Origin: Pseudorhodobacter aquimaris
Lineage (GTDB): Bacteria > Pseudomonadota > Alphaproteobacteria > Rhodobacterales > Rhodobacteraceae
Direction of reading: 5' to 3'
Assembly: GCF_001202025.1 (NCBI RefSeq)
Contig: NZ_LGHS01000014.1
Coordinates: 1 to 64,000 of the forward strand
DNA: 64,000 nucleotides
Under the pieces are notes generated by a model. That model did no database searches. It was not told where the DNA came from and worked only from the letters and a program-made list of their open reading frames with translations. Shown here piece by piece: positions 1-64,000 of this stretch. Both the position numbers and the translations under genes were made by a program. The stretch's first letter is position 1. Every line of letters begins with the position of its first letter.

Positions 1-688
1 CACATAGGCCCAACTCCGGGGATCGTCATAAGCCGTGATGGTGCTTCATCTGTTTTTGCGCGGCCTTTGATCTCGTGGTCCAGCGCCATAATCCGTTCGT
101 CAAAAAGAGCGATCTGATCGATGTATGCTTGGCAAAGGCCTAAGATTTCAGTCGGCAGGTCAGGCGCAACTTCATCAAAGCTGGGTATAATGCGTCTAAA
201 CTGAACCATCCCTTGAGCGACGACGACACCGTATTCTGCTAAATGACCCCGCAAAGCGTTTACCAACTGGGAGCGTTGGCGGACACATAAATCGCGTGTT
301 CGAAAGACCATGCCCTGCGCCTGTTGTTCTGCGCTTTTAACCGAGACGTAGCGCATGGTCGGGCGCGATGCCGCCTCCGCGATCGCTTCTGCGTCATTTG
401 CATCGTTCTTTTGACGCTTCACAAACGGCTTAACGTAAACAGGTGGGATTAGACGCGCCTCGTGACCGAGCTTGCCAATCTCACGCCCCCAATAATGGGA
501 CGTAGCGCAAGCCTCCATAGCAACAACGCACCTTGGAAGCTTACTCAGGAACGCAATAAGCTGAGACCGCGACAATTTCTTGCGGAACACAACGGAACCA
601 TCGGTGGCAGCCCCGTGCAGTTGGAAGCTCCGTGCAGTTGGAAGCCCCGTTTTGCTAAATCAATTCCTACTACGCTAACATTCTCTAT
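1..688 (-). pseudogene. IS110-family transposase, frameshifted and cut by the window edge
   Basis: Read on the minus strand, two frames together encode an IS110-family (DEDD) transposase. The N-terminal RuvC-like part begins VGIDLAKRGFQLHG. After a 17-bp tandem duplication the other frame continues through VVAMEACATSHYWGRE and the hallmark KNDANDAEAIAEAA, and leaves the window at LMTIPGVGPM, the start of the C-terminal helix-hairpin-helix part. An AAAGGAAG ribosome-binding site lies just upstream of 688, but the expected first codon there reads ATA. The frameshift near residue 20 should abolish the normal product. Whether the C-terminal half and the second IS end survive cannot be seen. Confidence 0.85.
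613..645. repeat. 17-bp tandem duplication inside the IS110 transposase
   Basis: The 16-mer CCGTGCAGTTGGAAGC occurs at 613-628 and again at 630-645, a period of 17 bp. Because 17 is not a multiple of three, the duplication shifts the transposase reading frame. Removing one copy restores a continuous ORF from the VGIDLAK start to the window edge. Confidence 0.9.
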
Positions 689-894
689 GGATGCTCTTCC
701 TTTGTATGACAGTTTAAACTGCTATCATTCTGGCACATTGCGATGCCGCCGGGTGGCGCATCCACCCCATTATTGATGTAGTGGAATATTGCTCCTTCGC
801 GGCTTGGCGCCTGGCCTCCCAGCGGTTCACCAGTGGTGACCGGAGTGATGTGCTAACCGACGCAAAGGTCAAGGTCGGTCTGCCTCTCGCTGTT

Positions 895-1110
895 TGCACG
901 CAAAAACCTGACGGCAGCAGATGGCAGGGGCGGGCGGCTATGGCGCCCTCTGAGGTATGAATGCCTTTATATGCACGGCTTCGAAAAGGACTCAGAGGCC
1001 AAGGCTGGCATCGGCAAGTGGCTGGCCTCTTACACCGGCGAATGCCCGCACCCGACGCATGGAATATTAACCCCCGACGAGGCGTACGCCAGCAAACCAG
1101 AACCAATGCA
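895..1110 (+). pseudogene. IS3-family orfB transposase, C-terminal remnant
   Basis: In the frame through 971 the translation reads RLWRPLRYECLYMHGFEK, then GIGKWLASYTGECPHPTHG and ILTPDEAYASKPEPMQLAA. This is the C-terminal end of an IS3-family DDE transposase (family pattern RLWRSLKYE...W...YN..RPH...G..TP...Y). The upstream catalytic core is missing, and the DG..RW block before RLWR sits in another frame, which suggests a small deletion near 915-930. No upstream orfA is visible. It is a non-functional relic next to the IS110 remnant. Confidence 0.7.
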
Positions 1111-1722
1111 ATTAGCAGCCCGAAATGAAATCCTGATCCATCGTAACAAGCCCGCCAGCGCCATCTCTTCGCGGATCGCTTCAAGCGCAACCTTGGCTTT
1201 GAGCATAGGCGAATGGTTCTCCCGTTCCTACATTTGGGATCACTTCTTTCGCCATGCTATCCACCTTAACAACTGGGGTGACTCTCCGCGACTGCCTCTC
1301 TCGTTGGTGGTCAGGCCGGTCTCAATGCCTTTGGCGCAAACTATGCCGCGCGCCTGAAATTCTGGAAAGACTAAAAACCAAACAAAATAGATATATTACA
1401 TAATTATCATTATGCCTCATATCGCATTAGCTATTGAAATGCGTCACCCCCCCGTTGCGATGGCTTTATAGATCGGATCGCCAGCGCTGATCCGTGTAGC
1501 GTTTTCCGTGGCAAAGGACTCACTAACGGATCAGAGGGCATCTGCAAAACCCAACTGACGGCCCTAAGCCCGCATCTGAACAGGTTTGCCCCGCGCCCGA
1601 TGTCTTGCTGGGCACCTTTCCCTAAACGGCGCGTTCGCACGGCAGGCCTATCACAGGTTGGGTCCGCGGTGGCAGGCGCTTGGGCGAAAAACAACATTGC
1701 GAAAAACCCGCTCTTCGCACCA
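1111..1722. other. Gene-free stretch between IS debris and glycosyltransferases
   Basis: About 600 bp with no ORF that resembles a protein family on either strand. The part around 1370-1440 is visibly A+T-rich. The open frames through here lack plausible ribosome-binding sites and recognisable domains, so the stretch is most simply decayed DNA left at an insertion hot spot. Confidence 0.5.
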
Positions 1723-2826
1723 TCAGCAGGTTGAGGCGTTTTGCCGGTCATGCGTCTGGATCTCATCCATCATCACGGTTTGCGGCACCGGCATATCCCC
1801 TGCTTGCAGGGCGCGCAGCACTTGTCGGCGTCCTTCGATTCCTGTCGCGTCCTTGCGCTTTTTCAAAAAGTGAAAGCCAAGCACCTGCGCGGCAAGGTAG
1901 GGATGGGTTTCAACGAAATGGCCATTCATCACGCTACGCTCAACCAGCCGCAACAGGGCGGGTCGAGCGGTTTCTGTCGCCGCGTCACCCAGGATCCGGT
2001 CGCGCGCGGCGATCATATCGGGATCGGTGAGCGCCGCATACTCAAGCACCTTGCACAACCCCGCAGTCGACATGTTTTCTGCCTGCTGCATCATCAGCAC
2101 GGGCGACAATAGCGCAGGCGCCACCAGCCCCGCCTGCATCATCGCGCGGGACAAGCCCTTTTCGCCATGCAGCAAAACCGAGCTGCGCCGGGATGAAACC
2201 GGATAGCGCCGCCAGAACTGCATAAATGCCGGATGGCCAAGCGCGCGAGGGCCAAACATCAGAAAATAGGATTGAAAATGCGCACGATGCGCCCGACCGG
2301 GCCGCTCCATCCATGCCGCCCCCGAAAACCCGTCATGGCCCGGCGCATGTTCCAGCCGCGCCAGCAGATCACAGTTTTCTTGCAGCGGGAACCAGATGCT
2401 GTCGTTCAGGATGACCAACCGCTCAGGGTGCCGTTCGTACTTTTGCAACAGCATGATACCGTCGCGGTAGCCGCCGAAATCATGGCCAAGGTTTGGCCGC
2501 TCTATCAGACGCCAGACCAGCGGCAACAAGCGCGCATGATCATCCCCGCAAAGGGCACCATTAGACACCACAAGCGGCGCATAGCCACAAGCATGCAGAT
2601 GCCGACAGGTCGCCAGAATGGACCCCGCCAACCCATCCGGCTGCCATATCAGCAAAAGCGCCACCTTTGGCTGAAACGCCCGTCCCCCCGCATAGTCGCA
2701 AAGATCCGCGCCAAACGTCCGGTCGCGACGGCGTTGCGCAAAATATTCCGAAACCCGGGCGATACGGCCCGCAGCGCTTTCTCTGGCCCGCCTCAACTCA
2801 CGCAGCAGCTTCGCTCTTTTTTTCAT
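1723..2826 (-). CDS. RgpF-like polysaccharide glycosyltransferase
   Basis: The 367-residue product resembles the rhamnan/lipopolysaccharide glycosyltransferase RgpF family. The supporting blocks are VALLLIWQPDG near residue 55, the family signature RPNLGHDFGGYRDG near residue 115 and VILNDSIWFPLQ shortly after. It is cytosolic with no membrane segment and a basic N-terminus (MKKRAKLLRELRRAR). I chose the start at 2826 because the longer frame (to 2889) would run into the divergent gene and lacks family similarity. The neighbouring glycosyltransferases point to cell-surface glycan assembly. The acceptor and sugar are unknown. Confidence 0.7.
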   Translation of the reverse strand: MKKRAKLLRELRRARESAAGRIARVSEYFAQRRRDRTFGADLCDYAGGRAFQPKVALLLIWQPDGLAGSILATCRHLHACGYAPLVVSNGALCGDDHARLLPLVWRLIERPNLGHDFGGYRDGIMLLQKYERHPERLVILNDSIWFPLQENCDLLARLEHAPGHDGFSGAAWMERPGRAHRAHFQSYFLMFGPRALGHPAFMQFWRRYPVSSRRSSVLLHGEKGLSRAMMQAGLVAPALLSPVLMMQQAENMSTAGLCKVLEYAALTDPDMIAARDRILGDAATETARPALLRLVERSVMNGHFVETHPYLAAQVLGFHFLKKRKDATGIEGRRQVLRALQAGDMPVPQTVMMDEIQTHDRQNASTC

Positions 2827-2951
2827 TGTACTTCTATATCCGCCCGCAGATTGCGCGCCCAAGCATAGAGAGGCGTGGGATGAGGGCAATCGATTTGCAT
2901 GGACGCCGCCGCCAGCAGGCCCTAAAAACCGCCAAAAGTAAATCGCGGGAG

Positions 2952-3731
2952 ATGGCTGTGCGAAATATTATCTGCATGAAATGGGGCACGCTCTATTCCG
3001 CCGATTATGTCAATGTTCTTTACGCGGCATGCCGCAAGGCGACCGCGGGGGATTTCCGCTTTATCTGCATGACCGATGACGCGACAGGACTTGCCGAGGG
3101 GATTGAACATTACCCCATCCCTGATATTGGCCTGTTACCCCAGCATTGGCGCGGCGGCGGCTGGCCCAAGATTTCGGTGTTCAAGCCCGGCCTTTTTGAC
3201 ATGGTGGGGCGCGTGCTCTTTATCGATCTGGATATGCTGGTCTTGCGGGATCTGGACGCGATGTTCGATCTGCCGCACCCCTTTGTTGCGACCGATATGG
3301 GCCCGCTTTGGGGTGATATGGCGCAATACGCCAAAGAAAAGCGCCTGCGACCAGAGCCGGGAACCTGTATCTTTGCCTTTGATGTCGGTGCCCAACAACA
3401 GATCTTTGACCGATTTACCCAAGGCCGGGACCGGTGGGTCCGCGATTATAATTTTGAGCAACAGGTCATCGGCTTTCACGCGAATACGATGGACTATTGG
3501 CCGGATGGCTGGGTGCTTTCCTTCAAGCGTCATCTGCGGCGGCCGATCGGTCTGGACCTGCTCCAACCCCCTGCCGAGCCGCCGACAAGCGCCAAGGTTC
3601 TGGCCTTTCATGGCAATCCACGGCCATTTGATCTGGTCAAATCCGGGATCTGGGGCCGCGCGCCGCATTTGGGACGTGGCCCTGTCAGCTGGATGCGCGA
3701 CTATTGGGTGGAAAACGGCGGCAGCCTTTAG
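2952..3731 (+). CDS. Glycosyltransferase-type protein with a DxD motif
   Basis: 259 residues beginning MAVRNIICMKWGTLYSADYV. The centre holds GRVLFIDLDMLVLRDLD, a classic metal-binding DxD context as in GT8-like enzymes, and the protein ends with tryptophan-rich segments (YWPDGWV, SWMRDYW). No signal peptide is seen. An alternative ATG at 2880 has a better-spaced GAGAGG upstream and would add 24 residues, but the conserved part starts at about 2952. It is transcribed divergently from the RgpF-like gene and lies next to a convergent GT25 gene, so a role in surface polysaccharide decoration is likely. The exact substrate cannot be read from the sequence. Confidence 0.6.
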   Translation: MAVRNIICMKWGTLYSADYVNVLYAACRKATAGDFRFICMTDDATGLAEGIEHYPIPDIGLLPQHWRGGGWPKISVFKPGLFDMVGRVLFIDLDMLVLRDLDAMFDLPHPFVATDMGPLWGDMAQYAKEKRLRPEPGTCIFAFDVGAQQQIFDRFTQGRDRWVRDYNFEQQVIGFHANTMDYWPDGWVLSFKRHLRRPIGLDLLQPPAEPPTSAKVLAFHGNPRPFDLVKSGIWGRAPHLGRGPVSWMRDYWVENGGSL

Positions 3732-3735
3732 GCGG

Positions 3736-4527
3736 TTACGACCGCCGACTTAGGTCACGCTTGGCCTTCGGGAACAGATAACCCTTTTTCAACAGCCACC
3801 CTGCCCTACGGAAATAATTGCTGGCGCGCAGCCAGTAATGGGGCAAGCGCTTGTACCATTTGAATTTCACCACATCACCAGATGCGGTGCCGGTGATAAA
3901 GCTAACGCCGCCGTCATCGACATGGCTGGGGAATGGCTCTAGCCCGAACAGGCGGAAATCGTGGCGGAAAAAGCGGTTGATCTCATGGTCGGTCGCCCGC
4001 GTGATCGGCACCATCGCGGGCAGCAGCTTTTCAACCGTGGCGCGGGTGATCAAATAGGCCCCCGTTCCCGTCGCAGGCCCCAGATAGGCATTGACCCGAT
4101 AGTCGCCCAGCTTGCCCTGTGTGATCGGCCCTTTGGCGCGGATCTTGTTCAGTTTCAGCATATCCCAGGCGTGATCATTGGCCAGCGCAAGATCGACCGC
4201 AGACAGAAAATCATCGTGAAAAACCACGTCATCTTCCAAAATCAACGCAGCAGGTTTGCCCGAGGCCAGAAATTCCTTCCACACCCCCAGATGCGAGGCG
4301 TAACAGCCAATCCCCCCCCAAAGCACCTTGCGGCCTAGGTTGCGCTCAAAGGCGGGCAGGTCCATCAGCGCGCGCAGCTCATCCTCGCGTGCCTTGCCGT
4401 CGACACCGTCAAAGACCGCATAGGACAGATCCATCTTTTGCAACTGCGCATCCATCTTGCGCCGCCGCTCTACGGCCCGCGGAAGATTGATCAGCCAGAC
4501 ACCGATATCATCTCTGGTTAGTGCCAT
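3736..4527 (-). CDS. Glycosyltransferase family 25 (LPS-type) protein
   Basis: 263 residues with the GT25 pattern: VWLINLPRAVERRRKMDAQL at the N-terminus, a variable loop, GCYASHLGVWKEF near residue 75, and the catalytic acidic motif ALILEDDVVF near residue 94. The basic C-terminus (WLLKKGYLFPKAKRDLSRR) may contact membrane. GT25 enzymes add hexoses to lipooligosaccharide or collagen-like acceptors. The gene lies downstream of the cys operon on the same strand, 84 bp after DUF934, and converges on the preceding glycosyltransferase with a 4-bp gap. Confidence 0.75.
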   Translation of the reverse strand: MALTRDDIGVWLINLPRAVERRRKMDAQLQKMDLSYAVFDGVDGKAREDELRALMDLPAFERNLGRKVLWGGIGCYASHLGVWKEFLASGKPAALILEDDVVFHDDFLSAVDLALANDHAWDMLKLNKIRAKGPITQGKLGDYRVNAYLGPATGTGAYLITRATVEKLLPAMVPITRATDHEINRFFRHDFRLFGLEPFPSHVDDGGVSFITGTASGDVVKFKWYKRLPHYWLRASNYFRRAGWLLKKGYLFPKAKRDLSRRS

Positions 4528-4611
4528 GCCGTATTCTCCATCTGCGGGCTGCTTTGCGCCTATGTATGACGCGGGGCGCGAATCTGCAAACCTTTCAGAA
4601 CAGAGAAATAC

Positions 4612-5025
4612 CTAGCCCCGCAGGCGCGACTGGTAATCATTGGCCTGCCAATCGGCGCGGAAAAGCCAGCTTTGTTCAGGCTGACGTTCGGCCTGTTCGG
4701 CGGGGATCTCGACCTCGTCAAAGCCTGACCGCCGTGCCATGGCGTATTGATCGGCGATCAACGGGCCACGCGCGCGCAGACGTTTGGTAAACCCCATGCG
4801 CCGCAACGTCCGCGCAAGGGTAAAGCCGCGGCCATCCGCAAAGCTGGTGAAATCCACCCGGATCAGACCGAAATCATCCAGCCGCCCTTGCAGCATCGAC
4901 AGATCCGCATCGGCAGGCAGATCAAGCCCCGGCCCGCCCGCGCCGCTGTTGGTTTGCGGGTTGTCGGTAAACCCGTTTTCCCAATCCTCCGCCGAAAATC
5001 CATTGTCCCTGACAAGTATGCTCAT
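4612..5025 (-). CDS. DUF934 protein of the sulfite-reduction operon
   Basis: 137 residues matching DUF934 (PF06073): central DLPADADLSMLQGRL, DFTSFADGRGFTLARTLRR, then ARGPLIADQYAMARRSGFDEV. No catalytic motif or cofactor site is evident. The start codon overlaps the cysH stop by 4 bp, so the two are translationally coupled. Members almost always sit beside cysI/cysH in proteobacteria, which suggests an accessory role in sulfite reduction, perhaps electron delivery or stabilisation of the enzyme. That role is inferred from context only. Confidence 0.85.
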   Translation of the reverse strand: MSILVRDNGFSAEDWENGFTDNPQTNSGAGGPGLDLPADADLSMLQGRLDDFGLIRVDFTSFADGRGFTLARTLRRMGFTKRLRARGPLIADQYAMARRSGFDEVEIPAEQAERQPEQSWLFRADWQANDYQSRLRG

Positions 5026-5747
5026 CCGCCTGCTCCTGATCTGACCACTTTACCGGCGCCAAAATGGATGCCGCATTCGGTTTTGTTCTGGCCCTGCCAA
5101 CGGCCTTCGCGCCCCTTTGCAGGCACAGTGCATGGCGCGCAGCCAATAGAGCCATAGCCTTTGGCAACCAGCGGATGCGGCGGCAACCGATGCGCGGCGA
5201 TATAGGCCGCGGTTTCGGAATGCGACCAATTCGCCAGCGGGTTCAGCTTGATACGGCCGGTGCCTTCCTCGGCCTCCAGCAGGGAAAGCTGTTCGCGTTT
5301 GCCGCCCTGATAGCGTTTGCGCCCGCTGATCCATGCATCAAACTCTTCCAGCCCCTTGGCCAGCGGTGCGGCCTTGCGCAGCGCACAGCAGGCATCGGGC
5401 ATGGTTTTATGCAGCGTGCCGTCGGGGTCCTCCGCCGCCAGCTCCATCTCATCGGCGCGCAGCACACGCAGATCGCGCAGGCCCAAAAGATCGCCCAGTT
5501 CGCGTTGATATTGCAGGGTTTCCGCAAACAGCATTTCGGTATCGATAAACAAAACCGGCGTGTTGCGGTCGATCTCCGAGACCATATGCAACAGCACCGC
5601 CGCCTCGGCCCCGAAGCTGGACACAAGTGCGGTTTTGCCGAATTGCCCGTCGTGCAAGGCCGCCTCCAGCAGGCTGATGGCCTGTGCCTCAGCGAAATGG
5701 GTATTCAGACGCGTCGCGCGCTCTAACAGATTACTACTCTGCAGCAT
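5022..5747 (-). CDS. cysH: Assimilatory APS/PAPS reductase, iron-sulfur type
   Basis: 241 residues of the CysH family, which reduces adenylylsulfate to sulfite with thioredoxin. Visible motifs are the PP-loop SSFGAEAAVLL near residue 43, the pair DACCALRK near residue 119, GCAPCTVP near residue 205, and the catalytic ECGIHFGAGKV at the C-terminus. The CC plus CxxC set binds a [4Fe-4S] cluster and is characteristic of APS-using enzymes rather than E. coli-type PAPS reductase. The gene overlaps cysI by 14 bp and DUF934 by 4 bp, so it is part of one operon. Confidence 0.9.
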   Translation of the reverse strand: MLQSSNLLERATRLNTHFAEAQAISLLEAALHDGQFGKTALVSSFGAEAAVLLHMVSEIDRNTPVLFIDTEMLFAETLQYQRELGDLLGLRDLRVLRADEMELAAEDPDGTLHKTMPDACCALRKAAPLAKGLEEFDAWISGRKRYQGGKREQLSLLEAEEGTGRIKLNPLANWSHSETAAYIAAHRLPPHPLVAKGYGSIGCAPCTVPAKGREGRWQGQNKTECGIHFGAGKVVRSGAGG

Positions 5748-7401
5748 TGATCAGGACCTCTTGGTAAAGGGCGGCCTTGAACGGGGCAAGGCCAAGGCGG
5801 CGGTACGCGTCAAGGAAGGTCTCATCACGGCTTTCGCGCAGATCAAGGTAGGCCATCAGCAGACGTTCAATCGCGGGCACAATCTGGTCATAGGCAAAGC
5901 CCGGACCGGTGCGCGTGCCAAGGGCCGCATCCTCGGTATGGTCGCCGCCAAGGGTGATCTGATAGTTTTCAACCCCCGCCCGATCCAGCCCCAGAATGCC
6001 GATATGGCCAACATGGTGATGCCCGCAGGCATTGATGCACCCCGAGATTTTCAGCTTGAGCGGCCCGATGTCATGTTCAATCTTCAGCGCGTCAAAGTGC
6101 TGCGCGATCTGTTGTGCAACCGGGATCGAGCGGGCCGTTGCCAGCGCGCAATAATCCATACCGGGGCAGGCGATGATATCGGAAATCAGGCCGATATTCG
6201 CCGTGGCCAGGCCTATTGATGACAGCCGCGCATAGATGGCGGGCAGGTCGGATTTATGCACATGCGGCAGGATCACATTCTGCTCATGGCTGATGCGCAG
6301 CTCGTCATAGCCGTATTCCTCGGCCAGATCGGCCAAAAGGCGCATTTGGTCCGCGCTTGCATCGCCGGGGGTATCCCCATGTGCCTTGAGCGACACGGTG
6401 ACAATCGCATGGTCGGGCCGCAGATGCGGCGCAAGGTTGGTATCGGACCACGAGCGGAACGCGGGGTTTTGCGCCCGTGCAGCCTCAAACGCGTCGATGC
6501 TGCCATCGCGGAATGTGGGCCGCGCAAATTGCGCCGTGATCTCACGCAGCATGACCTGATCCACACCCGTAAAGCCGGGGCGGATCTCGGCATAGCGGGC
6601 CTCGACAAGACGGCGGATCTCATCAATCCCGTGTTCATGGACTGTGACCTTGATGCGTGCCTTGAACTTGTTGTCGCGCCGCCCGATCTGGTTCCAGACC
6701 GACACAATCGCCTCAAGATAAGGTAGCAAATCCGCTTGCGTCAGAAACGGCGTGATCACCTTGCCAATCATCGGCGTGCGACCCAGACCCCCGCCCACGA
6801 TCACCTCAAACCCGATCTCGCCACCCCGTTCCACCATGCGCAGCCCGATATCATGCGCGCGTGTCACCGCACGGTCATTGGGTGATCCGGTGATCGCGAT
6901 TTTAAACTTGCGCGGCATGAACTGAAATTCCGGGTGGTCCGTGCTCCACTGTCGGATCAACTCGGCCACGGGGCGCGGGTCAGCCAGCTCATCCGCGGCG
7001 GCACCGGCGAAATGATCGGCGGTGACGTTGCGGATGGTGTTGCCCGAGGTCTGGATCGCATGCAGACCGACCTCACCCAATGCGTCCAGCATATCGGGGA
7101 TATCGGCCAGCTTTGGCCAGTTGAACTGAATGTTCTGACGTGTGGTGAAATGGCCATAGCCCTTGTCCCAGCGTTCTGCCAGATAGGCAAGCTGGCGCAT
7201 CTTGGCACCATTAAGCGTGCCATAAGGGATTGCCACCCGCAGCATATAGGCATGCAGTTGCAGATAGACGCCATTCATCAGACGCAGCGGTTTGAACTCA
7301 TCCTCGGTCAGCTCACCGGACAAACGGCGGGCAACCTGCGCCCGGAACTGTGTATTGCGTTGGGCCAAAAAGGCCTTGTCGAAGTCATTATAGTGATACA
7401 T
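5734..7401 (-). CDS. cysI: Nitrite/sulfite reductase haemoprotein (sulfite reductase)
   Basis: 555 residues from MYHYNDFDKAFLAQRN. It carries two ferredoxin-like half-domains and sirohaem-binding domains. The [4Fe-4S]/sirohaem cysteines lie in IACPGMDYCALATA near residue 425 and SGCINACGHHHVGHIG near residue 465, and TRQNIQFNWPKL near residue 80 is a family block. It reduces sulfite to sulfide; the neighbouring cysH and sirohaem synthase make assimilatory sulfite more likely than nitrite as substrate. The start at 7401 is chosen because the longer frame is out-of-family sequence overlapping the DUF2849 gene. No separate flavoprotein (cysJ) gene is present, so the electron donor is probably ferredoxin. 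Confidence 0.88.
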   Translation of the reverse strand: MYHYNDFDKAFLAQRNTQFRAQVARRLSGELTEDEFKPLRLMNGVYLQLHAYMLRVAIPYGTLNGAKMRQLAYLAERWDKGYGHFTTRQNIQFNWPKLADIPDMLDALGEVGLHAIQTSGNTIRNVTADHFAGAAADELADPRPVAELIRQWSTDHPEFQFMPRKFKIAITGSPNDRAVTRAHDIGLRMVERGGEIGFEVIVGGGLGRTPMIGKVITPFLTQADLLPYLEAIVSVWNQIGRRDNKFKARIKVTVHEHGIDEIRRLVEARYAEIRPGFTGVDQVMLREITAQFARPTFRDGSIDAFEAARAQNPAFRSWSDTNLAPHLRPDHAIVTVSLKAHGDTPGDASADQMRLLADLAEEYGYDELRISHEQNVILPHVHKSDLPAIYARLSSIGLATANIGLISDIIACPGMDYCALATARSIPVAQQIAQHFDALKIEHDIGPLKLKISGCINACGHHHVGHIGILGLDRAGVENYQITLGGDHTEDAALGTRTGPGFAYDQIVPAIERLLMAYLDLRESRDETFLDAYRRLGLAPFKAALYQEVLINAAE

Positions 7402-7699
7402 CGCGTTGCTCCGCATAGTCGGCTTGCTTGCCATGAAACTTGTTGGACGGGCCTGTCTGGCGAAAGGCCTCGCGGAAATGCGTGGGCTGTGGCACGCCGC
7501 GCTCCAGCCGCACATCGGCCAGATAGACGCCCACAACCTCATGGTCGCGCGCATGGGCCACGCCGAGTGCCGCCTTTGCCGCCTCAGGATCGCTGAAAAC
7601 CCGCGCATCGCGCAATTGCCGTACCCAACACTCATCGCCCCCAAGATAGACGACATCCCCTTCGACAAGCGCGTTGGCGGTAATAACCTGGGCGGTCAT
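7388..7699 (-). CDS. DUF2849 protein of the sulfate-assimilation operon
   Basis: 103 residues matching DUF2849 (PF11011): an N-terminal small beta-barrel-like segment VITANALVEGDVVYLGGDECWV and a C-terminal VGVYLADVRLERGVPQPTHF. No enzymatic motif is visible. The gene overlaps cobA upstream by 4 bp and cysI downstream by 14 bp, so all three are translationally coupled. In alphaproteobacteria this family is found almost only between sirohaem synthase and cysI, which suggests a small accessory factor for sulfite reductase. The molecular role is unknown. Confidence 0.85.
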   Translation of the reverse strand: MTAQVITANALVEGDVVYLGGDECWVRQLRDARVFSDPEAAKAALGVAHARDHEVVGVYLADVRLERGVPQPTHFREAFRQTGPSNKFHGKQADYAEQRDVSL

Positions 7700-8478
7700 A
7701 GTGCTATTCCCTCTTGCAATTCCATCTGTGCCGCGCGTGGGGCGAGGCCCAGAAACATCAGCGCCGGACCGGACAATCCGGCCTTGGCCAGATCCGCCTC
7801 CAGCCGCACAATACTGGACGAAATGATACGTTGATCGGGGCGTGAGGCGTTTTCGATAACCGTTACCGGCGTGGCTGGCGCGGCGCCATGCATCAACATC
7901 CGCCCCTGCACAAAACGCGCGGCGCGCTTGCCCATATAGACCGCGGCCACCTCCCCTTCACGCGCGAGGGCGTGCCAGTCATGTTCGGCAAAGCCCTGCA
8001 TGTCGTGGGCCGTCATAAAGCGCACAGCCTGATTGCGCCCGCGTTTGGTCAGGCTTTGGCCGATCGCGGCCACACTGGCCGAGGCGGCGGTGATGCCGGG
8101 CACAACCTCCCAGCCGATGCCTGCCGCATCCAGGGCCTCGATCTCTTCGTCCAGACGGCCGAAAACAGTCGGATCGCCACCCTTGAGCCGCACCACCCGC
8201 AAACCGCTTTGCCCGTGTTCGACCAAAAGCGCGTTGATATCGGCTTGGGGTTTCGAGGGGCCGAAGCCCTCTTTGCCGACCGAAATCATAGCGGCCTCTG
8301 CGCGGCACAGATCAAGGATCGGCCCTGAGACCAGCCGGTCATAGATCACCACATCCGCCGCCAACAGCGCGCCATAAGCCTTGCGCGTCAACAGGTCCGG
8401 GTCACCGGGGCCCGCGCCGACAAAGGCAACATGGCGCAGGGCAGCAGCCGCGTTTTGATCTGATGGGAGCTTTGACAT
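7696..8478 (-). CDS. cobA: Uroporphyrinogen-III C-methyltransferase (sirohaem branch)
   Basis: 260 residues of the SUMT family, which methylates uroporphyrinogen III twice to precorrin-2, the precursor of sirohaem. Motifs in order are VGAGPGDPDLLTRKA near residue 22, VVRLKGGDPTVFGR near residue 96, VPGITAASASVAAIG near residue 126 and VAAVYMGKRAA near residue 178. It is the promoter-proximal gene of the operon cobA-DUF2849-cysI-cysH-DUF934, so its product probably supplies sirohaem to CysI rather than cobalamin synthesis. No oxidase/ferrochelatase (CysG N-terminal) domain is attached. Confidence 0.9.
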   Translation of the reverse strand: MSKLPSDQNAAAALRHVAFVGAGPGDPDLLTRKAYGALLAADVVIYDRLVSGPILDLCRAEAAMISVGKEGFGPSKPQADINALLVEHGQSGLRVVRLKGGDPTVFGRLDEEIEALDAAGIGWEVVPGITAASASVAAIGQSLTKRGRNQAVRFMTAHDMQGFAEHDWHALAREGEVAAVYMGKRAARFVQGRMLMHGAAPATPVTVIENASRPDQRIISSSIVRLEADLAKAGLSGPALMFLGLAPRAAQMELQEGIAL

Positions 8479-8562
8479 ATCAGGCGCCTGTTGTTTCTAT
8501 CAGGCGCCATTATGGAATAATTTCCCGCATAAATGCCAGCACCCGCAATAATTAAAGAAATA
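8478..8562 (-). promoter_or_regulatory. Leader of the cobA-cys operon with direct repeats
   Basis: The 11-mer TATCAGGCGCC occurs at 8478-8488 (touching the start codon) and again at 8498-8508, 20 bp apart. Upstream, GGAATAATTTCC (near 8514) and GAAATAATTCC (near 8555) are near-palindromic A+T-rich boxes. Their placement immediately before the first gene suggests an operator and promoter region. The regulator is unknown. Confidence 0.3.
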
Positions 8563-8631
8563 ATTCCAACAGGCAGGCTGTGAACACGACAGATTTCCAC
8601 AGTTCAGGATGTTCGCAGAAACCTTGCCTGC

Positions 8632-9435
8632 CTATGGACGATTTCCCCCCTTGGGGATGATTCCTTTTGCGCCGTCAAAGCGCGCGGCCAGCCCCCGCAA
8701 GCCATTGGCAAAGCTGATGACATCTATGCCGACACCGGCAAAATTGCCGCCAGCCGCCTTGCAGCCTTCAATGAAATCCGGCTCTGTCGCCAAAAAGCCC
8801 GCGATCCGCCCTGCAGCCCGGATCCGGCGCAGCGCGTCATAGACCGCCTCACGCATGGCCGTATCGTCACCCGCCCCCAGCAACCCCATATCGGCGGCCA
8901 GATCTGCGGGGCCGATGAACACGCCATCCACCCCCTCAACCGCCAGAATGTCATCCAGCGCGGCCAGCCCCTTGAGGCTTTCGACCTGCACGATCAGACA
9001 GATCTGCGCGTTGGCGGTGGCGACATAATCGGCAATCGCGTTAAACTCCGACGCCCGCGCCAGCGCCGAGCCGACCCCGCGAAACCCCTCTGGCGGATAG
9101 CGCGTCGCGCGGACAAGGGTTGCGGCCTGTTCGGCGCTGTCGACCATGGGAACCAGCAGGGTCTGCGCGCCAATATCCAGAACCTGTTTGATCAGAACCG
9201 GATCGCCAATAGGCACCCGCACAATCGGGGTGGACGGCCCGCCCCGCAACACCGCAAACTGTGCCGAGATAGAGCGCAGATCGTTGGGCGCATGTTCCCC
9301 GTCAATCAGCAGCCAGTCAAAACCGGCACCCCCCGCAATTTCGGCCGCATAGGGATCGGCCATACCCAGCCAGATGCCATGCAGCACCTCACCAGCGAGC
9401 AAGCGTTGTTTCAGCGTATTTACAGGGGCGGGCAT
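8632..9435 (-). CDS. hpaI: HpcH/HpaI-family aldolase
   Basis: 267 residues of the class II pyruvate aldolase family (4-hydroxy-2-oxoheptanedioate aldolase type). The blocks are GIWLGMADPYAAEIAGGAGF near residue 20, WLLIDGEHAPND near residue 40, the metal-ligand segment CLIVQVESLKGLAALDDI near residue 145, and VFIGPADLAADMG near residue 172. Members cleave 2-oxo-4-hydroxy acids to pyruvate and an aldehyde and are promiscuous. No aromatic-degradation genes are nearby, so the physiological substrate is unclear. It appears to be a single-gene unit between the cys operon and the exporter. Confidence 0.8.
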   Translation of the reverse strand: MPAPVNTLKQRLLAGEVLHGIWLGMADPYAAEIAGGAGFDWLLIDGEHAPNDLRSISAQFAVLRGGPSTPIVRVPIGDPVLIKQVLDIGAQTLLVPMVDSAEQAATLVRATRYPPEGFRGVGSALARASEFNAIADYVATANAQICLIVQVESLKGLAALDDILAVEGVDGVFIGPADLAADMGLLGAGDDTAMREAVYDALRRIRAAGRIAGFLATEPDFIEGCKAAGGNFAGVGIDVISFANGLRGLAARFDGAKGIIPKGGNRP

Positions 9436-9543
9436 TGGCGGACCTCAAACTTGGAATGGCGGCCCTTGGGAAACCCGCAAGGGCAGAGAAGGCCACCGGA
9501 CAGGAAAATCCGGCGCGCCGCAATCCGAAAACGCACCTTAACC

Positions 9544-10665
9544 CTATGAGGCCATCGTCTGACGAAACCGCAGCAGGGCCACGACAAAGAACGCCACGCT
9601 CAGCCCGACCATCACCAGCATATCGGGCCAAACCGTCCCCAGCCCCGCGCCGCGATACAAAATCGCCTGCGAAAAGGACACGAAATGCGTCGAGGGCGCG
9701 ATCTGCATGATATTTTGCAGCCACGTCGGGATGCTCTCCATCGGGGTGGTGCTGCCCGACAACAGGTTCATCACCACCAGCACCGGCAGCGCCAAAAGAC
9801 CGAACTGCGGCATCGAGGTGGTGAAGGTCGCCAACAAGATCCCCAGCCCCGTCACCGACACCAGATAAAGCACCGTCCCCGCCACAAACAGGCTGATAGA
9901 GCCCGCAATCGGCACCCCCAAGATCCCCTGCACCACCAGCCAGAGCGACAGGACCGCCGCCACGATGATCGCCAGACCATTGGCCCAGATCTTGGCCAGC
10001 ATGATCTCGGAGGGGGTGACCGGCATGACCAGAAGATGCTCGATCGTGCCGTGTTCGCGTTCGCGGATCAGCGCCGCCCCCGTCAGCAAAACCGACAGGA
10101 TCGTGACGTTATTGATCACCTGCATCACCGAGGAAAACCATGTCGATTGCAGGTTCGGATTGAATTGCGCCGTCACAACCAGATCAATCGGCAGGGTGGT
10201 CTCATCATCGTTGCGCGCCACGAATTTGGTGATCTCGGCGGTGATGATCTCTTGCAAGAACACCGAGCCGTTGCCCGCCTGTACCATCGCGGTAGCATCC
10301 ACATTCAACTGCATTTCAGGTTGACGGCCCGCCAGCACATCCGCCTCGAACCTTGGCGGAAAGGACAGCACGAAAACAAAGTCGCCGTCATTCATCACCC
10401 GGTCCACATCCGAGGCCGCGATTTCCTGCGGCGTGTCGAATTCAGGCGGCAGGATGGCCCCCACGATCCGCCCCGTCAGATCGGAGCGGTCCAGATCGAC
10501 ATAGGCAACCGAGGCGTTGACCACCTCCAGCTTGGCGCCCGTCGCCACGGCATAGACCGCAAAGCTGAAGATATAGACGATCAGCAACAAAAGCACCGGA
10601 TCGGCCCGCAGGCTGCGCAGTTCTTTCAACCCCAGCCGGTAGATATTGACAAGCCATTGCCGCAT
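9544..10665 (-). CDS. ABC-2 type permease (YhhJ-like) of tripartite exporter
   Basis: 373 residues starting MRQWLVNIYRLGLKEL. One membrane helix lies near residue 25, followed by a long periplasmic domain (about residues 50-175, including LPPEFDTPQEIAASD), then five hydrophobic helices, with LIREREHGTIEHLLVMPVTP before the second. This is the YhhJ/ABC2_membrane_3 architecture. The start codon follows the stop of the RbbA-like gene by 1 bp, so the two are translated together. It likely forms the second permease half of an efflux ABC complex with the upstream ATPase-permease and HlyD protein. The substrate is unknown. Confidence 0.82.
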   Translation of the reverse strand: MRQWLVNIYRLGLKELRSLRADPVLLLLIVYIFSFAVYAVATGAKLEVVNASVAYVDLDRSDLTGRIVGAILPPEFDTPQEIAASDVDRVMNDGDFVFVLSFPPRFEADVLAGRQPEMQLNVDATAMVQAGNGSVFLQEIITAEITKFVARNDDETTLPIDLVVTAQFNPNLQSTWFSSVMQVINNVTILSVLLTGAALIREREHGTIEHLLVMPVTPSEIMLAKIWANGLAIIVAAVLSLWLVVQGILGVPIAGSISLFVAGTVLYLVSVTGLGILLATFTTSMPQFGLLALPVLVVMNLLSGSTTPMESIPTWLQNIMQIAPSTHFVSFSQAILYRGAGLGTVWPDMLVMVGLSVAFFVVALLRFRQTMAS

Positions 10666-10666
10666 C

Positions 10667-13375
10667 TCAAGGCTCCTGTTTGCGCAACGCCAGAACCGAC
10701 GCCGCGATGAAAAACAGCGCGAACCCCGCCAGCGCCAGATGGTTTTGCCACAGCTCCGCAAACCCCAGATCCTTGGTAAACGTGCCGACACTGATCTGTT
10801 GATACCACGCCGAGGGGAACCCCAGACCGATCATCCGCCCGCCCCCCGAAAGCGACGACACCGGCACCAACAGCCCCGAAAAATTCACCGACGGGATGAT
10901 GGAAATGATCGCCGCCGCAAAGGTGGCCGCCACCTGCGTCTTGGTAAAGGTGGAAACCAACACCCCAAACCCCGTCGTCGCCAGCGCGTAAAACACTGTT
11001 CCGACCAAAAGCGCGGTGACAGAGCCTTTGATCGGCACACCGAACACGCCATAAGCCACCACCAGCAGGGTCAAAAAGCTGATGCAGGCGATAACGGCAT
11101 AGGGCAATTGTTTGCCCAAGATAAACTCCAGCCGCGTCACCGGGGTAGAGCGGAAATTGGCAATCGATCCGGTCTCTTTTTCGCGCACAACCCCCATCGC
11201 GGCCATCATCGAGGGGATCAGAACCAGCATCAGCATGATCACCGAAGGCACAATGGCAAAGACCGATTTGAACCCTTGGTTATAGCGAAAACGTGTCTCT
11301 ATTCCGGCCAGACTGGTGTCGATCTGCGCGCCATAAGTGCGCTCTATCTGGTCCTCCATATAGGAAACCGCCAACCCTTGCAGATAGCCGCGCGTGGTCT
11401 CGGCGCGAAAGGGCATGGCCGCATCAACCGCCACACGCACCTCGGGCCGCTCCGATTGCAAGAGCATCCGTCCGAAATCCGGCGGGATCTCGATGGCCAG
11501 CGCAATCTCGCCGCTGCGCAAACGGGCCTCCAGTTCGGCACTGCTGACGGCGGGGGGCTGGCGCGCGAAATAACGCGAGCCGGAAAACGCCTCCAGCAGG
11601 GTGCGGCTTTCGGCGGTCTGGTCCTGATCCAGCACCGCATAGGGCAGATCCGTCACATCAAAAGAAATGCCATAGCCAAAGGTCAGCATCAGGATAACCG
11701 GCCCCAGAAAGGCAAATGTCAGGCGCAAACGGTCGCGCAAAATCTCCATCACCTCACGCCGGGCAAAGGCCCAGATGCGCGCCAAGGCCCTGTTGCGCGG
11801 GGCGTCCAACGGATAATCGGTGGCCAGTTGCGAGGCGGGCTTGGGCGCATTTTCTCCCGCTGCCGTCCGCAGATAGGCCACGAAAGCCGTGCTCAGATCA
11901 TCATTGCCCGCAATCTCGGCCGGGGTGCCGACGGTCAGCACCCGGCCCGCATGCATCAGGGATATCCGGTCACAGCGCTGTGCCTCATTCATGAAATGGG
12001 TGGAGACAAAAATCGTCACCCCGTCATTGCGCGACAGCCCAATCAAATGTTGCCAGAACGCATCGCGCGCCACCGGATCAACGCCCGAGGTCGGCTCATC
12101 CAGAATCAACACCTCGGGGGCATGGATCACCGCCACGGCAAGCTGCAACCTTTGGCGCAGCCCCAGCGGCAGGGCATCGGGGCGTTCCCCGGCCACATCG
12201 GCCAGATCGAATGTCGTCAGCATCTCGGCCACACGGTCGGCCCGCCTCTCCACCGGAATCTGGTATAGCTCGGCATGCAGATCAAGGTTCTGACGCACCG
12301 TCAGCTCGGAATAAAGCGAGAAGGATTGCGACATGTAGCCAACCCGCCTGCGGGTGCGCATGTCGCGCGCATCCAGCGTTTCACCAAAGAGCAGCGCCTC
12401 GCCTTCGCTCGCGGGCAAAAGCCCGGTTAGCATCTTCATCGTCGTAGTCTTGCCACAGCCGTTAGAGCCGAGGAAGCCGAAAATCTCACCGCGCTCGATC
12501 TCAAAACTCACGCTGTCTACGGCCGTGAAATCCCCGAACCGGCGCGTCAGCCCCTTGGCCTGAATGGCGGGGGGACCATCGGCGGGCGGACGCGGTGGCA
12601 CGACGACCGCATGATGCCCGCGCCGCGCCTCTTCGGGCAGTAGCGCGATAAAGGCCTGTTCGAGACTGTCTTGCCCTGCCTGTTCGCGGATACGGGCGGG
12701 GGTTCCGGTGGCAATCACCTTGCCGTCCGACATGGCCGCCAGCCAGTCAAAACGCTCCGCCTCTTCCATATAGGCGGTGGCGACGATCACGCTCATCTTT
12801 GGGCGCTCTTGGCGGATATGGTCGATCAGATCCCAGAACTGCTGACGTGACAGCGGGTCAACGCCGGTTGTCGGCTCATCCAGAATAAGCAGGTCGGGGT
12901 CATGGATCAGCGCCGAACAGAGCGAGAGCTTTTGCTTCATCCCCCCCGAGAGCTTGCCCGCAGGCCGGTCGGGAAACGGGTCCAGCCCCGTTGCGCGCAA
13001 CAGCGCGTCAATCCGCGCGGCCCGTTCCGGCGCCGATTGGGCAAAGAGCCTGCCAAAGAAATCCAGATTTTCGCGGACGGTCAACGTGGGATAGAGGTTG
13101 CGCCCAAGCCCCTGCGGCATATAGGCGATGCGGCGGTTACAGTCGCGCAAATGGCCACGGTCGCGGATATCGCCGTCCAACACCCGAACATCGCCGGTTT
13201 GCAGCCTGCGCACGCCCGACACCAGCGCCAACAACGTGGATTTGCCCACCCCGTCCGGCCCGATCAGCCCCGCCATACAGCCCGCCGGAATTTCCAGCGT
13301 CACATCCGCCAGCGCCGCAACCGGCCCGTAGTGATGCGTCACCCCCGTCAGTGATGCGACCGAGGCCTCGCTCAT
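10667..13375 (-). CDS. rbbA: RbbA-type fusion: two ABC ATPases plus ABC-2 permease
   Basis: 902 residues. The first ATPase has Walker A GPDGVGKST near residue 39, signature LSGGMKQKLSL and Walker B LLILDEPTTGVDP. The second has GSNGCGKTT near residue 305, an unusual signature LPLGLRQRLQLAV and LILDEPTSGVDP. From about residue 545 an ABC2 membrane domain follows, with a helix, a large periplasmic segment and five C-terminal helices containing VREKETGSIANFRSTPVT. This layout is that of RbbA/YhiH. The gene overlaps the HlyD gene by 4 bp. In E. coli RbbA has been linked to ribosomes, but here, with HlyD and YhhJ partners, export is the simplest role. Confidence 0.88.
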   Translation of the reverse strand: MSEASVASLTGVTHHYGPVAALADVTLEIPAGCMAGLIGPDGVGKSTLLALVSGVRRLQTGDVRVLDGDIRDRGHLRDCNRRIAYMPQGLGRNLYPTLTVRENLDFFGRLFAQSAPERAARIDALLRATGLDPFPDRPAGKLSGGMKQKLSLCSALIHDPDLLILDEPTTGVDPLSRQQFWDLIDHIRQERPKMSVIVATAYMEEAERFDWLAAMSDGKVIATGTPARIREQAGQDSLEQAFIALLPEEARRGHHAVVVPPRPPADGPPAIQAKGLTRRFGDFTAVDSVSFEIERGEIFGFLGSNGCGKTTTMKMLTGLLPASEGEALLFGETLDARDMRTRRRVGYMSQSFSLYSELTVRQNLDLHAELYQIPVERRADRVAEMLTTFDLADVAGERPDALPLGLRQRLQLAVAVIHAPEVLILDEPTSGVDPVARDAFWQHLIGLSRNDGVTIFVSTHFMNEAQRCDRISLMHAGRVLTVGTPAEIAGNDDLSTAFVAYLRTAAGENAPKPASQLATDYPLDAPRNRALARIWAFARREVMEILRDRLRLTFAFLGPVILMLTFGYGISFDVTDLPYAVLDQDQTAESRTLLEAFSGSRYFARQPPAVSSAELEARLRSGEIALAIEIPPDFGRMLLQSERPEVRVAVDAAMPFRAETTRGYLQGLAVSYMEDQIERTYGAQIDTSLAGIETRFRYNQGFKSVFAIVPSVIMLMLVLIPSMMAAMGVVREKETGSIANFRSTPVTRLEFILGKQLPYAVIACISFLTLLVVAYGVFGVPIKGSVTALLVGTVFYALATTGFGVLVSTFTKTQVAATFAAAIISIIPSVNFSGLLVPVSSLSGGGRMIGLGFPSAWYQQISVGTFTKDLGFAELWQNHLALAGFALFFIAASVLALRKQEP

Positions 13376-14370
13376 TCCGGCAATCTCACGGCAAGATCGG
13401 CGGGCCAGTCAGCATCCCCGACCACACGGACATAGCCCACCCCCGGCACGCCTGCGCGCGCGCGATCCTGATAATTGGCCAGCAATTCCGGCGCGACGGT
13501 CAGCTTGACGCGGAACATCAGCTGGTCCCGCTCATCTTGGGTTTCGACCGAACGCGGGGTGAACTGTGCCGAACTGGCCACAAAAGTCACCTTGGCGGGG
13601 ATCACATAGTCGGGGATCGCGTCCAGAATGATCCGCGCCTCGGCCCCCACGGCCAGACGTCCCGCATCGCGCGCGGGCAAGAAAATCGTCATATACATAT
13701 CCGACAGGTCGGTCAGCGTGACGATGCTGCTGCCGGCGGCCACGACCTCTCCGGCATGGGCCAGCACATATTGCACCCGCCCTGCGCGGGGTGCCTTGAG
13801 GCTGGAATCGTCAATCAGGCTCTGGATGCGGTCGACCGCGGCTTGGGCTGCGGCAATCGTCGCCTCGGCCAAGGGGATGCCCGCCTCGGCCGAGGCAACT
13901 GCGGCCTGCGCCGAGGCCAGTGCTGTGCGCTGCGTATCCAGTTGCGCCTGAGAGGCGATGGCGTTGGTCGCCAGCTTTTCTACCCGTTGGAATTCGGCCT
14001 CGGCGGTGGTCAGCGCGGATTGATACTGGCGCAACTGTGCCTCGGCCTGCAGCTTTTGCTGCTGTGCCTGCAAAACGGTGGCCTGCGCTTGGTGAAGCTG
14101 GGCTTGCAGCTCTGTGGTATCAACACGCGCCAGCACCTGACCGGCCTCGACCCAATCGCCCTCGGCCACCGCAAGTTCGGCGACGCGACCGGCCAGCTTG
14201 GAGGCGACATCGATCCGCTCTGCCTCGATCCGGCCATTGGACATGCTGATACCTTCGGGCAGGCCCGACCCCTGCGAGGATTGCCACCAGATCAAGCCAC
14301 CCAGACCTATCGCGACAACCAAGGCCGCCGCACCGAACAGTGTTTTCTTCATGCCCAAACTTTCATCCAT
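13372..14370 (-). CDS. HlyD-family periplasmic adaptor (YhiI-like)
   Basis: 332 residues. An N-terminal membrane anchor (MKKTLFGAAALVVAIGLGG) is followed by a biotinyl-lipoyl half-motif GRVAELAVAEGDWVEAGQ, a long alanine/glutamine-rich coiled coil at about residues 95-200, the second lipoyl half LKAPRAGRVQYVLAHAGEVV near residue 205, and a beta-barrel domain. It is the membrane-fusion partner of the downstream RbbA/YhhJ genes (4-bp overlap). A start at 14352 (MKKT) is possible and gives a cleaner anchor. It is divergent from phaC with one Fnr box between them. No outer-membrane TolC gene is nearby. Confidence 0.85.
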   Translation of the reverse strand: MDESLGMKKTLFGAAALVVAIGLGGLIWWQSSQGSGLPEGISMSNGRIEAERIDVASKLAGRVAELAVAEGDWVEAGQVLARVDTTELQAQLHQAQATVLQAQQQKLQAEAQLRQYQSALTTAEAEFQRVEKLATNAIASQAQLDTQRTALASAQAAVASAEAGIPLAEATIAAAQAAVDRIQSLIDDSSLKAPRAGRVQYVLAHAGEVVAAGSSIVTLTDLSDMYMTIFLPARDAGRLAVGAEARIILDAIPDYVIPAKVTFVASSAQFTPRSVETQDERDQLMFRVKLTVAPELLANYQDRARAGVPGVGYVRVVGDADWPADLAVRLPE

Positions 14371-14434
14371 CTACTCATATCAGACCTGCCAACGGCCTTC
14401 TTCGCGCTTTCTAACGCAATTAGCGCGACAGATG

Positions 14435-14448
14435 TTGATCAAGATCAA
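14435..14448. promoter_or_regulatory. Consensus Fnr (FnrL) box between yhiI-like gene and phaC
   Basis: TTGATCAAGATCAA is a perfect Fnr/FnrL site (TTGAT-N4-ATCAA) in the 146-bp divergent spacer. A minus-strand TAGAAA (14408-14413) would place the site at about -41 for the exporter operon. A plus-strand TAGAAT at 14482-14487 would place it near -52 for phaC. One or both operons are therefore probably oxygen-regulated. Confidence 0.75.
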
Positions 14449-14516
14449 TCGTCACAAATCTGTACGCTGTATGTCAGAAGATAGAATTCGACCGCATGAA
14501 GAAGGACGCTCTGACC

Positions 14517-16325
14517 ATGGCGCAGAAAAACCTGACCGAACCCAAACACCCAACGCTCCGCGACAGCTGGCACCATCTGCCCGCCTTTCTGCCCCATACC
14601 CCCGCCAATATGGAACAAAGCCTTGATAAGGGGTTAAAGGCAGCGCAGGCCCGTTTTACCGGCGGGCTGTCCCCCATCGCCCTTGCCGCCGCCTATAGCG
14701 ATTGGGCGTTGCACCTGTCATCAGCCCCCGGCAAACAGATGGAGCTGGTGGAAAAAGCCATCCGCAAAACCGCGCGCTTTGCCCATTACGCAGGCACTTG
14801 CGCCCTGACCCCAAAATCCGGCAAGACCTGCATCACCCCCCTGCCCCAGGACAAAAGGTTTCGCGACGAACATTGGCAGCAGTGGCCCTTTAATGTGATG
14901 TCCCAGGCCTTTTTGCTGAACCAGCAATGGTGGCACAATGCCACCACCGGGGTTGAGGGTGTAACCAGCCAGCATGAGGATGTCGTCACCTTTGCCACGC
15001 GCCAGATCCTTGATGTGTTCTCGCCATCGAATTCCCCGCTGACCAACCCCGAGGTGCTGGCCAAAACCATGGCCGAGGGCGGCATGAACCTGATCCGCGG
15101 CTGGCAAAATTTCCTTGAGGATGCCTCGCGCGCTCAAGCGGGCCAAAAACCCGTCGGCACCGAGGATTTCGAGGTCGGCCGCAATATGGCCACCAGCCCC
15201 GGCAAGGTCGTTTATCGCAACCGTCTGATAGAGCTGATCCAATACGCCCCCACCACCGACAAGGTCCGGCCAGAACCGATCCTGATCGTGCCGGCATGGA
15301 TCATGAAATACTATATCCTTGATCTGGGCGCGCAAAACTCGCTGGTGAAATATCTGACGGCGCAGGGCTATACCGTCTTTATGATCTCATGGAAAAACCC
15401 AGATGCCAATGACCGCGATCTGGGGATGGATGACTATTTGTCCTATGGCGTGATGGAGGCGGTGCGCGCGGCAAACACAATCACCGACGGGCAAAAGATC
15501 CATGCGATCGGATATTGCCTTGGCGGAACCTTGCTGTCGATTGCGGCGGCGACAATGGCGCGCGACGGGGATGACCGCCTCCAGAGTATGACCCTGCTGG
15601 CAGCACAGGTCGATTTCACCGAGGCCGGGGAGCTGACGCTTTTCATCAACGAAAGCCAGCTGACCTATCTTGAGGATATGATGTGGGAAAAGGGCTATCT
15701 TGGCAGTGACCAGATGGCGGGGGCGTTCCAGCTTTTGCGCTCTAACGATCTGGTCTGGTCGCGGGTGATCCATGATTACCTGATGGGTGAGCGGTCAGAG
15801 ATGAACGACCTGATGGCGTGGAATGCCGATGCAACGCGTATGCCCTACCGGATGCACTCCGAATATCTGCGCCGTCTGTTCCTGAAAAACGATCTGGCCG
15901 AGGGGCGGTATTTTGTGGGCGATCAACCCATTGCCATTACCGATATCCGCGTGCCGGTCTTTATGGTCGGGACCGAGCGGGACCATGTGGCACCCTGGCA
16001 TTCGGTCTATAAGTTCAACCTCTTGTCCGATACGGATGTGACCTTTGTGCTGACCAGCGGCGGGCATAATGCGGGCATCGTGTCGGAACCGGGGCATCCG
16101 CGCAGGCATTACCGGATACGCACCAAGGCCAAGGACGACCCCCATACCGGCCCCGATAGCTGGGTTGAGGAAACCGCGCCTGTGGACGGATCATGGTGGC
16201 CCGCGCTGACCGACTGGCTGGACAAAGCATCGGGCGCGCCGGTCAAACCCCCACAGATGGGCGCAAAGGCCAAGGGCTATGCCCCCATTTGCGATGCCCC
16301 TGGCACCTATGTTTTTCAGGAGTGA
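14517..16325 (+). CDS. phaC: Class I poly(3-hydroxyalkanoate) synthase
   Basis: 602 residues. PhaC polymerises 3-hydroxybutyryl-CoA into PHB granules. The lipase-like box is IGYCLGGTLLS near residue 337 (nucleophile Cys), with catalytic Asp in GTERDHVAPWHS near residue 490 and His in TSGGHNAGIV near residue 520. The N-terminal PhaC_N block NVMSQAFLLNQQWW is near residue 125. I prefer the ATG at 14517 (AAGGA 9-13 bp upstream) over 14496. It heads an apparent operon with fabI (6-bp gap), the maoC-pta fusion and ackA. The Fnr box upstream predicts induction at low oxygen. Confidence 0.92.
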   Translation: MAQKNLTEPKHPTLRDSWHHLPAFLPHTPANMEQSLDKGLKAAQARFTGGLSPIALAAAYSDWALHLSSAPGKQMELVEKAIRKTARFAHYAGTCALTPKSGKTCITPLPQDKRFRDEHWQQWPFNVMSQAFLLNQQWWHNATTGVEGVTSQHEDVVTFATRQILDVFSPSNSPLTNPEVLAKTMAEGGMNLIRGWQNFLEDASRAQAGQKPVGTEDFEVGRNMATSPGKVVYRNRLIELIQYAPTTDKVRPEPILIVPAWIMKYYILDLGAQNSLVKYLTAQGYTVFMISWKNPDANDRDLGMDDYLSYGVMEAVRAANTITDGQKIHAIGYCLGGTLLSIAAATMARDGDDRLQSMTLLAAQVDFTEAGELTLFINESQLTYLEDMMWEKGYLGSDQMAGAFQLLRSNDLVWSRVIHDYLMGERSEMNDLMAWNADATRMPYRMHSEYLRRLFLKNDLAEGRYFVGDQPIAITDIRVPVFMVGTERDHVAPWHSVYKFNLLSDTDVTFVLTSGGHNAGIVSEPGHPRRHYRIRTKAKDDPHTGPDSWVEETAPVDGSWWPALTDWLDKASGAPVKPPQMGAKAKGYAPICDAPGTYVFQE

Positions 16326-16331
16326 TCGCTG

Positions 16332-17102
16332 ATGCTGGAAAATCTGTTGAAAGGCAAACGCGGGCTGGTTGTCGGCGTTGCGAATGAACATTCCATCGCT
16401 GCGGGCTGTGCCATGGCCCTGCATGCCGCCGGTGCCGAGGTTGCGATCACCTATGCCGATGATCGCGCCAGACCCTATGTCGCACCGGTCGCGGCCAGGC
16501 TTGACACCCCGATATTCCTGCCGCTGGATGTCGAAAAGGACGACGAGATGGAGGAGGTCTTTGCCGCCATCCACCGCGAATGGGGGCAGCTTGATTTCGT
16601 CATCCACTCCATCGCCTTTTGCCCCAAGGAGGATCTGCACGGCCCGGTCAGTGCCTGCTCCAAGGCCGGGTTTGCGCAGGCGATGGATATTTCGGTACAT
16701 TCGCTGATCCGCCTGACGCGGTTGGCCGTGCCGATGATGCCCAAAGGCGGCACCATCCTGACCATGAGCTATTACGGCGCGGAAAAGGTGGTCGACAACT
16801 ATAACATCATGGGGCCGGTCAAGGCCGCGCTGGAAGGGACCGTGCGCTATCTCGCGGCGGAACTGGGGCCGAAACAGATCCGCGTCAATGCCATCTCGCC
16901 GGGGCCGCTGCGCACGCGTGCGGGGTCGGGCATCGCCCATTTCGACGCGCTGATCGACGCGGCCCAAAAGCGCGCGCCCGAACAAACCCTCGTCACGATT
17001 GAGGATGTGGGCCATATGGCGGTGGGGTTGGTCAGCGACCTGTCATCCAAGGTGACGGGCAATATCGCCTATGTCGATGGCGGCTATCACGTGCAGGCCT
17101 AG
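16332..17102 (+). CDS. fabI: Enoyl-[acyl-carrier-protein] reductase [NADH]
   Basis: 256 residues of the divergent SDR family FabI: nucleotide-binding GLVVGVANEHSIAAGCA near residue 13, DFVIHSIAFCPKEDL near residue 87, catalytic MSYYGAEKVVDNYNIMGPVK near residue 143 (Tyr-x6-Tyr-x6-Lys pattern) and RVNAISPGPLRTRAGSGI near residue 185. It reduces the enoyl thioester in fatty acid synthesis. Because the chromosome normally carries a housekeeping fabI, this copy between phaC and maoC-pta may act on short-chain enoyl-ACP/CoA intermediates of a PHB/fermentation route. That role is inference. Confidence 0.88.
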   Translation: MLENLLKGKRGLVVGVANEHSIAAGCAMALHAAGAEVAITYADDRARPYVAPVAARLDTPIFLPLDVEKDDEMEEVFAAIHREWGQLDFVIHSIAFCPKEDLHGPVSACSKAGFAQAMDISVHSLIRLTRLAVPMMPKGGTILTMSYYGAEKVVDNYNIMGPVKAALEGTVRYLAAELGPKQIRVNAISPGPLRTRAGSGIAHFDALIDAAQKRAPEQTLVTIEDVGHMAVGLVSDLSSKVTGNIAYVDGGYHVQA

Positions 17103-17123
17103 GCCGGAAAAGGACAAGACATT

Positions 17124-18524
17124 ATGCAATTCATTGAAAACCGCACCTTCGATGAACTCCAGATCGGTGATTTTGCCGAGATTAAACGCACCCTGAAGGC
17201 TGAGGATATCGAGCTGTTCGCCATCATGTCGGGGGATGTGAACCCCGCCCATGTTGATGCCGAATATGCCAGCTCTGACATGTTTCACAAGGTGATCGCC
17301 CATGGCATGTGGGGGGGGGCGCTGATCTCTACGGTCCTAGGCACCGAGTTGCCGGGGCCGGGCACGATCTATCTGGACCAAAGCCTGAGCTTTCGGGGCG
17401 CGGTCGGGGTGGGCGATACCGTCACCGTGCGTGTCACCGTGGCCGAGAAAACCGAGAAACATCACCATGTGACGCTGGATTGTCTTTGCACCAACCAGAA
17501 CGGTGATGAGGTTATCAAGGGCCAAGCTTTGGTCATCGCCCCCACCACCAAGGTCCGCCGCCCCCGCGTGACCCTGCCAGAGGTGCATCTGCATGAACCG
17601 GGCGCGCGATTCAATGCGCTGGTCAAGGCCGCCGCCGATCTGCCGCCCGTGCGCACGGGCGTCGTCCATCCCTGTGATGCGCTGTCACTGGAGGGCGCGC
17701 TGGAGGCCCATGCTCGGGGCATGATCATCCCCGTTCTGGTCGGCCCCGAGGCCAAGATCAGGGCCGTGGCCGCCGAGGCCGGGCGCGACCTGACCGGCAT
17801 CGAGATTGTCGACACCCCCCACAGCCATGCCGCCGCCGAAACCGCCGTGACGCTGGCACGGGCAGGCAAGGTGGATATGCTGATGAAGGGGAAACTACAC
17901 ACCGATGAATTGCTGACCCCGATCCTGCACAAGGAGACCGGCCTGCGCACAGAGCGTCGGATGACCCATATCTTTGCGCTTGATGTGCCGAATTACCCCA
18001 AACCGCTGTTTATCAGCGATGCCGCGATCAACATCTTTCCCAACCTACAGGCCAAACGCGATATCGTGCAAAACGCCATCGACCTTGCCATCGCGCTTGG
18101 GATCGAGGTGCCAAAGGTCGCGCTGCTTTCGGCAGTGGAAACCGTCACCTCCAGCATCCCCTCCACGCTTGAGGCCGCCGCATTGTGCAAGATGGCAGAT
18201 CGCGGGCAGATCACCGGCGGGTTGCTTGACGGGCCGCTTGCCTTTGACAATGCCGTGTCGCTTTCGGCGGCCAAGGCCAAGGGCATCCAGTCCGAAGTTG
18301 CGGGCCAAAGCGATATCCTGATCGTACCGGATCTGGAGGCGGGTAATATGGTGGCCAAACAGCTAATCTATCTGGCCGGGGCCGATGCGGCGGGGATTGT
18401 GCTGGGCGCGCGTATTCCTATCGTCTTGACCAGCCGCGCGGATGGGGTGATGTCGCGCCTTGCCTCAACCGCGATGGCGCAGATATATGTGCATCACAAA
18501 ACCACCATCGGAGGCCTGACATGA
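17124..18524 (+). CDS. MaoC enoyl-CoA hydratase / phosphate acetyl(butyryl)transferase fusion
   Basis: 466 residues in two domains. Residues 1-140 are a MaoC hot-dog hydratase with the signature SGDVNPAHVDAEYA and KVIAHGMWGGALIS. Residues about 165-460 are a PTA_PTB domain (DALSLEGALEAHARG, VDMLMKGKLHTDELL, GPLAFDNAVS, AGNMVAKQLIYLAGADAAG). The first part would hydrate crotonyl-CoA to (R)-3-hydroxybutyryl-CoA, which PhaC polymerises. The second would exchange CoA for phosphate, giving acyl-phosphate for the next gene, acetate kinase (4-bp overlap). It is a known fusion type in alphaproteobacteria. Confidence 0.88.
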   Translation: MQFIENRTFDELQIGDFAEIKRTLKAEDIELFAIMSGDVNPAHVDAEYASSDMFHKVIAHGMWGGALISTVLGTELPGPGTIYLDQSLSFRGAVGVGDTVTVRVTVAEKTEKHHHVTLDCLCTNQNGDEVIKGQALVIAPTTKVRRPRVTLPEVHLHEPGARFNALVKAAADLPPVRTGVVHPCDALSLEGALEAHARGMIIPVLVGPEAKIRAVAAEAGRDLTGIEIVDTPHSHAAAETAVTLARAGKVDMLMKGKLHTDELLTPILHKETGLRTERRMTHIFALDVPNYPKPLFISDAAINIFPNLQAKRDIVQNAIDLAIALGIEVPKVALLSAVETVTSSIPSTLEAAALCKMADRGQITGGLLDGPLAFDNAVSLSAAKAKGIQSEVAGQSDILIVPDLEAGNMVAKQLIYLAGADAAGIVLGARIPIVLTSRADGVMSRLASTAMAQIYVHHKTTIGGLT

Positions 18525-19696
18525 GCGAGGTTTTTCTGACGCTGAACGCAGGCTCCTCCAGCATCAAATTCGCGGTTTATGACGCGCATGACCCCTCCCC
18601 CACCCCGCGCCTTGGCGGCAAGATCGCAGGGATCGGCAGCGCGCCGGTCTTTGCCGCGCGCGATGCCAGCGGGGCGGCGGTGGATAAAGGCGCACTGGCC
18701 GCGCTGGACCAAGACGCCAGCCATGACGCCCTGATCGCGCTTTTGCTCCCATGGATTGCGGCGCATCAAAACGGCGCGGCGCCCTTGGCCGTGGGGCACC
18801 GTGTCGTGCATGGCGGGCAAGATTTCATCGCGCCGACCGTGGTGGATGAGGCCATTCTGACGCAGTTGGAAACCCTGAACCCGCTGGCGCCTCTGCACCA
18901 GCCGCATAACCTCGGGGCCATTCGGGCGGTGGCAAACCTTTATCCCGACATCCCCCAGATCGCCTGTTTCGACACCGCGTTTCACCACACCCAGGACCGG
19001 CTGGCCAAGCTGTTCGCCCTGCCGCGTGACCTGACCGACCAAGGCATCATCCGCTACGGCTTTCACGGGTTGTCCTATGATTATATCGCCAGCACCCTGC
19101 CCGAACATCTGCCCGGGGCGCGCCGTGTGGTGGTTGCCCATCTGGGCAATGGTGCCAGCATGTGCGCGATGCGCGACGGACAGAGCATGGCCACCAGCAT
19201 GGGCTTTACCGCGCTGGACGGCTTGATGATGGGCAGACGCTGCGGGGCGCTCGATCCGGGGGTGATCCTCTATCTGATGCAATCCGAAGGGATGGACCCC
19301 GAGGCGATCAAGGACCTGCTCTATAATCAATCCGGCCTTTACGGGGTGTCGCAGATCAGCAACGACATGCAGATCCTGCAAGAGGCCAATACCCCCGAGG
19401 CCGAAGAGGCGATCGCGCTTTATTGCTATCGCGCGGCGGGGGTTCTGGCGGGGTTGCTGCCCGCGATCGGGGGGCTGGACGCCTTGGTCTTTACCGCCGG
19501 TATCGGGGAAAACGCGCCGCTTGTGCGCCGCAAGATCTGTGAACATCTGCGCTGGTTGGGGGTGGCGATTGACAGCGCGGCGAATGCCAGCAATGCCACC
19601 ACCATTTCCACGCTGCAATCGCAGGTCTCGGTGCTGGTCATCCCCACGAACGAAGAGGCCGTCGTGGTCAATGCCTGTCGCGCGCTTGTCCTATAG
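18521..19696 (+). CDS. ackA: Acetate kinase
   Basis: 391 residues with the acetate/butyrate kinase pattern: FLTLNAGSSSIKFAVYD at the N-terminus, AVGHRVVHGGQDF near residue 87, ACFDTAFHHT near residue 147, VAHLGNGASMCAM near residue 205, TALDGLMMGRRCGALDPG near residue 227 and VFTAGIGENAPLVRRK near residue 325. It makes ATP from acetyl-phosphate. Its start overlaps the maoC-pta stop by 4 bp, so Pta and AckA are produced together. It is the last gene of the phaC operon and would give substrate-level ATP when respiration is limited. Confidence 0.92.
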   Translation: MSEVFLTLNAGSSSIKFAVYDAHDPSPTPRLGGKIAGIGSAPVFAARDASGAAVDKGALAALDQDASHDALIALLLPWIAAHQNGAAPLAVGHRVVHGGQDFIAPTVVDEAILTQLETLNPLAPLHQPHNLGAIRAVANLYPDIPQIACFDTAFHHTQDRLAKLFALPRDLTDQGIIRYGFHGLSYDYIASTLPEHLPGARRVVVAHLGNGASMCAMRDGQSMATSMGFTALDGLMMGRRCGALDPGVILYLMQSEGMDPEAIKDLLYNQSGLYGVSQISNDMQILQEANTPEAEEAIALYCYRAAGVLAGLLPAIGGLDALVFTAGIGENAPLVRRKICEHLRWLGVAIDSAANASNATTISTLQSQVSVLVIPTNEEAVVVNACRALVL

Positions 19697-19716
19697 GGCG
19701 GGTTTGCGCCGACATG

Positions 19717-19765
19717 TTGACGCCGATCAATAACGCCACGGCATATTCGTGTATACTGTATGGAC
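19717..19765 (+). promoter_or_regulatory. Class II Fnr-type promoter of the phasin-usp unit
   Basis: TTGACGCCGATCAA at 19717-19730 differs from the Fnr consensus TTGAT-N4-ATCAA at one base. A -10 hexamer TATACT lies at 19752-19757. With a start site about 7 bp later (near 19765), the box centre falls at -41.5, the classic position for Fnr activation. Confidence 0.65.
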
Positions 19766-19790
19766 AGCAACACAGATAAGGGGACGTATC

Positions 19791-20126
19791 ATGAACAACA
19801 GCGATAAGACCTCCACAATGGTTGACCTGATGAAAACCATGCAAGAGGCCGGACTGAAATCCATGCCTTTTCAGGGAACGGACTGGCTGACGACCATGGC
19901 CGATATCAGCAGCGAAGTGATGAATTTCACGGCCGCCCGTCTTAAGGAAGATGTCAAGACACAGCAGGCCTTGATGCAGGCAAAAGATCTGGCCGCGGTA
20001 CAGCATATTCATGCAGAATTCTTTCAAAAGGCGATGGATGATTATGCCGCCCAAACCGCCAAGCTGATGAGTATGGGGCGGGCCTTGACACCGGGCACCC
20101 AGGATCCGGCCAAAACCAAGGGCTGA
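19791..20126 (+). CDS. phaP: Phasin-family PHB granule protein
   Basis: 111 residues, amphipathic and helical throughout (MNNSDKTSTMVDLMKTMQEA, then SEVMNFTAARLKEDVKTQQA, then HIHAEFFQKAMDDYAAQ), matching the Phasin_2 type (PF09361). Phasins coat PHB granules and limit their size. An AAGGGGACG ribosome-binding site precedes the ATG. Placement next to the phaC operon and under an Fnr-type promoter supports the call. The uspA gene follows after 30 bp and is probably cotranscribed. Confidence 0.75.
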   Translation: MNNSDKTSTMVDLMKTMQEAGLKSMPFQGTDWLTTMADISSEVMNFTAARLKEDVKTQQALMQAKDLAAVQHIHAEFFQKAMDDYAAQTAKLMSMGRALTPGTQDPAKTKG

Positions 20127-20156
20127 CAAAGCCACCCTCCTTGCAAGGACCACGAC

Positions 20157-21011
20157 ATGAAGAACAGCACCATCCTGATCGTAGCCGGCAAGGATGCACC
20201 CCTTGACCGGCTTGCCCAGAAGCTTGAATCCCTGCGCGCGATTCCCGCGCGCGCGGTGGTTCTGCTGGTCGCGAAAATGCCGATCTTTCCCTATTCCGCC
20301 ATCGGGTTGCCGCCCCTTGGCCCCATCGATATTCCGCCCGAATGGCAAGAGGATGTGGCGAACCTTCGCGCAGCCCTCAACGACAAGGCCCAAGCGGTTG
20401 AGGCCTTGCTGCAAGAGCATGACCTTTCAGGCGAGGTGGCAACCGAGGCCTGTGAGCCGTCGATGCTGGCCGATGTTATCGCGCGGCGGGCCATGCTTTG
20501 CGATATGGCGATCATCGATGAGGATCTGCGCACGCCAGAGCCGCTGTTTCGCGAGGCGGTTTTCGGGGTGTTATTCCGATCCCCCGCGGGGCTTTTGCTG
20601 AACGACCCCAAGGCCGCCGCGCTGAATGGTCCCAAACGGGTCTTTGTGGCGTGGAACAGCCATCTGCATTCGGCCCGTGCCGTGCATCAGGCCCTGCCGC
20701 TTTTGCGTCGGGCCGATGAGGTGGTCATCGCCAGCTTCGACCCCGTCATGACCGAGTTTCGTGAGGGCGAGGACCCCGGTGCCGATGTCGCCAAATGGCT
20801 GACCCATCACGGATGCACCGTCACCGTTCAGCAATACCCCAGCGGCGGCAAGGACATCGCGGACTGCATCCTTGACCGCTCCAAGGAGATGGGCGCGGAT
20901 TTGATCGTCATGGGTGCCTATGGGCGGTCCAGAATGCGCGAGACCATCTTTGGCGGCACCACGCACAGCATGATCGCACAATCAGACCGCCCCGTCTTTT
21001 TGGGCCGCTAG
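20157..21011 (+). CDS. Universal stress protein, UspA family, tandem domains
   Basis: 284 residues. The C-terminal half is a full UspA domain: KRVFVAWNSHLHSARAVHQA near residue 160, ending with the ATP-binding loop VMGAYGRSRMRETIFGGTTH (G-2x-G-9x-G-S/T pattern). The N-terminal half (MKNSTILIVAGKDAPLDRLA) is a diverged copy lacking that loop. UspA proteins bind nucleotides and support survival under starvation or anoxia. Cotranscription with the phasin gene behind an Fnr-type promoter fits a low-oxygen response. RBS AAGGACC precedes the ATG. Confidence 0.82.
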   Translation: MKNSTILIVAGKDAPLDRLAQKLESLRAIPARAVVLLVAKMPIFPYSAIGLPPLGPIDIPPEWQEDVANLRAALNDKAQAVEALLQEHDLSGEVATEACEPSMLADVIARRAMLCDMAIIDEDLRTPEPLFREAVFGVLFRSPAGLLLNDPKAAALNGPKRVFVAWNSHLHSARAVHQALPLLRRADEVVIASFDPVMTEFREGEDPGADVAKWLTHHGCTVTVQQYPSGGKDIADCILDRSKEMGADLIVMGAYGRSRMRETIFGGTTHSMIAQSDRPVFLGR

Positions 21012-21043
21012 TTCATTGGGGGCGGGGACGATCTTGTCGGCCC

Positions 21044-22150
21044 CTACTGCCAATCATGCGACCACCACGCCTTTGCATAACGGTTTGCCTGCGCAACCCA
21101 ATCGATACTTGCTGTATTTGACCCAGCCGGGCCGGTGTTCCAAAAGGGCTGCTCTGCAAGAATCGCCTCATCGCGCGCAGAGGTCGTCGCCGCATAATCG
21201 ACAATGCGCTGCCCTTCGCGAAATGTGGCCAAGGATTGCTGCCAAACGGTGCCGTTCAGTGTTAACCCCAACTTTTGTTTCTTGGGGTTATATTCGGCGG
21301 TGAACAGTGTCCCGAACCCCTCGGCATACCGGTCTTGTAGCAAGGGCGATTTCAGGAAATGCCGTTTCAACTTGCGCGGCTTGACCCGCAATTCGTCCAG
21401 ATAGGCATGGCGTTCAAAGCTGCGGGTAAAGCCGGGGCGATCGGCCAGGCCGTTCTGGTGATTGGTCGCAAACGCCCTGGGCATCACCGTCACGCCCCCG
21501 CCGGGCGAAAGCTCCACACCGACTGTTTTGCCAGTCGCGTCGGCAAGCACAAGGTTATAGGCCATATGTGACGGCACCCGCCGCAGTACAGCCAGGGCGG
21601 CATCAACACTGTCGCAGGTTTCTAAAATGTAGCGCAATATGGTCGTGACACCAAACCCCTGCCCCGTTTCCGCCCGCCCGCCATAGGCCAGCGCCACAGT
21701 CAGCCCCGCATCATTGATACCATCAGACAGGCCCCACAAAAACTCTACCATCCCCATAACCGCACGCCCGGTCCATTCGGTGCGCAGCAGCAGACCCTCA
21801 TTCAGCGCGGGCGAGAGGTCATAGTTTCGCACCAGACGCACATTCTTTTTGCCCGCAACCGCCGCAAGCGAGCAGCCCCCCAGATAGGTCGGCGGGCACC
21901 ATGTCGATAAAAACCGCGCGGCACGGTCAGACCCGCCCGCGACCCGCACCAAACGATCATATACTGTCACCATCTCAGGCATATACAGCTGCATGGCTGC
22001 GCGACAATCTGCGCGGTTTGGCCCGTTGTCACCGCCCCGCGCAATGAACCATGCCTCATAGGCAGGCCAGGACCGCTGCCAGCGCGCATGCCATTTCGGG
22101 CCCGCGGTTTGCTCATCCACCGCGTCAAATGTCAGGGTCATCTGTGTCAT
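21044..22150 (-). CDS. C45-family autoproteolytic Ntn-hydrolase / acyltransferase
   Basis: 368 residues similar to the acyl-CoA:6-aminopenicillanate acyltransferase (peptidase C45) superfamily. The probable autoprocessing nucleophile is Cys in YLGGCSLAAV near residue 93, followed by VRLVRNYDLSP near residue 107, GLSDGINDAGLTVALAYGG near residue 140 and the substrate-pocket segment FATNHQNG. Such enzymes hydrolyse or transfer acyl groups on amides. It begins 1 bp after the PHB-depolymerase-type gene ends, so the two form an operon. The substrate is unknown; an acyl-ester or amide related to PHB breakdown is conceivable. The ATG at 22150 is preferred over the longer frame. Confidence 0.72.
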   Translation of the reverse strand: MTQMTLTFDAVDEQTAGPKWHARWQRSWPAYEAWFIARGGDNGPNRADCRAAMQLYMPEMVTVYDRLVRVAGGSDRAARFLSTWCPPTYLGGCSLAAVAGKKNVRLVRNYDLSPALNEGLLLRTEWTGRAVMGMVEFLWGLSDGINDAGLTVALAYGGRAETGQGFGVTTILRYILETCDSVDAALAVLRRVPSHMAYNLVLADATGKTVGVELSPGGGVTVMPRAFATNHQNGLADRPGFTRSFERHAYLDELRVKPRKLKRHFLKSPLLQDRYAEGFGTLFTAEYNPKKQKLGLTLNGTVWQQSLATFREGQRIVDYAATTSARDEAILAEQPFWNTGPAGSNTASIDWVAQANRYAKAWWSHDWQ

Positions 22151-22151
22151 G

Positions 22152-23186
22152 TCACTGCCCTTTACCGCTGGCATCAAAGAAGAACCGGATCATTTCGGCG
22201 CTGGCATCTGGCCCGGTTGTATCGGTATAGGACCCGGCAGCCTGCCCGCCCGACCACGCATGGCCAAGACCTGTGATCTGCCAATGCTCCAACATGTCGC
22301 GTCCATCGGGGTCTGTGGCAATGATGCGCGAATAGCTGCGCCCGTTGATTTGCCCGCTTTGCCGGTCTTCAATCACCTGCCGCGCGCCTCCGACCAGCGC
22401 CCGTTGCACGATCCTGTCACCGTTTGACGGGTGCACCGTTGCATCGGCTGTGCCGTGAAACACAATCGTGCGGATCGTACTGCCAGATCCGGCCGGAGCC
22501 GCCTCGGTCACCGTTCCCGCCATCGCAGCAAAGGCCGATGGCACATCTTTGGCCGCGCCCACGGGCAGGCCGGAATGGGCGCCGATGGCGGCAAACACAT
22601 CCGGATAGGCCTCGCCCAAAATCGCAGCCATGGCCGCACCCGCAGACAGACCAGCGACAAAGGTGGCATCACGGCCGACCCCATGCACAGAACAGATTTT
22701 GCGGGTCAGCCCGGCCAGAATTGCAGGCTCTCCCCTGCCCCGCTTCTGGTCGCCGCGGCTGAACCAGTTCCAGCATGATTGCGCATTCCCACCGCGCGAT
22801 TGCGCCGGATAGACCAAGACAAAGCCATGACGGTCGGCAAGCTGGTTCATCCCTGTGCCTGCCGCGAAATCCTCGGGGTTCTGGGTGCAGCCATGCAGCA
22901 TGACAACCACGCCTGTCACCCCACCACTGCGAGGCGCAGGGATATAGGTGCGATAGGCGCGCGATCCGGCATCACAGGTAAAGGTATCACTGGCAAAAAC
23001 GGCACCTTCGGGCAAAACCGGTGCAGCCGCGCCACCACCCAGTTGCGCCAGCAAACCGTTCAGCCCCCCCTGCCCCGATGGCGGCAAAAGCCCGTGTTGG
23101 CCAAGCGTGCGTGCCACAAGGTCATTGGCGGCAAGACGTGCGTCAGCCTGCGCCGGGCGCCATGCGCCCGCGTTAAATCGTTTCAT
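22152..23186 (-). CDS. PHB-depolymerase-family esterase
   Basis: 344 residues of the LpqC/esterase_phb family. Blocks are VVVMLHGCTQNPEDFAAGTG near residue 98 (oxyanion), LVYPAQSRGGNAQSCWNWF near residue 125, nucleophile box FVAGLSAGAAMAA near residue 178, the acid region VFHGTADATVHP near residue 258 and the catalytic His in GLGHAWSGG near residue 308. No clear signal peptide is seen, so it may act on intracellular polymer or oligomers. It lies 21 bp after the RHH regulator and 1 bp before the C45 hydrolase, and close to phaC and a phasin gene, which supports a role in PHB turnover. Confidence 0.82.
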   Translation of the reverse strand: MKRFNAGAWRPAQADARLAANDLVARTLGQHGLLPPSGQGGLNGLLAQLGGGAAAPVLPEGAVFASDTFTCDAGSRAYRTYIPAPRSGGVTGVVVMLHGCTQNPEDFAAGTGMNQLADRHGFVLVYPAQSRGGNAQSCWNWFSRGDQKRGRGEPAILAGLTRKICSVHGVGRDATFVAGLSAGAAMAAILGEAYPDVFAAIGAHSGLPVGAAKDVPSAFAAMAGTVTEAAPAGSGSTIRTIVFHGTADATVHPSNGDRIVQRALVGGARQVIEDRQSGQINGRSYSRIIATDPDGRDMLEHWQITGLGHAWSGGQAAGSYTDTTGPDASAEMIRFFFDASGKGQ

Positions 23187-23207
23187 GTCTTTTATCCTTA
23201 ACTTGCG

Positions 23208-23624
23208 CTATTTGATCCGGTCAGCCAGCGCTTTTCTAATATCTGCACTGGCCTGCAAGGCACCCAGCACGGTAATCGATCCGATCGTCTGCAAGGCCAG
23301 ATTCGGCGTCACATCGCTGGCGATACGTGCCAAGCCCACGACCTTGACATGCAGCACCTCACCCGCGTCACGCAGCGCTTCCAGATCCGCTTTGGAATAG
23401 TCGCGCAGGCCCAGCTCCATCGTGTGGCGTTCCAACGTGGTGCGCACCGTATCGACATGGCTGTCCAGTTGGTTGCGGATCGCGGTGCGGATGAAGTCAC
23501 TCCGGTTTGAGTAGAACCCCTCCTGCACCAGCAGATCGATCCGGCCCAGATCAACGAAGCCAAGATTGATTGTGATCTTTTCATTCTCGGGCTGCTTCTC
23601 GCGCAGCTGTTTGACGTTGCTCAC
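23208..23624 (-). CDS. Ribbon-helix-helix (CopG-like) transcriptional regulator
   Basis: 138 residues. Residues about 15-60 match an RHH DNA-binding fold: ENEKITINLGFVDLGRIDLL as the beta-strand/helix A region, then NRSDFIRTAIRNQLDSHVD as helix B. The C-terminal half (ADLEALRDAGEVLHVKVVGL) ends in an amphipathic helix, probably for oligomerisation or ligand sensing. It is the first gene of the operon with the esterase and C45 hydrolase. Tandem repeats directly upstream (23641-23671) look like its own operator, implying autoregulation. Confidence 0.75.
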   Translation of the reverse strand: MSNVKQLREKQPENEKITINLGFVDLGRIDLLVQEGFYSNRSDFIRTAIRNQLDSHVDTVRTTLERHTMELGLRDYSKADLEALRDAGEVLHVKVVGLARIASDVTPNLALQTIGSITVLGALQASADIRKALADRIK

Positions 23625-23640
23625 ATCGATTCTCCATCTG

Positions 23641-23671
23641 TATGGATGTTATATGGATGTAAAATGAATCA
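23641..23671 (-). promoter_or_regulatory. Tandem 11-bp-spaced operator repeats before the RHH gene
   Basis: TATGGATGT occurs at 23641-23649 and 23652-23660. A third, degenerate copy (AATGAATCA) falls at 23663-23671, keeping an 11-bp period. Repeats on one face of the helix, 17 bp upstream of the RHH start codon, are typical of cooperative RHH operators. Confidence 0.55.
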
Positions 23672-23787
23672 AGTTCAAGCCCTGGCACGGACAGCAAACA
23701 TAAATTGGCCGATCGCTTATGGCCTGCGCCGCACCCATCGCGGGTCACAGTATATTTATCAGGCCCCGCAGCCAACGCACGATTTCG

Positions 23788-23812
23788 GGAACCGCAGGCG
23801 GGTTGCCGCGTT
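23788..23812 (+). promoter_or_regulatory. EcfG-like promoter GGAAC-N16-CGTT
   Basis: GGAAC at 23788-23792 and CGTT at 23809-23812 are separated by 16 bp, which fits the general-stress ECF sigma consensus of alphaproteobacteria (GGAAC-N16/17-CGTT). The predicted start site is about 50 bp upstream of the small membrane protein at 23869. Confidence 0.55.
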
Positions 23813-23868
23813 GGTGCAACATGCTGGCAAAACGGTCGGCAAAGTTTTCAAACAAGAGAGGGTTTGCA

Positions 23869-23943
23869 ATGCACAGTGTCATTTATCTGGTCGGCTTGGT
23901 GGTTGTTGTTATGGCGGTTTTGTCGTTTGTCGGGCTTGCCTAA
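23869..23943 (+). CDS. 24-residue single-helix membrane protein
   Basis: A small ORF of 24 codons starting MHSVIYLVGLVVVV and ending LSFVGLA. Almost the whole peptide is one hydrophobic transmembrane helix with a single His near the N-terminus. A strong GAGAGGG ribosome-binding site lies 4 bp before the ATG, and the EcfG-like promoter lies 60 bp further upstream. The next gene encodes a larger membrane protein 25 bp downstream, so they are likely cotranscribed. The function is unknown. The ribosome-binding site and context, not homology, support it. Confidence 0.6.
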   Translation: MHSVIYLVGLVVVVMAVLSFVGLA

Positions 23944-23968
23944 GCCATTTTCCAGAAAGGAAAAACCT

Positions 23969-24814
23969 ATGGAATATGCGAAAAAAACCGTTTCGGTTGT
24001 GGACTCTGATCTGCGCCATGTCGATTGGCCTGCGATCTTAGCTGGCGCCTTTCTGGCGACAGCTTTGACAATCGTTTTGATGTCATTCGGTGCGGCCTTT
24101 GGCTTGTCGATGGCAAGCCCTTTGTCCGGTGATGGCGTCTCGCTGCGCTGGATCACGATTGCCGGCGGTATCTGGATGATCTGGACCGCGGTCAGCAGCT
24201 TTGCTGCGGGCGGCTACTTGACCGGCCGTCTGCGCCGTCGTCTGGGTGACGCCAATGCGGATGAGATTGAGGCACGTGACGGCGCACATGGCGTTGTCGT
24301 TTGGGCTGTAGGTGCTATTTTCGGCGCTTTTCTCGCGATCAGTGGCATAACCGGCACCTTGTCGGCGGTTGGCAGCGGTGCAGCTTCGGCGCTTGAGGCG
24401 GCGGATACGCAGCTGGCTGAGGCGACATCCTACACCAGCGCGGAGCTTTTGCGCGGCGATGCGACCCAAGGGTCAGCCGAGGCAAAATCCGAAGTTGCCG
24501 CTATTCTTGCCAAGGGCATTGCAGCGGGCGAGGTTTCCGACGCTGACCGGCAATATCTGACCAATGTCGTGGTCGCTGAAACGCAGCTGGATCCGGCAAC
24601 TGCCGAAACCCGCGTCGATACGGCAATCAATGACGGTCTGGTCGCGCGCGCCAAAACGATTGAGGCGGTTGATCAAACCCGTATTGCAGGCATGATCGCC
24701 GCATTTGCCCTTGCTGCGACGATGCTTGTCAGCGCCGCAGCGGCCTATTTCGCGGCCGTTACCGGCGGCGCGCACCGTGATGCAAACCGCGGCTTTCGCA
24801 GCTACGGCCGCTAA
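23969..24814 (+). CDS. Multi-pass membrane protein of the stress island
   Basis: 281 residues from MEYAKKTVSVVDSDLRHVDW, preceded by GAAAGGA. Hydrophobic helices are visible near residues 20-42, 57-78, 108-132 and at the C-terminus (about 245-268). A roughly 100-residue soluble, alanine- and acid-rich segment lies between helices 3 and 4 (TQLAEATSYTSAELL, ILAKGIAAGEVSDADRQYL). The WPAILAGAFLATALTIVLMS start recalls the YrzE/TIGR04086-like family of alphaproteobacterial membrane proteins. No enzymatic motif is seen. It is flanked by two tiny membrane proteins, which suggests a small membrane complex. Confidence 0.65.
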   Translation: MEYAKKTVSVVDSDLRHVDWPAILAGAFLATALTIVLMSFGAAFGLSMASPLSGDGVSLRWITIAGGIWMIWTAVSSFAAGGYLTGRLRRRLGDANADEIEARDGAHGVVVWAVGAIFGAFLAISGITGTLSAVGSGAASALEAADTQLAEATSYTSAELLRGDATQGSAEAKSEVAAILAKGIAAGEVSDADRQYLTNVVVAETQLDPATAETRVDTAINDGLVARAKTIEAVDQTRIAGMIAAFALAATMLVSAAAAYFAAVTGGAHRDANRGFRSYGR

Positions 24815-24837
24815 TTCCAACACTCAAGGAGATTGCT

Positions 24838-24909
24838 ATGCCTGTTATCATCGCTTGGCTACTCGGCGCGCCATTATCGGTTTTGCTGATCATCCTGTTA
24901 CTCACCTAG
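24838..24909 (+). CDS. 23-residue hydrophobic membrane peptide
   Basis: 23 codons, beginning MPVIIAWLLGAPLSVLL and ending ILLLT. An AAGGAG Shine-Dalgarno lies 7 bp upstream of the ATG, and a strong terminator follows 7 bp after the stop, so the frame is neatly bounded. The peptide is one hydrophobic helix with a central Gly-Ala-Pro kink. Similar short peptides with a WLLG-x-PLS core are common but unassigned in Rhodobacteraceae. It is probably the last gene of the EcfG-type operon that starts near 23818. Confidence 0.65.
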   Translation: MPVIIAWLLGAPLSVLLIILLLT

Positions 24910-24915
24910 ACCGGC

Positions 24916-24946
24916 AAAAGCCCCCAGTGATCAACTGGGGGCTTTT
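24916..24946 (+). terminator. Strong intrinsic terminator
   Basis: AAAAGCCCCCAGT (24916-24928), loop GATCA, then the perfect complement ACTGGGGGCTTTT (24934-24946). The 13-bp stem carries A-tract and T-tract on its two sides, so it can act on transcripts from both strands. It closes the small-membrane-protein operon. Confidence 0.92.
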
Positions 24947-25004
24947 GTGATTGGGCCGCACCTTTGGGCCGTTGTTTTTCCTGACCGCCCGGCTTTGCGC
25001 AGGG

Positions 25005-25301
25005 TTAGTGGTGATGTTCTGGCAGCTTTTCCACAGCATCGCGCGCAAGGTCGGTTACGGCATGAACCGTACCAGCCTCATCGCGCATCACATCCAGCTG
25101 CGCCAAGCGAAGGGCAACCGGCCTTGTGCCGATGCCAAGAAAGCCGCCAACATCAATCACCGCACACATGTCAGGCCCTGTGCCATGCAGATGCGATATC
25201 GTGCCGACGGTGTTATCGCTGCGGTCGTAAACCACAGCACCTTCAAGATTTTCACTGTTCAATTCGCCAGGTTCTAGACGCGGGTGAAAAGAATGATCCA
25301 T
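25005..25301 (-). CDS. PRC-barrel domain protein
   Basis: 98 residues: LNSENLEGAVVYDRSDNTVG at residues 13-32 followed by short strands (TISHLHGTGPDMCAVIDVGG) and PVALRLAQLDVMRDE, matching a single PRC beta-barrel (PF05239). No signal peptide is present, and the C-terminus is KLPEHHH. PRC barrels in bacteria are small adaptor domains; stand-alone versions are frequent in stress regulons. It has a perfect AGGAGGT ribosome-binding site and its own EcfG-like promoter 33-57 bp upstream, so it is probably a monocistronic stress gene. Confidence 0.78.
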   Translation of the reverse strand: MDHSFHPRLEPGELNSENLEGAVVYDRSDNTVGTISHLHGTGPDMCAVIDVGGFLGIGTRPVALRLAQLDVMRDEAGTVHAVTDLARDAVEKLPEHHH

Positions 25302-25333
25302 TTTTTACCTCCTGTATTTGGCTACTCCAGTTA

Positions 25334-25358
25334 AACGCGGCGGCCGCAAAAAGGTTCC
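25334..25358 (-). promoter_or_regulatory. EcfG-like promoter GGAAC-N16-CGTT of the PRC-barrel gene
   Basis: On the minus strand GGAAC (25354-25358) and CGTT (25334-25337) are separated by 16 bp. The predicted transcript would start near 25328, 27 bp before the ATG at 25301, leaving room for the AGGAGGT ribosome-binding site. Confidence 0.6.
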
Positions 25359-25385
25359 TGCAGGGGGCGCGGGATCGCCCTTGGA

Positions 25386-26765
25386 TCACACGGGCAAAAC
25401 TGTATCGCTCGCATCACAAATTTCGCGCAATGCCGGTTTCAGCCCCTCTTCAAGGGTGGGATGGTAGAACGGCATCCCAAGTAAACCGCGCGCGGTTTCT
25501 TCGCGTTTGATCGCAAGTATCAACAGATGTGCAAGATGGTCTGCACCCGGTGCAAACATCTGCGCCCCAATCAGGCGGCCGCCGGATTTGGTGGCGAATA
25601 GCCGGACCAACCCTTGCGCCTTCGCCTCTACCTTGGCGCGACCTTGGTCTGAATAATCGGCGCAACCGGAAATGCTTTGGGCATTGGTGACCTCGCCCAG
25701 ACTGACAAGCGGCGGATCGGTGAAGGTCAGGCTAAAGGCAGGATGACGGGTGAACATGGCCACGTCTGGAAAACGGGCTGCATTTTGCCCGGCGATAGAG
25801 CCTTCGTGCAGGGCCTCATGCAGCAATGGAACATCGCCATTCGCATCGCCCGCAATGAAAATCGGCGCGTCGCCGCATTGAAGCGTGGCGCAGTCAAAAA
25901 CCGGACCGCCGTGGCTATCCAATTCCAGATTAGTCTGCTGAAGGTCAAGGTTGGCAAGGCACGGCGGGCGGCCGGTCGCTATCAGGACCTTGTCAAACAG
26001 CTTGCTTCCCTCACTTGCACCAGACCAGCTTATCTTGACCTGAGCGCCTTGCCGTTCCGCCACGATGTCGACCCCAAGATGAACGGTGGCGTCACGCGTC
26101 AGCACGTCGAGCAGATTTTTCTGAATATCGGCATCGTCAACACCGCCCAAGACCTCATCGCGGTCAAAAAGTACGGTTTCCACGCCAAGCCGCGCCATGG
26201 CCTGCGTCATCTCAAGCCCGATTGGACCGCCACCGACGACGGCAAGCGATTTGGGTAAATCCTTCATCTCAAACACTGTTCTGTTGGTCAACAGGACATC
26301 GCCCAAGCCCTCAAAGGGCTTGGGGATAGCGGGAAAAGAGCCTGTCGCGATGACGATAGCTTTTGCCTCAACCTCATCACCGTTGTCCAAACTCAGTGTA
26401 TTTGGTCCGATGAAACGCGCTTTGGCCTTGATGCAGACACCATCCGGCAGCTCTGATATTCCGGTAAGAGTAGAGCTTACAAAGGCATCACGCTCAGCCC
26501 GCAATCGCTGCATCACGGCGGGTCCATCGACGGTGACTTTTTCGGTCTTTATACCAAAAACCTGCGCCTTGCGGGCAGAATGTGCCGCGGTGGCCGCAGC
26601 GATCAAAAGCTTGGACGGCATACAGCCGACCGTGGCGCAAACCGTCCCCGCAAATTTCTCATCGATCAAAAGGGTTTTTGCACCCGCGGCCCGCGCCGAC
26701 CGTTCGGCGACTAGCCCCGCAGTTCCGGCACCAATGATCGCTACATCACACTTATGTCGGGACAT
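25386..26765 (-). CDS. Dihydrolipoamide-dehydrogenase-like flavoprotein disulfide reductase
   Basis: 459 residues. FAD-binding CDVAIIGAGTAGLVAERSAR starts at residue 6. The redox-active disulfide lies in GTVCATVGCMPSK (Cys-x4-Cys near residue 43), NAD-binding in SLAVVGGGPIGLEM near residue 172, a second FAD block in APIFIAGDANGDVPLLHEA near residue 300, and the dimerisation domain ends with FYHPTLEEGLKPAL. The usual GGTCLNVGCIPSK and HAHPTxSE sequences are altered but the key Cys and His remain. No 2-oxoacid dehydrogenase genes are nearby, so it may reduce another disulfide or quinone under stress. It is likely the last gene of the unit starting at 27763. Confidence 0.78.
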   Translation of the reverse strand: MSRHKCDVAIIGAGTAGLVAERSARAAGAKTLLIDEKFAGTVCATVGCMPSKLLIAAATAAHSARKAQVFGIKTEKVTVDGPAVMQRLRAERDAFVSSTLTGISELPDGVCIKAKARFIGPNTLSLDNGDEVEAKAIVIATGSFPAIPKPFEGLGDVLLTNRTVFEMKDLPKSLAVVGGGPIGLEMTQAMARLGVETVLFDRDEVLGGVDDADIQKNLLDVLTRDATVHLGVDIVAERQGAQVKISWSGASEGSKLFDKVLIATGRPPCLANLDLQQTNLELDSHGGPVFDCATLQCGDAPIFIAGDANGDVPLLHEALHEGSIAGQNAARFPDVAMFTRHPAFSLTFTDPPLVSLGEVTNAQSISGCADYSDQGRAKVEAKAQGLVRLFATKSGGRLIGAQMFAPGADHLAHLLILAIKREETARGLLGMPFYHPTLEEGLKPALREICDASDTVLPV

Positions 26766-26813
26766 ATTTCCTCCTACAGGATGCGGACCTTACATAACCG
26801 CGCGACATCCCGT

Positions 26814-27092
26814 TTAGATGCGCCTGCGCGGTTCGCCGTCTACGTCGACCTCTGCATCCGGGGTCGGGTCGGGGCGGTTACGCTTTTCATCCCAATCGGG
26901 ATCCTGGCGTTTGATCCGGGCGGAAATGCCCTTGGCCATAGGCAAGCCAACGACAAAACCCAGACCAACGGCCACCAAAAACGGCATCCAGCCAATGTAG
27001 CCCATCGACATGAACAAAATGATGATCGCACCCGAAACCACAGTCCAGGTCATCATCGCGACGAAAAGGCTTAATCTGTCCATCGGTCTCAT
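26814..27092 (-). CDS. Small two-helix membrane protein
   Basis: 92 residues with two adjacent hydrophobic helices (LSLFVAMMTWTVVSGAIIIL and GWMPFLVAVGLGFVVGLPMA) and a charged cytosolic tail rich in Arg, Asp and Pro (RIKRQDPDWDEKRN, then DPTPDAEVDVDGEPRRR). It lies 12 bp after the host-attachment-family gene and 48 bp before the flavoprotein gene, all on the minus strand, so it is inside the operon. I do not recognise a functional family. Confidence 0.65.
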   Translation of the reverse strand: MRPMDRLSLFVAMMTWTVVSGAIIILFMSMGYIGWMPFLVAVGLGFVVGLPMAKGISARIKRQDPDWDEKRNRPDPTPDAEVDVDGEPRRRI

Positions 27093-27104
27093 CCTTTCAT
27101 GTTT

Positions 27105-27563
27105 TTATGCGGCATCACCCAAGGCCGCTGCGACCTGCTTTTCAATCTGGTCCATCGGCTGGTTGGTGAGCTGCTTTGGCACCTCTGCCAGAATTTTATC
27201 GGTAACGACCGAATGCAATTCAGACCGCAGCACACCCAGAACCTGAGGGGCCGCGATAATAACCAGTTGGTCAAAACGGCCCGCATGGGCCCGGCTGTAC
27301 AAAAGATCGGCAAGGTCAGCAGCAAACCGTTCCTTTGCCAGATCATGCCAATCGGTATCATCAAAGGCGGACACATTCGGGCTGGCGCTGCCAAACACCC
27401 GGCCGGGACGATTTGCGCCCTGTTCGCGCGTGGGGGGATTGTCTTGCTCATCCTTGCGGACAACGCGCAGGTTGAGATGGGCGTCATCCCCATCATTCAC
27501 CAAAAACAGCGCCTTTTCGCCATCGGCGATAAGCACCCAGCCACCATTCTTAAGTTTGGTCAT
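27105..27563 (-). CDS. Host-attachment-family protein (PF10116)
   Basis: 152 residues: GGWVLIADGEKALFLVNDGD near residue 6, an asparagine/arginine linker (NPPTREQGANRPGRVFGSAS), then WHDLAKERFAADLADLLYS and the C-terminal LVIIAAPQVLGVLRSELHS. This matches the Host_attach family first described as plant-attachment proteins, whose fold resembles the eRF1/Baeyer-type domain and whose biochemical role is unknown. They occur in alphaproteobacterial stress clusters. ATG 27563 overlaps the stop of the upstream 66-codon gene (TGATG), which implies coupled translation. Confidence 0.8.
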   Translation of the reverse strand: MTKLKNGGWVLIADGEKALFLVNDGDDAHLNLRVVRKDEQDNPPTREQGANRPGRVFGSASPNVSAFDDTDWHDLAKERFAADLADLLYSRAHAGRFDQLVIIAAPQVLGVLRSELHSVVTDKILAEVPKQLTNQPMDQIEKQVAAALGDAA

Positions 27564-27763
27564 CACGCGCCCCCTTCATTATCTTCGTCGGATTTGGTGA
27601 CGCGTGTAGCGCCAGCAGGGCGTTCGGTGGCGCGCTTCAACTCATCCTTGGTTCCGATGTCGCGGGCCAAACGCCCGCCTTCGCGGCCACCTTGCGAAAT
27701 GGTCCCTTCAGCACCAAAAGCTTCTTTTGATGTGTCGGGCTTGTCTGTTTTTTCGCGGGTCAT
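27563..27763 (-). CDS. Small hydrophilic stress-island protein
   Basis: 66 residues, highly charged, with no hydrophobic core: MTREKTDKPDTSKEAFGAEG, then TISQGGREGGRLARDIGTKD and KRATERPAGATRVTKSDED. The composition suggests an intrinsically disordered protein. A strong AAGGAGG ribosome-binding site precedes the ATG and an EcfG-like promoter lies 35-60 bp upstream. It heads the operon with the host-attachment protein, a membrane protein and the flavoprotein. Similar short Gly/Arg/Asp-rich proteins exist in stress regulons, but I do not recognise a named family. Confidence 0.65.
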   Translation of the reverse strand: MTREKTDKPDTSKEAFGAEGTISQGGREGGRLARDIGTKDELKRATERPAGATRVTKSDEDNEGGA

Positions 27764-27797
27764 GCTATGCCTCCTTTTTTGCTGTCACTACAGGTGA

Positions 27798-27823
27798 AAC
27801 GCGCCCAACGGCTGTGGAGTTCC
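27798..27823 (-). promoter_or_regulatory. EcfG-like promoter GGAAC-N17-CGTT of the four-gene operon
   Basis: On the minus strand GGAAC (27819-27823) and CGTT (27798-27801) are 17 bp apart. The predicted start site near 27792 lies about 29 bp upstream of the first ATG (27763). Confidence 0.6.
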
Positions 27824-27848
27824 CAAAAACACAGGTTTTGCGGGCGGG

Positions 27849-28013
27849 CTAAGGCTTTTGCGGCACTTCAACAGGCGGTAGGTCCGGCGCCTCAACAGGC
27901 GGGTCAACGGGGCGTTCGGGTGGGGTCTCGGCGGGTAAATCAGGGGCGGGTTGATCTGGCACCTCGATCGGTGCGTCGGGTTGGTTAGGCTCGGGTGTCG
28001 GGCGGATTGGCAT
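27849..28013 (-). CDS. 54-residue proline-rich peptide
   Basis: A short ORF starting MPIRPTPEPNQPDAPIEV and ending LPPVEVPQKP. Roughly a third of its residues are proline, alternating with Asp, Glu and Val in P-(D/E)-x-P units (PDQPAPDLP, PVDPPVEAPDLP). Such a chain would be extended, as in spacer or TonB-like linker segments, but there is no membrane anchor. A perfect AGGAGG ribosome-binding site is positioned 6 bp before the ATG, the best evidence that it is translated. It lies between the OYE gene and the EcfG-type operon. The function is unknown. Confidence 0.5.
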   Translation of the reverse strand: MPIRPTPEPNQPDAPIEVPDQPAPDLPAETPPERPVDPPVEAPDLPPVEVPQKP

Positions 28014-28057
28014 GTTTGCCTCCTATTGAATGTCAGGGGCGACTGGGCCCCGGGAAT

Positions 28058-28079
28058 GACCCGCCATATGTGGCGGGTC
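28058..28079 (-). terminator. Perfect 9-bp stem-loop after the OYE gene
   Basis: GACCCGCCA (28058-28066), loop TATG, TGGCGGGTC (28071-28079), 6 bp beyond the OYE stop. There is no T-run on either side, so it may be a weak or Rho-assisted terminator or an mRNA-stabilising hairpin rather than a classical intrinsic terminator. Confidence 0.4.
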
Positions 28080-28085
28080 GCGGGC

Positions 28086-29189
28086 TTAATTCACCGGACG
28101 AATCCCGTCCAGGAACGGATAATCCGTATAGCCATGCTCATCCCCGCCATAGAATGTTTGCTGATCGGGTTGCGTGAGGGCAGCACCGCGGCGGAAACGC
28201 TCTGGCAGGTCGGGGTTGGCGATAAACGCCCTGCCGAATGTCACGGCATCCGCTGTTCCATCGGCAATCGCCTTGGCGGCACTTTCGGCATCATAGCCGC
28301 CATTCGCGATGTAGAATCCGGAATATTCCTTGCGCAGCCGGTTAAGCAGCGCCTTGCCATCGCTGTCACCTTCGCTGCCCGGAAAGGATTCCACCACATG
28401 CAGATAGGCAAGGTTGTGGTCCCCAAGTGCTTGGTAAACGGCGCGGAACAGGGTTTCGGGGTCGCTGTCGGAAATGTCATTGGCCTGCCCCAATGGCGAC
28501 AAGCGCACGCCGACACGGCTGCTGGGCCAAACCAGCTTCACGGCATCCAGTACCTCAAACAACAGGCGCATGCGGTTTTTAACCGATCCACCATAATCAT
28601 CGCTGCGGTTGTTCACGCCGTCTTGCAAAAACTGGTCAATCAGATAGCCGTTGGCGGCGTGAACCTCGACCCCATCGAAATTCGCCACCTTTGCCCATTC
28701 AGCCGCGGCGCGGAAATCCTGTACCGTCCGCGCAATACCCTTGGCATCCAAGGCCACCGGGGTTGAGCAATCCTCAAACCCGTTGGCGGTAAAGGTTTGC
28801 GTCTTTGCCCTCCGGTCAGAAGAGGATACAGGCGACGCACCATCAGGCAACAAAGAGTTGTGGCTGATCCGGCCCACGTGCCAAAGCTGGCAGAAAATAC
28901 GCCCCCCATTCGCGTGAACGGCATCGGTGATTTTGCGCCATGCCCTTGTCTGGTCTTCGGTATAAATGCCGGGCGTGTCGAGATATCCCTTGCCCATATC
29001 CGAGATCTGGGTCGCCTCGGACACGATCAAACCGGCCGATGCGCGCTGCGCGTAATAGGTCTGTGCCATATCCTTTGGCACCCCGTCCGGTTGTGCCCGA
29101 TTACGCGTCAAGGGGGCCATCAGCACACGGTTTGGCAGGCTGAGGATTCCCATTTGCGCGGGATTGAAAAGAATTTTCGTGTCGGTCAT
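28086..29189 (-). CDS. Old-yellow-enzyme family NADH:flavin oxidoreductase (alkene reductase)
   Basis: 367 residues: FNPAQMGILSLPNRVLMAPL at the N-terminus (FMN site), GRIFCQLWHVGRISH near residue 94, the substrate-binding pair in FDGVEVHAANGYLIDQFLQD near residue 175 (His-x-x-Asn), RSDDYGGSVKNR near residue 198 and GTADAVTFGRAFIANPDLP near residue 318. This is the NemA-type subgroup that reduces alpha,beta-unsaturated carbonyls and N-ethylmaleimide. Role: detoxification of electrophiles. An EcfG-like promoter lies 32-56 bp upstream of the ATG, consistent with stress induction. Start 29189 fits the RBS AGGAGC. Confidence 0.88.
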   Translation of the reverse strand: MTDTKILFNPAQMGILSLPNRVLMAPLTRNRAQPDGVPKDMAQTYYAQRASAGLIVSEATQISDMGKGYLDTPGIYTEDQTRAWRKITDAVHANGGRIFCQLWHVGRISHNSLLPDGASPVSSSDRRAKTQTFTANGFEDCSTPVALDAKGIARTVQDFRAAAEWAKVANFDGVEVHAANGYLIDQFLQDGVNNRSDDYGGSVKNRMRLLFEVLDAVKLVWPSSRVGVRLSPLGQANDISDSDPETLFRAVYQALGDHNLAYLHVVESFPGSEGDSDGKALLNRLRKEYSGFYIANGGYDAESAAKAIADGTADAVTFGRAFIANPDLPERFRRGAALTQPDQQTFYGGDEHGYTDYPFLDGIRPVN

Positions 29190-29220
29190 AAAATGCTCCT
29201 GTTTGGCGGGCTCGTGAACC

Positions 29221-29245
29221 AACCAACACAGCCGCTTAAAGTTCC
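29221..29245 (-). promoter_or_regulatory. EcfG-like promoter GGAAC-N16-GGTT of the OYE gene
   Basis: On the minus strand GGAAC (29241-29245) and GGTT (29221-29224) are 16 bp apart. The -10 element differs from the CGTT consensus at its first base. The predicted start site is near 29214, 25 bp before the ATG. Confidence 0.5.
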
Positions 29246-29322
29246 ACGCGAAATTCACACGGGCAAATGCGCGACGCCCGGGCTTTGGCAAAACAACCAG
29301 TCTGCGACCGTCGCCCTTTGGA

Positions 29323-29661
29323 TCAATCCGCCGGCATCCAGATCGCATAGCGGGGGTCGTTTTCCAAAAGCTGCAACCGTCGTTTCAGCGCGGCATTCTC
29401 ATCGGCCAGCGACAAGACCACCGCCACACCCGGAATGTTCAGCCGCAGGTCACGTTGCAGCCGCTGGACCTTGCGCACGATGGTGATGCTGGTGCTTTCA
29501 AAACGCCAGACGGTCCTTGTCGTGCCTTTGGGTTCCAGAATACCTTCTTCGACCAGTTCGATCAGCCAATCGGCATTTAATCCGCAAACCCTGCACAGAT
29601 CATTCAGGGTCAGGGGTTGCACAATCTCGGATGCGGGCACCAAGGCGTTATGTTCGGGCAT
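29323..29661 (-). CDS. cbpM: Chaperone modulator CbpM
   Basis: 112 residues of the MerR_2/CbpM type: TLNDLCRVCGLNADWLIELV near residue 18, EEGILEPKGTTRTVWRFEST, then a coiled helix IVRKVQRLQRDLRLNIPGVA and LADENAALKRRLQLLENDP. CbpM binds the J-domain of CbpA and inhibits its cochaperone activity. It starts 3 bp after the cbpA stop, the standard cbpA-cbpM arrangement, and both are on the minus strand. Confidence 0.85.
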   Translation of the reverse strand: MPEHNALVPASEIVQPLTLNDLCRVCGLNADWLIELVEEGILEPKGTTRTVWRFESTSITIVRKVQRLQRDLRLNIPGVAVVLSLADENAALKRRLQLLENDPRYAIWMPAD

Positions 29662-29664
29662 GTC

Positions 29665-30624
29665 CTATCCTCCCAGTCTTGCGCGAGGGTCGAAATCCAT
29701 CTCACGCGCCATTTGTTCATATAAGTCGCGGGCCTTTGCGCTTTCGGTGGGCGGGATGACGATTTTGACGACAGCATAAAGATCACCGGGGTGTTTGCCC
29801 GGAATACCGCGCCCCTTCAGCCGCAGCTTCTTGCCCGATTGCGCATGTTTGGGGATTGTCAGCTCTATCTCGCCGCTGGGGGTGGGCAGGCTGATCTTGG
29901 CACCCAAGGCCGCCTCCCATGGCGCGATCGGCAGATCCATAAAGACATCGCGGCCCTCGACACGGTGGGCTTTATCCTCAGCGATCACCACCTCAAGATA
30001 AAGGTCGCCCGCCCTGCCCTGCCCCATTCCGGCCCCGCCTTTGCCCGCAACGCGGATATGCTGGCCGGTGGTCACCCCCTTGGGGATGGTCACGCGGATC
30101 GAATGTTCGCGCAACACCACATGTCCCGAGGGGTCAAGTTCAGGCGCGCGCAGGGTAAAATCGCGTGATCCGCCCGCGTAGGCTTCGGCCAGCGAGATCA
30201 CGATTTTTGCGTGGCTGTCCTGCCCCGGCGCGCTAAACTGCCGGTCACCGCCCATATGCGGCGAAGGCTTGCCCCGGCGGGCGAACAGCTCATCAAAGAA
30301 AGAGCCGAAGCCATGCGGATCGCCCTCGGTATAACCACCGCCGGTAAATTCGAAACCCTCATCCCAATCGGGTGGCGGCTTGAAAGACTGCCCTTCCTTC
30401 CAATTCGCGCCAAGCTGGTCATAGGCCGCGCGTTTTTCAGGATCGTGCAGGACCTCATAGGCCTCACCCACATCCTTGAATTTCGCTTCGGCCGCCTCGG
30501 CATCGGGGCCTGTGTTCACATCAGGATGGTATTTGCGCACCAATTTGCGGTAGGCGCGCTTGATGTCCTCTTGTGGGGCGGTTCGATCCACGCCCAAAAT
30601 CTTGTAATAATCTTTGTATTCCAT
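29665..30624 (-). CDS. cbpA: CbpA-type DnaJ cochaperone
   Basis: 319 residues. The N-terminal J-domain is MEYKDYYKILGVDRTAPQED with the HPD motif in LVRKYHPDVNTG near residue 31. A Gly/Phe-rich linker (FTGGGYTEGDPHGFGSFF) follows without zinc-finger cysteines, then two C-terminal substrate-binding domains (SIRVTIPKGVTTGQHIRVAG, ELTIPKHAQSGKKLRLKGRG). Absence of the zinc finger separates it from DnaJ. It stimulates DnaK. The start at 30624 is fixed by the J-domain; the longer frame is non-homologous. Paired with cbpM. Confidence 0.9.
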   Translation of the reverse strand: MEYKDYYKILGVDRTAPQEDIKRAYRKLVRKYHPDVNTGPDAEAAEAKFKDVGEAYEVLHDPEKRAAYDQLGANWKEGQSFKPPPDWDEGFEFTGGGYTEGDPHGFGSFFDELFARRGKPSPHMGGDRQFSAPGQDSHAKIVISLAEAYAGGSRDFTLRAPELDPSGHVVLREHSIRVTIPKGVTTGQHIRVAGKGGAGMGQGRAGDLYLEVVIAEDKAHRVEGRDVFMDLPIAPWEAALGAKISLPTPSGEIELTIPKHAQSGKKLRLKGRGIPGKHPGDLYAVVKIVIPPTESAKARDLYEQMAREMDFDPRARLGG

Positions 30625-31029
30625 AGCTTTCTTGTCTCCACGCAACGCGGATTCCTGCCCAAAGGCCACGACCATCTGACGAACGTAGCACCAAAACAGT
30701 GTATTGTAATTAACCTGAATCATAGCGCCCGATTCGAAATATAGGCGCCATGACCACCTGTTGAGGTTTTCTGCGCATCCCCCACAATATCTTGCGGAAT
30801 TCTGCAAAATCTGCGAGTTTCCGTGGATAATCAATGGGCTATCGCCAAAATGTCGCTGATTCCCCTCACGCGCCAACTGCTCTTGCTGCCCAAGATGAAT
30901 AAAAAATATTGCCTGAGGCCAAGTTGCGTGTCATGAGTGCAGTTGTCGCGATCTTACGAAATTAACGCAATTTGGCGACGAAACATAATTGGCCCACTAA
31001 GAGGCCGCCTGGGCAGAGTGATTTTGGAC
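30625..31029. promoter_or_regulatory. Intergenic control region between cbpA and repA
   Basis: 405 bp without a credible gene. It carries a near-perfect palindrome TTGCGGAATTCTGCAA (30792-30807), a DnaA-box-like CGTGGATAA (30822-30830, TTATCCACG on the other strand) and several TCTGC repeats (30770, 30801, 30810). repABC operons are autorepressed by RepA/RepB at operators here, so the palindrome is a candidate operator. The promoter itself could not be fixed. Confidence 0.35.
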
Positions 31030-32220
31030 ATGAAAATGGAAGCAACCAGTTCCATCGCCGCATCGATTGCGTCAAACGCGGCCCGGCTATCAGAGGCGCT
31101 GAACACGCATATGCGCAACAGCTTTCAGCCCGACAGCCGGAAAACCCTGCGCAAGTTTCACCCAGCCGAGGTGTCCGAACTGACCGGCATCAGCATGTCC
31201 AACCTCAGAACCCGCCACCAAGAAGGCGATTTCCCTGATGTAGAGACGGATTCACGCGGGCGCAGGCTCTATACCGCCCAAGAGATTGACCAGATCCGGC
31301 ATGTGATGGCGAAAACCGGCCGCAACGGTCAAACCTATCTGCCCGGCCGCCGTGAAAACGACGCGCTTCAGGTGATTTCCATCGTGAACTTCAAGGGCGG
31401 GTCCAGCAAGACCACCACCGCGATCCATCTGGCCCAACGCTATGCCCTGCGCGGCTACAGGGTTCTGGCCATTGATATGGACCCGCAAGCGAGCCTAACC
31501 ACCATGTTCGGCTATCGCCCCGAGGTGGAATTTGCCGAAAGCGGGACCGTTTATGACGCCCTGAAATATGACGATCCCGCGCCCTTGAGCCAAGTGATCC
31601 GCAAAACCTATTTCCACAATCTCGATCTTGCACCTGCGGGGCTTTTACTCTCTGAATATGAGACCGAGACCGCCTATGCGTTGCAACACAAGGCCGATCC
31701 GCCCTTTACCCAACGTCTTGCCATCGCGCTGGATGAGGTCGAGGCCGATTACGATCTGGTCATCATAGATTGCCCGCCGCAACTTGGGTTTACGACGATG
31801 ACGGCGCTTCTGGCCTCTACCGGTTTGCTGATCACGGTCGTGCCTAGCATGTTGGATGTGGCCTCTATGGCGCAATTTCTTGAAATGGCTGGTGAAACTG
31901 TCCAGACCCTTGAGGAAGTCGCCGGGCCGATCGATTGGAACTTCCTTAAGTTTCTGATTGCTAGATATGAGCCGACAGATGTGCCGCAGTCGCAAATGGC
32001 CGGATTCTTGCGGTCCATCCTGTTGGATCAGGTTTTGACCACGCCGATGCTTAAATCCACCGCGATTTCGGACGCAGGCATGACGCAACAAACGATTTAT
32101 GAACTGGACCCCTCTCAGGTCGTCAAGAAAACACTGGTCCGCATCCTTGAAAGCGTGAACGGCGTCGCGGATGAGTTTGAGGCGACAATCCAGCAAGCTT
32201 GGGGAAGGGAGACTGACTGA
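31030..32220 (+). CDS. repA: Plasmid partitioning ATPase RepA (ParA family)
   Basis: 396 residues. The N-terminal helix-turn-helix part (RKFHPAEVSELTGISMSNLR, near residue 40) precedes a ParA-type ATPase with the deviant Walker A NFKGGSSKTTTAIHLAQ near residue 121, VLAIDMDPQASLTTMFG near residue 146 and LVIIDCPPQLGFTTM near residue 243. RepA drives plasmid segregation with RepB and represses the repABC promoter. The start at 31030 (MKMEATSS) is chosen over upstream in-frame codons because the family N-terminus begins here. The stop overlaps the repB start (TGATG), so expression is coupled. Confidence 0.93.
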   Translation: MKMEATSSIAASIASNAARLSEALNTHMRNSFQPDSRKTLRKFHPAEVSELTGISMSNLRTRHQEGDFPDVETDSRGRRLYTAQEIDQIRHVMAKTGRNGQTYLPGRRENDALQVISIVNFKGGSSKTTTAIHLAQRYALRGYRVLAIDMDPQASLTTMFGYRPEVEFAESGTVYDALKYDDPAPLSQVIRKTYFHNLDLAPAGLLLSEYETETAYALQHKADPPFTQRLAIALDEVEADYDLVIIDCPPQLGFTTMTALLASTGLLITVVPSMLDVASMAQFLEMAGETVQTLEEVAGPIDWNFLKFLIARYEPTDVPQSQMAGFLRSILLDQVLTTPMLKSTAISDAGMTQQTIYELDPSQVVKKTLVRILESVNGVADEFEATIQQAWGRETD

Positions 32221-33185
32221 TGGCGCGTAGAAACCTGTTTCAGCCCCCTCCCCCACCCGATGCCAGCAAGACCGCCCCCGCCACAGAGCAAAAGCAGCGG
32301 TTTCCCAATACCGGCGCGATGAGCGGCGTGAAATCCACCCTGAAGGATGTCGCAAGCAATGCGGTTCGGGAAATCTCGGTTGATGTCATTGAGGAAAACG
32401 GTCCCAAGGACCGACTTTCTTTTGGCGATGCCGATGTTGCGACACTGGCCCAGAGTATCAAGACCCATGGCCAGCAAGTGCCGATCATGGTGCGTGCGAT
32501 CGCGGACAAGCCGGGGCATTACCGGATCGTCTATGGCCGCCGCCGGTTGCGGGCCTTGCGGTTGCTCGGCATCCCGGCCAAGGCGCTTGTCAGAACGCTG
32601 TCGGATGAGGAGGCCATTCTTGCCCAAGGGCAGGAAAACACCCAGCGTCTTGATCCCAGCTTTATTGAAAAGGCGCTGTTTGCGACCGAGCTGACAACAA
32701 GCGGCTATGAGCAGGCGATCATCCTTGACGCGCTTGCGGTGGACAAACCCATGCTGTCGCGCATGACCAAGGTTGCCCGCTCCATCCCCAAAGCGGTGAT
32801 TGAGCTGATCGGCTCTGCCCATGGTATTGGCCGCCGACGTTGGGAGGAACTTGCCGACCAATCGCGCGACCACGGCTTTGATCTTGAACAGATCGCGGCC
32901 ACCCTGCCCTTTGACACCGCCCAAAGCACCGATGACCGCTTTGGTATGGTTGCCGATGCCGTGGCGCGGATGGTGAAGCCCAAACCCGCGGACAAAACAA
33001 CGCCCACCCTTTCGGTCAAGCTGGAGGATGGAACCCCCTTGGCCGAGGTAAAAGAAACCGCACGCGCCCTGACGGTCAAGCTGTCCAAGGCCCAGACCCC
33101 CGAATTTGCCCAGTGGATGCGCAACAACGCAGAAGCCGAGCTGAGGCGTCTTTATGAGGCGTGGCAGTCAGCGCAACAGCCCTGA
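32220..33185 (+). CDS. repB: Plasmid partitioning protein RepB (ParB family)
   Basis: 321 residues. The N-terminal ParB/Spo0J nuclease-like domain includes DVATLAQSIKTHGQQVPIMV near residue 72 and YRIVYGRRRLRALRLLG near residue 100. The central HTH region is around QENTQRLDPSFIEKALFATE and KPMLSRMTKVARSIPKAVIE near residues 139-200. The C-terminal part is for dimerisation. It binds the plasmid centromere (parS). Two copies of a perfect palindrome flanking repC are its likely targets. It follows repA with a 1-bp overlap and precedes the antisense RNA region. Confidence 0.93.
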   Translation: MARRNLFQPPPPPDASKTAPATEQKQRFPNTGAMSGVKSTLKDVASNAVREISVDVIEENGPKDRLSFGDADVATLAQSIKTHGQQVPIMVRAIADKPGHYRIVYGRRRLRALRLLGIPAKALVRTLSDEEAILAQGQENTQRLDPSFIEKALFATELTTSGYEQAIILDALAVDKPMLSRMTKVARSIPKAVIELIGSAHGIGRRRWEELADQSRDHGFDLEQIAATLPFDTAQSTDDRFGMVADAVARMVKPKPADKTTPTLSVKLEDGTPLAEVKETARALTVKLSKAQTPEFAQWMRNNAEAELRRLYEAWQSAQQP

Positions 33186-33235
33186 CCCGTATCACCCAGA
33201 GCAACACCATAACAAAAGGAGCACGACCAGCAGCC

Positions 33236-33291
33236 CAAAAAAGAAAGAGCCCCCCAAGGTAATCCCCGGAGAGCTCAATCTGTTCTTTGCA
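33236..33291 (-). ncRNA. repABC antisense counter-transcribed RNA (inc-alpha)
   Basis: In the repB-repC spacer the minus strand carries TTGACT (33320-33325), a 16-bp spacer and TAAATC (33298-33303), giving a start near 33291. The transcript would end in the stem GAGCTCTCC / GGGGGGCTC (33247-33276, two G-T pairs) followed by a T-rich run. The predicted RNA of about 55 nt matches the size and place of repABC ctRNAs that block repC expression and set copy number and incompatibility. Confidence 0.7.
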
Positions 33292-33328
33292 CTTTCAGAT
33301 TTACCAGCTTCTCTGCGCAAGTCAACAA

Positions 33329-33394
33329 CAACCGATTCGGTTGATTGTGTTTTGCTGCCTTTTTTCTGATTCCCAAGGGTTTCGGGCCCTTTTT
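33329..33394 (+). promoter_or_regulatory. repC leader hairpins (attenuator region)
   Basis: A perfect inverted repeat CAACCGATTCGGTTG lies at 33329-33343. A terminator-like hairpin AAGGG-loop-CCCTT followed by T residues lies at 33375-33394, just before repC. In repABC plasmids the ctRNA steers the leader between alternative folds that allow or stop repC expression, and these stems are the likely players. Confidence 0.45.
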
Positions 33395-33417
33395 ACATCA
33401 GGTTGTCGTGAAAAAAC

Positions 33418-34473
33418 ATGGCATTTACACAAGCAACTGCACCCGGCGGGCTGCGGAACAATGAGATATTGTCCGCGGACAACGCCCTTCCCGAACGCCA
33501 TATCGTCATTGCCACCCTGCGCAATGCCGCACCACGTCTTGGCCTTAGCCCGTCGGTGATCTCCACGCTGGATGCGATGTTGTCCTGCCTCGCCCCCAAG
33601 CGCAATCACCACACGGTCTTTGCCTCTAACGCCACGCTTACGTTTCGGCTGAACGGGGTTTCGGACAGAACCGTCAGGCGCCATGCCGCCGTTTTACAAG
33701 AAGCCGGGCTGTTGGTGCGTCACGACAGCCCGAACCGGAAACGTTTCACAAAACACAGCCGCCAGGACGGGATGGCGCTGCGCTTTGGCTTTGACCTCTC
33801 GCCACTTTTTGCGCGCTTACAGGAAATCGCCGCGCTGGCCGCCGAAGTTTTGCACGAACAAGAGCAGATCGATTACCTGCGCGCCAAGATCCGTGCCGCC
33901 GCTAATGCGCTGCTTATCGACAACCCCGACGATGAGATGGCACAGAACACCCTGCGCCTGCTGCGTCGAAAATTAGCGCTGAACGACTGCCAAGAGATCC
34001 TTGCAAAACTGGCCGACGTGCCGGTTCAGGCCGAAACTGCCGATGAACAACAACCCGTCATCACAACCAATATGACCGACAACGACGGCCAAATTGTCCG
34101 GCATCATCATAAGTCAAATAAAGAACTTATTGATAAAGAGAGTACACCGATTACGATTACAGAATTGCTGACCGCATGCCCGGAAGCAAATAAGTTCGCA
34201 TTGCATAGAATTGAAACAGCCCATGATGTTATCGGCCATGCCCGCACATTGGCGCCAATGATTGGCATTACCAATGAATCCTATGAGGCAGCGCATAGGC
34301 GACTTGGGCCACTCAGGGCTGCGGCGACGGTTTGGGCGATACTGCAGTTCCACAGCAAAATACGCAAGGTTGGAGCCTATTTCCGGGCAATTACAACAGG
34401 CGATAAAAGTGCAGCCTTCAGTCCTGAAGCTTTGGTGCGCCGTCTTGCCAATGCACAACTCCAGTTGGCTTGA
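33418..34473 (+). CDS. repC: Replication initiator RepC
   Basis: 351 residues matching RepC of repABC replicons: an N-terminal winged-helix region (RLGLSPSVISTLDAMLSCLA, LTFRLNGVSDRTVRRHAAVL, LVRHDSPNRKRFTKHSR near residues 35-120) and a C-terminal part (PLRAAATVWAILQFHSKIRK, VGAYFRAITTGDKSAAFSPE). RepC is the only protein essential for replication initiation and acts at an origin inside its own gene. An A+T-rich stretch at about 34105-34180 within the coding region is the likely origin. Expression is limited by the antisense RNA upstream. Confidence 0.92.
   Translation: MAFTQATAPGGLRNNEILSADNALPERHIVIATLRNAAPRLGLSPSVISTLDAMLSCLAPKRNHHTVFASNATLTFRLNGVSDRTVRRHAAVLQEAGLLVRHDSPNRKRFTKHSRQDGMALRFGFDLSPLFARLQEIAALAAEVLHEQEQIDYLRAKIRAAANALLIDNPDDEMAQNTLRLLRRKLALNDCQEILAKLADVPVQAETADEQQPVITTNMTDNDGQIVRHHHKSNKELIDKESTPITITELLTACPEANKFALHRIETAHDVIGHARTLAPMIGITNESYEAAHRRLGPLRAAATVWAILQFHSKIRKVGAYFRAITTGDKSAAFSPEALVRRLANAQLQLA
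33467..33482. repeat. Candidate parS palindrome, copy 1 (inside repC 5' end)
   Basis: TATTGTCCGCGGACAA contains the 14-bp perfect palindrome TTGTCCGCGGACAA at 33469-33482. The same 16-mer recurs after repC. Placement in the repC region and the perfect dyad fit a RepB-binding centromere site. Confidence 0.65.
34105..34180. other. A+T-rich stretch in repC, likely origin of replication
   Basis: This part of repC (coding HHHKSNKELIDKESTPITIT) is clearly richer in A and T than its surroundings. In studied repABC plasmids oriV lies in an A+T-rich segment within repC, so this is the best candidate. The assignment is by analogy. Confidence 0.45.
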
Positions 34474-34477
34474 ATGG

Positions 34478-34495
34478 TATTGTCCGCGGACAATA
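34478..34495. repeat. Candidate parS palindrome, copy 2 (just after repC)
   Basis: TATTGTCCGCGGACAATA is an 18-bp perfect palindrome beginning 5 bp after the repC stop. It shares 16 bp with copy 1. I found no further copies in the window. Confidence 0.7.
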
Positions 34496-34627
34496 TCGGT
34501 AACAAACCGGCAGGGCAGGGGGTTATGCTTATATTATCTTTTGTTTACAATGAATTAGCGGAATTTATGGCAACAAGGACCGCTAAACGACCGTGCACAG
34601 CCTGGATTTCACACAACCGCTATAAAT

Positions 34628-34645
34628 CTGTCGTCTAACTGTAAT
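34628..34645 (+). promoter_or_regulatory. Pho-box-like site upstream of phnC
   Basis: CTGTCGT-CTAA-CTGTAAT: two 7-bp direct repeats with an 11-bp period, each 6/7 matches to the PhoB half-site CTGTCAT. The box ends 35 bp before the phnC ATG. A GTCTA-N2-TGTA element inside it resembles the putative PhnF site before phnG, so activation by PhoB and repression by PhnF could overlap here. Confidence 0.6.
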
Positions 34646-34680
34646 ACGACCCCTTTAGCACAGGCTCCAAATTGGGGGCC

Positions 34681-35511
34681 ATGATGCTGACACTACAAAA
34701 TCTGACCAAGACCTTTGGCGACAAAACCGCCGTTCATAAGGTAAGCTTTAGCGTTGATCGTCCGATGATGATCGGGATTATCGGGCGCTCTGGCGCGGGG
34801 AAATCCACGGTTCTGCGGATGTTGAACCGGCTCAGCGATGCCTCCTCCGGCGCGATCCGGTTTGAGGGCAAGGACATCACACGCCTCAAGGGCGCCGAGC
34901 GTCGTAACTGGCAGTCGCGCTGTGCGATGATCTTTCAACAGTTCAATCTGGTGCCGCGGATGGATGTTGTTTCCAACGTATTGCACGGCACGTTGAACCG
35001 CCGCTCTACCTTGGCGACGATGTTCAACCTTTATCCTGACGGCGATATCCATAAGGCGATTGAGATCCTCGACCGTCTGGGCATTGCCGAACAGGCCCCG
35101 AAACGCGCGGAGGCCCTTTCGGGTGGTCAGCAACAACGTGTCGCCATCGCCCGCGCCCTGATGCAGGACCCGGCAATCATTCTGGCGGATGAACCCATCG
35201 CCTCATTGGACCCGATGAACGCACAGATCGTGATGCAGGCCCTGCGCCGCATCCATGAGGAAGACGGCCGCATGGTCATCGCCAACCTGCACACGCTGGA
35301 CACGGCGCGGCGCTATTGTGACCGGGTGATCGGGATGCGGGACGGGCGCGTGGTCTTTGACGGCGCACCAGAGGCGCTGACCACAGATGCGGCACGCGAG
35401 ATTTACGGCGCAGGCACGGATTTTTCCGAGGCCGCCACCTCTACCGAAATCGAAACGCTGGACAGGCCCGAGGCTCGTCCCCCCGAAGTCTTTGCCGAAG
35501 CCTTTGCCTGA
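34681..35511 (+). CDS. phnC: Phosphonate ABC transporter ATPase
   Basis: 276 residues with Walker [18 protein letters not shown] near residue 34, Q-loop [17 protein letters not shown] near residue 85, signature [16 protein letters not shown] near residue 144 and Walker [15 protein letters not shown] near residue 165. The insert [14 protein letters not shown] is typical of PhnC. It powers phosphonate import with PhnD and two PhnE subunits encoded next. I use the ATG at 34681; the ATG at 34684 is equally possible. The preceding Pho-box-like site predicts induction by phosphate starvation. Confidence 0.92.
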
Positions 35512-35563
35512 GCCAGCACAAAATCCCGCACCTCTGCGGGCCAATCCCATAACGGAGACTACA

Positions 35564-36469
35564 ATGAAAACCACTCTTGCTTTTGTACTGGCGACGACCG
35601 CGCTTGCCGGTGCTGTTCAGGCCCAGGATATCACCGAATTCCGCATCGGCATCCTTGGCGGTGAAAACGCTCAGGACCGCATGAATTCCAACGAATGTGT
35701 CCGCGCCTATGTCGAGGACCTGCTGGGGGTTGAAACCAAGATATTCACGCCTGCCGATTATGACGGGGTGATCCAGGGGCTGCTGGGTGGCTCGATTGAT
35801 ATGGCGTGGCTTGGGGCCTCTGCCTATGCGAAAACCTATATGACCGACCCCGAGGCGGTTGATGTGGTGATGGTGAAAACCAATCTGGACGGCTCTTACG
35901 GCTATCACTCGGTCGGTTTTGCCCGCGCCGACAGCGGCATCACCTCGTTGGAGGACATGAAGGGCAAGGTTTTTGCCTTTGGTGATCCGAACTCCACCTC
36001 CGGCTTTTTGATCCCTTCGGTTGAGATCCCCAAGGCCATCGGCGCGACCATGGAGTCGGGCGATTATTTCGGCGAGGTCCGCTTTGTCGGCGGGCATGAG
36101 CAGACCATCGTGGCGGTTGCCAATGGTGATGTGGATGCGGGCGTGACATGGGCCGACGGGCAGGGCGAGTGGCTGGACGGCTATAACTCCGGCGCGCTGC
36201 GCAAGGCGTCCGACTCGGGGTTGGTCGATATGAATGATCTGGTCGAGATCTGGAAATCCGACATCATCCCCGAAGGGCCGATCGTTCTGCGCCGCGCCCT
36301 GCCGGAAAAGGTCAAAGCCGATGTGACGGCCTTCCTTGGCGAATTGCACGGCAAAGACCCCGAGTGCGCCTATAACATGGCTGCGGGCGATACCGCCGGT
36401 TTCTTTCCGATCACCCATGACGCCTATAAAAACATCATCGCCGTGCGCGAAGCTGTTCAGGGCAACTGA
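35564..36469 (+). CDS. phnD: Phosphonate-binding periplasmic protein
   Basis: 301 residues. A signal peptide MKTTLAFVLATTALAGAVQA ends at residue 20. The mature protein shows the PhnD blocks FRIGILGGENAQDRMNSNEC, LLGGSIDMAWLGASAYAKTY near residue 70, VFAFGDPNSTSGFLIPSVEI near residue 140 (ligand-binding Ser/Thr cluster) and GDVDAGVTWADGQGEW near residue 190. It delivers phosphonates to the PhnC/PhnE transporter. RBS AACGGAGAC precedes the ATG. A strong hairpin after the stop may raise its mRNA level relative to the permeases. Confidence 0.93.
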   Translation: MKTTLAFVLATTALAGAVQAQDITEFRIGILGGENAQDRMNSNECVRAYVEDLLGVETKIFTPADYDGVIQGLLGGSIDMAWLGASAYAKTYMTDPEAVDVVMVKTNLDGSYGYHSVGFARADSGITSLEDMKGKVFAFGDPNSTSGFLIPSVEIPKAIGATMESGDYFGEVRFVGGHEQTIVAVANGDVDAGVTWADGQGEWLDGYNSGALRKASDSGLVDMNDLVEIWKSDIIPEGPIVLRRALPEKVKADVTAFLGELHGKDPECAYNMAAGDTAGFFPITHDAYKNIIAVREAVQGN

Positions 36470-36489
36470 GCCTTTGAAATCCGGGGGAG

Positions 36490-36511
36490 GGGCAGCGTTC
36501 CGGCGCTGCCC
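36490..36511 (+). other. Intercistronic stem-loop after phnD
   Basis: GGGCAGCG (36490-36497), loop TTCCGG, CGCTGCCC (36504-36511): an 8-bp perfect stem without a T-run. Hairpins after binding-protein genes in ABC operons commonly protect the 3' end of that message, so this likely favours PhnD over PhnE. Confidence 0.5.
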
Positions 36512-36538
36512 TTGCCACTATTTGCACTGGAGTATTCG

Positions 36539-37411
36539 ATGACAGGTTCCGCGCTGACTGGATCAAACCCGACCCGGTCCGACCATATTTCCGCAACCTA
36601 TGTGGTGCAGGTCCGCCGCCGCCGGATGTATGGCGGGCTGACCTTGGCCCTTTTTACCTTGCTGATGGTGTCGGGCTTTGTCGTGGCCGACGGGCGCAAT
36701 GCGGGCGGGTTCTGGGCCGGTTGGCATCAGATGTTGGACTTTCCCGCCGATGTCCTGTCAGAGGCCTGGGAAAAGCGCGCCAATCTGCCCGCGCTCTTGG
36801 TGAAATTCTTTCCCGCCCTGGTCGAGACGATCAATATCGCGGCGGCCTCTACCCTGATCGGGGCGATGGCGGGGCTGGTTCTGGCGCTGCTCTCGACGCG
36901 CGGGCTGGCGAAATGGCCCGCGCTTATTCCTGTGTTCCGCCGGATCATGGATGTGATGCGCGCGGTGCCTGAAATTGTGATCGCCCTTGTGCTGATCTTT
37001 ATCCTCGGCGGCGGGCCGGTGCCTGCGATGATCGCGATTGCCTTTCACACCGCGGGCGCCTTGGGCAAGCTTTATTCCGAGGTGGCCGAAAACGCCGACC
37101 TAAAACCTGTTGAAGGTCTGGGGTCGACAGGGGCCAGATGGATACAGCGGATGTGGCTGGGGGTTTTGCCCCAAGTAGCGCCGAATTTCCTGAGCTATAG
37201 CCTGCTGCGGTTCGAGATCAACATCCGCGCCTCGGCCATTCTGGGCTTTGTCGGGGCAGGGGGGATCGGGTCGGAATTGCGCCATGCGATGTCATGGGGG
37301 CCGGGCCGCTTTGATGAGGCGGCCGCGATCTTTGTCCTGCTCTTTGGGGCAATTGTTTTCTTTGACCAGCTTTCCAGCCGCTACCGCAACAAAATGATCG
37401 AGGGGCAATAA
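36539..37411 (+). CDS. phnE: Phosphonate ABC transporter permease 1
   Basis: 290 residues with about six hydrophobic helices (one at residues 25-42, then from about residue 95) and the binding-protein-dependent permease EAA-like loop ENADLKPVEGLGSTGARWIQ near residue 180. The C-terminal block is ASAILGFVGAGGIGSELRHA. RBS GGAG precedes the ATG at 36539. It pairs with the second permease, which starts 1 bp after this stop. Confidence 0.9.
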   Translation: MTGSALTGSNPTRSDHISATYVVQVRRRRMYGGLTLALFTLLMVSGFVVADGRNAGGFWAGWHQMLDFPADVLSEAWEKRANLPALLVKFFPALVETINIAAASTLIGAMAGLVLALLSTRGLAKWPALIPVFRRIMDVMRAVPEIVIALVLIFILGGGPVPAMIAIAFHTAGALGKLYSEVAENADLKPVEGLGSTGARWIQRMWLGVLPQVAPNFLSYSLLRFEINIRASAILGFVGAGGIGSELRHAMSWGPGRFDEAAAIFVLLFGAIVFFDQLSSRYRNKMIEGQ

Positions 37412-37412
37412 G

Positions 37413-38753
37413 ATGAGTGACGCGACAGTAACCCTTGCGCCTGCCAAACGTTCTGTCTCGGCGCTGTTCCGACGCAAACGGCAGATGGCCTTTGCCGTGC
37501 CTGCGATTGTGCTGGCCTATCTGCTCTATATCGCGGTCACCTTTGATTTCGCGGGGATTGCCAAACGTGCGAGCCTTGAGAATGCGGGGATTCTGGCCTC
37601 GGACAGCTGGTCCTATAAGGTGCATGTCACCCGCGACAACCGGCGGGGCGGGACCTCTTATGCGATTGAGGGTGAACGCAAGGGCACCTATGCCGATGGC
37701 ACGCATCCGGCCTGGGTCGATCCGCGCGGTGCCGAGGATGTGGTGATTGATCTGGAGGATGGCTATATCGTCCATTTCCTGCCCGATAATGCCGCCCTCT
37801 TCTATATTCCCGACTATGGCCGGATCGAGGCGCAGCTGGTCGACGGCAGCATCAAGACCAACCTGCAAGCGCCATTGCCCGACTGGATCAACCTGTCCGA
37901 TCAGCGCATGACGGTCACAACCGAGGCGGGCCGCATGACGATGACCCGTTCGCGCACCGAGGTGTACCGCTATTTCGCGGGGTGGGAGCTGTTCTGGTTC
38001 ACCCTCGACAGCCCCTATCACGGGCACAGCTTTGCGCAGATCCTCTTTGGCGACCGGATCGACCCGGATCGCGGCAATATCTCTGGTGCGCTGTCGGATT
38101 TCTGGAACAACGGCATGTGGCGTCACAAGGATGTGGCCTGGGCGATTGGTGAGACCATCCTGATGGCCTTCCTTGGCACCTTTGGCGCCGCAATCATCGC
38201 GCTGCCGCTGGCCTTTATGGCGGCGCGGAATTTCTCGCCGGTCTGGCTGGTACGCGGTGCGGCGCGGCGGCTGTTCGACTTTGTGCGCGGGGTCGATGCG
38301 CTGATCTGGACGGTGGTGCTGGCACGGGCCTTTGGTCCCGGTCCGTTGACGGGGGCGCTGGCGATCCTGATCACCGACACCGGCACCTTCGGCAAGATTT
38401 TCTCCGAAGCTTTGGAAAACGTCGATGAGAAACAGATCGAGGGTGTCAGCTCTACGGGCGCCAAGCCGATGCAGCGGTACCGTTTCGGGGTGATCCCGCA
38501 GGTGGTGCCGGTCTTGCTGGCGCAGGTCTTGTATTTTCTGGAATCCAACACCCGCTCGGCCACAGTTATCGGCGCGATTACGGGCGGCGGGATCGGCTTG
38601 ATGTTGACCCAGGCGATCCAGACCCAAAAGGACTGGGAAGAGGTCGCCTATTACATCGTGCTGATCGTTGGCGTGGTGATGCTGATGGATTGGTTCTCGG
38701 GCTGGTTGCGCGCGCGGTTGATCGGGGGCAAAGACCCCCGTGCGGGGGCCTAA
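37413..38753 (+). CDS. phnE: Phosphonate ABC transporter permease 2, with large periplasmic insert
   Basis: 446 residues, well above the roughly 270 of a plain PhnE. After the first helix (MAFAVPAIVLAYLLYIAVTF, residues 25-44) a hydrophilic segment of about 170 residues (for example VHVTRDNRRGGTSYAIEGER, VVIDLEDGYIVHFLPDNAAL) precedes the permease core from about residue 215. The core has the cytosolic loop EALENVDEKQIEGVSSTGAK and the block TRSATVIGAITGGGIGLMLT. The insert should lie in the periplasm and may contact PhnD. The stop overlaps the convergent phnF stop by 4 bp. Confidence 0.88.
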   Translation: MSDATVTLAPAKRSVSALFRRKRQMAFAVPAIVLAYLLYIAVTFDFAGIAKRASLENAGILASDSWSYKVHVTRDNRRGGTSYAIEGERKGTYADGTHPAWVDPRGAEDVVIDLEDGYIVHFLPDNAALFYIPDYGRIEAQLVDGSIKTNLQAPLPDWINLSDQRMTVTTEAGRMTMTRSRTEVYRYFAGWELFWFTLDSPYHGHSFAQILFGDRIDPDRGNISGALSDFWNNGMWRHKDVAWAIGETILMAFLGTFGAAIIALPLAFMAARNFSPVWLVRGAARRLFDFVRGVDALIWTVVLARAFGPGPLTGALAILITDTGTFGKIFSEALENVDEKQIEGVSSTGAKPMQRYRFGVIPQVVPVLLAQVLYFLESNTRSATVIGAITGGGIGLMLTQAIQTQKDWEEVAYYIVLIVGVVMLMDWFSGWLRARLIGGKDPRAGA

Positions 38754-39481
38754 TCCTCTATTGTCAGGGTCACTCGGTCGCCGGCAAACCATGTGCGGCC
38801 ATATTCAACCGGCACCCCTGCCGGGTCTACATTCAGGGCGGTAGAGCGCAGCAAGGGATCGCCCTCGCGGATCTGGAGGTGCAGCGCCTGCGTCGCATCG
38901 GCCAGAACTGCCGTCAGTCTGGTTGAGGCGCGGGTGTAATCCTCGACGCCGACACGGCGCAAGGCCTCGGTGATGCCGTCACATTCGGCAAGCGCGGCCT
39001 CTATCCTCGCAAGTCGGGTCAGCGGGAACAGGGTTTCAAACAGGGCAACGGGCTGCCCATCAGCATAGGACAGGCCGGAATAGTAACACAGCATCTCACC
39101 CGTCTGGATATTAAGGGCTGCGGCCTCTCCCTTTGACGCGGCGTGCTGTTCGATCAGCAAGACCTTGCGATCAGGGCGGCGACCGGCGGCCCGCAAGTTC
39201 TGATGAAAGCGCACCCTTTTGCCGATCGGGTAATCGGTCGGCGTCGCGGCGACAAAGCTGCCCGCCCCGCGCCGTGAGCGTACCAACCCTTCCTCGGTCA
39301 GATGTGACAGCGCTTGGCGCACTGTATGACGGTTTACCCCGAAACGGTCCGACAGGCGCGATTCCGTGGGCAGCTTGTCACCGGGGGCATAGCGCCCTTC
39401 GGAAATATCATTGCGCAGGGCATTGGCGATGGCCAGCCAGATCGGGGTCCGCCGCCGGTTGGATGATGGGTTGTCACTCAA
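38750..39481 (-). CDS. phnF: Phosphonate metabolism regulator PhnF (GntR/HutC family)
   Basis: 243 residues. The N-terminal winged helix is IWLAIANALRNDISEGRYAP with the recognition part RLSDRFGVNRHTVRQALSHL near residue 47 and wing EGLVRSRRGAGSFVA. A UTRA ligand-binding domain follows (from about residue 85), with LCYYSGLSYADGQPVALFET and the C-terminal PVEYGRTWFAGDRVTLTIE. It probably represses phn genes until a phosphonate or C-P lyase intermediate binds. It is divergent from phnG with an 81-bp spacer that contains a repeated element. Confidence 0.88.
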   Translation of the reverse strand: MSDNPSSNRRRTPIWLAIANALRNDISEGRYAPGDKLPTESRLSDRFGVNRHTVRQALSHLTEEGLVRSRRGAGSFVAATPTDYPIGKRVRFHQNLRAAGRRPDRKVLLIEQHAASKGEAAALNIQTGEMLCYYSGLSYADGQPVALFETLFPLTRLARIEAALAECDGITEALRRVGVEDYTRASTRLTAVLADATQALHLQIREGDPLLRSTALNVDPAGVPVEYGRTWFAGDRVTLTIED

Positions 39482-39528
39482 ATTTCACAAATCTCCTCTG
39501 TCGTCATGCGGCGAATCTGATAAGATAT

Positions 39529-39542
39529 GTCTAGTTGTATAG
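39529..39542. promoter_or_regulatory. Candidate PhnF operator between phnF and phnG
   Basis: GTCTAGTTGTATAG lies in the phnF-phnG spacer, and its flanks form the direct repeat ATGTCTAG / TTGTATAG. The core GTCTA-N2-TGTA recurs at 34633-34643 before phnC. HutC-subfamily GntR proteins bind TA-rich sites of this kind, which supports, without proving, PhnF binding. Confidence 0.4.
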
Positions 39543-39562
39543 GAAAACACAGAGTTGTCGAG

Positions 39563-40018
39563 ATGAATGAAACCACCGCCGACATATCCGCCCGCAAGGC
39601 GTGGATGGGCCTGATGGCCAAAGCCCCCGCCGCGCGTGTGGGTGCGCTCTTGGATGGCGCCTGTGCGCGCCCCGATTTCAAATGGCTGCGCCCCCCCGAG
39701 GTGGGCAGCGTCATGGTGCGCGGCAGGGCAGGGGGCACCGGCGCGCCGTTCAATCTGGGAGAGATGACGGTGACCCGTTGCGCACTGCGTCTTGCCAGCG
39801 GCGAGGTGGGCCACGCCTATATCCAAGGCCGCAGCAAGGCGGATGCCGAGGCCGCCGCCCTGATCGATGCGCTGATGCAAACCGGTCAGGCCGCGACATT
39901 GCAAACCGCGGTGCTGGATGTGCTGGCCGCGGATCGCGCCGCCTTGACCAAGGTCCGTGCCGAAAAGGCCGCCGCAACCAAGGTCGATTTCTTTACCATG
40001 GTCAGAGGGGAAGACTGA
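39563..40018 (+). CDS. phnG: C-P lyase core subunit PhnG
   Basis: 151 residues: RKAWMGLMAKAPAARVGALL near residue 10, FKWLRPPEVGSVMVRGRAGG near residue 40, FNLGEMTVTRCALRLASGEV near residue 63 and GHAYIQGRSKADAEAAALID near residue 82, the PhnG pattern. PhnG with PhnH, PhnI and PhnJ forms the C-P lyase core complex; with PhnI and PhnL it transfers phosphonate to ribose of ATP. Start ATG 39563 is used. It overlaps phnH by 1 bp (TGATG). Confidence 0.92.
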   Translation: MNETTADISARKAWMGLMAKAPAARVGALLDGACARPDFKWLRPPEVGSVMVRGRAGGTGAPFNLGEMTVTRCALRLASGEVGHAYIQGRSKADAEAAALIDALMQTGQAATLQTAVLDVLAADRAALTKVRAEKAAATKVDFFTMVRGED

Positions 40019-40581
40019 TGAATACCCAGGTTCTCGACGGCGGGTTTGCCGATCCCGCACCCCAAGCCGCCCGCGCCTTTCGCGCCGTGATGGAGGCGAT
40101 GGCCCGCCCCGGCACGATCCATTGCCTGAGCGGCGCCACACCACCCGCACCGCTGTCGGTTGCGGCGGCTGTGGCCATCCTGACGCTTTGTGACACGGAT
40201 ACGCCGGTCTATCTGGCGGGCGATATGGACACGCCTGACGTTCGCGCATGGATCGCATTCCATACCGGCGCGCCGTTCTCAGGGCCTGCGACCTGCGCCT
40301 TTGCGCTGGGGCGCTGGGATGATCTTGCGCCGCTGTCCGCCTATCCGATCGGGAGCGCGGATTACCCCGACCGTTCGGCCACGCTGATCGTTGCCGTGGA
40401 TGCGCTGGAAAACAGCAGCCAGAACCTGCAAGGGCCGGGCATCCAAAACACCGCCCGGCTTTCCCTGCCTGAAATACCGGCCTTTCAGGCCAATCACGCG
40501 CATTTCCCCTGCGGGCTGGATTTCCTGTTCACCTGTGATGATCGCATCGCGGGCCTGCCCCGCTCAACCGAGGTATCTTAA
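40018..40581 (+). CDS. phnH: C-P lyase core subunit PhnH
   Basis: 187 residues: GFADPAPQAARAFRAVMEAM at residues 9-28, ARPGTIHCLSGATPP, AAVAILTLCDTDTPVYLAGD and, near the end, LPEIPAFQANHAHFPCGLDF, all family blocks. It has a PLP-transferase-like fold without the cofactor site and is a structural part of the C-P lyase core. Start overlaps the phnG stop by 1 bp; phnI starts 1 bp after its stop. Confidence 0.92.
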   Translation: MNTQVLDGGFADPAPQAARAFRAVMEAMARPGTIHCLSGATPPAPLSVAAAVAILTLCDTDTPVYLAGDMDTPDVRAWIAFHTGAPFSGPATCAFALGRWDDLAPLSAYPIGSADYPDRSATLIVAVDALENSSQNLQGPGIQNTARLSLPEIPAFQANHAHFPCGLDFLFTCDDRIAGLPRSTEVS

Positions 40582-40582
40582 C

Positions 40583-41671
40583 ATGTATGTTGCCGTCAAA
40601 GGCGGAGAGCGCGCCATTGAAAACGCCCATGCCTGGCTGGCCGAGGAACGCCGTGGCGACCCTTCGGTGCCCGAACTGACCATCGCCCAGATCCGCGAAC
40701 AGCTTAGCCTGTCGGTCAACCGTGTTATGGCCGAAGGCTCTCTCTATGACCCTGACCTTGCCGCTTTGGCGATCAAACAGGCGCGGGGCGACCTGATTGA
40801 GGCGGTGTTCCTGATCCGCGCTTATCGCACCACCTTGCCCCGTTTCGGGGCCAGCGCGCCGGTGGCCACGGCCGATATGGCCTGTGACCGCCGCGTCAGT
40901 GCCACCTTCAAGGATGTGCCGGGCGGGCAGGTCTTGGGGCCGACCTTTGACTACACCCACCGTTTGCTGGATTTCAAACTGGCGGCTGAAGGCGAAACAC
41001 CCCCCGCGCCTCAACGCGAGGCCGACCCCGCGCCCGTGCCCCATGTCACCGGCTTCCTCAACCAAGAGGGGCTGATCGAGGAAGCCCCCCATGACGACAC
41101 CCCCCCGCCGGACCTGACCCGAGAGCCGCTGAAAATGCCCGCCGACCGCAGCCTGCGCCTGCAGGCGCTTAGCCGTGCGGATGAGGGGTTTACGCTGGGG
41201 CTGGCCTATTCCACGCAGCGCGGCTACGGGCGCAACCACGCCTTTGTCGGCGAGTTGCGGATCGGCACAGTGCCGGTAGAGATGGAAATCCCCGAGCTGG
41301 GCTTTGCCATCGAGATCGGTGAGGTCACCCTGACCGAATGCGAAACCGTCAACCAGTTTACCGGATCGAAAACCGAACCGCCGCAATTCACCCGCGGCTA
41401 TGGCCTCGTCTTTGGTCAGACCGAACGCAAGGCGATTTCCATGGCCTTGGTCGACCGCGCCCTACGCTGGGAGGAGCTGGGCGAGGATGACACCGGCGCG
41501 CCTGCGCAGGATGCGGAATTTGTGCTTTATCATGCCGATAACATTCAGGCGACGGGGTTTTTGGAACATATCAAGCTGCCCCATTACGTCGATTTCCAAT
41601 CGGAACTGGAACTGGTGCGTAAATTGCGCCGCGATGTGCAATCAACCCAAACCAAGGAGGCGGCGGAGTGA
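40583..41671 (+). CDS. phnI: C-P lyase core subunit PhnI (nucleosidase component)
   Basis: 362 residues from MYVAVKGGERAIENAHAWLA. Further blocks are LTIAQIREQLSLSVNRVMAE near residue 34, QARGDLIEAVFLIRAYRTTL near residue 69, QALSRADEGFTLGLAYSTQR near residue 192 and HAFVGELRIGTVPVEMEIPE near residue 220. PhnI has nucleosidase activity that exchanges adenine of MgATP for methylphosphonate together with PhnG, PhnH and PhnL. The start at 40583 is fixed by homology to the family N-terminus; the longer frame overlaps phnH. Stop overlaps phnJ by 4 bp. Confidence 0.93.
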   Translation: MYVAVKGGERAIENAHAWLAEERRGDPSVPELTIAQIREQLSLSVNRVMAEGSLYDPDLAALAIKQARGDLIEAVFLIRAYRTTLPRFGASAPVATADMACDRRVSATFKDVPGGQVLGPTFDYTHRLLDFKLAAEGETPPAPQREADPAPVPHVTGFLNQEGLIEEAPHDDTPPPDLTREPLKMPADRSLRLQALSRADEGFTLGLAYSTQRGYGRNHAFVGELRIGTVPVEMEIPELGFAIEIGEVTLTECETVNQFTGSKTEPPQFTRGYGLVFGQTERKAISMALVDRALRWEELGEDDTGAPAQDAEFVLYHADNIQATGFLEHIKLPHYVDFQSELELVRKLRRDVQSTQTKEAAE

Positions 41672-42525
41672 CCGAGCAAGCCTATAACTTCGCCTATCTG
41701 GATGAGCAAACCAAGCGGATGATCCGCCGCGCGATCCTCAAAGGCTTGGCGATCCCCGGCTATCAGGTGCCCTTTGCCAGCCGTGAGATGCCGATGCCTT
41801 ATGGCTGGGGCACGGGCGGGGTGCAGGTCTCGGCGGCGGTGCTTTGCCCCGAGGACCGGATGAAGGTGATTGACCAAGGTGCCGATGACACCACCAATGC
41901 CGTGTCCATTCGCAGCTTTTTCGAGCGTACGGCGGGGGTAGAAACCACCACCAGCACGGCCGAGGCCAGCGTGATCCAGACCCGCCACCGCGTGCCGGAA
42001 ATGGCGCTGAGCGAGGGGCAGATCCTGGTCTATCAGGTGCCGATCCCCGAACCCCTGCGGTTTCTGGAACCCCGCGAAAGCGAGACCCGCAAGATGCACA
42101 GCCTAGAGGAATACGGGCTGATGCACGTCAAGCTTTATGAGGATATCGCGCGCCACGGCCATATCGCCACGGCCTATGCCTATCCGGTCAAGGTCGAGGG
42201 GCGCTATGTGATGGACCCCTCCCCGATCCCGAAGTTCGACAACCCGAAGCTGTCGGATTGCGCGGCGATCCAATTGTTCGGGGCAGGGCGCGAACAACGC
42301 ATCTATGCGCTGCCGCCCTATACCAGCGTGGTCAGCCTCGATTTTGAGGATCACCCCTTTGAGGCCTCGAAACCCGATCACCCCTGCGGGCTGTGCGGTG
42401 CCGAGGACAGCTATCTGGACGAGGTGATTATGGATGATGCGGGCGGGCGGATGTTCGTCTGTTCGGATACCGATTTTTGCGAGGCCCGCCGCCTTGCAGG
42501 GCATAAGGGAAAGGACGCAGCATGA
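41668..42525 (+). CDS. phnJ: C-P lyase radical-SAM enzyme PhnJ
   Basis: 285 residues. The C-terminal cysteine cluster HPCGLCGAEDSYLDEV ... RMFVCSDTDFCEARR (about residues 238-272) matches the PhnJ [4Fe-4S] motif and the catalytic Cys. The N-terminal block YAYLDEQ-like NFAYLDEQTKRMIRRAILKG and GYQVPFASREMPMPYGWGTG are conserved. PhnJ cleaves the C-P bond of 5-phosphoribosyl-1-phosphonate to give the hydrocarbon and the 1,2-cyclic phosphate. It overlaps phnI and phnK by 4 bp each. Confidence 0.95.
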   Translation: MTEQAYNFAYLDEQTKRMIRRAILKGLAIPGYQVPFASREMPMPYGWGTGGVQVSAAVLCPEDRMKVIDQGADDTTNAVSIRSFFERTAGVETTTSTAEASVIQTRHRVPEMALSEGQILVYQVPIPEPLRFLEPRESETRKMHSLEEYGLMHVKLYEDIARHGHIATAYAYPVKVEGRYVMDPSPIPKFDNPKLSDCAAIQLFGAGREQRIYALPPYTSVVSLDFEDHPFEASKPDHPCGLCGAEDSYLDEVIMDDAGGRMFVCSDTDFCEARRLAGHKGKDAA

Positions 42526-43298
42526 CGGATCAACCATTGCTTTCGGTGCGCAATATCTCGCGGCACTACGGGGCACATATCGGCTGTGAGGATGTCTCCT
42601 TTGATCTTTATCCCGGTGAGGTGATGGGGATCGTGGGTGAGAGCGGTTCAGGCAAATCGACCTTGCTGAACTGTATGGCAGGGCATCTGACGCCGGATAG
42701 GGGGCAGGTGGTGTTCGACACCCGCGCCGACGGCCCCCGCGATACCGTCACCATGAGCGAGCCGGAACGCCGGATGCTGAGCCGCACGGATTGGGCCTTT
42801 GTCCATCAGCACGCCCGTGACGGGCTGCGCATGGGGGTCAGTGCGGGCGGCAATGTGGGCGAACGTTTGATGGCCGTGGGGGCGCGCAACTATGGTGATA
42901 TTCGCACCAAGGCCACCGATTGGCTGGGGCGGGTCGAAATTGACGCGACCCGCATCGACGACCGGCCCAGCACCTTTTCGGGCGGGATGCAGCAACGGCT
43001 CCAGATTGCGCGTAACCTCGTGACCGGCCCGCGGCTGGTGTTCATGGATGAGCCGACGGGCGGTCTTGACGTCAGCGTGCAGGCGCGGCTGTTGGACCTC
43101 TTGCGCGGATTGGTGCGCGATATGGGGCTTTCTGCGGTGATCGTGACACATGACCTTGCCGTGGTGCGACTTTTGGCGGATCGTCTGATGGTGATGAAAT
43201 CGGGGCGTGTGGTTGAACAGGGGCTGACCGATCAGGTGCTGGACGATCCGCAGCACGGCTATACCCAGCTGCTTGTCAGCTCGGTTCTACAGGTTTGA
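42522..43298 (+). CDS. phnK: C-P lyase associated ABC-type ATPase PhnK
   Basis: 258 residues with Walker A GIVGESGSGKSTLLNCMAGH near residue 40, Q-loop DWAFVHQHARDGLRMGVSAG near residue 88, signature STFSGGMQQRLQIARNLV near residue 152 and Walker B RLVFMDEPTGGLDVSVQARL near residue 174. Although ABC-like, PhnK has no permease partner; it docks on the PhnGHIJ core. Starts within the last codons of phnJ. Confidence 0.92.
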   Translation: MTDQPLLSVRNISRHYGAHIGCEDVSFDLYPGEVMGIVGESGSGKSTLLNCMAGHLTPDRGQVVFDTRADGPRDTVTMSEPERRMLSRTDWAFVHQHARDGLRMGVSAGGNVGERLMAVGARNYGDIRTKATDWLGRVEIDATRIDDRPSTFSGGMQQRLQIARNLVTGPRLVFMDEPTGGLDVSVQARLLDLLRGLVRDMGLSAVIVTHDLAVVRLLADRLMVMKSGRVVEQGLTDQVLDDPQHGYTQLLVSSVLQV

Positions 43299-43302
43299 GG
43301 GT

Positions 43303-43992
43303 ATGACAATGATCGAATTGCAAGATGTCTCCAAGGTTTTCACGCTGCACAATCAAGGGTCCGCCGTGATCGAGGTTCTGTCGGGTGTCAGCCTGTCGGT
43401 CAAGCCGGGCGAATGTGTGGCGCTGACCGGATCATCGGGGTCGGGGAAATCCACGCTGATGCGGATGATCTATGGCAACTACATGGCGCAATCGGGGGAA
43501 ATCCGCATCGGCGGCACCGATCTGGTCAAGGCCGAACCGCGTGAGGTTATCCGCATCCGCCGTGAAACCTTGGGCTATGTCAGCCAGTTCTTGCGGGTGG
43601 TGCCACGGGTGGCAACGCTGGATGTGGTGGCCGAACCCTTGCGCGCCGTCGGGGTGGATGCCGAGACCGCACAGGCCCGCGCGCGGGCGTTGTTGACGCA
43701 GCTGAACATCCCGCAAACGCTTTGGTCGCTCTCGCCCACGACATTTTCGGGCGGCGAGCAACAGCGCGTCAATATCGCGCGCGGCTTTGCCCACCCTTAC
43801 CCTGCGATGCTGCTGGATGAGCCGACCGCAAGCCTTGATGCCCAAAACCGTCAGGTGGTCTTGACCCTGATCGAAGAAGCCAAGGCACGCGGGGCCGCCA
43901 TCATCGGGATTTTCCATGATGAGGCCGCGCGCGATCGGGTCTGTGACCGCGAGATTGACGTAACCGGCTATGCGCCCCGGCGTGCGGCATGA
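43303..43992 (+). CDS. phnL: C-P lyase associated ABC-type ATPase PhnL
   Basis: 229 residues: MIELQDVSKVFTLHNQGSAV, Walker A ALTGSSGSGKSTLMRMIYGN near residue 42, TLGYVSQFLRVVPRVATLDV near residue 90, signature TTFSGGEQQRVNIARGFA near residue 150 and Walker B AMLLDEPTASLDAQNRQVV near residue 170. PhnL takes part with PhnG, PhnH and PhnI in forming the ribosylated phosphonate. The ATG at 43303 is used; ATG 43309 is possible. The stop overlaps phnN by 4 bp. Confidence 0.92.
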   Translation: MTMIELQDVSKVFTLHNQGSAVIEVLSGVSLSVKPGECVALTGSSGSGKSTLMRMIYGNYMAQSGEIRIGGTDLVKAEPREVIRIRRETLGYVSQFLRVVPRVATLDVVAEPLRAVGVDAETAQARARALLTQLNIPQTLWSLSPTTFSGGEQQRVNIARGFAHPYPAMLLDEPTASLDAQNRQVVLTLIEEAKARGAAIIGIFHDEAARDRVCDREIDVTGYAPRRAA

Positions 43993-44539
43993 CCGGTGGC
44001 ATGACGGGGGGGCGCTTCATCGCGGTTGTCGGCCCCTCGGGCGTGGGCAAGGACAGCATCATGACTGCCCTTGCCAACCCGCAAATGCGGCTGGTGCGCC
44101 GTGCCATCACCCGCGCCCCCGGTCTGGGCGGTGAGGATTACGACGCCATAACCCCCGCCGATTTTGACAAGGCCACCGAGGCAGGCGCCTTTTGCCTGCA
44201 TTGGTCGGCGCATGGGCTGCATACGGTATCCCCGCGCAGGTGCGCAGGGATATTGAGGCGGGGGCGGACCGTATCGTGAACCTTTCGCGCGGTGCCCTTG
44301 AGGAGGCAGCAAAGATCTTTGCGCGTCTGGTGGTGCTGCATATCACCGCCAGCCCAGAGACCTTGGCGCAGCGTCTGAAACACCGCGGGCGTGAGGATAC
44401 GGGCGATATCGCCAAACGGCTGGCCTCGGCGCAAAAGCCCCTGCCAGCGGGGCTGAGTGTCATCGAGATCGTAAATGACGGCCCGCTAGAGGCGGCGGTG
44501 GCCAAGGCCCGCGCCGCCCTTCAACCCGATAGGGTGTAA
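43989..44539 (+). pseudogene. phnN: phnN, ribose 1,5-bisphosphokinase, split by a 1-bp frameshift
   Basis: The first frame gives FIAVVGPSGVGKDSIMTALA (P-loop), VRRAITRAPGLGGEDYDAIT and AFCLHWSAHGLH, then runs into a stop at 44279. The next frame resumes exactly with YGIPAQVRRDIEAGADRIVN, LVVLHITASPETLAQRLKHR and ends at 44539. The break is at 44218-44222 (CTGCATACGG): one missing base separates AHGLH from YGIPA. With it restored the protein would be 183 residues, the normal PhnN length. The site is not a homopolymer, so a real mutation is plausible, but an assembly error is not excluded. Confidence 0.88.
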
Positions 44540-45192
44540 CGTTGGATCACCTCAAACCGCCCATCGACACGTTCCCCCACCAAGGCGATCCGGTCCAACC
44601 GGAACGGCGCGGGCAGGGGGGGCAGATGGGCCTCGGCCATGGCCTGCCAATGGGTGCGGGCGTCATCGGTCAACCGACCCGTCAGCGTCAGGTGGAACCC
44701 GAATTCCTCCATCACATAGGGATAGCCCCAGCGGGTCAACAAGGCCTCTTGGCGCGGGGAAAGACCGGCGGCGCGCCTGCGGGCAAGCTCTGCCTCGGGG
44801 GCGGGGGCGCGGAAGGGGTCCAGATCGGCCACGCATTGCGCCGCCACACGGGCGATTTCCGCCGTCCCGCCCACGGGCCGCAAGGCCAGAAACCCGCCCA
44901 GATTACCCAGTGCCAAACCGTCACAAACCGCAGGCGCACAGCCCGCCGCCATCAGGGCCACGGCCCGTTCCAGATCGGTGGCACTGTGCGGCGCATGCAG
45001 CCGGAAGGGCGGCTTCAACGTGGCATGGAACCCGTATTTGCGCGGTGTCATCGTTACGTCATCAAGCTGCGCTATGTCGAACTGATCCGCCGTCTGGCCC
45101 GTCGCCACATCCCAGCCCAGCCACGCCGCCCCGAAATCTGCCAGATCGCCCTCGGGCGGCACATAATAAATCGCAAAACGAGTGTATGACAT
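44521..45192 (-). CDS. DUF1045 phosphonate-locus 2H phosphoesterase
   Basis: 223 residues of DUF1045 (PF06299). Two H-x-T-x motifs, YGFHATLKPPF near residue 50 and FGFHLTLTGRL near residue 174, define the 2H phosphoesterase superfamily active site, which acts on cyclic or 2',5'-linked phosphates. It is encoded on the opposite strand between phnN and phnM, overlapping the end of phnN by 19 bp. No phnP is visible in this window, so it could open the ribosyl 1,2-cyclic phosphate made by PhnJ (inference). Start MSYTRFAIYYVPP fits the family N-terminus. Confidence 0.85.
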   Translation of the reverse strand: MSYTRFAIYYVPPEGDLADFGAAWLGWDVATGQTADQFDIAQLDDVTMTPRKYGFHATLKPPFRLHAPHSATDLERAVALMAAGCAPAVCDGLALGNLGGFLALRPVGGTAEIARVAAQCVADLDPFRAPAPEAELARRRAAGLSPRQEALLTRWGYPYVMEEFGFHLTLTGRLTDDARTHWQAMAEAHLPPLPAPFRLDRIALVGERVDGRFEVIQRYTLSG

Positions 45193-45241
45193 GAATTCTC
45201 CTTCTCTTCCGATCACCATAGCGCAGGAACATGACCGTTCC

Positions 45242-46384
45242 ATGTCAGATAGCATCTGCCTTGCCAACGCCCGCCTTGTTCTGGCGGACCGCATTGTCAC
45301 CGGCAGCGTGACGATCGAGGACGGTATCATCACCGAGATCACCGAGGGCGATCACATCCCCATAGGGGCAACCGATTGCAAGGGCGACTACTTGATGCCC
45401 GGTCTGGTAGAACTGCACACCGACAATCTGGAACGGCATATCGAGCCGCGCCCCTCGGTCGACTGGCCGCACCGTCCCGCTATTCTGGCGCATGACGCAG
45501 AGCTTGCCTCAACCGGGATCACCACGGTGTTCGATGCGCTGCGGGTGGGGTCGATCCATGATGGCAAGGCGCGCTATAATGCCTATGCGCGCGGCCTTGC
45601 CAATGAGTTGCTGGAGGTGCGCGCGGCAGGCCATCTGCGCATCAGCCATTTCCTGCACCTGCGCGCCGAGATTTGTTCCGAAACCCTATTGGAGGAGATG
45701 GCCGCCTTTGGTCCCGATGACCGTGTCGGTATCGTCAGCTTGATGGATCACACCCCCGGTCAGCGCCAGTTCCGCGATGTCTCTGCACTCAAGACCTATG
45801 TGGCCAAGAAACGCGGGATGAATGATGCCGATTTTGAGGTCCATGTCGAAAACCTCAAGGCGTTGCAGCGCAAATACGGCGTGCAGCATGAGGTGGGCGC
45901 CGTGGCCGAGGCGAACCGCTATGGCGCGACCCTGTGCAGCCATGATGACACCACCGCCGAACAGGTCGCCCAGTCACGCGAAAACGGGGTGCGCTTTGCC
46001 GAATTTCCCACCACGCTGGAGGCGGCAGAGGCCTGTCACGCAAACGGCATCGCGGTAATGATGGGCGCGCCCAATATCATTCGCGGGGGGTCACATTCGG
46101 GCAATGTCTCGGCGCTGGAGCTGGCGCGGGCGGGGGTGCTGGATATTGTGTCTTCCGACTATGTGCCCTCGGCGCTGTTGTTGTCGGTGTTCCGGCTGGA
46201 TGAGGTCTGGGACGACCTGCCGCGCGCGGTGGCCTGTGTGACGCGTAACCCCGCATCGGCGGCGGGGCTGGTGGATCGCGGGGTGGTCGCAACCGGCCTG
46301 CGCGGCGATGTGATCCGCGTCGGGCTGGCCCAAGGCGCGCCGCTATTGCGCGGCGTCTGGAGCAGGGGCGCGCGCGTCGGCTGA
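45242..46384 (+). CDS. phnM: RPnTP hydrolase PhnM
   Basis: 380 residues of the amidohydrolase superfamily. It shows the metal-binding [20 protein letters not shown] near residue 50, [15 protein letters not shown] near residue 168, [16 protein letters not shown] near residue 233 and the late aspartate region [20 protein letters not shown] near residue 302. PhnM removes pyrophosphate from alpha-D-ribose-1-phosphonate-5-triphosphate. Start [14 protein letters not shown] at 45242 follows the family. It is divergent from DUF1045 with a 49-bp spacer and overlaps the end of ureG by 42 bp convergently. Confidence 0.92.
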
Positions 46385-46999
46385 GAGGGTCAGCCCGCCT
46401 TCGCGTTGCAAAAACGCCACCACCTCGGCCACGCCTGCACCATCGCGCAGGTTCGCCATGACATAGGGGCGGGTCGCGCGGGCGGTTCTGGTATCGGCCT
46501 CTAGCAGCATGATATCGACACCAACATGGGGGGCGAGGTCGGTTTTATTGACCACCAGAAAATCGGATTTCGCCACCCCCGGCCCCTTTTTGCGCGGAAT
46601 ATCCTGACCGGCGGCGGTATCAATCACATAGATCGACAGATCGACAAGTTCAGGGCTGAAGGTCGCGGCAAGGTTATCCCCGCCCGATTCAATCAAGACC
46701 AGATCGAGGTCGGGGAATTTGCCGCGCAGATTGGCCACGGCGGCAAGGTTGATGCTCGCATCCTCGCGGATGGCGGTATGGGGGCAGCCGCCGGTTTCGA
46801 CGCCGCGAATACGATCTTGGGGCAAGACCTGTGCGCGGACCAGAAAATCGGCATCCTCGCGGGTATAGATATCATTGGTGATCACCGCCATCGAACAGCG
46901 CCCTGCCAATGCGCGGCAAAGCTGTTCGGTCAGCGTGGTTTTCCCCGCGCCCACCGGGCCACCAATTCCCACCCGAAGCGGGCCGTTTGCATGGGTCAT
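46343..46999 (-). CDS. ureG: Urease accessory GTPase UreG
   Basis: 218 residues. P-loop [20 protein letters not shown] near residue 8, [20 protein letters not shown] near residue 46, the nickel-binding CPH motif in [17 protein letters not shown] near residue 66, [20 protein letters not shown] near residue 100 and [18 protein letters not shown] near residue 145. UreG delivers nickel to urease with UreF, UreD(H) and UreE using GTP. Its start overlaps the ureF stop by 4 bp. It is the last gene of the urease operon, and its 3' end overlaps phnM convergently. Confidence 0.95.
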
Positions 47000-47640
47000 G
47001 AGCGAAATATCCTTACCTCAAGTGTTTCGTGGCGCATGGCGGCCATATCGGCGCCGATGCTGCTGGAGAAAAGATCATCCAATGTGGCCTCTGCGGCACG
47101 GCTGGCGGTTTGCAAAATCACCGGCGAAAGGGACAAAAGCACGGCTTGCCCCTCGGCCCCGCCAAGCGGGATAAAGCGCACGGCGGCAGAGACCAGCTGG
47201 GCGGCAAAGGCCTGAAGCCAAAGCGCAAGCACTTCTTGGCTGTCCAGGGCCATGGTTTGTGTGGCATGACCCACGGCCAGCGCATAGGGCAATTCCGGCG
47301 GTGTGACCCCTGTCAGCCGCGCGACCAACTGGCCAAAGGTGGCGCCTTGGTCGCGCATCTCGGCGCTGCGCTCGGCACTGGGGGCATAGGCATAGGCCAG
47401 ATCGGCGAGGGCGCCCACATCCCCCGTGCGCGCCTGTGCCAGCAACACCGCATCCATCCAGCCGCTGCCATGGGTGATCAGCGCCGTGATCCAATCCGTC
47501 AGGCTGGCGGCATCCTGCACCGTGCCGTCGACCATCGCCTGCTCCAGCCCTTGGCTATAGGCATATCCCCCCACCGGAAAGGCGGGAGAGAGCATTTGGA
47601 CCAAGGCCAGCCGGTCCGCCGCAAGCGTGCTAATGTGCAT
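46996..47640 (-). CDS. ureF: Urease accessory protein UreF
   Basis: 214 residues from [20 protein letters not shown]: all-helical UreF with [20 protein letters not shown] near residue 22 (the conserved SPAFPVGG-x-x-YS-x-GLE motif) and QETALxx-like helices to the end. UreF is a GTPase-activating partner of UreG in urease maturation. The ATG at 47640 overlaps the ureE stop by 11 bp; an ATG at 47664 is possible but would overlap more. Confidence 0.9.
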
Positions 47641-48082
47641 GGCCCATTGTGCGGCCATGGCCATAAGCCCCGCCCTCCGGGTGAAAGGGCAGCATTTTCG
47701 GCGTAAGGCTGGCCCCCAGTTGCGTCAGCATCGCCTCCAGCACCGGATCGCGGCGGACGACCAGATGATCGCCCGCCACCTGACATGGCGTGTGCCGGTT
47801 GCCGATATGCCACGCCAGCCGCAAGAGGTTATCACCGCGGATCACGACCACGGGTTCCTCGGCGGCGGCAATGGCAATCACGCGGCCATCATCCAGTTGC
47901 AAGGCCTGACCGGGCAAAAGATTGGTCACCTCGGCCAGATCGAGCATAAAGGCGGTGCCGCCGTCGGCCTCGATCCGTTTGCGGCGCATCAGGCGGCTTT
48001 CATAATCCAGCGTCACCGTGTCGGAGGGGGTCTGCCCATGCCCCAAGGGCAGGACGGTTTGGCAAAGGGCAAGCAGGGTCAT
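47630..48082 (-). CDS. ureE: Urease nickel metallochaperone UreE
   Basis: 150 residues: VTLDYESRLMRRKRIEADGG near residue 22, FMLDLAEVTNLLPGQALQLD near residue 45 and the metal-binding domain LLRLAWHIGNRHTPCQVAGD near residue 86 with the nickel His in WHIGNRH. The C-terminus is His-containing ([11 protein letters not shown]) but short. UreE donates nickel to UreG. Located between ureC and ureF, 6 bp after ureC. Confidence 0.93.
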   Translation of the reverse strand: MTLLALCQTVLPLGHGQTPSDTVTLDYESRLMRRKRIEADGGTAFMLDLAEVTNLLPGQALQLDDGRVIAIAAAEEPVVVIRGDNLLRLAWHIGNRHTPCQVAGDHLVVRRDPVLEAMLTQLGASLTPKMLPFHPEGGAYGHGRTMGHAH

Positions 48083-48088
48083 AGGGCC

Positions 48089-49798
<1,710 letters not shown>

Positions 49799-49799
49799 G

Positions 49800-50105
49800 T
49801 TAAAGATCCCCCATGATCTTGCTGTTGAAACCAAAGACCCGCCGCGCACCGCCATAAGGGACAAGCTGCACCTCGCGCTGCTGGCCCGGCTCAAAGCGCA
49901 CAGCGGTGCCTGCGGCGATATCCAGCCGCATCCCGCGCGCAATGCTCCGGTCGAAATCCAGCCCCGCGTTGGCCTCGGCAAAATGGAAATGAGAGCCGAC
50001 CTGAATCGGCCTGTCGCCGGTATTGGCAACCATCATCGTGATCGCGGGCTGCCCTTCATTCAGGGTAATCTCACCCGCTGCAGGGAAAACCTCACCCGGT
50101 ATCAT
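49800..50105 (-). CDS. ureB: Urease beta subunit
   Basis: 101 residues: [40 protein letters not shown] near residue 30, [20 protein letters not shown] near residue 52 and [20 protein letters not shown] at the C-terminus. A separate beta subunit is the usual bacterial form. Its start overlaps the upstream ureJ stop by 4 bp, and ureC follows after 1 bp. Confidence 0.95.
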
Positions 50106-50662
50106 AGCGCCCCCCCGGCAAGGCCAAGCCCCGCAACCGCAGTGGCCGCCCCCATCATGCGTGGCATCCAGCCCGCGCCCATCCGGCCCAAGGCGATGCC
50201 CAGTGCATGCAATGCGGCCGTCATTCCGGCAAAGCCCGCGCCATAAGCGATAAGCCCCGTGCTTGGCCCCTCAACCCCGTGGGCAAAGCCGTGCGCCGCG
50301 CCAAAGACGGCCAAAGCCACCAAGACCGTGGCCAGTGCAGGCCGCAGGGTAAGCGCCGCCGCCGCGCCGATCAGCACGACCGAGGCGGTGATCATCGGCT
50401 CTACGCCTGAAACCATCATTCCCAAGGCCCCCGCCATGCCGCCCGCCAGCATCGCCAGCACAAAGGCCAAGGGCATCGCCCAAAGCGCGCGCCCGCCGAT
50501 CATCGCGGCCCAGACCCCGACGCCGACCATCGCCAGAATATGATCGGCCCCCGTAATCGGGTGAACCATCCCCGAAACAAAGGCACCCCCACTATGGGCG
50601 CCGCTATGGGCCAAGGCGGCACCGGGCAGGCAGATCAGGGCAAGAAGGGTAAGACGCAACAT
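50102..50662 (-). CDS. ureJ: HupE/UreJ membrane protein of the urease operon
   Basis: 186 residues. A signal-like N-terminus ([18 protein letters not shown]) is followed by [20 protein letters not shown] and the family motif [20 protein letters not shown] (His and Asp conserved), then about five further hydrophobic helices with [13 protein letters not shown] near residue 118. HupE/UreJ proteins are secondary permeases thought to import nickel, here for urease. The gene lies between ureA and ureB, as usual in alphaproteobacteria. Start 50662 is chosen over 50677. Confidence 0.85.
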
Positions 50663-50683
50663 CGGGTATCCTTTCAAACGGGG

Positions 50684-50986
50684 TCAGCGGATCGGCTGAT
50701 GAACAGTGACAAGTTTGGTGCCATCGGGAAAAGTCGCCTCGACCTGAACGGAGTGGAGCATCTCGGGGATGCCCTCCATGCAATCCTCGGCGCGCAGCAC
50801 CCCGGCACCGGCCTGCATCAAGTCGGCAACACTGCGGCCATCGCGGGCGCCCTCGACGACAAAATCGGTGATCAGGGCCACGGCCTCGGGGTGGTTCAGC
50901 TTTACACCGCGTTCCAGCCGGTTTCGGGCCACCATCGCGGCCAAAGACACCAGCAGTTTTTCGCGTTCGCGTGGGGTCAGGTTCAT
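50684..50986 (-). CDS. ureA: Urease gamma subunit
   Basis: 100 residues: [40 protein letters not shown] near residue 27, [20 protein letters not shown] and [20 protein letters not shown] near residue 73. It matches the canonical 100-residue gamma subunit and overlaps ureD by 4 bp. Confidence 0.96.
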
Positions 50987-51807
50987 ATCAATCCTCCGCT
51001 CTGCCAGACGCGGGGCAAGGCCCGTCCGGTCAGGATTTTCAAAACTCGGGCAAGCTGTTGACGCATGGGCCAGCCGTCCGCCGCACTAATGCGCAGCACA
51101 CAGCGACCATCCCAGCCGGACACGGCCGCGCCTTCGCCCAAGGCCGCACGGATCGGCCCGACGGCATCCTCGGCCCCTTGGGCGATCAGGCAGACCACGG
51201 CAAAGGCACGGTCCCCGCGCAAAAGGGCGGCCGAACGATCGGCCAGAACATCCGCGCTTAGCCGGAAGTTTTCGGCCCAAAGGGGGCGGCCTTCGCGCCG
51301 GATGATGCGGCGGTCGTGCAAATCGGCCTGGTGCAGGGTTTCGCCCATCGCGGCCCGTCCCAGAACAAGGCTTTCGGTCAAAAGACATTCGGCCCCTTTG
51401 GCCAGATCGATCTCTGTTGTGCGGTGTAGATTTGCGTTCTGAAACAGGATGGTTTCTTGGGGCATCCAGTCGAGCCGCGCGCCCGCGCCGAGGGTTGCGC
51501 GCACCCCGATGCGGGCCGCCCCCCCTGAGGAGGCATAGCCGCGCTCGGCGGTCTGGGTTGTCGCCAGAACACGGCACCCCGCGCCCACATCCATCGACAG
51601 CCGCAAGTGGTCGCCGCCGGTCAACCCGCCGGAGGTGTTCAGAAACACCGCCTCGGGCACATCCCCCGCAACCCGTGGCAGCATGAGTTTGGCCGCGCCT
51701 TCCTGACGCAGCCCGTCCAATGCGATGCGCCCCCTGCGCTTGGAAAACCCCACAGCCGCCACGCCATAGCTGCGCTGCATCTGGGATTGATCGATCTCGT
51801 CCAGCAT
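50983..51807 (-). CDS. ureD: Urease accessory protein UreD
   Basis: 274 residues from [40 protein letters not shown] near residue 45, [20 protein letters not shown] (conserved [10 protein letters not shown]), [20 protein letters not shown] near residue 110 and a C-terminal AAxxGGxxVR-like segment. UreD is the scaffold on which UreF and UreG load nickel into apo-urease. It is the promoter-proximal gene of the eight-gene operon. RBS AAAGGCGGG precedes the ATG at 51807. Confidence 0.9.
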
Positions 51808-51998
51808 CGGCCCGCCTTTCCATGCTTTTCTATGGCACGGCTGTTTGGCATCGCACATATGCGCGCCGCCCAAGACGGTGGGCTTGGCGATCAGACGGTC
51901 GAATTTGCCCCATATTTAGGCAAATTGCGCAATATTATGGCTGAACAGGGATGGAACTTGTGTGTAAACGTCTTTGCGCGCCTTTAATTTGGGCAGGG

Positions 51999-52052
51999 CG
52001 AGCGCTCGTCGGTTTTGATCACTTCATCAATTGTATGTTTCGAAAAATGAAG
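51999..52052. promoter_or_regulatory. ureD-marR divergent spacer with candidate MarR operators
   Basis: The 278-bp spacer holds CGAGCGCTCG (51999-52008), the palindrome TTGAT-CACTTC-ATCAA (52015-52030) and the inverted repeat ACTTCAT (52021-52027) / ATGAAGT (52046-52052). The latter two lie 34-71 bp before the marR ATG and are plausible autoregulatory sites. Confidence 0.35.
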
Positions 52053-52085
52053 TATATCTGACGGCATTGCGCTACAGGATTCGTT

Positions 52086-52577
52086 ATGGGCCATGATATT
52101 GTAAAACAGACCCCCCCTTTGCCGGATGACCTTCCGGCAGAGCTGAACATCCTGCTGGGGGTGCATTTCCTGTATTGGAAAACCGCCGAAGTGCTGGACC
52201 TGACCAGTTCAAAAGCACGCCTGTCCAAAAATGAACGCGGGCTGTTGCTGCTGTTGGAAAAACCAAAACGCATGGGGGTTTTGGCCGAACAGATGCAGAT
52301 ATTGCCCTCGACGCTGACCTCTATTGCCGATGATCTGGAGGGCAGGGGGGTCGTGCTGCGTGAACGAAGTCCGGACGACCGCCGCGCATGGCGGTTGCGG
52401 CTGACGTCCGACGGGGTCGCGATGCGACAAGAGATTGTCGGTCAGGTTGTGCATATGTTCCGAGAGGTTTCTGGCCTGACCGAGCCTGAAATCCAGATGA
52501 TGTCTTCTAAAATGCTAAAGATTGCCCAGAATATCAAGGCCAACGGCCTACCAGAAGGAGCCAAGTCATGCCCGTAA
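52086..52577 (+). CDS. MarR-family transcriptional regulator
   Basis: 163 residues with a winged helix: RLSKNERGLLLLLEKPKRMG near residue 46, recognition helix LAEQMQILPSTLTSIADDLE, and the wing RGVVLRERSPDDRRAWRLRL near residue 86 (DRR signature). Helices at both ends form the dimer interface. It overlaps the adaptor gene by 10 bp, so it is in one operon with the efflux pump and probably represses it until a toxic ligand binds. Confidence 0.88.
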   Translation: MGHDIVKQTPPLPDDLPAELNILLGVHFLYWKTAEVLDLTSSKARLSKNERGLLLLLEKPKRMGVLAEQMQILPSTLTSIADDLEGRGVVLRERSPDDRRAWRLRLTSDGVAMRQEIVGQVVHMFREVSGLTEPEIQMMSSKMLKIAQNIKANGLPEGAKSCP

Positions 52578-53620
52578 AACACACGCTATTGGGGGCCGTT
52601 CTTATGTTTCTGGCCGCCGCGCCAATGGGCCTGCACGCGCAAGAACCGTTGAAACCGGTCAAGCTTATCACGGCAGAGGCGGGCAAAATCGACAAGACCC
52701 GGCAGTTTTTCGGTCAGGTCGTGGCGCGGCAAACGGTTGATCTGGCCTTTCAGGTTTCAGGGCAGATTGTCGAATTGCCGGTGATCGAAGGCGCGATGAT
52801 CAAACAGGGGGATTTGATCGCCCAGCTTGATCTGGAAAGCTTTGAGCTGGCCTTGGAGCAGGCACAGCTGCAAGAAGAGCAGGCCGCGCGCACGCTGGAC
52901 AGGCTCAGGCAGCTGTCGGCCAGAACCGCCAGCCAGGTCCAGATCGACGATACCGCGACCGAGCTTGCCCTTGCCAAGGTCGCGGTGAAAAATGCGGAAT
53001 ATGCGCTGAAACATGCCACGCTTCTGGCGCCTTTTGACGCTTTGGTTGCAAATCGTGAGCTGGCCAATTTTACCACGATCACGGCCGGAACGCCGGTTGT
53101 GCGCCTGCATGACATGTCCGAGGTGGGCATAGAGGTGGACGTGCCTGAAATCCTGTTCCTCGGTCTGGATCAAAGCGAAGATTTCAACATTCAGGCGCGG
53201 TTTCCCGCGTCCGATACGCTCTACCCGCTGCGCTTGCGTGAGTTTGAGGCAGAGACCACCAAGGTCGGGCAGTCGTTCCGCGTGACCCTGGGAATGGACG
53301 CGCCAGAGGGGGTGCGTATCCTGCCAGGTGCCTCGGTCACGGTGATCGCAAGCGTTCCGGCCGCTGATCCGGGTGGTGTGTTGCTGCCCAAACAGGCGGT
53401 GTTTATTGATGAAAACGGGGATCCGGCGGTGATGGCATTTTCCCCGACCGATGCCGAGGAAGGTCAGGTCAACAAGCTGTTGGTTGAGGTCGCCCCGGCA
53501 CAGGAAAATGAGGTTCTGGTGACCTCTGGCATCGCGCCGGGCACCGAAGTGGTCGCCGCGGGCGGGGCCGCATTGAAGGACGGTCAAGCCGTCCGCCGTT
53601 TTGCCGGCTTCGGCAATTAA
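52568..53620 (+). CDS. RND efflux periplasmic adaptor subunit
   Basis: 350 residues. A signal peptide (HTLLGAVLMFLAAAPMGLHA) ends at about residue 24. A lipoyl half-motif QIVELPVIEGAMIKQGDLIA near residue 66, a helical hairpin of about 70 residues (QEEQAARTLDRLRQLSARTA) and the second half ATLLAPFDALVANRELANFT near residue 145 follow, then beta-barrel and membrane-proximal domains. It links the RND pump to an outer-membrane channel that is not encoded here. The next gene starts 10 bp after its stop. Confidence 0.88.
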   Translation: MPVKHTLLGAVLMFLAAAPMGLHAQEPLKPVKLITAEAGKIDKTRQFFGQVVARQTVDLAFQVSGQIVELPVIEGAMIKQGDLIAQLDLESFELALEQAQLQEEQAARTLDRLRQLSARTASQVQIDDTATELALAKVAVKNAEYALKHATLLAPFDALVANRELANFTTITAGTPVVRLHDMSEVGIEVDVPEILFLGLDQSEDFNIQARFPASDTLYPLRLREFEAETTKVGQSFRVTLGMDAPEGVRILPGASVTVIASVPAADPGGVLLPKQAVFIDENGDPAVMAFSPTDAEEGQVNKLLVEVAPAQENEVLVTSGIAPGTEVVAAGGAALKDGQAVRRFAGFGN

Positions 53621-53630
53621 GGGGCCACAG

Positions 53631-56600
53631 ATGAACATCGCACGTTTTTCCATCGAAAAGCCGTTGATCACATGGCTGATCATCCTTGGCGCCTTTCTGG
53701 GCGGGCTGTGGGGGTTCACCTCATTGGGGCGGCTGGAAGATCCGGCCTTTACCATCAAGACGGTGGTCATCTCGACCCAATACCCCGGTGCCACGGCCGA
53801 ACAGGTCGCGGTCGAGGTGTCGGAACCTTTGGAATCCGCGATCCAGAAAATGGGTGAGGTCGAGAGCATCACCTCGATCAACCAGCCGGGCAGCTCTTTG
53901 ATTACGGTGGATGTCTATTCCACCTTTGGCGGGGATGAATTGCCGCCGATCTGGACCAAGCTGCGCAACCGGGTGTCGGATGCGGCCCGTGCCCTGCCCG
54001 AAGGGACAAGCGCGCCCTATGTGAACGACTCCTTTGGCGATGTGTTCGGCATTTATTATGCCGTTCAGGCCGACGGGTTTTCCGATGCCGAAAAGCACGA
54101 ACTGGCCACCTTTTTGCGGCGTGAGTTGCTGACCGTTGACGGTGTGGCCGATGTTGAGGTCAAGGGCCTGCCCGAAGAGGCGATCTTTATCGAGCCGGTC
54201 ATGGCGCAGGCCGTAAATCAGAACCTTGCCCCCATGAGCATCATCGGCGCGCTGGCCGAGGCGGATTCGGTGGTGGATGCCGGTACGGTCCGCGCCGACG
54301 GGGCGCGCACGATCATTCAGGCCCCCGACGGGTCTGGCAGCGTGGATGCGATTGCCTCGCTGACCATCGGGTCGGAGGGTGAGGTGATCAACCTCTTTGA
54401 CATCGCTACGGTGCAACGTGACCGGATTGAGGACCCCGATATATTGGTGCGCTATAACGGTGCGGATGCCTTTACGCTGGGGGTTGCGGGGCTTTCGACG
54501 GAAAATATCGTCGATGTCGGCCGCCGTGCCGAGGCGCGTCTGGACGCGTTAAAGGATTACATCCCCTACGGCGTCACCTTGAACCCGATCTATCAGCAGC
54601 ATGTGGTGGTGGATGAGGCCTCTAGCGCCTTTATCGTCAACCTGTCGATGTCGGTGGCGATCGTTGTGCTGGTGCTGGCGGTTGCGATGGGTTGGCGCGC
54701 CGCGATTGTGGTGGGGGCGACCTTGTTGCTGACGGTGGTTGGCACGCTGTTCTTCATGGCGATCTTTTCCATCGAGATGGAGCGGATCTCATTGGGCGCG
54801 CTTATCATCGCGATGGGGATGCTGGTCGATAACGCCATCGTGGTGGCCGAGGGGATGCAAATCTCCATGCGGCGCGGCAAGGACAGCTATACCGCCGCCG
54901 ATGATGCTGCCGCCAAGACCCAGATCCCGCTGTTGGGGGCGACGGTCATCGGTATCATGGCCTTTGCCGGTATCGGGCTTTCGCCGGATGCGACGGGGGA
55001 GTTTTTGTTCTCGCTCTTTGCTGTGATCGGGATTTCGCTTTTGCTGTCATGGATTTTGGCGCTGACGGTGACGCCGCTCTTGGGGCATTACTTTTTCAAA
55101 CAAGGCTCGGGTGATACCGATGACGCCTATGACGGCTGGATGTTCCGCATCTATGGCAAGGCGCTGGAATGGTCGCTGCGCCTGCGGTGGCTGGTTGTGG
55201 TCGGCCTTATTGCAGTGACGGTGGTGTGTTTTGCGGGCTTTGGGATGGTCAAGCAATCCTTCTTTCCCAACAGCAATACGCCGATGTTCTATGTGCATTA
55301 TCAACTGCCGCAGGGCGCCGATATTCACGCAACATCCGATGACATGCGCAAGATGGAAACCTGGCTTGCCGCGCGCGATGAGGTGCAATCGGTGACCACA
55401 TTCGTAGGCCAAGGGGCCTCGCGCTTTATGCTGACCTATGATGCGGTCAAGCCGAACCCCAGCTATGGCCACCTGATTATCCAGACCGAAACGTTGGACC
55501 AGATCCCGGCACTTCAGGCCGATCTGAATGCCTTCGGGCGCGACAATTTCCCCGAGGGGGAATTCCGTACCGAACGGCTGGTTTTCGGACCGGGGGGCGG
55601 CGCGCCGATCCAGTTGCGGCTCTCGGGGACGGACCCGGCGGTGCTGCGTCAGCTTTCGGTCCAGATGGCGGGGGTGATGCAAGGGGCGTCGGATAACCTG
55701 CTGGCCATGCGCACCGACTGGCGCGAACAAGAGCTGGTCCTCAAACCCATCTATGCGACCGAGCGGGCCAAGACCGCAGGTGTCAGCCGTGATGATATTG
55801 CCGATACCTTCCGGCTTGCGACCGACGGGATCACCAGCGGCGTCTACCGTGAGGGCGACCGCCAGATCCCGATCATCACCCGCCTGCCGCGCGACAGTGA
55901 GCTGGGGCTGCTCGATCAGGTGGTGTTTTCCGATTCCACCGGTGAGGTGCTGCCGATTGAACAGATGATCGACGGGTTGAAATATGAGGTGCAGAATACG
56001 TTGGTTCATCGGCGTGACCGTGTGTCCACCCTGACTATTCAGGCCGATATCCCGCCCGGCTTTACCGCCCCGCAGGTTCAGGCCGAAATTCAGGCTGCGG
56101 TTGAGGCGGTGGAGCTGCCGCTTGGCTATGCCATGGAATGGGGCGGCGACTACGAAAGCTCTCGTGAGGCGCAGGCGGCCCTTGGCGCACAGATCCCGAT
56201 TTCGGTGTTGATTATGGTGCTGATCTCGGTGCTGTTGTTCAATGCGATCCGTCAGCCGTTGATCATCTGGCTTTTGGTGCCGATGTCGGTCAACGGGGTC
56301 GTGATCGGGCTGTTGGGCACCGATATGCCCTTTACCTTTACAGCACTTTTGGGGCTGTTGTCGCTCTCGGGGATGTTGATCAAGAACGGTATCGTGCTGG
56401 TCGAGGAAATCGATCTGGTCCGCGCCGAAGGGGTGCCGCTAAAAGAGGCAATTGTCACGGCCTCCACCTCTCGTCTGCGGCCGGTGATGCTGGCGGCGGT
56501 GACGACGATCCTTGGGATGGCGCCGTTGTTGTCGGATGCGTTCTTTGTCTCCATGGCGATCACGATCATGGGGGGGCTTGCCTTTGCATCCATCCTGACG

Positions 56601-56669
56601 CTGGTGGCGGCCCCGGTGTTCTATTACCTGCTGTTCGCGCGAGAGGAGGCCCGGGCCCTCGCGGCCTGA
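53631..56669 (+). CDS. RND efflux transporter permease
   Basis: 1012 residues with 12 predicted helices and two large periplasmic loops. ARFSIEKPLITWLIILGAFL opens helix 1. The helix-4 proton-relay motif GMLVDNAIVVAEGMQISMRR lies near residue 398, and the second-repeat equivalent SLSGMLIKNGIVLVEEIDLV near residue 915. It exports drugs, lipids or metals by proton antiport. AcrB-like in length, but closer to the shorter hydrophobe/amphiphile pumps found with a two-gene operon. Start ATG 53631 is used. The gene converges on dctM. Confidence 0.9.
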   Translation: MNIARFSIEKPLITWLIILGAFLGGLWGFTSLGRLEDPAFTIKTVVISTQYPGATAEQVAVEVSEPLESAIQKMGEVESITSINQPGSSLITVDVYSTFGGDELPPIWTKLRNRVSDAARALPEGTSAPYVNDSFGDVFGIYYAVQADGFSDAEKHELATFLRRELLTVDGVADVEVKGLPEEAIFIEPVMAQAVNQNLAPMSIIGALAEADSVVDAGTVRADGARTIIQAPDGSGSVDAIASLTIGSEGEVINLFDIATVQRDRIEDPDILVRYNGADAFTLGVAGLSTENIVDVGRRAEARLDALKDYIPYGVTLNPIYQQHVVVDEASSAFIVNLSMSVAIVVLVLAVAMGWRAAIVVGATLLLTVVGTLFFMAIFSIEMERISLGALIIAMGMLVDNAIVVAEGMQISMRRGKDSYTAADDAAAKTQIPLLGATVIGIMAFAGIGLSPDATGEFLFSLFAVIGISLLLSWILALTVTPLLGHYFFKQGSGDTDDAYDGWMFRIYGKALEWSLRLRWLVVVGLIAVTVVCFAGFGMVKQSFFPNSNTPMFYVHYQLPQGADIHATSDDMRKMETWLAARDEVQSVTTFVGQGASRFMLTYDAVKPNPSYGHLIIQTETLDQIPALQADLNAFGRDNFPEGEFRTERLVFGPGGGAPIQLRLSGTDPAVLRQLSVQMAGVMQGASDNLLAMRTDWREQELVLKPIYATERAKTAGVSRDDIADTFRLATDGITSGVYREGDRQIPIITRLPRDSELGLLDQVVFSDSTGEVLPIEQMIDGLKYEVQNTLVHRRDRVSTLTIQADIPPGFTAPQVQAEIQAAVEAVELPLGYAMEWGGDYESSREAQAALGAQIPISVLIMVLISVLLFNAIRQPLIIWLLVPMSVNGVVIGLLGTDMPFTFTALLGLLSLSGMLIKNGIVLVEEIDLVRAEGVPLKEAIVTASTSRLRPVMLAAVTTILGMAPLLSDAFFVSMAITIMGGLAFASILTLVAAPVFYYLLFAREEARALAA

Positions 56670-56686
56670 GCCCCCGCGCGCGGGCT
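56669..56686. terminator. GC-rich dyad between convergent RND and TRAP genes
   Basis: AGCCCCCGCGCGCGGGCT contains the perfect palindrome CCCGCGCGCGGG (56673-56684) exactly between the two stop codons. Without a T-run it is at best a weak bidirectional terminator. Confidence 0.3.
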
Positions 56687-57995
56687 ATCCGATCAGCTTT
56701 TCGGGCAGCCATGTTGCCAGTTCGGGGAACAGAACGATCAGGATCAGCGTCAGCACCTGCAACCCGATAAAGGGCAGCACCCCGCGGCACATCTGCCCGT
56801 AGGTCATATCGGGCGGGGCGATTGATTTGAGGTAAAAGATCGAAGAGGCCATCGGCGGTGTCAGATATCCGGTCTGGATGACGATCAGAACGAGGGTCGC
56901 AAACCAGATCGGGTCAATCCCGGCCGAACGGATGAAGGGCGCAAACAGCGGCACACAGATCAGGACATTGGCGGTCCAGTCCAGCACAAAGCCAAGGATG
57001 AACACCACCAGCAAAAAGAAAACGATCATGCCGGTGGTCCCCAGTCCCGCACCCTCGATGAAGTCGCGGATCAGCCGCGCGCCGCCATTGGCCGCAAAGA
57101 CCCCCATGAACATGGTTCCGGCCGCGACGATCAACAGGATCATCGCGGAAATCCGCACCGTGATCGACAGGGATTCGCGCAAGACCGCCCAGTTGAACCG
57201 TTGGTTGACCACGCACAGGAGCAGCGCCCCTGCAGCCCCCACCGCCGCCGCCTCGGTCGGGGAGGCGACCCCGCCAAGAATAGAGCCAAGCACCGAAAAG
57301 ATCAGCAGGCACACCGGCACCAAGGTCGTGACGGTCGCGCGCAGCTTTTCGGCCAATGTAAATGTTTCCTCGGGGGCGTCGCCCTCTTGGGCTTGGGGCG
57401 GGTTGAGCATGCCTTGCACGGCGATATAGCCCAGAAACAGACCGACCATCATCAAGCCGGGGATCATCATCCCCGCCAGCAGCTTGCCCACCGACATCTG
57501 CGCCAGCGAGGCATACATCACCGCAATCACCGAGGGCGGGATCATGGTGCCCAAAGAGCCGCCTGCGCAGATCGTGCCCGCAATCAACGTGTTGCTGTAG
57601 CGCGCCTTTTGCATCGCGGGAATGGCCATCATCCCGATCATCACCTCAACCGCGCCGACAACGCCCGCGGCGGCGGCAAAGACGGCCCCCATGGCGATGG
57701 TCGCCAAGGCCAGCCCGCCGGGCAGGCGGCCCAGCCACATATTCATCACGCGAAACAGCCGCTCTGCGATGCCGGACCGTTCCAGCAAGGCCCCCATCAG
57801 GATGAACATCGGGATCGCCGAGAGGATGAAATTGGTCGAGGCCGAATAGAAAGAGCCGTAAAGCTGGTTGAACCCGACCGGGCCAAAGGCCAGCAACCCC
57901 CCCGCCGCCGAGACGATGACAAGGGAAAAGGCGACCGGCAGGCCAAGCAGGATAAGGGCGAAAAGGGCGGGAAACATCAGGGCTGCGGTGGCCAT
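56685..57995 (-). CDS. dctM: TRAP transporter large permease, system 1
   Basis: 436 residues with about 12 helices. MATAALMFPALFALILLGLP opens the DctM domain, IAGTICAGGSLGTMIPPSVI near residue 140 is the conserved GxxxPPS loop, and LTPPMASSIFYLKSIAPPD lies near residue 390. It is the sodium-coupled import channel of a tripartite solute transporter with the dctQ and dctP genes upstream (1-bp gap). The start at 57995 fits the family. Confidence 0.9.
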   Translation of the reverse strand: MATAALMFPALFALILLGLPVAFSLVIVSAAGGLLAFGPVGFNQLYGSFYSASTNFILSAIPMFILMGALLERSGIAERLFRVMNMWLGRLPGGLALATIAMGAVFAAAAGVVGAVEVMIGMMAIPAMQKARYSNTLIAGTICAGGSLGTMIPPSVIAVMYASLAQMSVGKLLAGMMIPGLMMVGLFLGYIAVQGMLNPPQAQEGDAPEETFTLAEKLRATVTTLVPVCLLIFSVLGSILGGVASPTEAAAVGAAGALLLCVVNQRFNWAVLRESLSITVRISAMILLIVAAGTMFMGVFAANGGARLIRDFIEGAGLGTTGMIVFFLLVVFILGFVLDWTANVLICVPLFAPFIRSAGIDPIWFATLVLIVIQTGYLTPPMASSIFYLKSIAPPDMTYGQMCRGVLPFIGLQVLTLILIVLFPELATWLPEKLIG

Positions 57996-57996
57996 A

Positions 57997-58518
57997 TCAG
58001 GTCTCGATTTTGAATGTGGTTTCGACCCGTGGGCCCAGTAATGCGCGGATACCTTCGGCGGCAATTTGCAGCGCAAGGGCCGCCAGTCCCACGGTCAGCG
58101 CGGTATAGAACGGCCACATCAAGGGCGCCCACGGGCTGACATGTTCGACCTCGGCGGTGACAAAGGCGCGCCAGCTTCGCGTGCCTGCAATCGTGGCCAG
58201 CTTGGCAAAGACCGGACAGAGGATGAAAAGATAGATCACCCCGTCAATCCCCGCCCGCAACCGCACGGGAAATTTTGCGGCCAGAAAATCAATCCGCACA
58301 TGGGCATCTTCGCGCAGCGCCTGCGCGGCGCCCAGCACAAAGAGCACCCCCGTGCTCATATAAGCGATGTCAAAGGCCCATTCGGTTGGCGCGCCAAAGG
58401 CATAGCGCGCCACCACTTCATAAAGCATGGAGCCGATCAGGATAAGCACCATTGCCTGTGCGATATATCCCAGAACAAGCGAGATACCGTCCGCGATTGC
58501 AAGAAACAGGTTTTTCAT
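57997..58518 (-). CDS. dctQ: TRAP transporter small permease, system 1
   Basis: 173 residues, four hydrophobic helices: SLVLGYIAQAMVLILIGSML, the conserved VVARYAFGAPTEWAFDIAYM near residue 36, REDAHVRIDFLAAKF near residue 69 and the C-terminal helix. DctQ pairs with DctM. Located between dctP and dctM, 1 bp from dctM. Confidence 0.88.
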   Translation of the reverse strand: MKNLFLAIADGISLVLGYIAQAMVLILIGSMLYEVVARYAFGAPTEWAFDIAYMSTGVLFVLGAAQALREDAHVRIDFLAAKFPVRLRAGIDGVIYLFILCPVFAKLATIAGTRSWRAFVTAEVEHVSPWAPLMWPFYTALTVGLAALALQIAAEGIRALLGPRVETTFKIET

Positions 58519-58536
58519 GATTGGCCCCTTGCGTGA

Positions 58537-59583
58537 TTACTTGCCGTTGCGGATCAGATAGCCGCTTTCAGCCGTCCAACGGTCCATATAGGCGATGTAA
58601 TCATCCAGAGTGGCGGCCATCTCGGGCTGATCGGCGGCTTTTTTCTTGATCCAGTCCAGACCTGCTGCAGAAAGCTCATCGGCAAAGGCGGGGTCAAGCG
58701 CGATCACCTCGGCGCTGCCACCGCGGAAAACCTCCATCGCCTTCATGTCCTGATCGTAAAAATTCAGGAGCGATTGCAAGGTTGTCAGCTCTGCCGCCGC
58801 CTCGATCTTGGGCTTGAGGGCATCATCCAGCGCGTCCCAGGTTTCCTGTTTCAGGACCACTTCCCAAAGGAAGGTCGGCTGGTGAACGCCGGGGGTGATG
58901 ATATAGGGCGCTGCCTCATGGAAGCCTTCGGGAAGGTTGGCCGAGGGCGGACCCCATTCGATCGCATCCACGCCTTTGCGTTCCAGCAGGGTGTAAATCT
59001 CACCCGGGGGGACAACGGTGGGGACCGCGCCGAAATAATCGCGCATCACTTCGGCCCAAGGACCTGAGGTGCGGTATTTCAACCCTTTGAGATCCTCGGC
59101 GTTGCGGATCGGCTTGTTGGCATGGGCCATGATTTCCGACGATCCGATGCCCACGACCAGAGATTTGAACCCATCCGCATCCCGGATTTCCTGCAGCTTT
59201 TCCTTGCCGCCGCCCTCATAGATCCATGTGGCATAGGCCTCGGGGCCCATACCGCCGGGAAAGCCGGAAAAGATCGCGTTGATCGGGTTCTGGTTCACCA
59301 GATAGCTGGGCGTGGAATGTCCCGCCTCAACGATACCGTCGCGCACCCCGTCATAGACCTGAAGCGCAGGGACCAGAACGCCCGCGCCAAAGGGCTGTAC
59401 CTCAACCGCGCCATCGGTCAGCACATCGACGTTATCGGCAAAACGTTCCAGAAAGTTGACGTAAAAAGGCGACCCCTCGGGCACCGATGTCGGCACGCGC
59501 CATGTGACATCCTGCGCCGAGGCCCCGGCCGCCAAAAGCGACAGGGCACCGGCCCAAGCCAGAGTTTTTGAATAATGGGTCAT
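58537..59583 (-). CDS. dctP: TRAP transporter solute-binding protein, system 1
   Basis: 348 residues with signal peptide (TLAWAGALSLLAAGASA, cleavage near residue 22). The mature protein shows VEVQPFGAGVLVPALQVYDG near residue 60, LKGLKYRTSGPWAEVMRDYF near residue 165 with the carboxylate-binding Arg, and GVDAIEWGPPSANLPEGFHE near residue 205. The AIEWGPP region resembles TakP-type 2-oxoacid binders, so a keto- or hydroxy-acid ligand is likely. The start at 59583 gives a proper signal peptide with GAGCTC upstream. Confidence 0.85.
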   Translation of the reverse strand: MTHYSKTLAWAGALSLLAAGASAQDVTWRVPTSVPEGSPFYVNFLERFADNVDVLTDGAVEVQPFGAGVLVPALQVYDGVRDGIVEAGHSTPSYLVNQNPINAIFSGFPGGMGPEAYATWIYEGGGKEKLQEIRDADGFKSLVVGIGSSEIMAHANKPIRNAEDLKGLKYRTSGPWAEVMRDYFGAVPTVVPPGEIYTLLERKGVDAIEWGPPSANLPEGFHEAAPYIITPGVHQPTFLWEVVLKQETWDALDDALKPKIEAAAELTTLQSLLNFYDQDMKAMEVFRGGSAEVIALDPAFADELSAAGLDWIKKKAADQPEMAATLDDYIAYMDRWTAESGYLIRNGK

Positions 59584-59680
59584 TGAGAGCTCCTCTGCTG
59601 GGGGCCGTCGATCGTTATGTTCTGACGGCTTAGGAGTGTTATGATAAACAAACTTCGCTTCATGTCGACATAAAAAATAC

Positions 59681-59713
59681 TTCCAGCATCCAAAAAATTT
59701 GCCATTGCTGGAA
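59681..59713. promoter_or_regulatory. Inverted repeat upstream of dctP (system 1)
   Basis: TTCCAGCA (59681-59688) and TGCTGGAA (59706-59713) are perfectly complementary, 17 bp apart. A second dyad ATGTCGACAT lies at 59662-59671. Both are about 80-130 bp before the dctP ATG and may be regulator sites. No regulator gene is adjacent. Confidence 0.35.
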
Positions 59714-59729
59714 AACGCACATGCGCAAA

Positions 59730-59755
59730 GGATGCCCCAAATCCATAGGGCATCC
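59730..59755 (-). terminator. Stem-loop after dctM of TRAP system 2
   Basis: GGATGCCC (59730-59737) and GGGCATCC (59748-59755) form an 8-bp perfect stem. It lies about 30 bp after the stop of the second dctM gene in its reading direction. The longer T-run is on the plus strand (GATTTTTTAT), with only three T on the minus side, so it would be stronger for plus-strand transcripts but may serve both. Confidence 0.5.
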
Positions 59756-59787
59756 GATTTTTTATACATAAAAACAAAAGAGTGGTG

Positions 59788-61071
59788 TCAGAACCCGCTG
59801 ACGCCAGGCAGCCATGTGGACAGCACCGGCACAAAGGTGATCAGCAACAACGCCAGGGCCAGCGCCAAAAAGAAGGGCGGCATTTCCTTGATCAGCGTCG
59901 TGGGCTTGATCCGCATGGTAGAGGAGACCACGAAAATCAGGCTGCCCACTGGCGGCGTGGTCAGGCCAAGCGTCAGGTTGACGATCACGATGATGGCGAA
60001 ATGATCGGGGTCAATCCCCAAGGCAAGGCTAATCGGCGCAAGGATCGGCACCAGAATCATCACCCCCGGCAGCGGGTCCATGAACAGGCCAAAGATCAAC
60101 AACAGCAGGTTCACCGCCAAGAGGAACACGATGGGCGACAGGTCCCATGCGATGATGGTCTCGGCCAGAAACTGCGGGATGCCCTCAATAATCAGCACCC
60201 ATGCAAAGGCCCGCGCCGCGCCAAGGATCAGCAACACGGCGGTGGACACCAGCGCCGCCCGCAAGATGATGCCGGGCAAGTCCTTGATATGTAATGAGCG
60301 ATAGATGAACATGCCCACAAACAGCGCATAGAATACCGCGATGACAGAGGCCTCTGTCGGGGTGAAAACGCCAAAGCGGATGCCGCCGACGATAAGCACC
60401 ACCAAAAACAACGCAGGCACGGCATAGATCGCGACCCGTATGATCTCTTTGACCGGGGGCATCGGCGCGCCGCTGGCATATCCGCGCTTGTGGCTGACAT
60501 AGGCATTGGCGACCAGAATAAGCACCGTAATCAGAATACCCGGCAAAACACCCGCCATAAACAGCGACCCGACCGAGACTTCTTGATCCTGCATCGCATA
60601 GATGATCATCGTTATAGAGGGCGGGATGATCGGCCCCACGACCGAGCTGGCGATCGTCAGCGCCCCCGCATAGGCACGGTGATAGCCGCCCTTTTCCATC
60701 ATGCGGATCATCATCGTACCGGGCCCCGCCGCATCGGCCAGCGCGCTGCCGGAAATCCCCGCAAACATCGCCGAGCTGACAACATTGGCATGGCCCAGCC
60801 CGCCCTTGAGATGCCCGACCAGCGATTGCGCCAGCCGCAGCATCGCCAGCGTGATGGCCCCGCCGGTCATGATCTCGGCCGCCAGAACAAAGAAGGGCAC
60901 GGCCAGCAGCGGAAAACTGTCCAGACCGGCAAACATCTCTTTGACGACAACAAGGTTCGGATAGCTGGAGCCAAAGCTCAGCGCCGCGAAAACCGCAATC
61001 GCCATCGCAAAGGCAACCGGCAGCCCGAGTGCCAGCAGGATGAACAGTGCCGGAAAGAGGATCTCAGCCAT
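59788..61071 (-). CDS. dctM: TRAP transporter large permease, system 2
   Basis: 427 residues with about 12 helices: MAEILFPALFILLALGLPVA, LDSFPLLAVPFFVLAAEIMT near residue 50, SGSALADAAGPGTMMIRMME near residue 110, ASSVVGPIIPPSITMIIYAM near residue 141 (conserved GPIIPPS) and LTLGLTTPPVGSLIFVVSST near residue 362. It overlaps dctQ by 8 bp. It is more similar to the standard DctM/SiaT type than the system 1 paralogue. Confidence 0.92.
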   Translation of the reverse strand: MAEILFPALFILLALGLPVAFAMAIAVFAALSFGSSYPNLVVVKEMFAGLDSFPLLAVPFFVLAAEIMTGGAITLAMLRLAQSLVGHLKGGLGHANVVSSAMFAGISGSALADAAGPGTMMIRMMEKGGYHRAYAGALTIASSVVGPIIPPSITMIIYAMQDQEVSVGSLFMAGVLPGILITVLILVANAYVSHKRGYASGAPMPPVKEIIRVAIYAVPALFLVVLIVGGIRFGVFTPTEASVIAVFYALFVGMFIYRSLHIKDLPGIILRAALVSTAVLLILGAARAFAWVLIIEGIPQFLAETIIAWDLSPIVFLLAVNLLLLIFGLFMDPLPGVMILVPILAPISLALGIDPDHFAIIVIVNLTLGLTTPPVGSLIFVVSSTMRIKPTTLIKEMPPFFLALALALLLITFVPVLSTWLPGVSGF

Positions 61072-61576
61072 TTGCGCTTCCGGGTAGGGCGTCTGTGTCG
61101 CCGTGTTTGTATTCGCCCGCGGTGATAAAGGGCCGCGCGATCAGCATCAGGTGAAGGATCATCAGGGTAAATCCGACCGGCATCGCCGCATAGACATAGA
61201 TGAAGGGGATGCGCATGGCAGGCGTCACCTGATATTGCATACGCTGCGCATATTGCATCCCGACATAGACCATAAAGCAAAAGAACAGCAAAAGCGTCAG
61301 GGTGATCGCCCCGCGCAGGATCTTTTGCCCCATATCGGGCAGCGCATCCTGAAGGTTGGTAATCGCAACATGCCCGCCCGTGCGCAGAACAAGCCCCGCA
61401 CCGCTGAAGGTCATCCAGATCATCAGATAACGCGCGGCCTCATCCGCCCAAGGCAGGGAATGCGCGGTGGTATAGCGCAACAGGATATTCGCGCCCACAA
61501 TCAACGACATCGCGGCAAGCATCACGATCAGCGCCCAGCCGTTCAGCGTGACAAAAATGGATTCGAGTTTTTTCAA
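61064..61576 (-). CDS. dctQ: TRAP transporter small permease, system 2
   Basis: 170 residues with four hydrophobic helices and the family block LLRYTTAHSLPWADEAARYL near residue 33 followed by LVLRTGGHVAITNLQDALP. The C-terminal helix FIYVYAAMPVGFTLMILHLM is followed by an acidic, asparagine-ending tail. Lies 56 bp after dctP and overlaps dctM. Confidence 0.88.
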   Translation of the reverse strand: MKKLESIFVTLNGWALIVMLAAMSLIVGANILLRYTTAHSLPWADEAARYLMIWMTFSGAGLVLRTGGHVAITNLQDALPDMGQKILRGAITLTLLLFFCFMVYVGMQYAQRMQYQVTPAMRIPFIYVYAAMPVGFTLMILHLMLIARPFITAGEYKHGDTDALPGSANG

Positions 61577-61632
61577 GCTGCACCTTAGGGGTCACAAACC
61601 GGCGCCCAAGCGGAGGCGCCGGTTGTTTCGGG

Positions 61633-62613
61633 TCACTTAAACGATACGATAGAGTCGACCAGTTCCTGGCCATAAGTCTCATAGTATCCTTCATAAGCGG
61701 ATTTGATCGAGGCTTGGAATGCCGCTTTTTCCTCGGCGGTGAGGGCGTTCACTTCCATGCCGCGCTCTTTCAATGTTTCAACCCCGGTGGTTTCAACATC
61801 ATCGACAAAGCCGCGCATCGCAACCGCAGCCTCGGTCGCGGCTTTTTCCACCGCGGCCTTTTGGGTGTCATCCAGACCTTCCCAGAACGGCTTGGACACC
61901 AGCAGCATTGCGGGCGAATAAACATGCCCCGAGATCGTCAGATATTTCTGGACCTCGTTCAGCTTGACCGAAACAATCACCGAAAGCGGGTTTTCCTGCC
62001 CGTCGATCACGCCCTGCTGCAAAGAGGAAACCACCTCGGGCCATGCCATCGGCGTTGGCGCGGCACCCATGGCATCAAAGGCCGCCAGATGGACCGGATT
62101 TTCCATGGTGCGGATTTTCAGCCCCTCAACATCGGCGGGGGTGTGGATCGGGTTGCGGTTGTTGGTGATATGGCGAAAGCCTTGCTCACCCCATGCCAGC
62201 CCGTGCAGGCCGACATTGTCGAATTTGGCAAGAATGTCCTGACCGATCGGCCCGTCCAGAACAGCGCGGGCATGGTCCAGCCCGCTGAACAGAAAGGGGA
62301 TGTCGAAAACGCCGGTATCCGGCACGAAATTGGCCAAAGTGCCGGAGGAGACAATCGTCGCCTCAATCGTGCCGATTTGCAGCCCCTCGATCACCTCACG
62401 CTCACCGCCAAGACCCGAAGACGGGAAATGCGTCACCTTGAACTGATCGCCGGTCTCACCCAGCAAAACCTCTTCGAATTTCTTGGCAGCAACGCCGTAA
62501 TGGCTGTCGGGGGCCAGCGCATAGCCCATCTTGATTTCGGTCTGTGCAAAGGCCGGACCGCCGATGGCAACAACAGCGCCTGCAACGGCCAGACTGCGGA
62601 TAGTGAATGTCAT
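61633..62613 (-). CDS. dctP: TRAP transporter solute-binding protein, system 2
   Basis: 326 residues. Signal peptide SLAVAGAVVAIGGPAFA ends near residue 24. The DctP fold shows GLGGEREVIEGLQIGTIEAT near residue 67, DIPFLFSGLDHARAVLDGPI near residue 103, VEGLKIRTMENPVHLAAFDA near residue 160 (carboxylate-binding Arg) and LQQGVIDGQENPLSVIVSVK near residue 198. It binds an organic acid. The neighbouring beta-hydroxyacid and aldehyde dehydrogenases suggest the imported compound is oxidised by them. Confidence 0.9.
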   Translation of the reverse strand: MTFTIRSLAVAGAVVAIGGPAFAQTEIKMGYALAPDSHYGVAAKKFEEVLLGETGDQFKVTHFPSSGLGGEREVIEGLQIGTIEATIVSSGTLANFVPDTGVFDIPFLFSGLDHARAVLDGPIGQDILAKFDNVGLHGLAWGEQGFRHITNNRNPIHTPADVEGLKIRTMENPVHLAAFDAMGAAPTPMAWPEVVSSLQQGVIDGQENPLSVIVSVKLNEVQKYLTISGHVYSPAMLLVSKPFWEGLDDTQKAAVEKAATEAAVAMRGFVDDVETTGVETLKERGMEVNALTAEEKAAFQASIKSAYEGYYETYGQELVDSIVSFK

Positions 62614-62695
62614 GGATAACCTCCCAGTTAAATTTGGATAAGTGCTATAGAAGCCGGGTCAGAGTGGCAAGCCTGCCGCTGATTATCCCCGCGCG

Positions 62696-63577
62696 TTACT
62701 GCGCCCCCGGTTTTCGGAAAATCGATACCAGCTCTGGCACATAGTCCTGACCGTGGCCCGCCTCAACCGCGCTTGAAATTGCCGCGGACACGCTGTCGGC
62801 CACGGGCTTTTGTGCGCCTGCATCGGTGGCCATGGCGCGGTAGTAATCAATATCTTTTTGCGCGTTGCTGATGAAAAACGGCAAGCCCTCGCGGTCGCCC
62901 TTGGTGATATAGGGGGCCAGCCGGTCAAGCGCGGCCGATGCGCCGCCGCCGTGGGCCAGCACATCCACGAAAACCTGCGGGTCAATGTCGGCATCGGCGG
63001 CCTGTGCGGCGGCCTCGGCCAGCAAGGTCATGAAACCGATGGACACATAGTTATGCAAAAGCTTTAACCGGTGCCCATGCCCCAGCGCGCCGACATGTTC
63101 GACGCTGTCGGTAAAAGAGGCCAGCACCGGCCGCACCTTGTCCAGATCGGCAGGGTCGCCCCCGACCAAAAGGTTCAGCGTACCCTCATGGGCATGTTTG
63201 GCGGTGCGCGTCATCGGCGCGTCGATGTAATGGCCACCGGCGGCGCGAATGGCCGCGCCCATCCGCAGGGTGGAATCGGGCAGCGCGGTAGAGCAATCGA
63301 CAATCACCGACCCCGCTTTGAGGCCGGACAAAATCCCGTTTTCACCCGTGACAATCGCCTCAACCTGTGGTGAGCCGGTGACGCAGAGGATGATCACATC
63401 ACAGGCCGCCGCAATATCCGCAGGCGTGGCACAGGCGCGCGCGCCAAGGGAGGTCAGCTCCTCTACCGGCTGGTTGCCGGGGTGGTCCAGAAACCGCAGG
63501 GCAAAGCCACCCCGTTTCAACACATTGCGCGCGATGCCATGGCCCATAAGCCCGACGCCTATAATTCCGACCTGCAT
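62696..63577 (-). CDS. NAD(P)-dependent beta-hydroxyacid dehydrogenase (HIBADH family)
   Basis: 293 residues: Rossmann MQVGIIGVGLMGHGIARNVL at residue 1, VIVDCSTALPDSTLRMGAAI near residue 90, IDAPMTRTAKHAHEGTLNLL near residue 115 (substrate site; the usual DAPVSGG is altered) and HRLKLLHNYVSIGFMTLLAE near residue 166 with the catalytic Lys. Members oxidise 3-hydroxyisobutyrate, tartronate semialdehyde, sulfolactaldehyde and similar compounds. RBS AAAGGAGAAC precedes the ATG at 63577. It lies between the aldehyde dehydrogenase and the TRAP genes, all on one strand. Confidence 0.82.
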   Translation of the reverse strand: MQVGIIGVGLMGHGIARNVLKRGGFALRFLDHPGNQPVEELTSLGARACATPADIAAACDVIILCVTGSPQVEAIVTGENGILSGLKAGSVIVDCSTALPDSTLRMGAAIRAAGGHYIDAPMTRTAKHAHEGTLNLLVGGDPADLDKVRPVLASFTDSVEHVGALGHGHRLKLLHNYVSIGFMTLLAEAAAQAADADIDPQVFVDVLAHGGGASAALDRLAPYITKGDREGLPFFISNAQKDIDYYRAMATDAGAQKPVADSVSAAISSAVEAGHGQDYVPELVSIFRKPGAQ

Positions 63578-63608
63578 CCTGTTCTCCTTTGGTGCTGGGG
63601 TGGGCATA

Positions 63609-64000
63609 TCAATCGGCATTGATCCAGATGGCCTTGGTATCAAGGTATTCTTCCATATGCTCCATCCCGCCCTCGCGGCCATAGCCCGACATTTTCACCC
63701 CGCCAAAGGGCACGGCCGGATCAATCGCGTGATACATGTTCACCCAAACCGACCCTGCCTTGAGACGGTTTGCCAGCTTATGCGCCGTGCCCAGATGGGT
63801 TGAAAACACCCCCGCCGCAAGCCCGTAAGGCGTGGCATTGGCGCGGGTGACCACCTCATCCAGCGTATCGAAGGGCAGGGCGGAAATCACCGGGCCGAAG
63901 ATCTCTTCGCGGGCGACGGACATCTGGTCGGTCACATTGCCAAAAACGGTGGGCTGGATGTAATGCCCCCCCGCCAGATCTGGCCCCTCGGCCTTGGCAC
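63609..64000 (-). CDS. Aldehyde dehydrogenase, C-terminal part, continues beyond window
   Basis: About 130 C-terminal residues of an NAD(P)-dependent aldehyde dehydrogenase: LAGGHYIQPTVFGNVTDQM at the window edge, VAREEIFGPVISALPFDTLD, NATPYGLAAGVFSTHLGTAH and VPFGGVKMSGYGREGGMEHM. The catalytic Cys/Glu region lies outside the window. Stop at 63609 is 31 bp before the hydroxyacid dehydrogenase start. It probably oxidises the aldehyde produced by, or supplied to, its neighbour. Confidence 0.9.
   Translation of the reverse strand, partial: AKAEGPDLAGGHYIQPTVFGNVTDQMSVAREEIFGPVISALPFDTLDEVVTRANATPYGLAAGVFSTHLGTAHKLANRLKAGSVWVNMYHAIDPAVPFGGVKMSGYGREGGMEHMEEYLDTKAIWINAD

Follow-up and report, generated by a model that had tools for sequence, protein, structure and literature searches.

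Does a small island in a Pseudorhodobacter aquimaris contig belong to the general stress response, and is the response mobile? In Alphaproteobacteria the general stress response usually counts as a core part of physiology; its EcfG-type sigma factors also include S. meliloti RpoE2 and C. crescentus SigT. The initial annotation of the window, the whole 64 kb stretch of DNA analysed here, read four boxes in the island as EcfG promoters and proposed a mobile general-stress regulon. We consider it highly probable that the alphaproteobacterial general stress response uses the four sites as promoters, and that the Rhodobacterales control locus and target clusters lie on plasmids or chromosomes in interleaved lineages.

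A pattern scan of the window confirmed the coordinates and strands of all four boxes (Table 1). These are the only matches to GGAAC-N16/17-(C/G)GTT in the window; three have CGTT as the -10 element and one has GGTT. The whole 113-kb contig has six matching sites, four of which are the island boxes. The island stretch (23600-29400, 5.8 kb) holds four sites against 0.18 expected by chance, and none of 1000 dinucleotide shuffles reached four (maximum three). From TU1 to TU4, the distance between the end of the -10 element and the first start codon is 56, 32, 34 and 31 nt. A looser N15-18 pattern gives a weaker excess: nine matches in the window, the remaining five with spacers of 15 or 18, against 3.3 expected, with 1 of 100 shuffles as high. 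A scan for sigma-70 and terminator consensus sequences found no excess over shuffles.

Table 1. Promoter boxes, genes and replication module of the island region
Feature	Position	Strand	Basis or remark
TU1 EcfG-type promoter	23788..23812	+	GGAAC-N16-CGTT
Membrane microprotein, 24 aa (24 codons), first ORF of TU1	23869..23943	+	Codon-position differences, conservation
Membrane protein, 281 aa, second in TU1	23969..24814	+	No family assigned by Pfam and NCBIfam searches
Hydrophobic ORF, 23 aa, last of TU1	24838..24909	+	Conserved in G005, G007, L178
PRC-barrel protein, 98 aa, TU2	25005..25301	-	Pfam
TU2 EcfG-type promoter	25334..25358	-	GGAAC-N16-CGTT
Dihydrolipoyl-dehydrogenase-like flavoprotein, 459 aa, TU3	25386..26765	-	Pfam, NCBIfam
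92-aa protein, TU3	26814..27092	-	
Host_attach/baeRF_family12 protein, TU3	27105..27566 (start 27566 or 27563)	-	Pfam
66-aa protein, first gene of TU3	27563..27763	-	
TU3 EcfG-type promoter	27798..27823	-	GGAAC-N17-CGTT
Proline-rich ORF, 54 aa, after OYE	27849..28013	-	
OYE-family reductase, TU4	28086..29189	-	Nearest N-ethylmaleimide reductase, below that model's cut-off
TU4 EcfG-type promoter, GGTT variant	29221..29245	-	GGTT kept in G005, G007
repABC replication/partition module adjoining island	31018..34473	+	Matches named RepA, RepB, RepC

The host genome contains phyR, nepR and ecfG, so the absence of EcfG and PhyR homologues, which the initial annotation had named as grounds against its reading, does not apply. 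They lie on another contig (C51), where phyR is divergent from nepR-ecfG and the products have PhyR_sigma2, NepR and sigma-70 domains. EcfG boxes lie between them, with CGTT towards phyR and TGTT towards nepR. Of the 149 family genomes, six contain the exact palindrome GGAACCAAACN8-12GTTTGGTTCC; each of these has NepR, and each time the palindrome stands beside nepR. The reversed control pattern has zero matches. Genome-wide, 25 of 49 exact CGTT sites are intergenic against 7.6 expected from the 15.6% intergenic share of the loci around the 49 sites, as drawn by a home-made codon-usage gene caller; the share is 9.0% on the island contig and 6.8% on C51. Site counts against a reversed pattern (49 vs 216 and 58 vs 271) were dropped as uninformative because the reversed pattern is far commoner, supposedly through base composition; the analysis relied on intergenic share and shuffles in its place. 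The regulon extends over the genome and the island forms one of its clusters; the four boxes are very probably EcfG promoters within that regulon.

The locus resembles the known EcfG (ECF15) PhyR-NepR-EcfG systems, such as R. etli EcfG1 and S. melonis EcfG. It shares the divergent phyR/nepR-ecfG arrangement, the boxes between phyR and nepR, GGAAC-N16/17-CGTT promoters and a PRC-barrel target. R. etli EcfG sites are given as GGAAC-N16-CGTT (PMC3892343), and a PRC-barrel gene of Sphingomonas melonis is listed with a GGTT-type EcfG site 27 nt upstream (PMC6599016). The systems differ in that the target cluster and, by synteny, also the locus would lie here on extrachromosomal replicons. Judged by the genes alone, the targets here would also include a Host_attach/baeRF12 operon, an OYE reductase and a 24-aa microprotein.

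The system had been described as often thought absent from the family. That view is rejected: of the 149 family genomes, one per genus, 65 yielded NepR (63 of them above the Pfam cut-off), and a phyR/nepR-like/ecfG locus has been described in R. sphaeroides (PMC5830050). Host_attach is preceded by a box in 30 of 36 genomes with NepR against 1 of 13 without it (p 2e-6), in a comparison across genera which excludes the own genome, ignores phylogeny and counts as NepR-positive two genomes with only sub-cut-off Pfam matches. The 50 loci, including the own one, comprise 30 from the search and 20 picked by hand (12 NepR-negative, 8 NepR-positive); 12 of 25 NepR-negative and 8 of 45 NepR-positive genomes with a match were left out. 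The 150-bit cut in the Host_attach/PRC comparison was set after the list was seen. Five of the 30 search loci have no box, four of these being NepR-positive; two of the eight further NepR-positive loci also have none. Among other genomes with PRC homologues, 44 of 46 have NepR. Because many PRC matches are partial and fall within longer frames, box position was taken from the six whole-length matches alone (at least 50% identity). Five of these six, own locus included, have a box; in three of the five it lies 102-154 nt away, not 32-34. Of the other 24 PRC loci, whose gene starts were not located, one has a site within 400 nt upstream of the match. Homologues of the membrane protein have a box within 400 nt in 4 of 9 other distinct loci.

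It is extremely improbable that the boxes match the pattern by chance in GC-rich intergenic DNA. The loose-pattern count leaves room for chance, as do the 24 of 49 exact genome sites called coding, which may well be accidental. Against it, the island shuffles never gave four sites, box position is kept in two congeners, and box occurrence depends on NepR presence. Chance origin is largely refuted, and was rejected, on the shuffles and the Host_attach comparison.

Island genes occur in three of nine congeners searched: the own genome (G000), G005 and G007. In the latter two, each of the four boxes again precedes the orthologous gene, 31-39 nt from the start for TU2 to TU4 and 56-57 nt for TU1. 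The spacers have diverged (34% identical across congeners); box identity is 100% by construction. The regulators present, the boxes conserved in congeners and their dependence on NepR together uphold the assignment of the pattern to EcfG. Another ECF sigma factor may be considered as the reader of the boxes, for G005 (99% complete) keeps the island and four boxes without detectable phyR, nepR or ecfG, and all nine congeners have further ECF-type sigma factors, with 22-30% identity to EcfG. This is very unlikely, as box occurrence tracks NepR across genera and the interval from phyR to nepR has the same boxes.

The GGTT of the OYE box departs from CGTT, and a longer OYE frame proposed by the home-made caller (upstream start 29258) would enclose it. 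We favour the start at 29189, since the G005 and G007 homologues align from there, with the box 31 nt before. That this site is not a promoter is unlikely, given that the GGTT box is kept at this distance in both congeners and that GGTT-type sites are listed for EcfG-dependent S. melonis genes (PMC6599016).

Pfam supports the products first assigned to TU2, TU3 and TU4: PRC, baeRF_family12/Host_attach, pyridine nucleotide-disulphide oxidoreductase and OYE. The PRC domain scores 20.4 bits, just below its 21.2 cut-off. TU1 opens with a 24-aa membrane microprotein which is unannotated and conserved across two orders; codon-position differences are 969/249/1550 (120 pairs, 16 versions). A search of plasmids with the 24-aa query gave no match, for which the low-complexity filter is one possible cause, and no open-licence paper was found containing stretches of its sequence. 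Relatives of the 281-aa membrane protein sit on plasmids of other orders. A scan of genome contigs returned one relative.

The island contig is very likely an extrachromosomal replicon. C51 is collinear with a 1.58-Mb P. turbinis plasmid and would also be extrachromosomal in the own strain. In G005 the island adjoins a replication module different from the repABC of the own genome, and in P. turbinis the island genes are scattered over two replicons, most on the larger (C1); the same genes thus differ in replicon and arrangement between the own genome, G005 and P. turbinis. The master locus phyR-nepR-ecfG was found on ten distinct Rhodobacterales plasmids. Plasmid and chromosomal copies interleave in a tree of 37 rows picked from 65 loci, in which "chromosome" means a contig above 2 Mb. 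In nine plasmid loci of Rhodobacterales that have phyR and ecfG, 44 sites were counted where 3.2 would be expected; two of the nine (R. litoralis and S2214) have no intergenic box. Within Rhodobacterales the control genes have apparently switched between chromosome and plasmid more than once.

The proposal of a mobile regulon therefore stands in part: differing replicons and arrangements and a master locus on both plasmids and chromosomes favour it, but no transposon or integron boundary, recombinase or transposase was recognised by eye in the ORF lists around the own island. A transposase-like fragment and a recombinase-like ORF were seen by eye near the G005 island. We give even weight to an alternative in which the boxes are EcfG promoters and the island is an inherited part of the genus regulon whose arrangement on the replicons has changed, without horizontal mobility. 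The three carriers all belong to the genus, no transfer unit was recognised, and in P. turbinis most of the genes lie on the larger replicon. Inheritance fits less well with the presence of the island in only three of nine congeners, though NepR is present in four of the six others, each of these at least 98% complete. The different neighbouring modules in G000 and G005 and the membrane-protein relatives on plasmids of other orders also speak against it.

Related loci are known. The R. sphaeroides RSP_1274 phyR locus has the same order, with phyR opposite a nepR-like gene and ecfG, but is chromosomal with a reported specialised membrane-stress role (PMC5830050). Rhizobium etli likewise encodes an EcfG-type sigma factor, EcfG2, on a plasmid; it is described as a non-canonical second copy, the canonical one being chromosomal (PMC3892343). 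D. shibae (matched to G059) has a single NepR match, which lies on the 153-kb replicon. A complete phyR-nepR-ecfG locus on Rhodobacterales plasmids is unreported in titles and abstracts of the open-licence literature, among the matches listed.

From the partner switch in the literature, phosphorylated PhyR would take NepR off EcfG under stress, and the freed EcfG-RNA polymerase would read GGAAC-N16/17-(C/G)GTT boxes. It would turn on TU1 (microprotein and membrane protein), TU2 (PRC-barrel protein), TU3 (Host_attach/baeRF12 operon with flavoprotein) and TU4 (OYE reductase). We infer EcfG dependence, stress induction and the product functions of the four operons.

More tentatively, the Rhodobacterales response may be modular and replicon-hopping. 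The switch, often with a kinase, and target islands pre-wired with EcfG promoters would travel on plasmids, sometimes apart, and the response could be gained or lost with the plasmid; the G005 island would be one without a switch. TU1-type operons would open with an overlooked 24-residue stress membrane protein, a specific unannotated candidate for the stress response. G005 offers a natural test of the fate of EcfG promoters without their sigma factor. The D. shibae 153-kb chromid has a reported essential role under salt shock (PMC9426580, citing Kleist 2017); this replicon carries phyR-nepR-ecfG, dps, ggpS, katG and a cation/H+ antiporter operon, which is a candidate explanation of that role. 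If switch and target islands are plasmid-borne in Rhodobacterales, plasmid loss could cost stress tolerance.

The four EcfG-type boxes (GGAAC-N16/17-(C/G)GTT) of the initial annotation were all recovered in place by a pattern scan of the window; at spacings of 16-17 no other (C/G)GTT match occurs in the 64 kb. A scan with N15-18 gives nine matches, and the five besides the island boxes have spacers of 15 or 18. Within the island (23600-29400) four boxes are observed against 0.18 expected, and four or more were found in none of 1000 dinucleotide shuffles. The distances from the end of the -10 element to the first start codon are 56, 32, 34 and 31 nt, in order. The fourth box falls inside the longest frame of the OYE reductase gene; the homologues of two congeners align from a start at 29189. 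The boxes had been read as EcfG promoters, and this is very probably correct.

Island genes are present in three of nine congeners: P. aquimaris (G000), G005 and P. turbinis (G007). In the other six, the search for island genes gave partial or distant matches, or none. Every orthologous operon in G005 and G007 has a box. The box of TU1 (microprotein and 281-aa membrane protein) is present in both genomes, as is that of the OYE gene, which retains the GGTT variant. For the PRC-barrel gene and the 66-aa/Host_attach operon alike, it stands before the G005 copy and before two copies in G007. The spacers between box halves are 34% identical across congeners; box identity is 100% by construction.

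Coordinates of features at the island and the regulator locus
Feature	Location	Strand	Context
Palindromic overlapping divergent EcfG boxes	L056 1391-1422 = G000:C51:33743-33774		between phyR and nepR
24-aa membrane microprotein	window 23869-23943	+	first ORF of TU1
MerR_2-type (CbpM-like) gene and DnaJ-type gene	window 29323-30876		between island and repABC; no exact EcfG box of their own

The genome (3.82 Mb in 77 contigs, the window making up the initial 64 kb of the 113-kb contig C14) encodes the general-stress switch. Contig C51 carries all three components close together: NepR, an ECF sigma factor and PhyR, the last with sigma-like and receiver domains; phyR is divergent from nepR-ecfG. 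The gap holds overlapping boxes (GGAACCAAAC...GTTTGGTTCC), of which the nepR-facing one has a -10 of TGTT. This palindrome is also found in the gap of several congeners and in six of 149 family genomes (one per genus), all six having NepR and all with the palindrome adjoining nepR; the reversed control pattern has no match in the 149. The regulon is very probably genome-wide: the assembly has 49 exact GGAAC-N16/17-CGTT sites. By our own gene caller, 25 are intergenic against about 7.6 expected (15.6% intergenic share, same loci) and the remaining 24 are coding; a gene start lies within 300 nt of 18 of the 25. Products downstream, named by eye, resemble the Dps, DUF1328, DUF883, entericidin, PLDc_N, MscS and AI-2E-transporter types; in relatives, annotation places DUF1328, Dps, PLDc_N, AI-2E and DUF883 proteins in the neighbourhood of plasmid-borne ecfG. 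One short sigma-like match recurs near many contig ends (L036-L049, mostly of G000); this is perhaps a repeated insertion-sequence gene which breaks the assembly.

The family had been described as one often thought to lack the EcfG system. This premise is wrong: NepR is matched in 65 of the 149 genomes (63 of the 65 matches exceed the Pfam cut-off). PRC homologues occur in 47 family genomes, 45 of them NepR-positive, and membrane-protein homologues in 11, all NepR-positive. Host_attach homologues occur in 70 (45 NepR-positive); with matches of at least 150 bits, a cut chosen afterwards, 33 of 34 genomes have NepR. The 500 nt upstream of Host_attach contain a right-oriented box in 25 of 30 loci and a reversed one in 1/30; the sole NepR-negative genome among the 30 has no box. 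A second Host_attach set has the box in 6/8 NepR-positive versus 1/12 NepR-negative genomes. Pooled, own genome excluded, the sets give 30/36 versus 1/13 (p 2e-6); these p values are indicative only, because the NepR-negative homologues also show lower similarity and have no 66-aa gene, and because related genera do not count as independent cases. There are, however, counter-results: a box lies within 400 nt in 4/9 other distinct loci of the membrane protein, and in only 1/24 partly aligned PRC loci.

In G005 (99% complete, 40 contigs), neither NepR nor PhyR was matched, and the sigma factors closest to EcfG are only 28-30% identical. This genome retains all four boxes, plus a fifth ahead of a hemerythrin-like gene. 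This could reflect acquisition of the island without its regulator. Outside the island, though, its 54 exact sites include 14 intergenic ones against an expectation of 7, about a doubling. This fits at least as well with EcfG having been lost recently, or with a replicon carrying ecfG being absent from the assembly. The three regulator genes are also missing from G004, but completeness there is 84% and the island too is missing.

The microprotein of TU1 belongs to an unannotated membrane family heading EcfG-promoter operons in Rhodobacterales and Hyphomicrobiales (L375, L376, L377, L379). Sixteen DNA versions from both orders differ 969, 249 and 1550 times at codon positions 1, 2 and 3 (120 pairs), a pattern as would be expected of a translated sequence. 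Among the loci examined there are 17 distinct proteins of the microprotein pattern; with spacings of 15-18 allowed, the 250 nt upstream contain a box for 14 of them. Five Hyphomicrobiales plasmid loci were inspected. In four, the ORF precedes the membrane-protein gene, three having the box 33-45 nt upstream and one 201 nt upstream; the PLSDB tables list no feature at the position of the ORF, but these tables are incomplete. A related 22-aa ORF in the own genome follows a box, ahead of an AI-2E-type gene. Other membrane-protein homologues (L175, G159:C8; L176, G050:C2) lie near an EcfG paralogue and CopG- and PHB-type neighbours like the window's.

PhyR is matched in 35 plasmid records. Fifteen are from Rhodobacterales and represent 10 distinct replicons (D. 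shibae and K. vulgare records merged), nine of which were examined as annotated 24.8-kb neighbourhoods. In all nine, phyR and ecfG are in opposite orientation and flank a small gene, which is annotated NepR in six. The nine contain 44 exact boxes against 3.2 expected, and a box lies between phyR and the small gene in seven; the R. litoralis locus has two boxes, both called coding, and the S2214 neighbourhood has no exact box. The only NepR match of D. shibae (G059) is on contig C3, pDSHI02 (152,970 bp). This plasmid (L331, L380) carries phyR-nepR-ecfG, dps, ggpS, katG and a cation/H+ antiporter operon; the 153-kb D. shibae chromid is reported as essential under salt shock (PMC9426580). A plasmid-borne EcfG paralogue is reported in R. 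etli (PMC3892343), and the literature matches listed (titles and abstracts of open-licence papers) include no report of a complete phyR-nepR-ecfG locus on Rhodobacterales plasmids. Plasmid and chromosomal copies (10 and 8, chromosomal meaning a contig over 2 Mb) are mixed in a tree of PhyR+EcfG that uses 37 rows chosen out of 65 loci; 19 rows are unlabelled and two have long branches. There are six label changes, at least four forced by starred branches, and the labels cluster no more than shuffled ones.

About 1.8 kb separates the end of the island from repABC. The 1.58-Mb plasmid of P. turbinis (NZ_CP039965.1, 1,584,601 bp) covers 97% of window 34000-58000 at 91% identity and the two halves of C51 by 95% and 93% at 88-89%; the regulator locus and one island flank are therefore both collinear with it. 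The repABC region of the window has no match in this plasmid, and in this strain the regulator locus and the island may occupy separate replicons. The island operons of G005 lie on a 78-kb contig, next to another Rep, ParA and ParB set (recognised by eye), of which the ParA is 26% identical to the window RepA. In P. turbinis they are divided between the plasmid and the 2.56-Mb C1, and the Host_attach operon is present in two copies. OYE residues 319-361 alone are matched beside its plasmid copy, and the G005 flavoprotein has an internal deletion (L061:2359-2487; L245:1994-2401). The regulon had been proposed to be mobile. No transfer unit or transfer mechanism was found for the island, but its genes have differing replicon locations within the genus, and mobility of the regulon is a fair hypothesis.

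What the first reader, a model, noticed from the sequence alone, without database searches (positions are those of the whole stretch)
34628..51807. Phosphonate and urea scavenging modules placed side by side behind the replication origin
About 17 kb directly after repC encodes complete phosphonate uptake and cleavage and a complete urease with its nickel permease. Neither pathway has its regulator outside (phnF is inside; none for urease). This suggests a transferable N/P-limitation module typical of plasmid-borne adaptation in oligotrophic seawater.
Basis: inference. Interest (0 to 1): 0.3.

Follow-up and report, generated by a model that had tools for sequence, protein, structure and literature searches.

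The report
Phosphonate and urease operons beside repABC
A Pseudorhodobacter contig carries ordinary gene sets for using phosphonates and urea end to end, next to a plasmid replication cassette; a sister species has the same pair without that cassette, so this does not look like a self-contained travelling nutrient module.

Summary
The observation largely holds. phnCDE1E2F-GHIJKLN-DUF1045-phnM (34.6-46.4 kb) and ureGFECBJAD (46.3-51.8 kb) lie directly after repABC (30.9-34.5 kb). Both operons are ordinary; 21 of 21 genes computed show dN/dS under 0.5 against P. turbinis. "Complete" is too strong: phnN is frameshifted in this assembly, no PhnP passes its cut-off (DUF1045 may replace it), and no urea transporter gene was seen in the stretch.

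Pseudorhodobacter turbinis carries the same block (91% DNA identity, continuing in pieces for about 63 kb) on a 1.58-Mb plasmid record, in a genome with no RepC match. Here repABC fills a 3.9-kb slot where the order relative to P. turbinis inverts, so closeness to the origin looks incidental. phn and ure converge with a 42-bp overlap. The pairing was seen only in these two species (0 of 64 other phnM loci as far as held; 0 of 2 other phn-bearing congeners). phn groups with Lentibacter, apart from congeners; urease groups with three congeners. A PhoB-box-like site before phnC weakly hints at outside regulation. Whether the 113-kb contig is its own plasmid is unresolved: both ends lie in a multicopy IS.

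The parts
30937..32220 (+). repA (partition ATPase; exact start uncertain)
   Evidence: TIGR03453 562 bits, over cut-off
32220..33185 (+). repB (partition protein)
   Evidence: TIGR03454 320 bits, over cut-off
33418..34473 (+). repC (replication initiator)
   Evidence: NF040974 204.7 bits, over cut-off 150
33469..33482 (.). parS-like palindrome TTGTCCGCGGACAA, copy 1 (base 52 of repC)
   Evidence: 2 in window, 0.03 expected; a like pair in 5 of 5 related repABC loci held, in none of the other 95 loci
34480..34493 (.). parS-like palindrome, copy 2, just after the repC stop
34605..34605 (.). breakpoint: from here rightwards collinear with P. turbinis plasmid 1265258 onward; left of it repABC here, a transposase-like gene there (read by eye)
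34628..34645 (+). PhoB-box-like site CTGTCGTctaaCTGTAAT, 35 bp before phnC
   Evidence: 2 mismatches to CTGTCATN4CTGTCAT; at most 2 mismatches in 0.2% of 6000 random 250-bp stretches
34681..35511 (+). phnC
   Evidence: TIGR02315
35564..36469 (+). phnD
   Evidence: TIGR03431
36539..37411 (+). phnE1
   Evidence: TIGR01097
37413..38753 (+). phnE2
   Evidence: TIGR01097
38750..39481 (-). phnF (GntR-family regulator)
   Evidence: TIGR02325
39563..40018 (+). phnG
   Evidence: TIGR03293
40018..40581 (+). phnH
   Evidence: TIGR03292
40583..41671 (+). phnI
   Evidence: PF05861 549 bits
41668..42525 (+). phnJ (C-P lyase)
   Evidence: PF06007 474 bits
42522..43298 (+). phnK
   Evidence: TIGR02323
43303..43992 (+). 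phnL
   Evidence: TIGR02324
43989..44542 (+). phnN, frameshifted near 44,221 in this assembly
   Evidence: two halves match TIGR02322 positions 1-93 and 76-171, each under cut-off; open in P. turbinis
44521..45192 (-). DUF1045 / TIGR03223 protein, putative cyclic phosphodiesterase
   Evidence: 243.9 bits, just under cut-off 248.95
45242..46384 (+). phnM
   Evidence: TIGR02318 over cut-off
46343..46384 (.). 42-bp convergent overlap of the 3' ends of phnM and ureG: the junction
   Evidence: the same tail-to-tail overlap in P. turbinis
46343..46999 (-). ureG
   Evidence: TIGR00101
46996..47640 (-). ureF
   Evidence: PF01730
47630..48082 (-). ureE
   Evidence: best UreE model NF009758, 193.8 bits, under its cut-off 237
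48089..49798 (-). ureC
   Evidence: TIGR01792 960 bits
49800..50105 (-). ureB
   Evidence: TIGR00192
50102..50662 (-). ureJ/hupE, candidate nickel permease
   Evidence: PF04955 147.6 bits
50684..50986 (-). ureA
   Evidence: TIGR00193
50983..51807 (-). ureD
   Evidence: PF01774

Best explanation
Two ordinary nutrient operons sit in a block shared, on an extrachromosomal replicon, by two species of one Pseudorhodobacter lineage. PhnCDE import phosphonates; PhnGHIJKLM with PhnN and probably DUF1045 cleave the C-P bond to release phosphate; PhnF and perhaps PhoB control them. UreABC, loaded with nickel by UreDEFG and perhaps UreJ, splits urea to ammonia. The phn set probably came in by horizontal transfer and was joined tail to tail with a urease of the genus's own lineage before the two species split. 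The repABC cassette with its two parS-like sites is a separate element that in this genome fills the slot just upstream of phnC, where gene order inverts relative to P. turbinis. Shown here: gene content and order, single copies, the shared block, no RepC match in P. turbinis, different trees. Inferred: enzyme functions (from families), PhoB control, the timing of the join, the direction of the repABC change.
For: C14 34605-65207 matches P. turbinis NZ_CP039965 1265258-1295861 in one piece at 91%, and on to 97468/1335540 in further pieces. Pieces of C14 between 1739 and 30725 match 1379197-1359256 inverted, and the repABC slot 30725-34605 has no match in the P. turbinis stretch compared, 1250258-1385000. 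No RepC in the P. turbinis genome by protein or by Pfam RP-C. A ParA-like gene on the large replicon (G007 C2:1112703) has a look-alike of equal frame length and similar score here on contig C69. Junction in 0 of 64 genome contigs phnM loci, 55 of which hold at least 3 kb past phnM; congeners G002 and G004 have phnM without a ureG match beside it. UreC tree: window + P. turbinis join G002, G003, G008 with 96/95 support (10 rows). PhnJKM tree: window + P. turbinis join Lentibacter with SH-aLRT 99, G004 joins a Ruegeria plasmid (99) and G002 a Paracoccus plasmid (99) (65 rows, quick method). dN/dS 0.018-0.46 in 21 genes, phnN left out.
Against: The direction of the repABC change is not fixed: P. 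turbinis could have lost repABC. The slot is not the only difference: about 8.3 kb at 21.0-29.3 kb also breaks the match, with only weak pieces inside. C14 is an unclosed 113,213-bp contig, so its replicon is unknown. PLSDB types the P. turbinis plasmid as mobilizable, so transfer of the whole replicon is possible. The UreC tree has 10 rows, and its G008 row was pieced from two matches. In the phn tree G004 lies in the same 21-row group as the window, so its separation rests on the inner forks (99 and 87). The PhoB-box-like site was not found at 2-3 mismatches before phnC in the four other loci examined, two more 2-mismatch sites lie inside or at the start of other genes, and the window has more weak matches (10) than its shuffles (mean 3.81).
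Confidence: 0.8

Rival explanations
1. One reading: repABC, phn and ure form one transferable N/P-limitation unit carried by a roseobacter-type plasmid.
For: All lie together on one contig; one PhnM and one UreC in the genome; repABC with its parS-like pair looks intact; phn looks horizontally acquired; PhnM matches in 237 plasmid records, 40 of them seen; the P. turbinis plasmid is typed mobilizable, MOBP.
Against: P. turbinis carries phn+ure without a RepC match; four opened repABC relatives have other neighbours; the junction was not seen elsewhere; urease follows the genus. No transfer gene was named among the 50 window ORFs scanned, but not all ORFs were scanned.
Confidence: 0.1
2. A refinement compatible with the best explanation: C14 is a separate repABC plasmid of about 113 kb, formed when part of the large replicon came off and gained a repABC cassette, with an inversion and without about 24 kb that P. 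turbinis has between the two matching blocks.
For: Contig ends overlap by 425 bp at 420/425 in the right orientation; Pt 1380584-1381574 maps at C14 104410-103423, as expected if the circle closes; repABC looks intact.
Against: The terminal overlap is an IS110-type element with other copies in the genome, also at other contig ends such as C20:1-440, and it is not exact.
Confidence: 0.4
3. The other refinement compatible with the best explanation: the block is still in a large replicon here, which now has repABC as an extra replication system.
For: A look-alike of the large replicon's ParA-like gene is on C69; C14's right end and C20's start hold overlapping parts of the same IS in the same orientation.
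Against: Only the 3.9-kb repABC slot, not a recognisable plasmid body, is extra at that point.
Confidence: 0.4

Closest known systems
C-P lyase operon of Rhodobacterales plasmids (Salipiger profundus pTPRO1, Ruegeria sp. SCSIO 43209 unnamed3, Paracoccus pantotrophus unnamed1, strain SC52 pSC52_1)
   Same: phnCDEE, phnF reversed, phnGHIJKLN, phnM, with a reversed DUF1045 gene annotated in three of the four, on plasmids
   Different: Those are followed by other genes, not urease. Three carry an extra acetyltransferase-like gene after phnE. phnN is frameshifted here.
ureDAJBCEFG urease operon, e.g. Paracoccus methylovorus plasmid p1
   Same: Same order with HupE/UreJ between ureA and ureB
   Different: phnM is about 36 kb away in that record. 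Three congeners' ureases (G002, G003, G008) show no UreJ match between ureA and ureB.
RepABC replicons of Rhodobacterales (Phaeobacter sp. G2, two Sulfitobacter, Parasedimentitalea plasmids)
   Same: repA-repB-repC order, same parS-like palindrome twice at like places; location agrees with passages of PMC9040568
   Different: Other genes follow repC in the four opened, of seven full repABC rows listed.
Pseudorhodobacter turbinis S12M18 plasmid unnamed1 (NZ_CP039965)
   Same: Whole phn-ure block and junction, 91% DNA
   Different: No RepC match in its genome; a transposase-like gene (by eye) precedes phnC; phnN open

Membership tests
C-P lyase (phn) operon | Core genes phnGHIJKLM present | tested here: met
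C-P lyase (phn) operon | ABC importer phnCDE | tested here: met
C-P lyase (phn) operon | PhnP or a substitute phosphodiesterase | tested here: inconclusive
   PhnP under cut-off in genome; DUF1045 present; its role is only proposed (PMC8235418, passages)
C-P lyase (phn) operon | Intact phnN | tested here: not met
   frameshift in assembly; that PhnN is accessory is recalled
Urease operon | Structural ureABC and accessory ureDEFG | tested here: met
   UreE recognised only below its best model's cut-off
Urease operon | Active urease | not testable with these tools
   needs an enzyme assay
RepABC replicon | repA, repB, repC in order on one strand | tested here: met
RepABC replicon | RepB-binding palindromes (parS) | tested here: met
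   by sequence and position only; an earlier recalled consensus gave one 1-mismatch site, 2.16 expected
[quoted passage not shown]
   no Rfam hit there at gathering threshold; not examined further
RepABC replicon | Contig is a closed replicon | tested here: inconclusive
Transferable repABC-phn-ure module | Parts found together in unrelated hosts | tested here: not met
   not seen in the loci and rows examined

The most novel reading that the evidence does not exclude
A repABC cassette filling a 3.9-kb slot, with its second parS-like site at the far end, was inserted where order inverts in a large repC-less replicon and split off a roughly 113-kb block, phn and urease included, as a new plasmid: the birth of a plasmid caught between two sister species.
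Probability: 0.3. Interest if true: 0.4.

Novelty: new member of a known kind. Interest (0 to 1): 0.2.

Why it matters
It shows that closeness to a plasmid origin does not make a gene block the cargo of that origin: a second species with the same block lacks the origin. It also gives a pair of genomes in which a replication cassette came or went at one point of a shared replicon. For nutrient physiology it is ordinary.

Tried and rejected
Rejected or undecided: (1) Shared control of phn and ure from one promoter: the operons converge. (2) A sigma-54 (NtrC-type) promoter for urease: 43 weak matches in the window against 43.8 expected, none listed within 51,780-52,100. (3) An antisense RNA in ureC: Rfam RF02514 (5' ureB sRNA) matches at 49357-49642, but it also matches antisense to ureC in 5 of 5 other urease loci given, so I read it as coding conservation. 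(4) Closing C14 by exact end overlap of 15-399 bases: none. A naive join of the ends without removing the 425-bp overlap gave no stop-free frame over the join; that test is uninformative. (5) An empty-site test on the large replicon: its left neighbour (Pt 1230-1249 kb) is on C20, the right one (Pt 1395 kb on) on C67, but the matches stop 4.7 kb from the end of C20 and 7.9 kb from the start of C67, so nothing was decided. Pt 1250-1265 kb gave only 7 short matches, the longest about 280 bp, in this genome. (6) Urea transporter: a tblastn with Limimaricola UrtA listed 40 of 1584 plasmid records, NZ_CP039965 not among them; the other rows were not seen, and this genome was not searched for it. 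(7) Literature: five searches; the one for C-P lyase + urease + plasmid + Rhodobacteraceae held no paper. Of the other lists only PMC8235418, PMC10132767, PMC9040568 and PMC5613091 were opened, by passages.

Slips of mine: the PhnI query was in a wrong frame; PhnI figures of that call are not used, and it was corrected. In one search the second half of phnN was left out because the chosen stretch held a stop.
Full report
What is there. The window is bases 1-64000 of contig C14 (113,213 bp) of a 3.8-Mb, 77-contig genome. The best relative in the plasmid collection is Pseudorhodobacter turbinis S12M18 plasmid unnamed1, NZ_CP039965, 1,584,601 bp. The genome held as G007 has the same coordinates for phnM and is of the same genus as the window's.

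What is not complete. phnN is interrupted by a one-base deletion near 44,221 relative to P. turbinis; the halves match the PhnN profile separately. No PhnP passes its curated cut-off in the genome. A DUF1045 gene is frequently found next to phnM and has been proposed to do that step (PMC8235418, passages seen); in a marine Phaeobacter the DUF1045 protein and PhnM stand in a table of the P-stress response (PMC10132767, one passage seen). The genes assigned in the stretch include no urea transporter, whereas the Limimaricola plasmid urease has urtABCDE beside it.

Copies. One UreC and one PhnM match in the whole genome, so no second copy at that sensitivity. Among 9 genomes of the genus searched, PhnM matches in 4 and a real UreC (at least 68% identity) in 6; a seventh genome has only a weak 40% match over about 100 residues.

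Where the block sits in the sister species. C14 compared with P. turbinis 1250258-1385000 shows two blocks. C14 34605-97468 runs with 1265258-1335540 (91% falling to 87%, with a broken stretch at about 71-76 kb). Pieces of C14 between 1739 and 30725 run with 1379197-1359256 in the opposite direction, interrupted at 21.0-29.3 kb by about 8.3 kb in which only weak pieces (69-76%) match, elsewhere in that region. The repABC slot, 30725-34605, has no match there. The P. turbinis genome has no RepC match by protein or by the Pfam RP-C profile. A ParA-like gene on its large replicon, C2:1112703, has a look-alike of equal frame length and similar score here on contig C69. In P. turbinis the sequence just before the shared block ends a gene that I read as an IS5-type transposase (by eye; not searched). 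The simplest reading is one inversion with an end at this point and a repABC gain here or loss there; about 15 kb before phnC in P. turbinis is largely absent from this genome. PLSDB types the P. turbinis plasmid as mobilizable with a MOBP relaxase, so the replicon as a whole may be transferable.

The repABC cassette. RepA, RepB and RepC pass their cut-offs. The palindrome TTGTCCGCGGACAA occurs twice in the window, once from base 52 of repC and once just after it, against 0.03 expected. A like pair stands in 5 of 5 related repABC loci held (Phaeobacter, two Sulfitobacter, Parasedimentitalea, congener G002) and in none of the other 95 loci; the second copy is 7-9 bp after repC in the window and the four plasmids, about 24 bp in the congener. 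[quoted passage not shown] passages of PMC5613091 describe group-specific 14-nt palindromes. In the four plasmids opened, of seven full repABC rows listed, other genes follow repC; the congener's stretch gave no match to the phn, ure or flank proteins tested.

The junction. phnM and ureG overlap by 42 bp tail to tail, and P. turbinis has the same tail-to-tail overlap. Of 64 genome-contig loci with phnM, none shows a urease or repABC match (E 1e-8) in the stretch held; 55 of the 64 hold at least 3 kb beyond phnM, the other 9 less (lengths, matches). In the genus, G002 has about 1.9 kb and G004 1.6 kb beyond phnM, with no ureG match. In the plasmid searches, rows seen were 40 of 237 for PhnM and 60 of 164 for UreC; three records are in both lists, and of these only P. 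turbinis has the two side by side (the others about 36 kb and 166 kb apart).

Histories. The concatenated PhnJ-PhnK-PhnM tree (64 of 71 loci had all three, plus the window; quick method, SH-aLRT only) puts window + P. turbinis with Lentibacter (99), G004 with a Ruegeria plasmid (99) and G002 with a Paracoccus plasmid (99): three placements in one genus, so transfer is likely, though G004 is in the same 21-row group as the window. The UreC tree (10 rows) joins window + P. turbinis with congeners G002, G003 and G008 (96/95), G004 elsewhere. Those three congeners' ureases show no match to UreJ between ureA and ureB. So the pair seems to be assembled from parts with different pasts, before the two species separated or passed between them.

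Function and control. Against P. turbinis, dN/dS is 0.018-0.46 for 21 genes, phnH being the highest; the first half of phnN, computed apart, gave 0.34. A site with two mismatches to CTGTCATN4CTGTCAT (consensus recalled) lies 35 bp before phnC in both species, which are not independent. 0.2% of 6000 random 250-bp stretches do as well, but four other phnC upstream regions do not (4, 4, 7 and 5 mismatches), and the window holds two further 2-mismatch sites and 10 sites at up to 3 mismatches against 3.81 expected. This weakly suggests control by PhoB, against the idea that regulation is wholly inside.

Plasmid or not. Both ends of C14 lie in an IS110-type element in the same orientation, overlapping 425 bp at 420/425 (the family name is my reading of the transposase). 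That element has other copies and lies at other contig ends, so a closed circle and a larger replicon both remain possible.

Verdict. The claim that they form a transferable unit with the origin is not supported: the sister species has the block without that origin, and the related origins opened come without the block.

Noticed in passing
43989-44542: phnN carries a one-base deletion relative to P. turbinis, splitting the frame; real or assembly error.
   Followed up: partly
49357-49642: Rfam RF02514 (5' ureB sRNA) scores antisense to ureC here and in 5 of 5 other urease loci given; probably reflects ureC coding conservation, so the family may over-call.
   Followed up: yes
1-590 and C14 112636-113213: Both contig ends lie in copies of an IS110-type transposase gene that also lies at other contig ends.
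   Followed up: yes
21011-29322: About 8.3 kb, with a PHB-depolymerase-type esterase, an acyltransferase-like and two oxidoreductase genes, interrupts the P. turbinis collinearity.
   Followed up: partly
G000 contig C8, 556-4060: A second RepA/RepC set (RepA 48%, RepC 42% and 31% identical in pieces) on a 19.7-kb contig.
   Followed up: no
L088 (congener G008), 9181-10877: ureC matches in two overlapping pieces in different frames, so it looks split in that assembly.
   Followed up: no
52086-56669: A MarR-like regulator, an RND adaptor and an AcrB-type efflux pump lie divergently next to ureD, also in P. turbinis.
   Followed up: no
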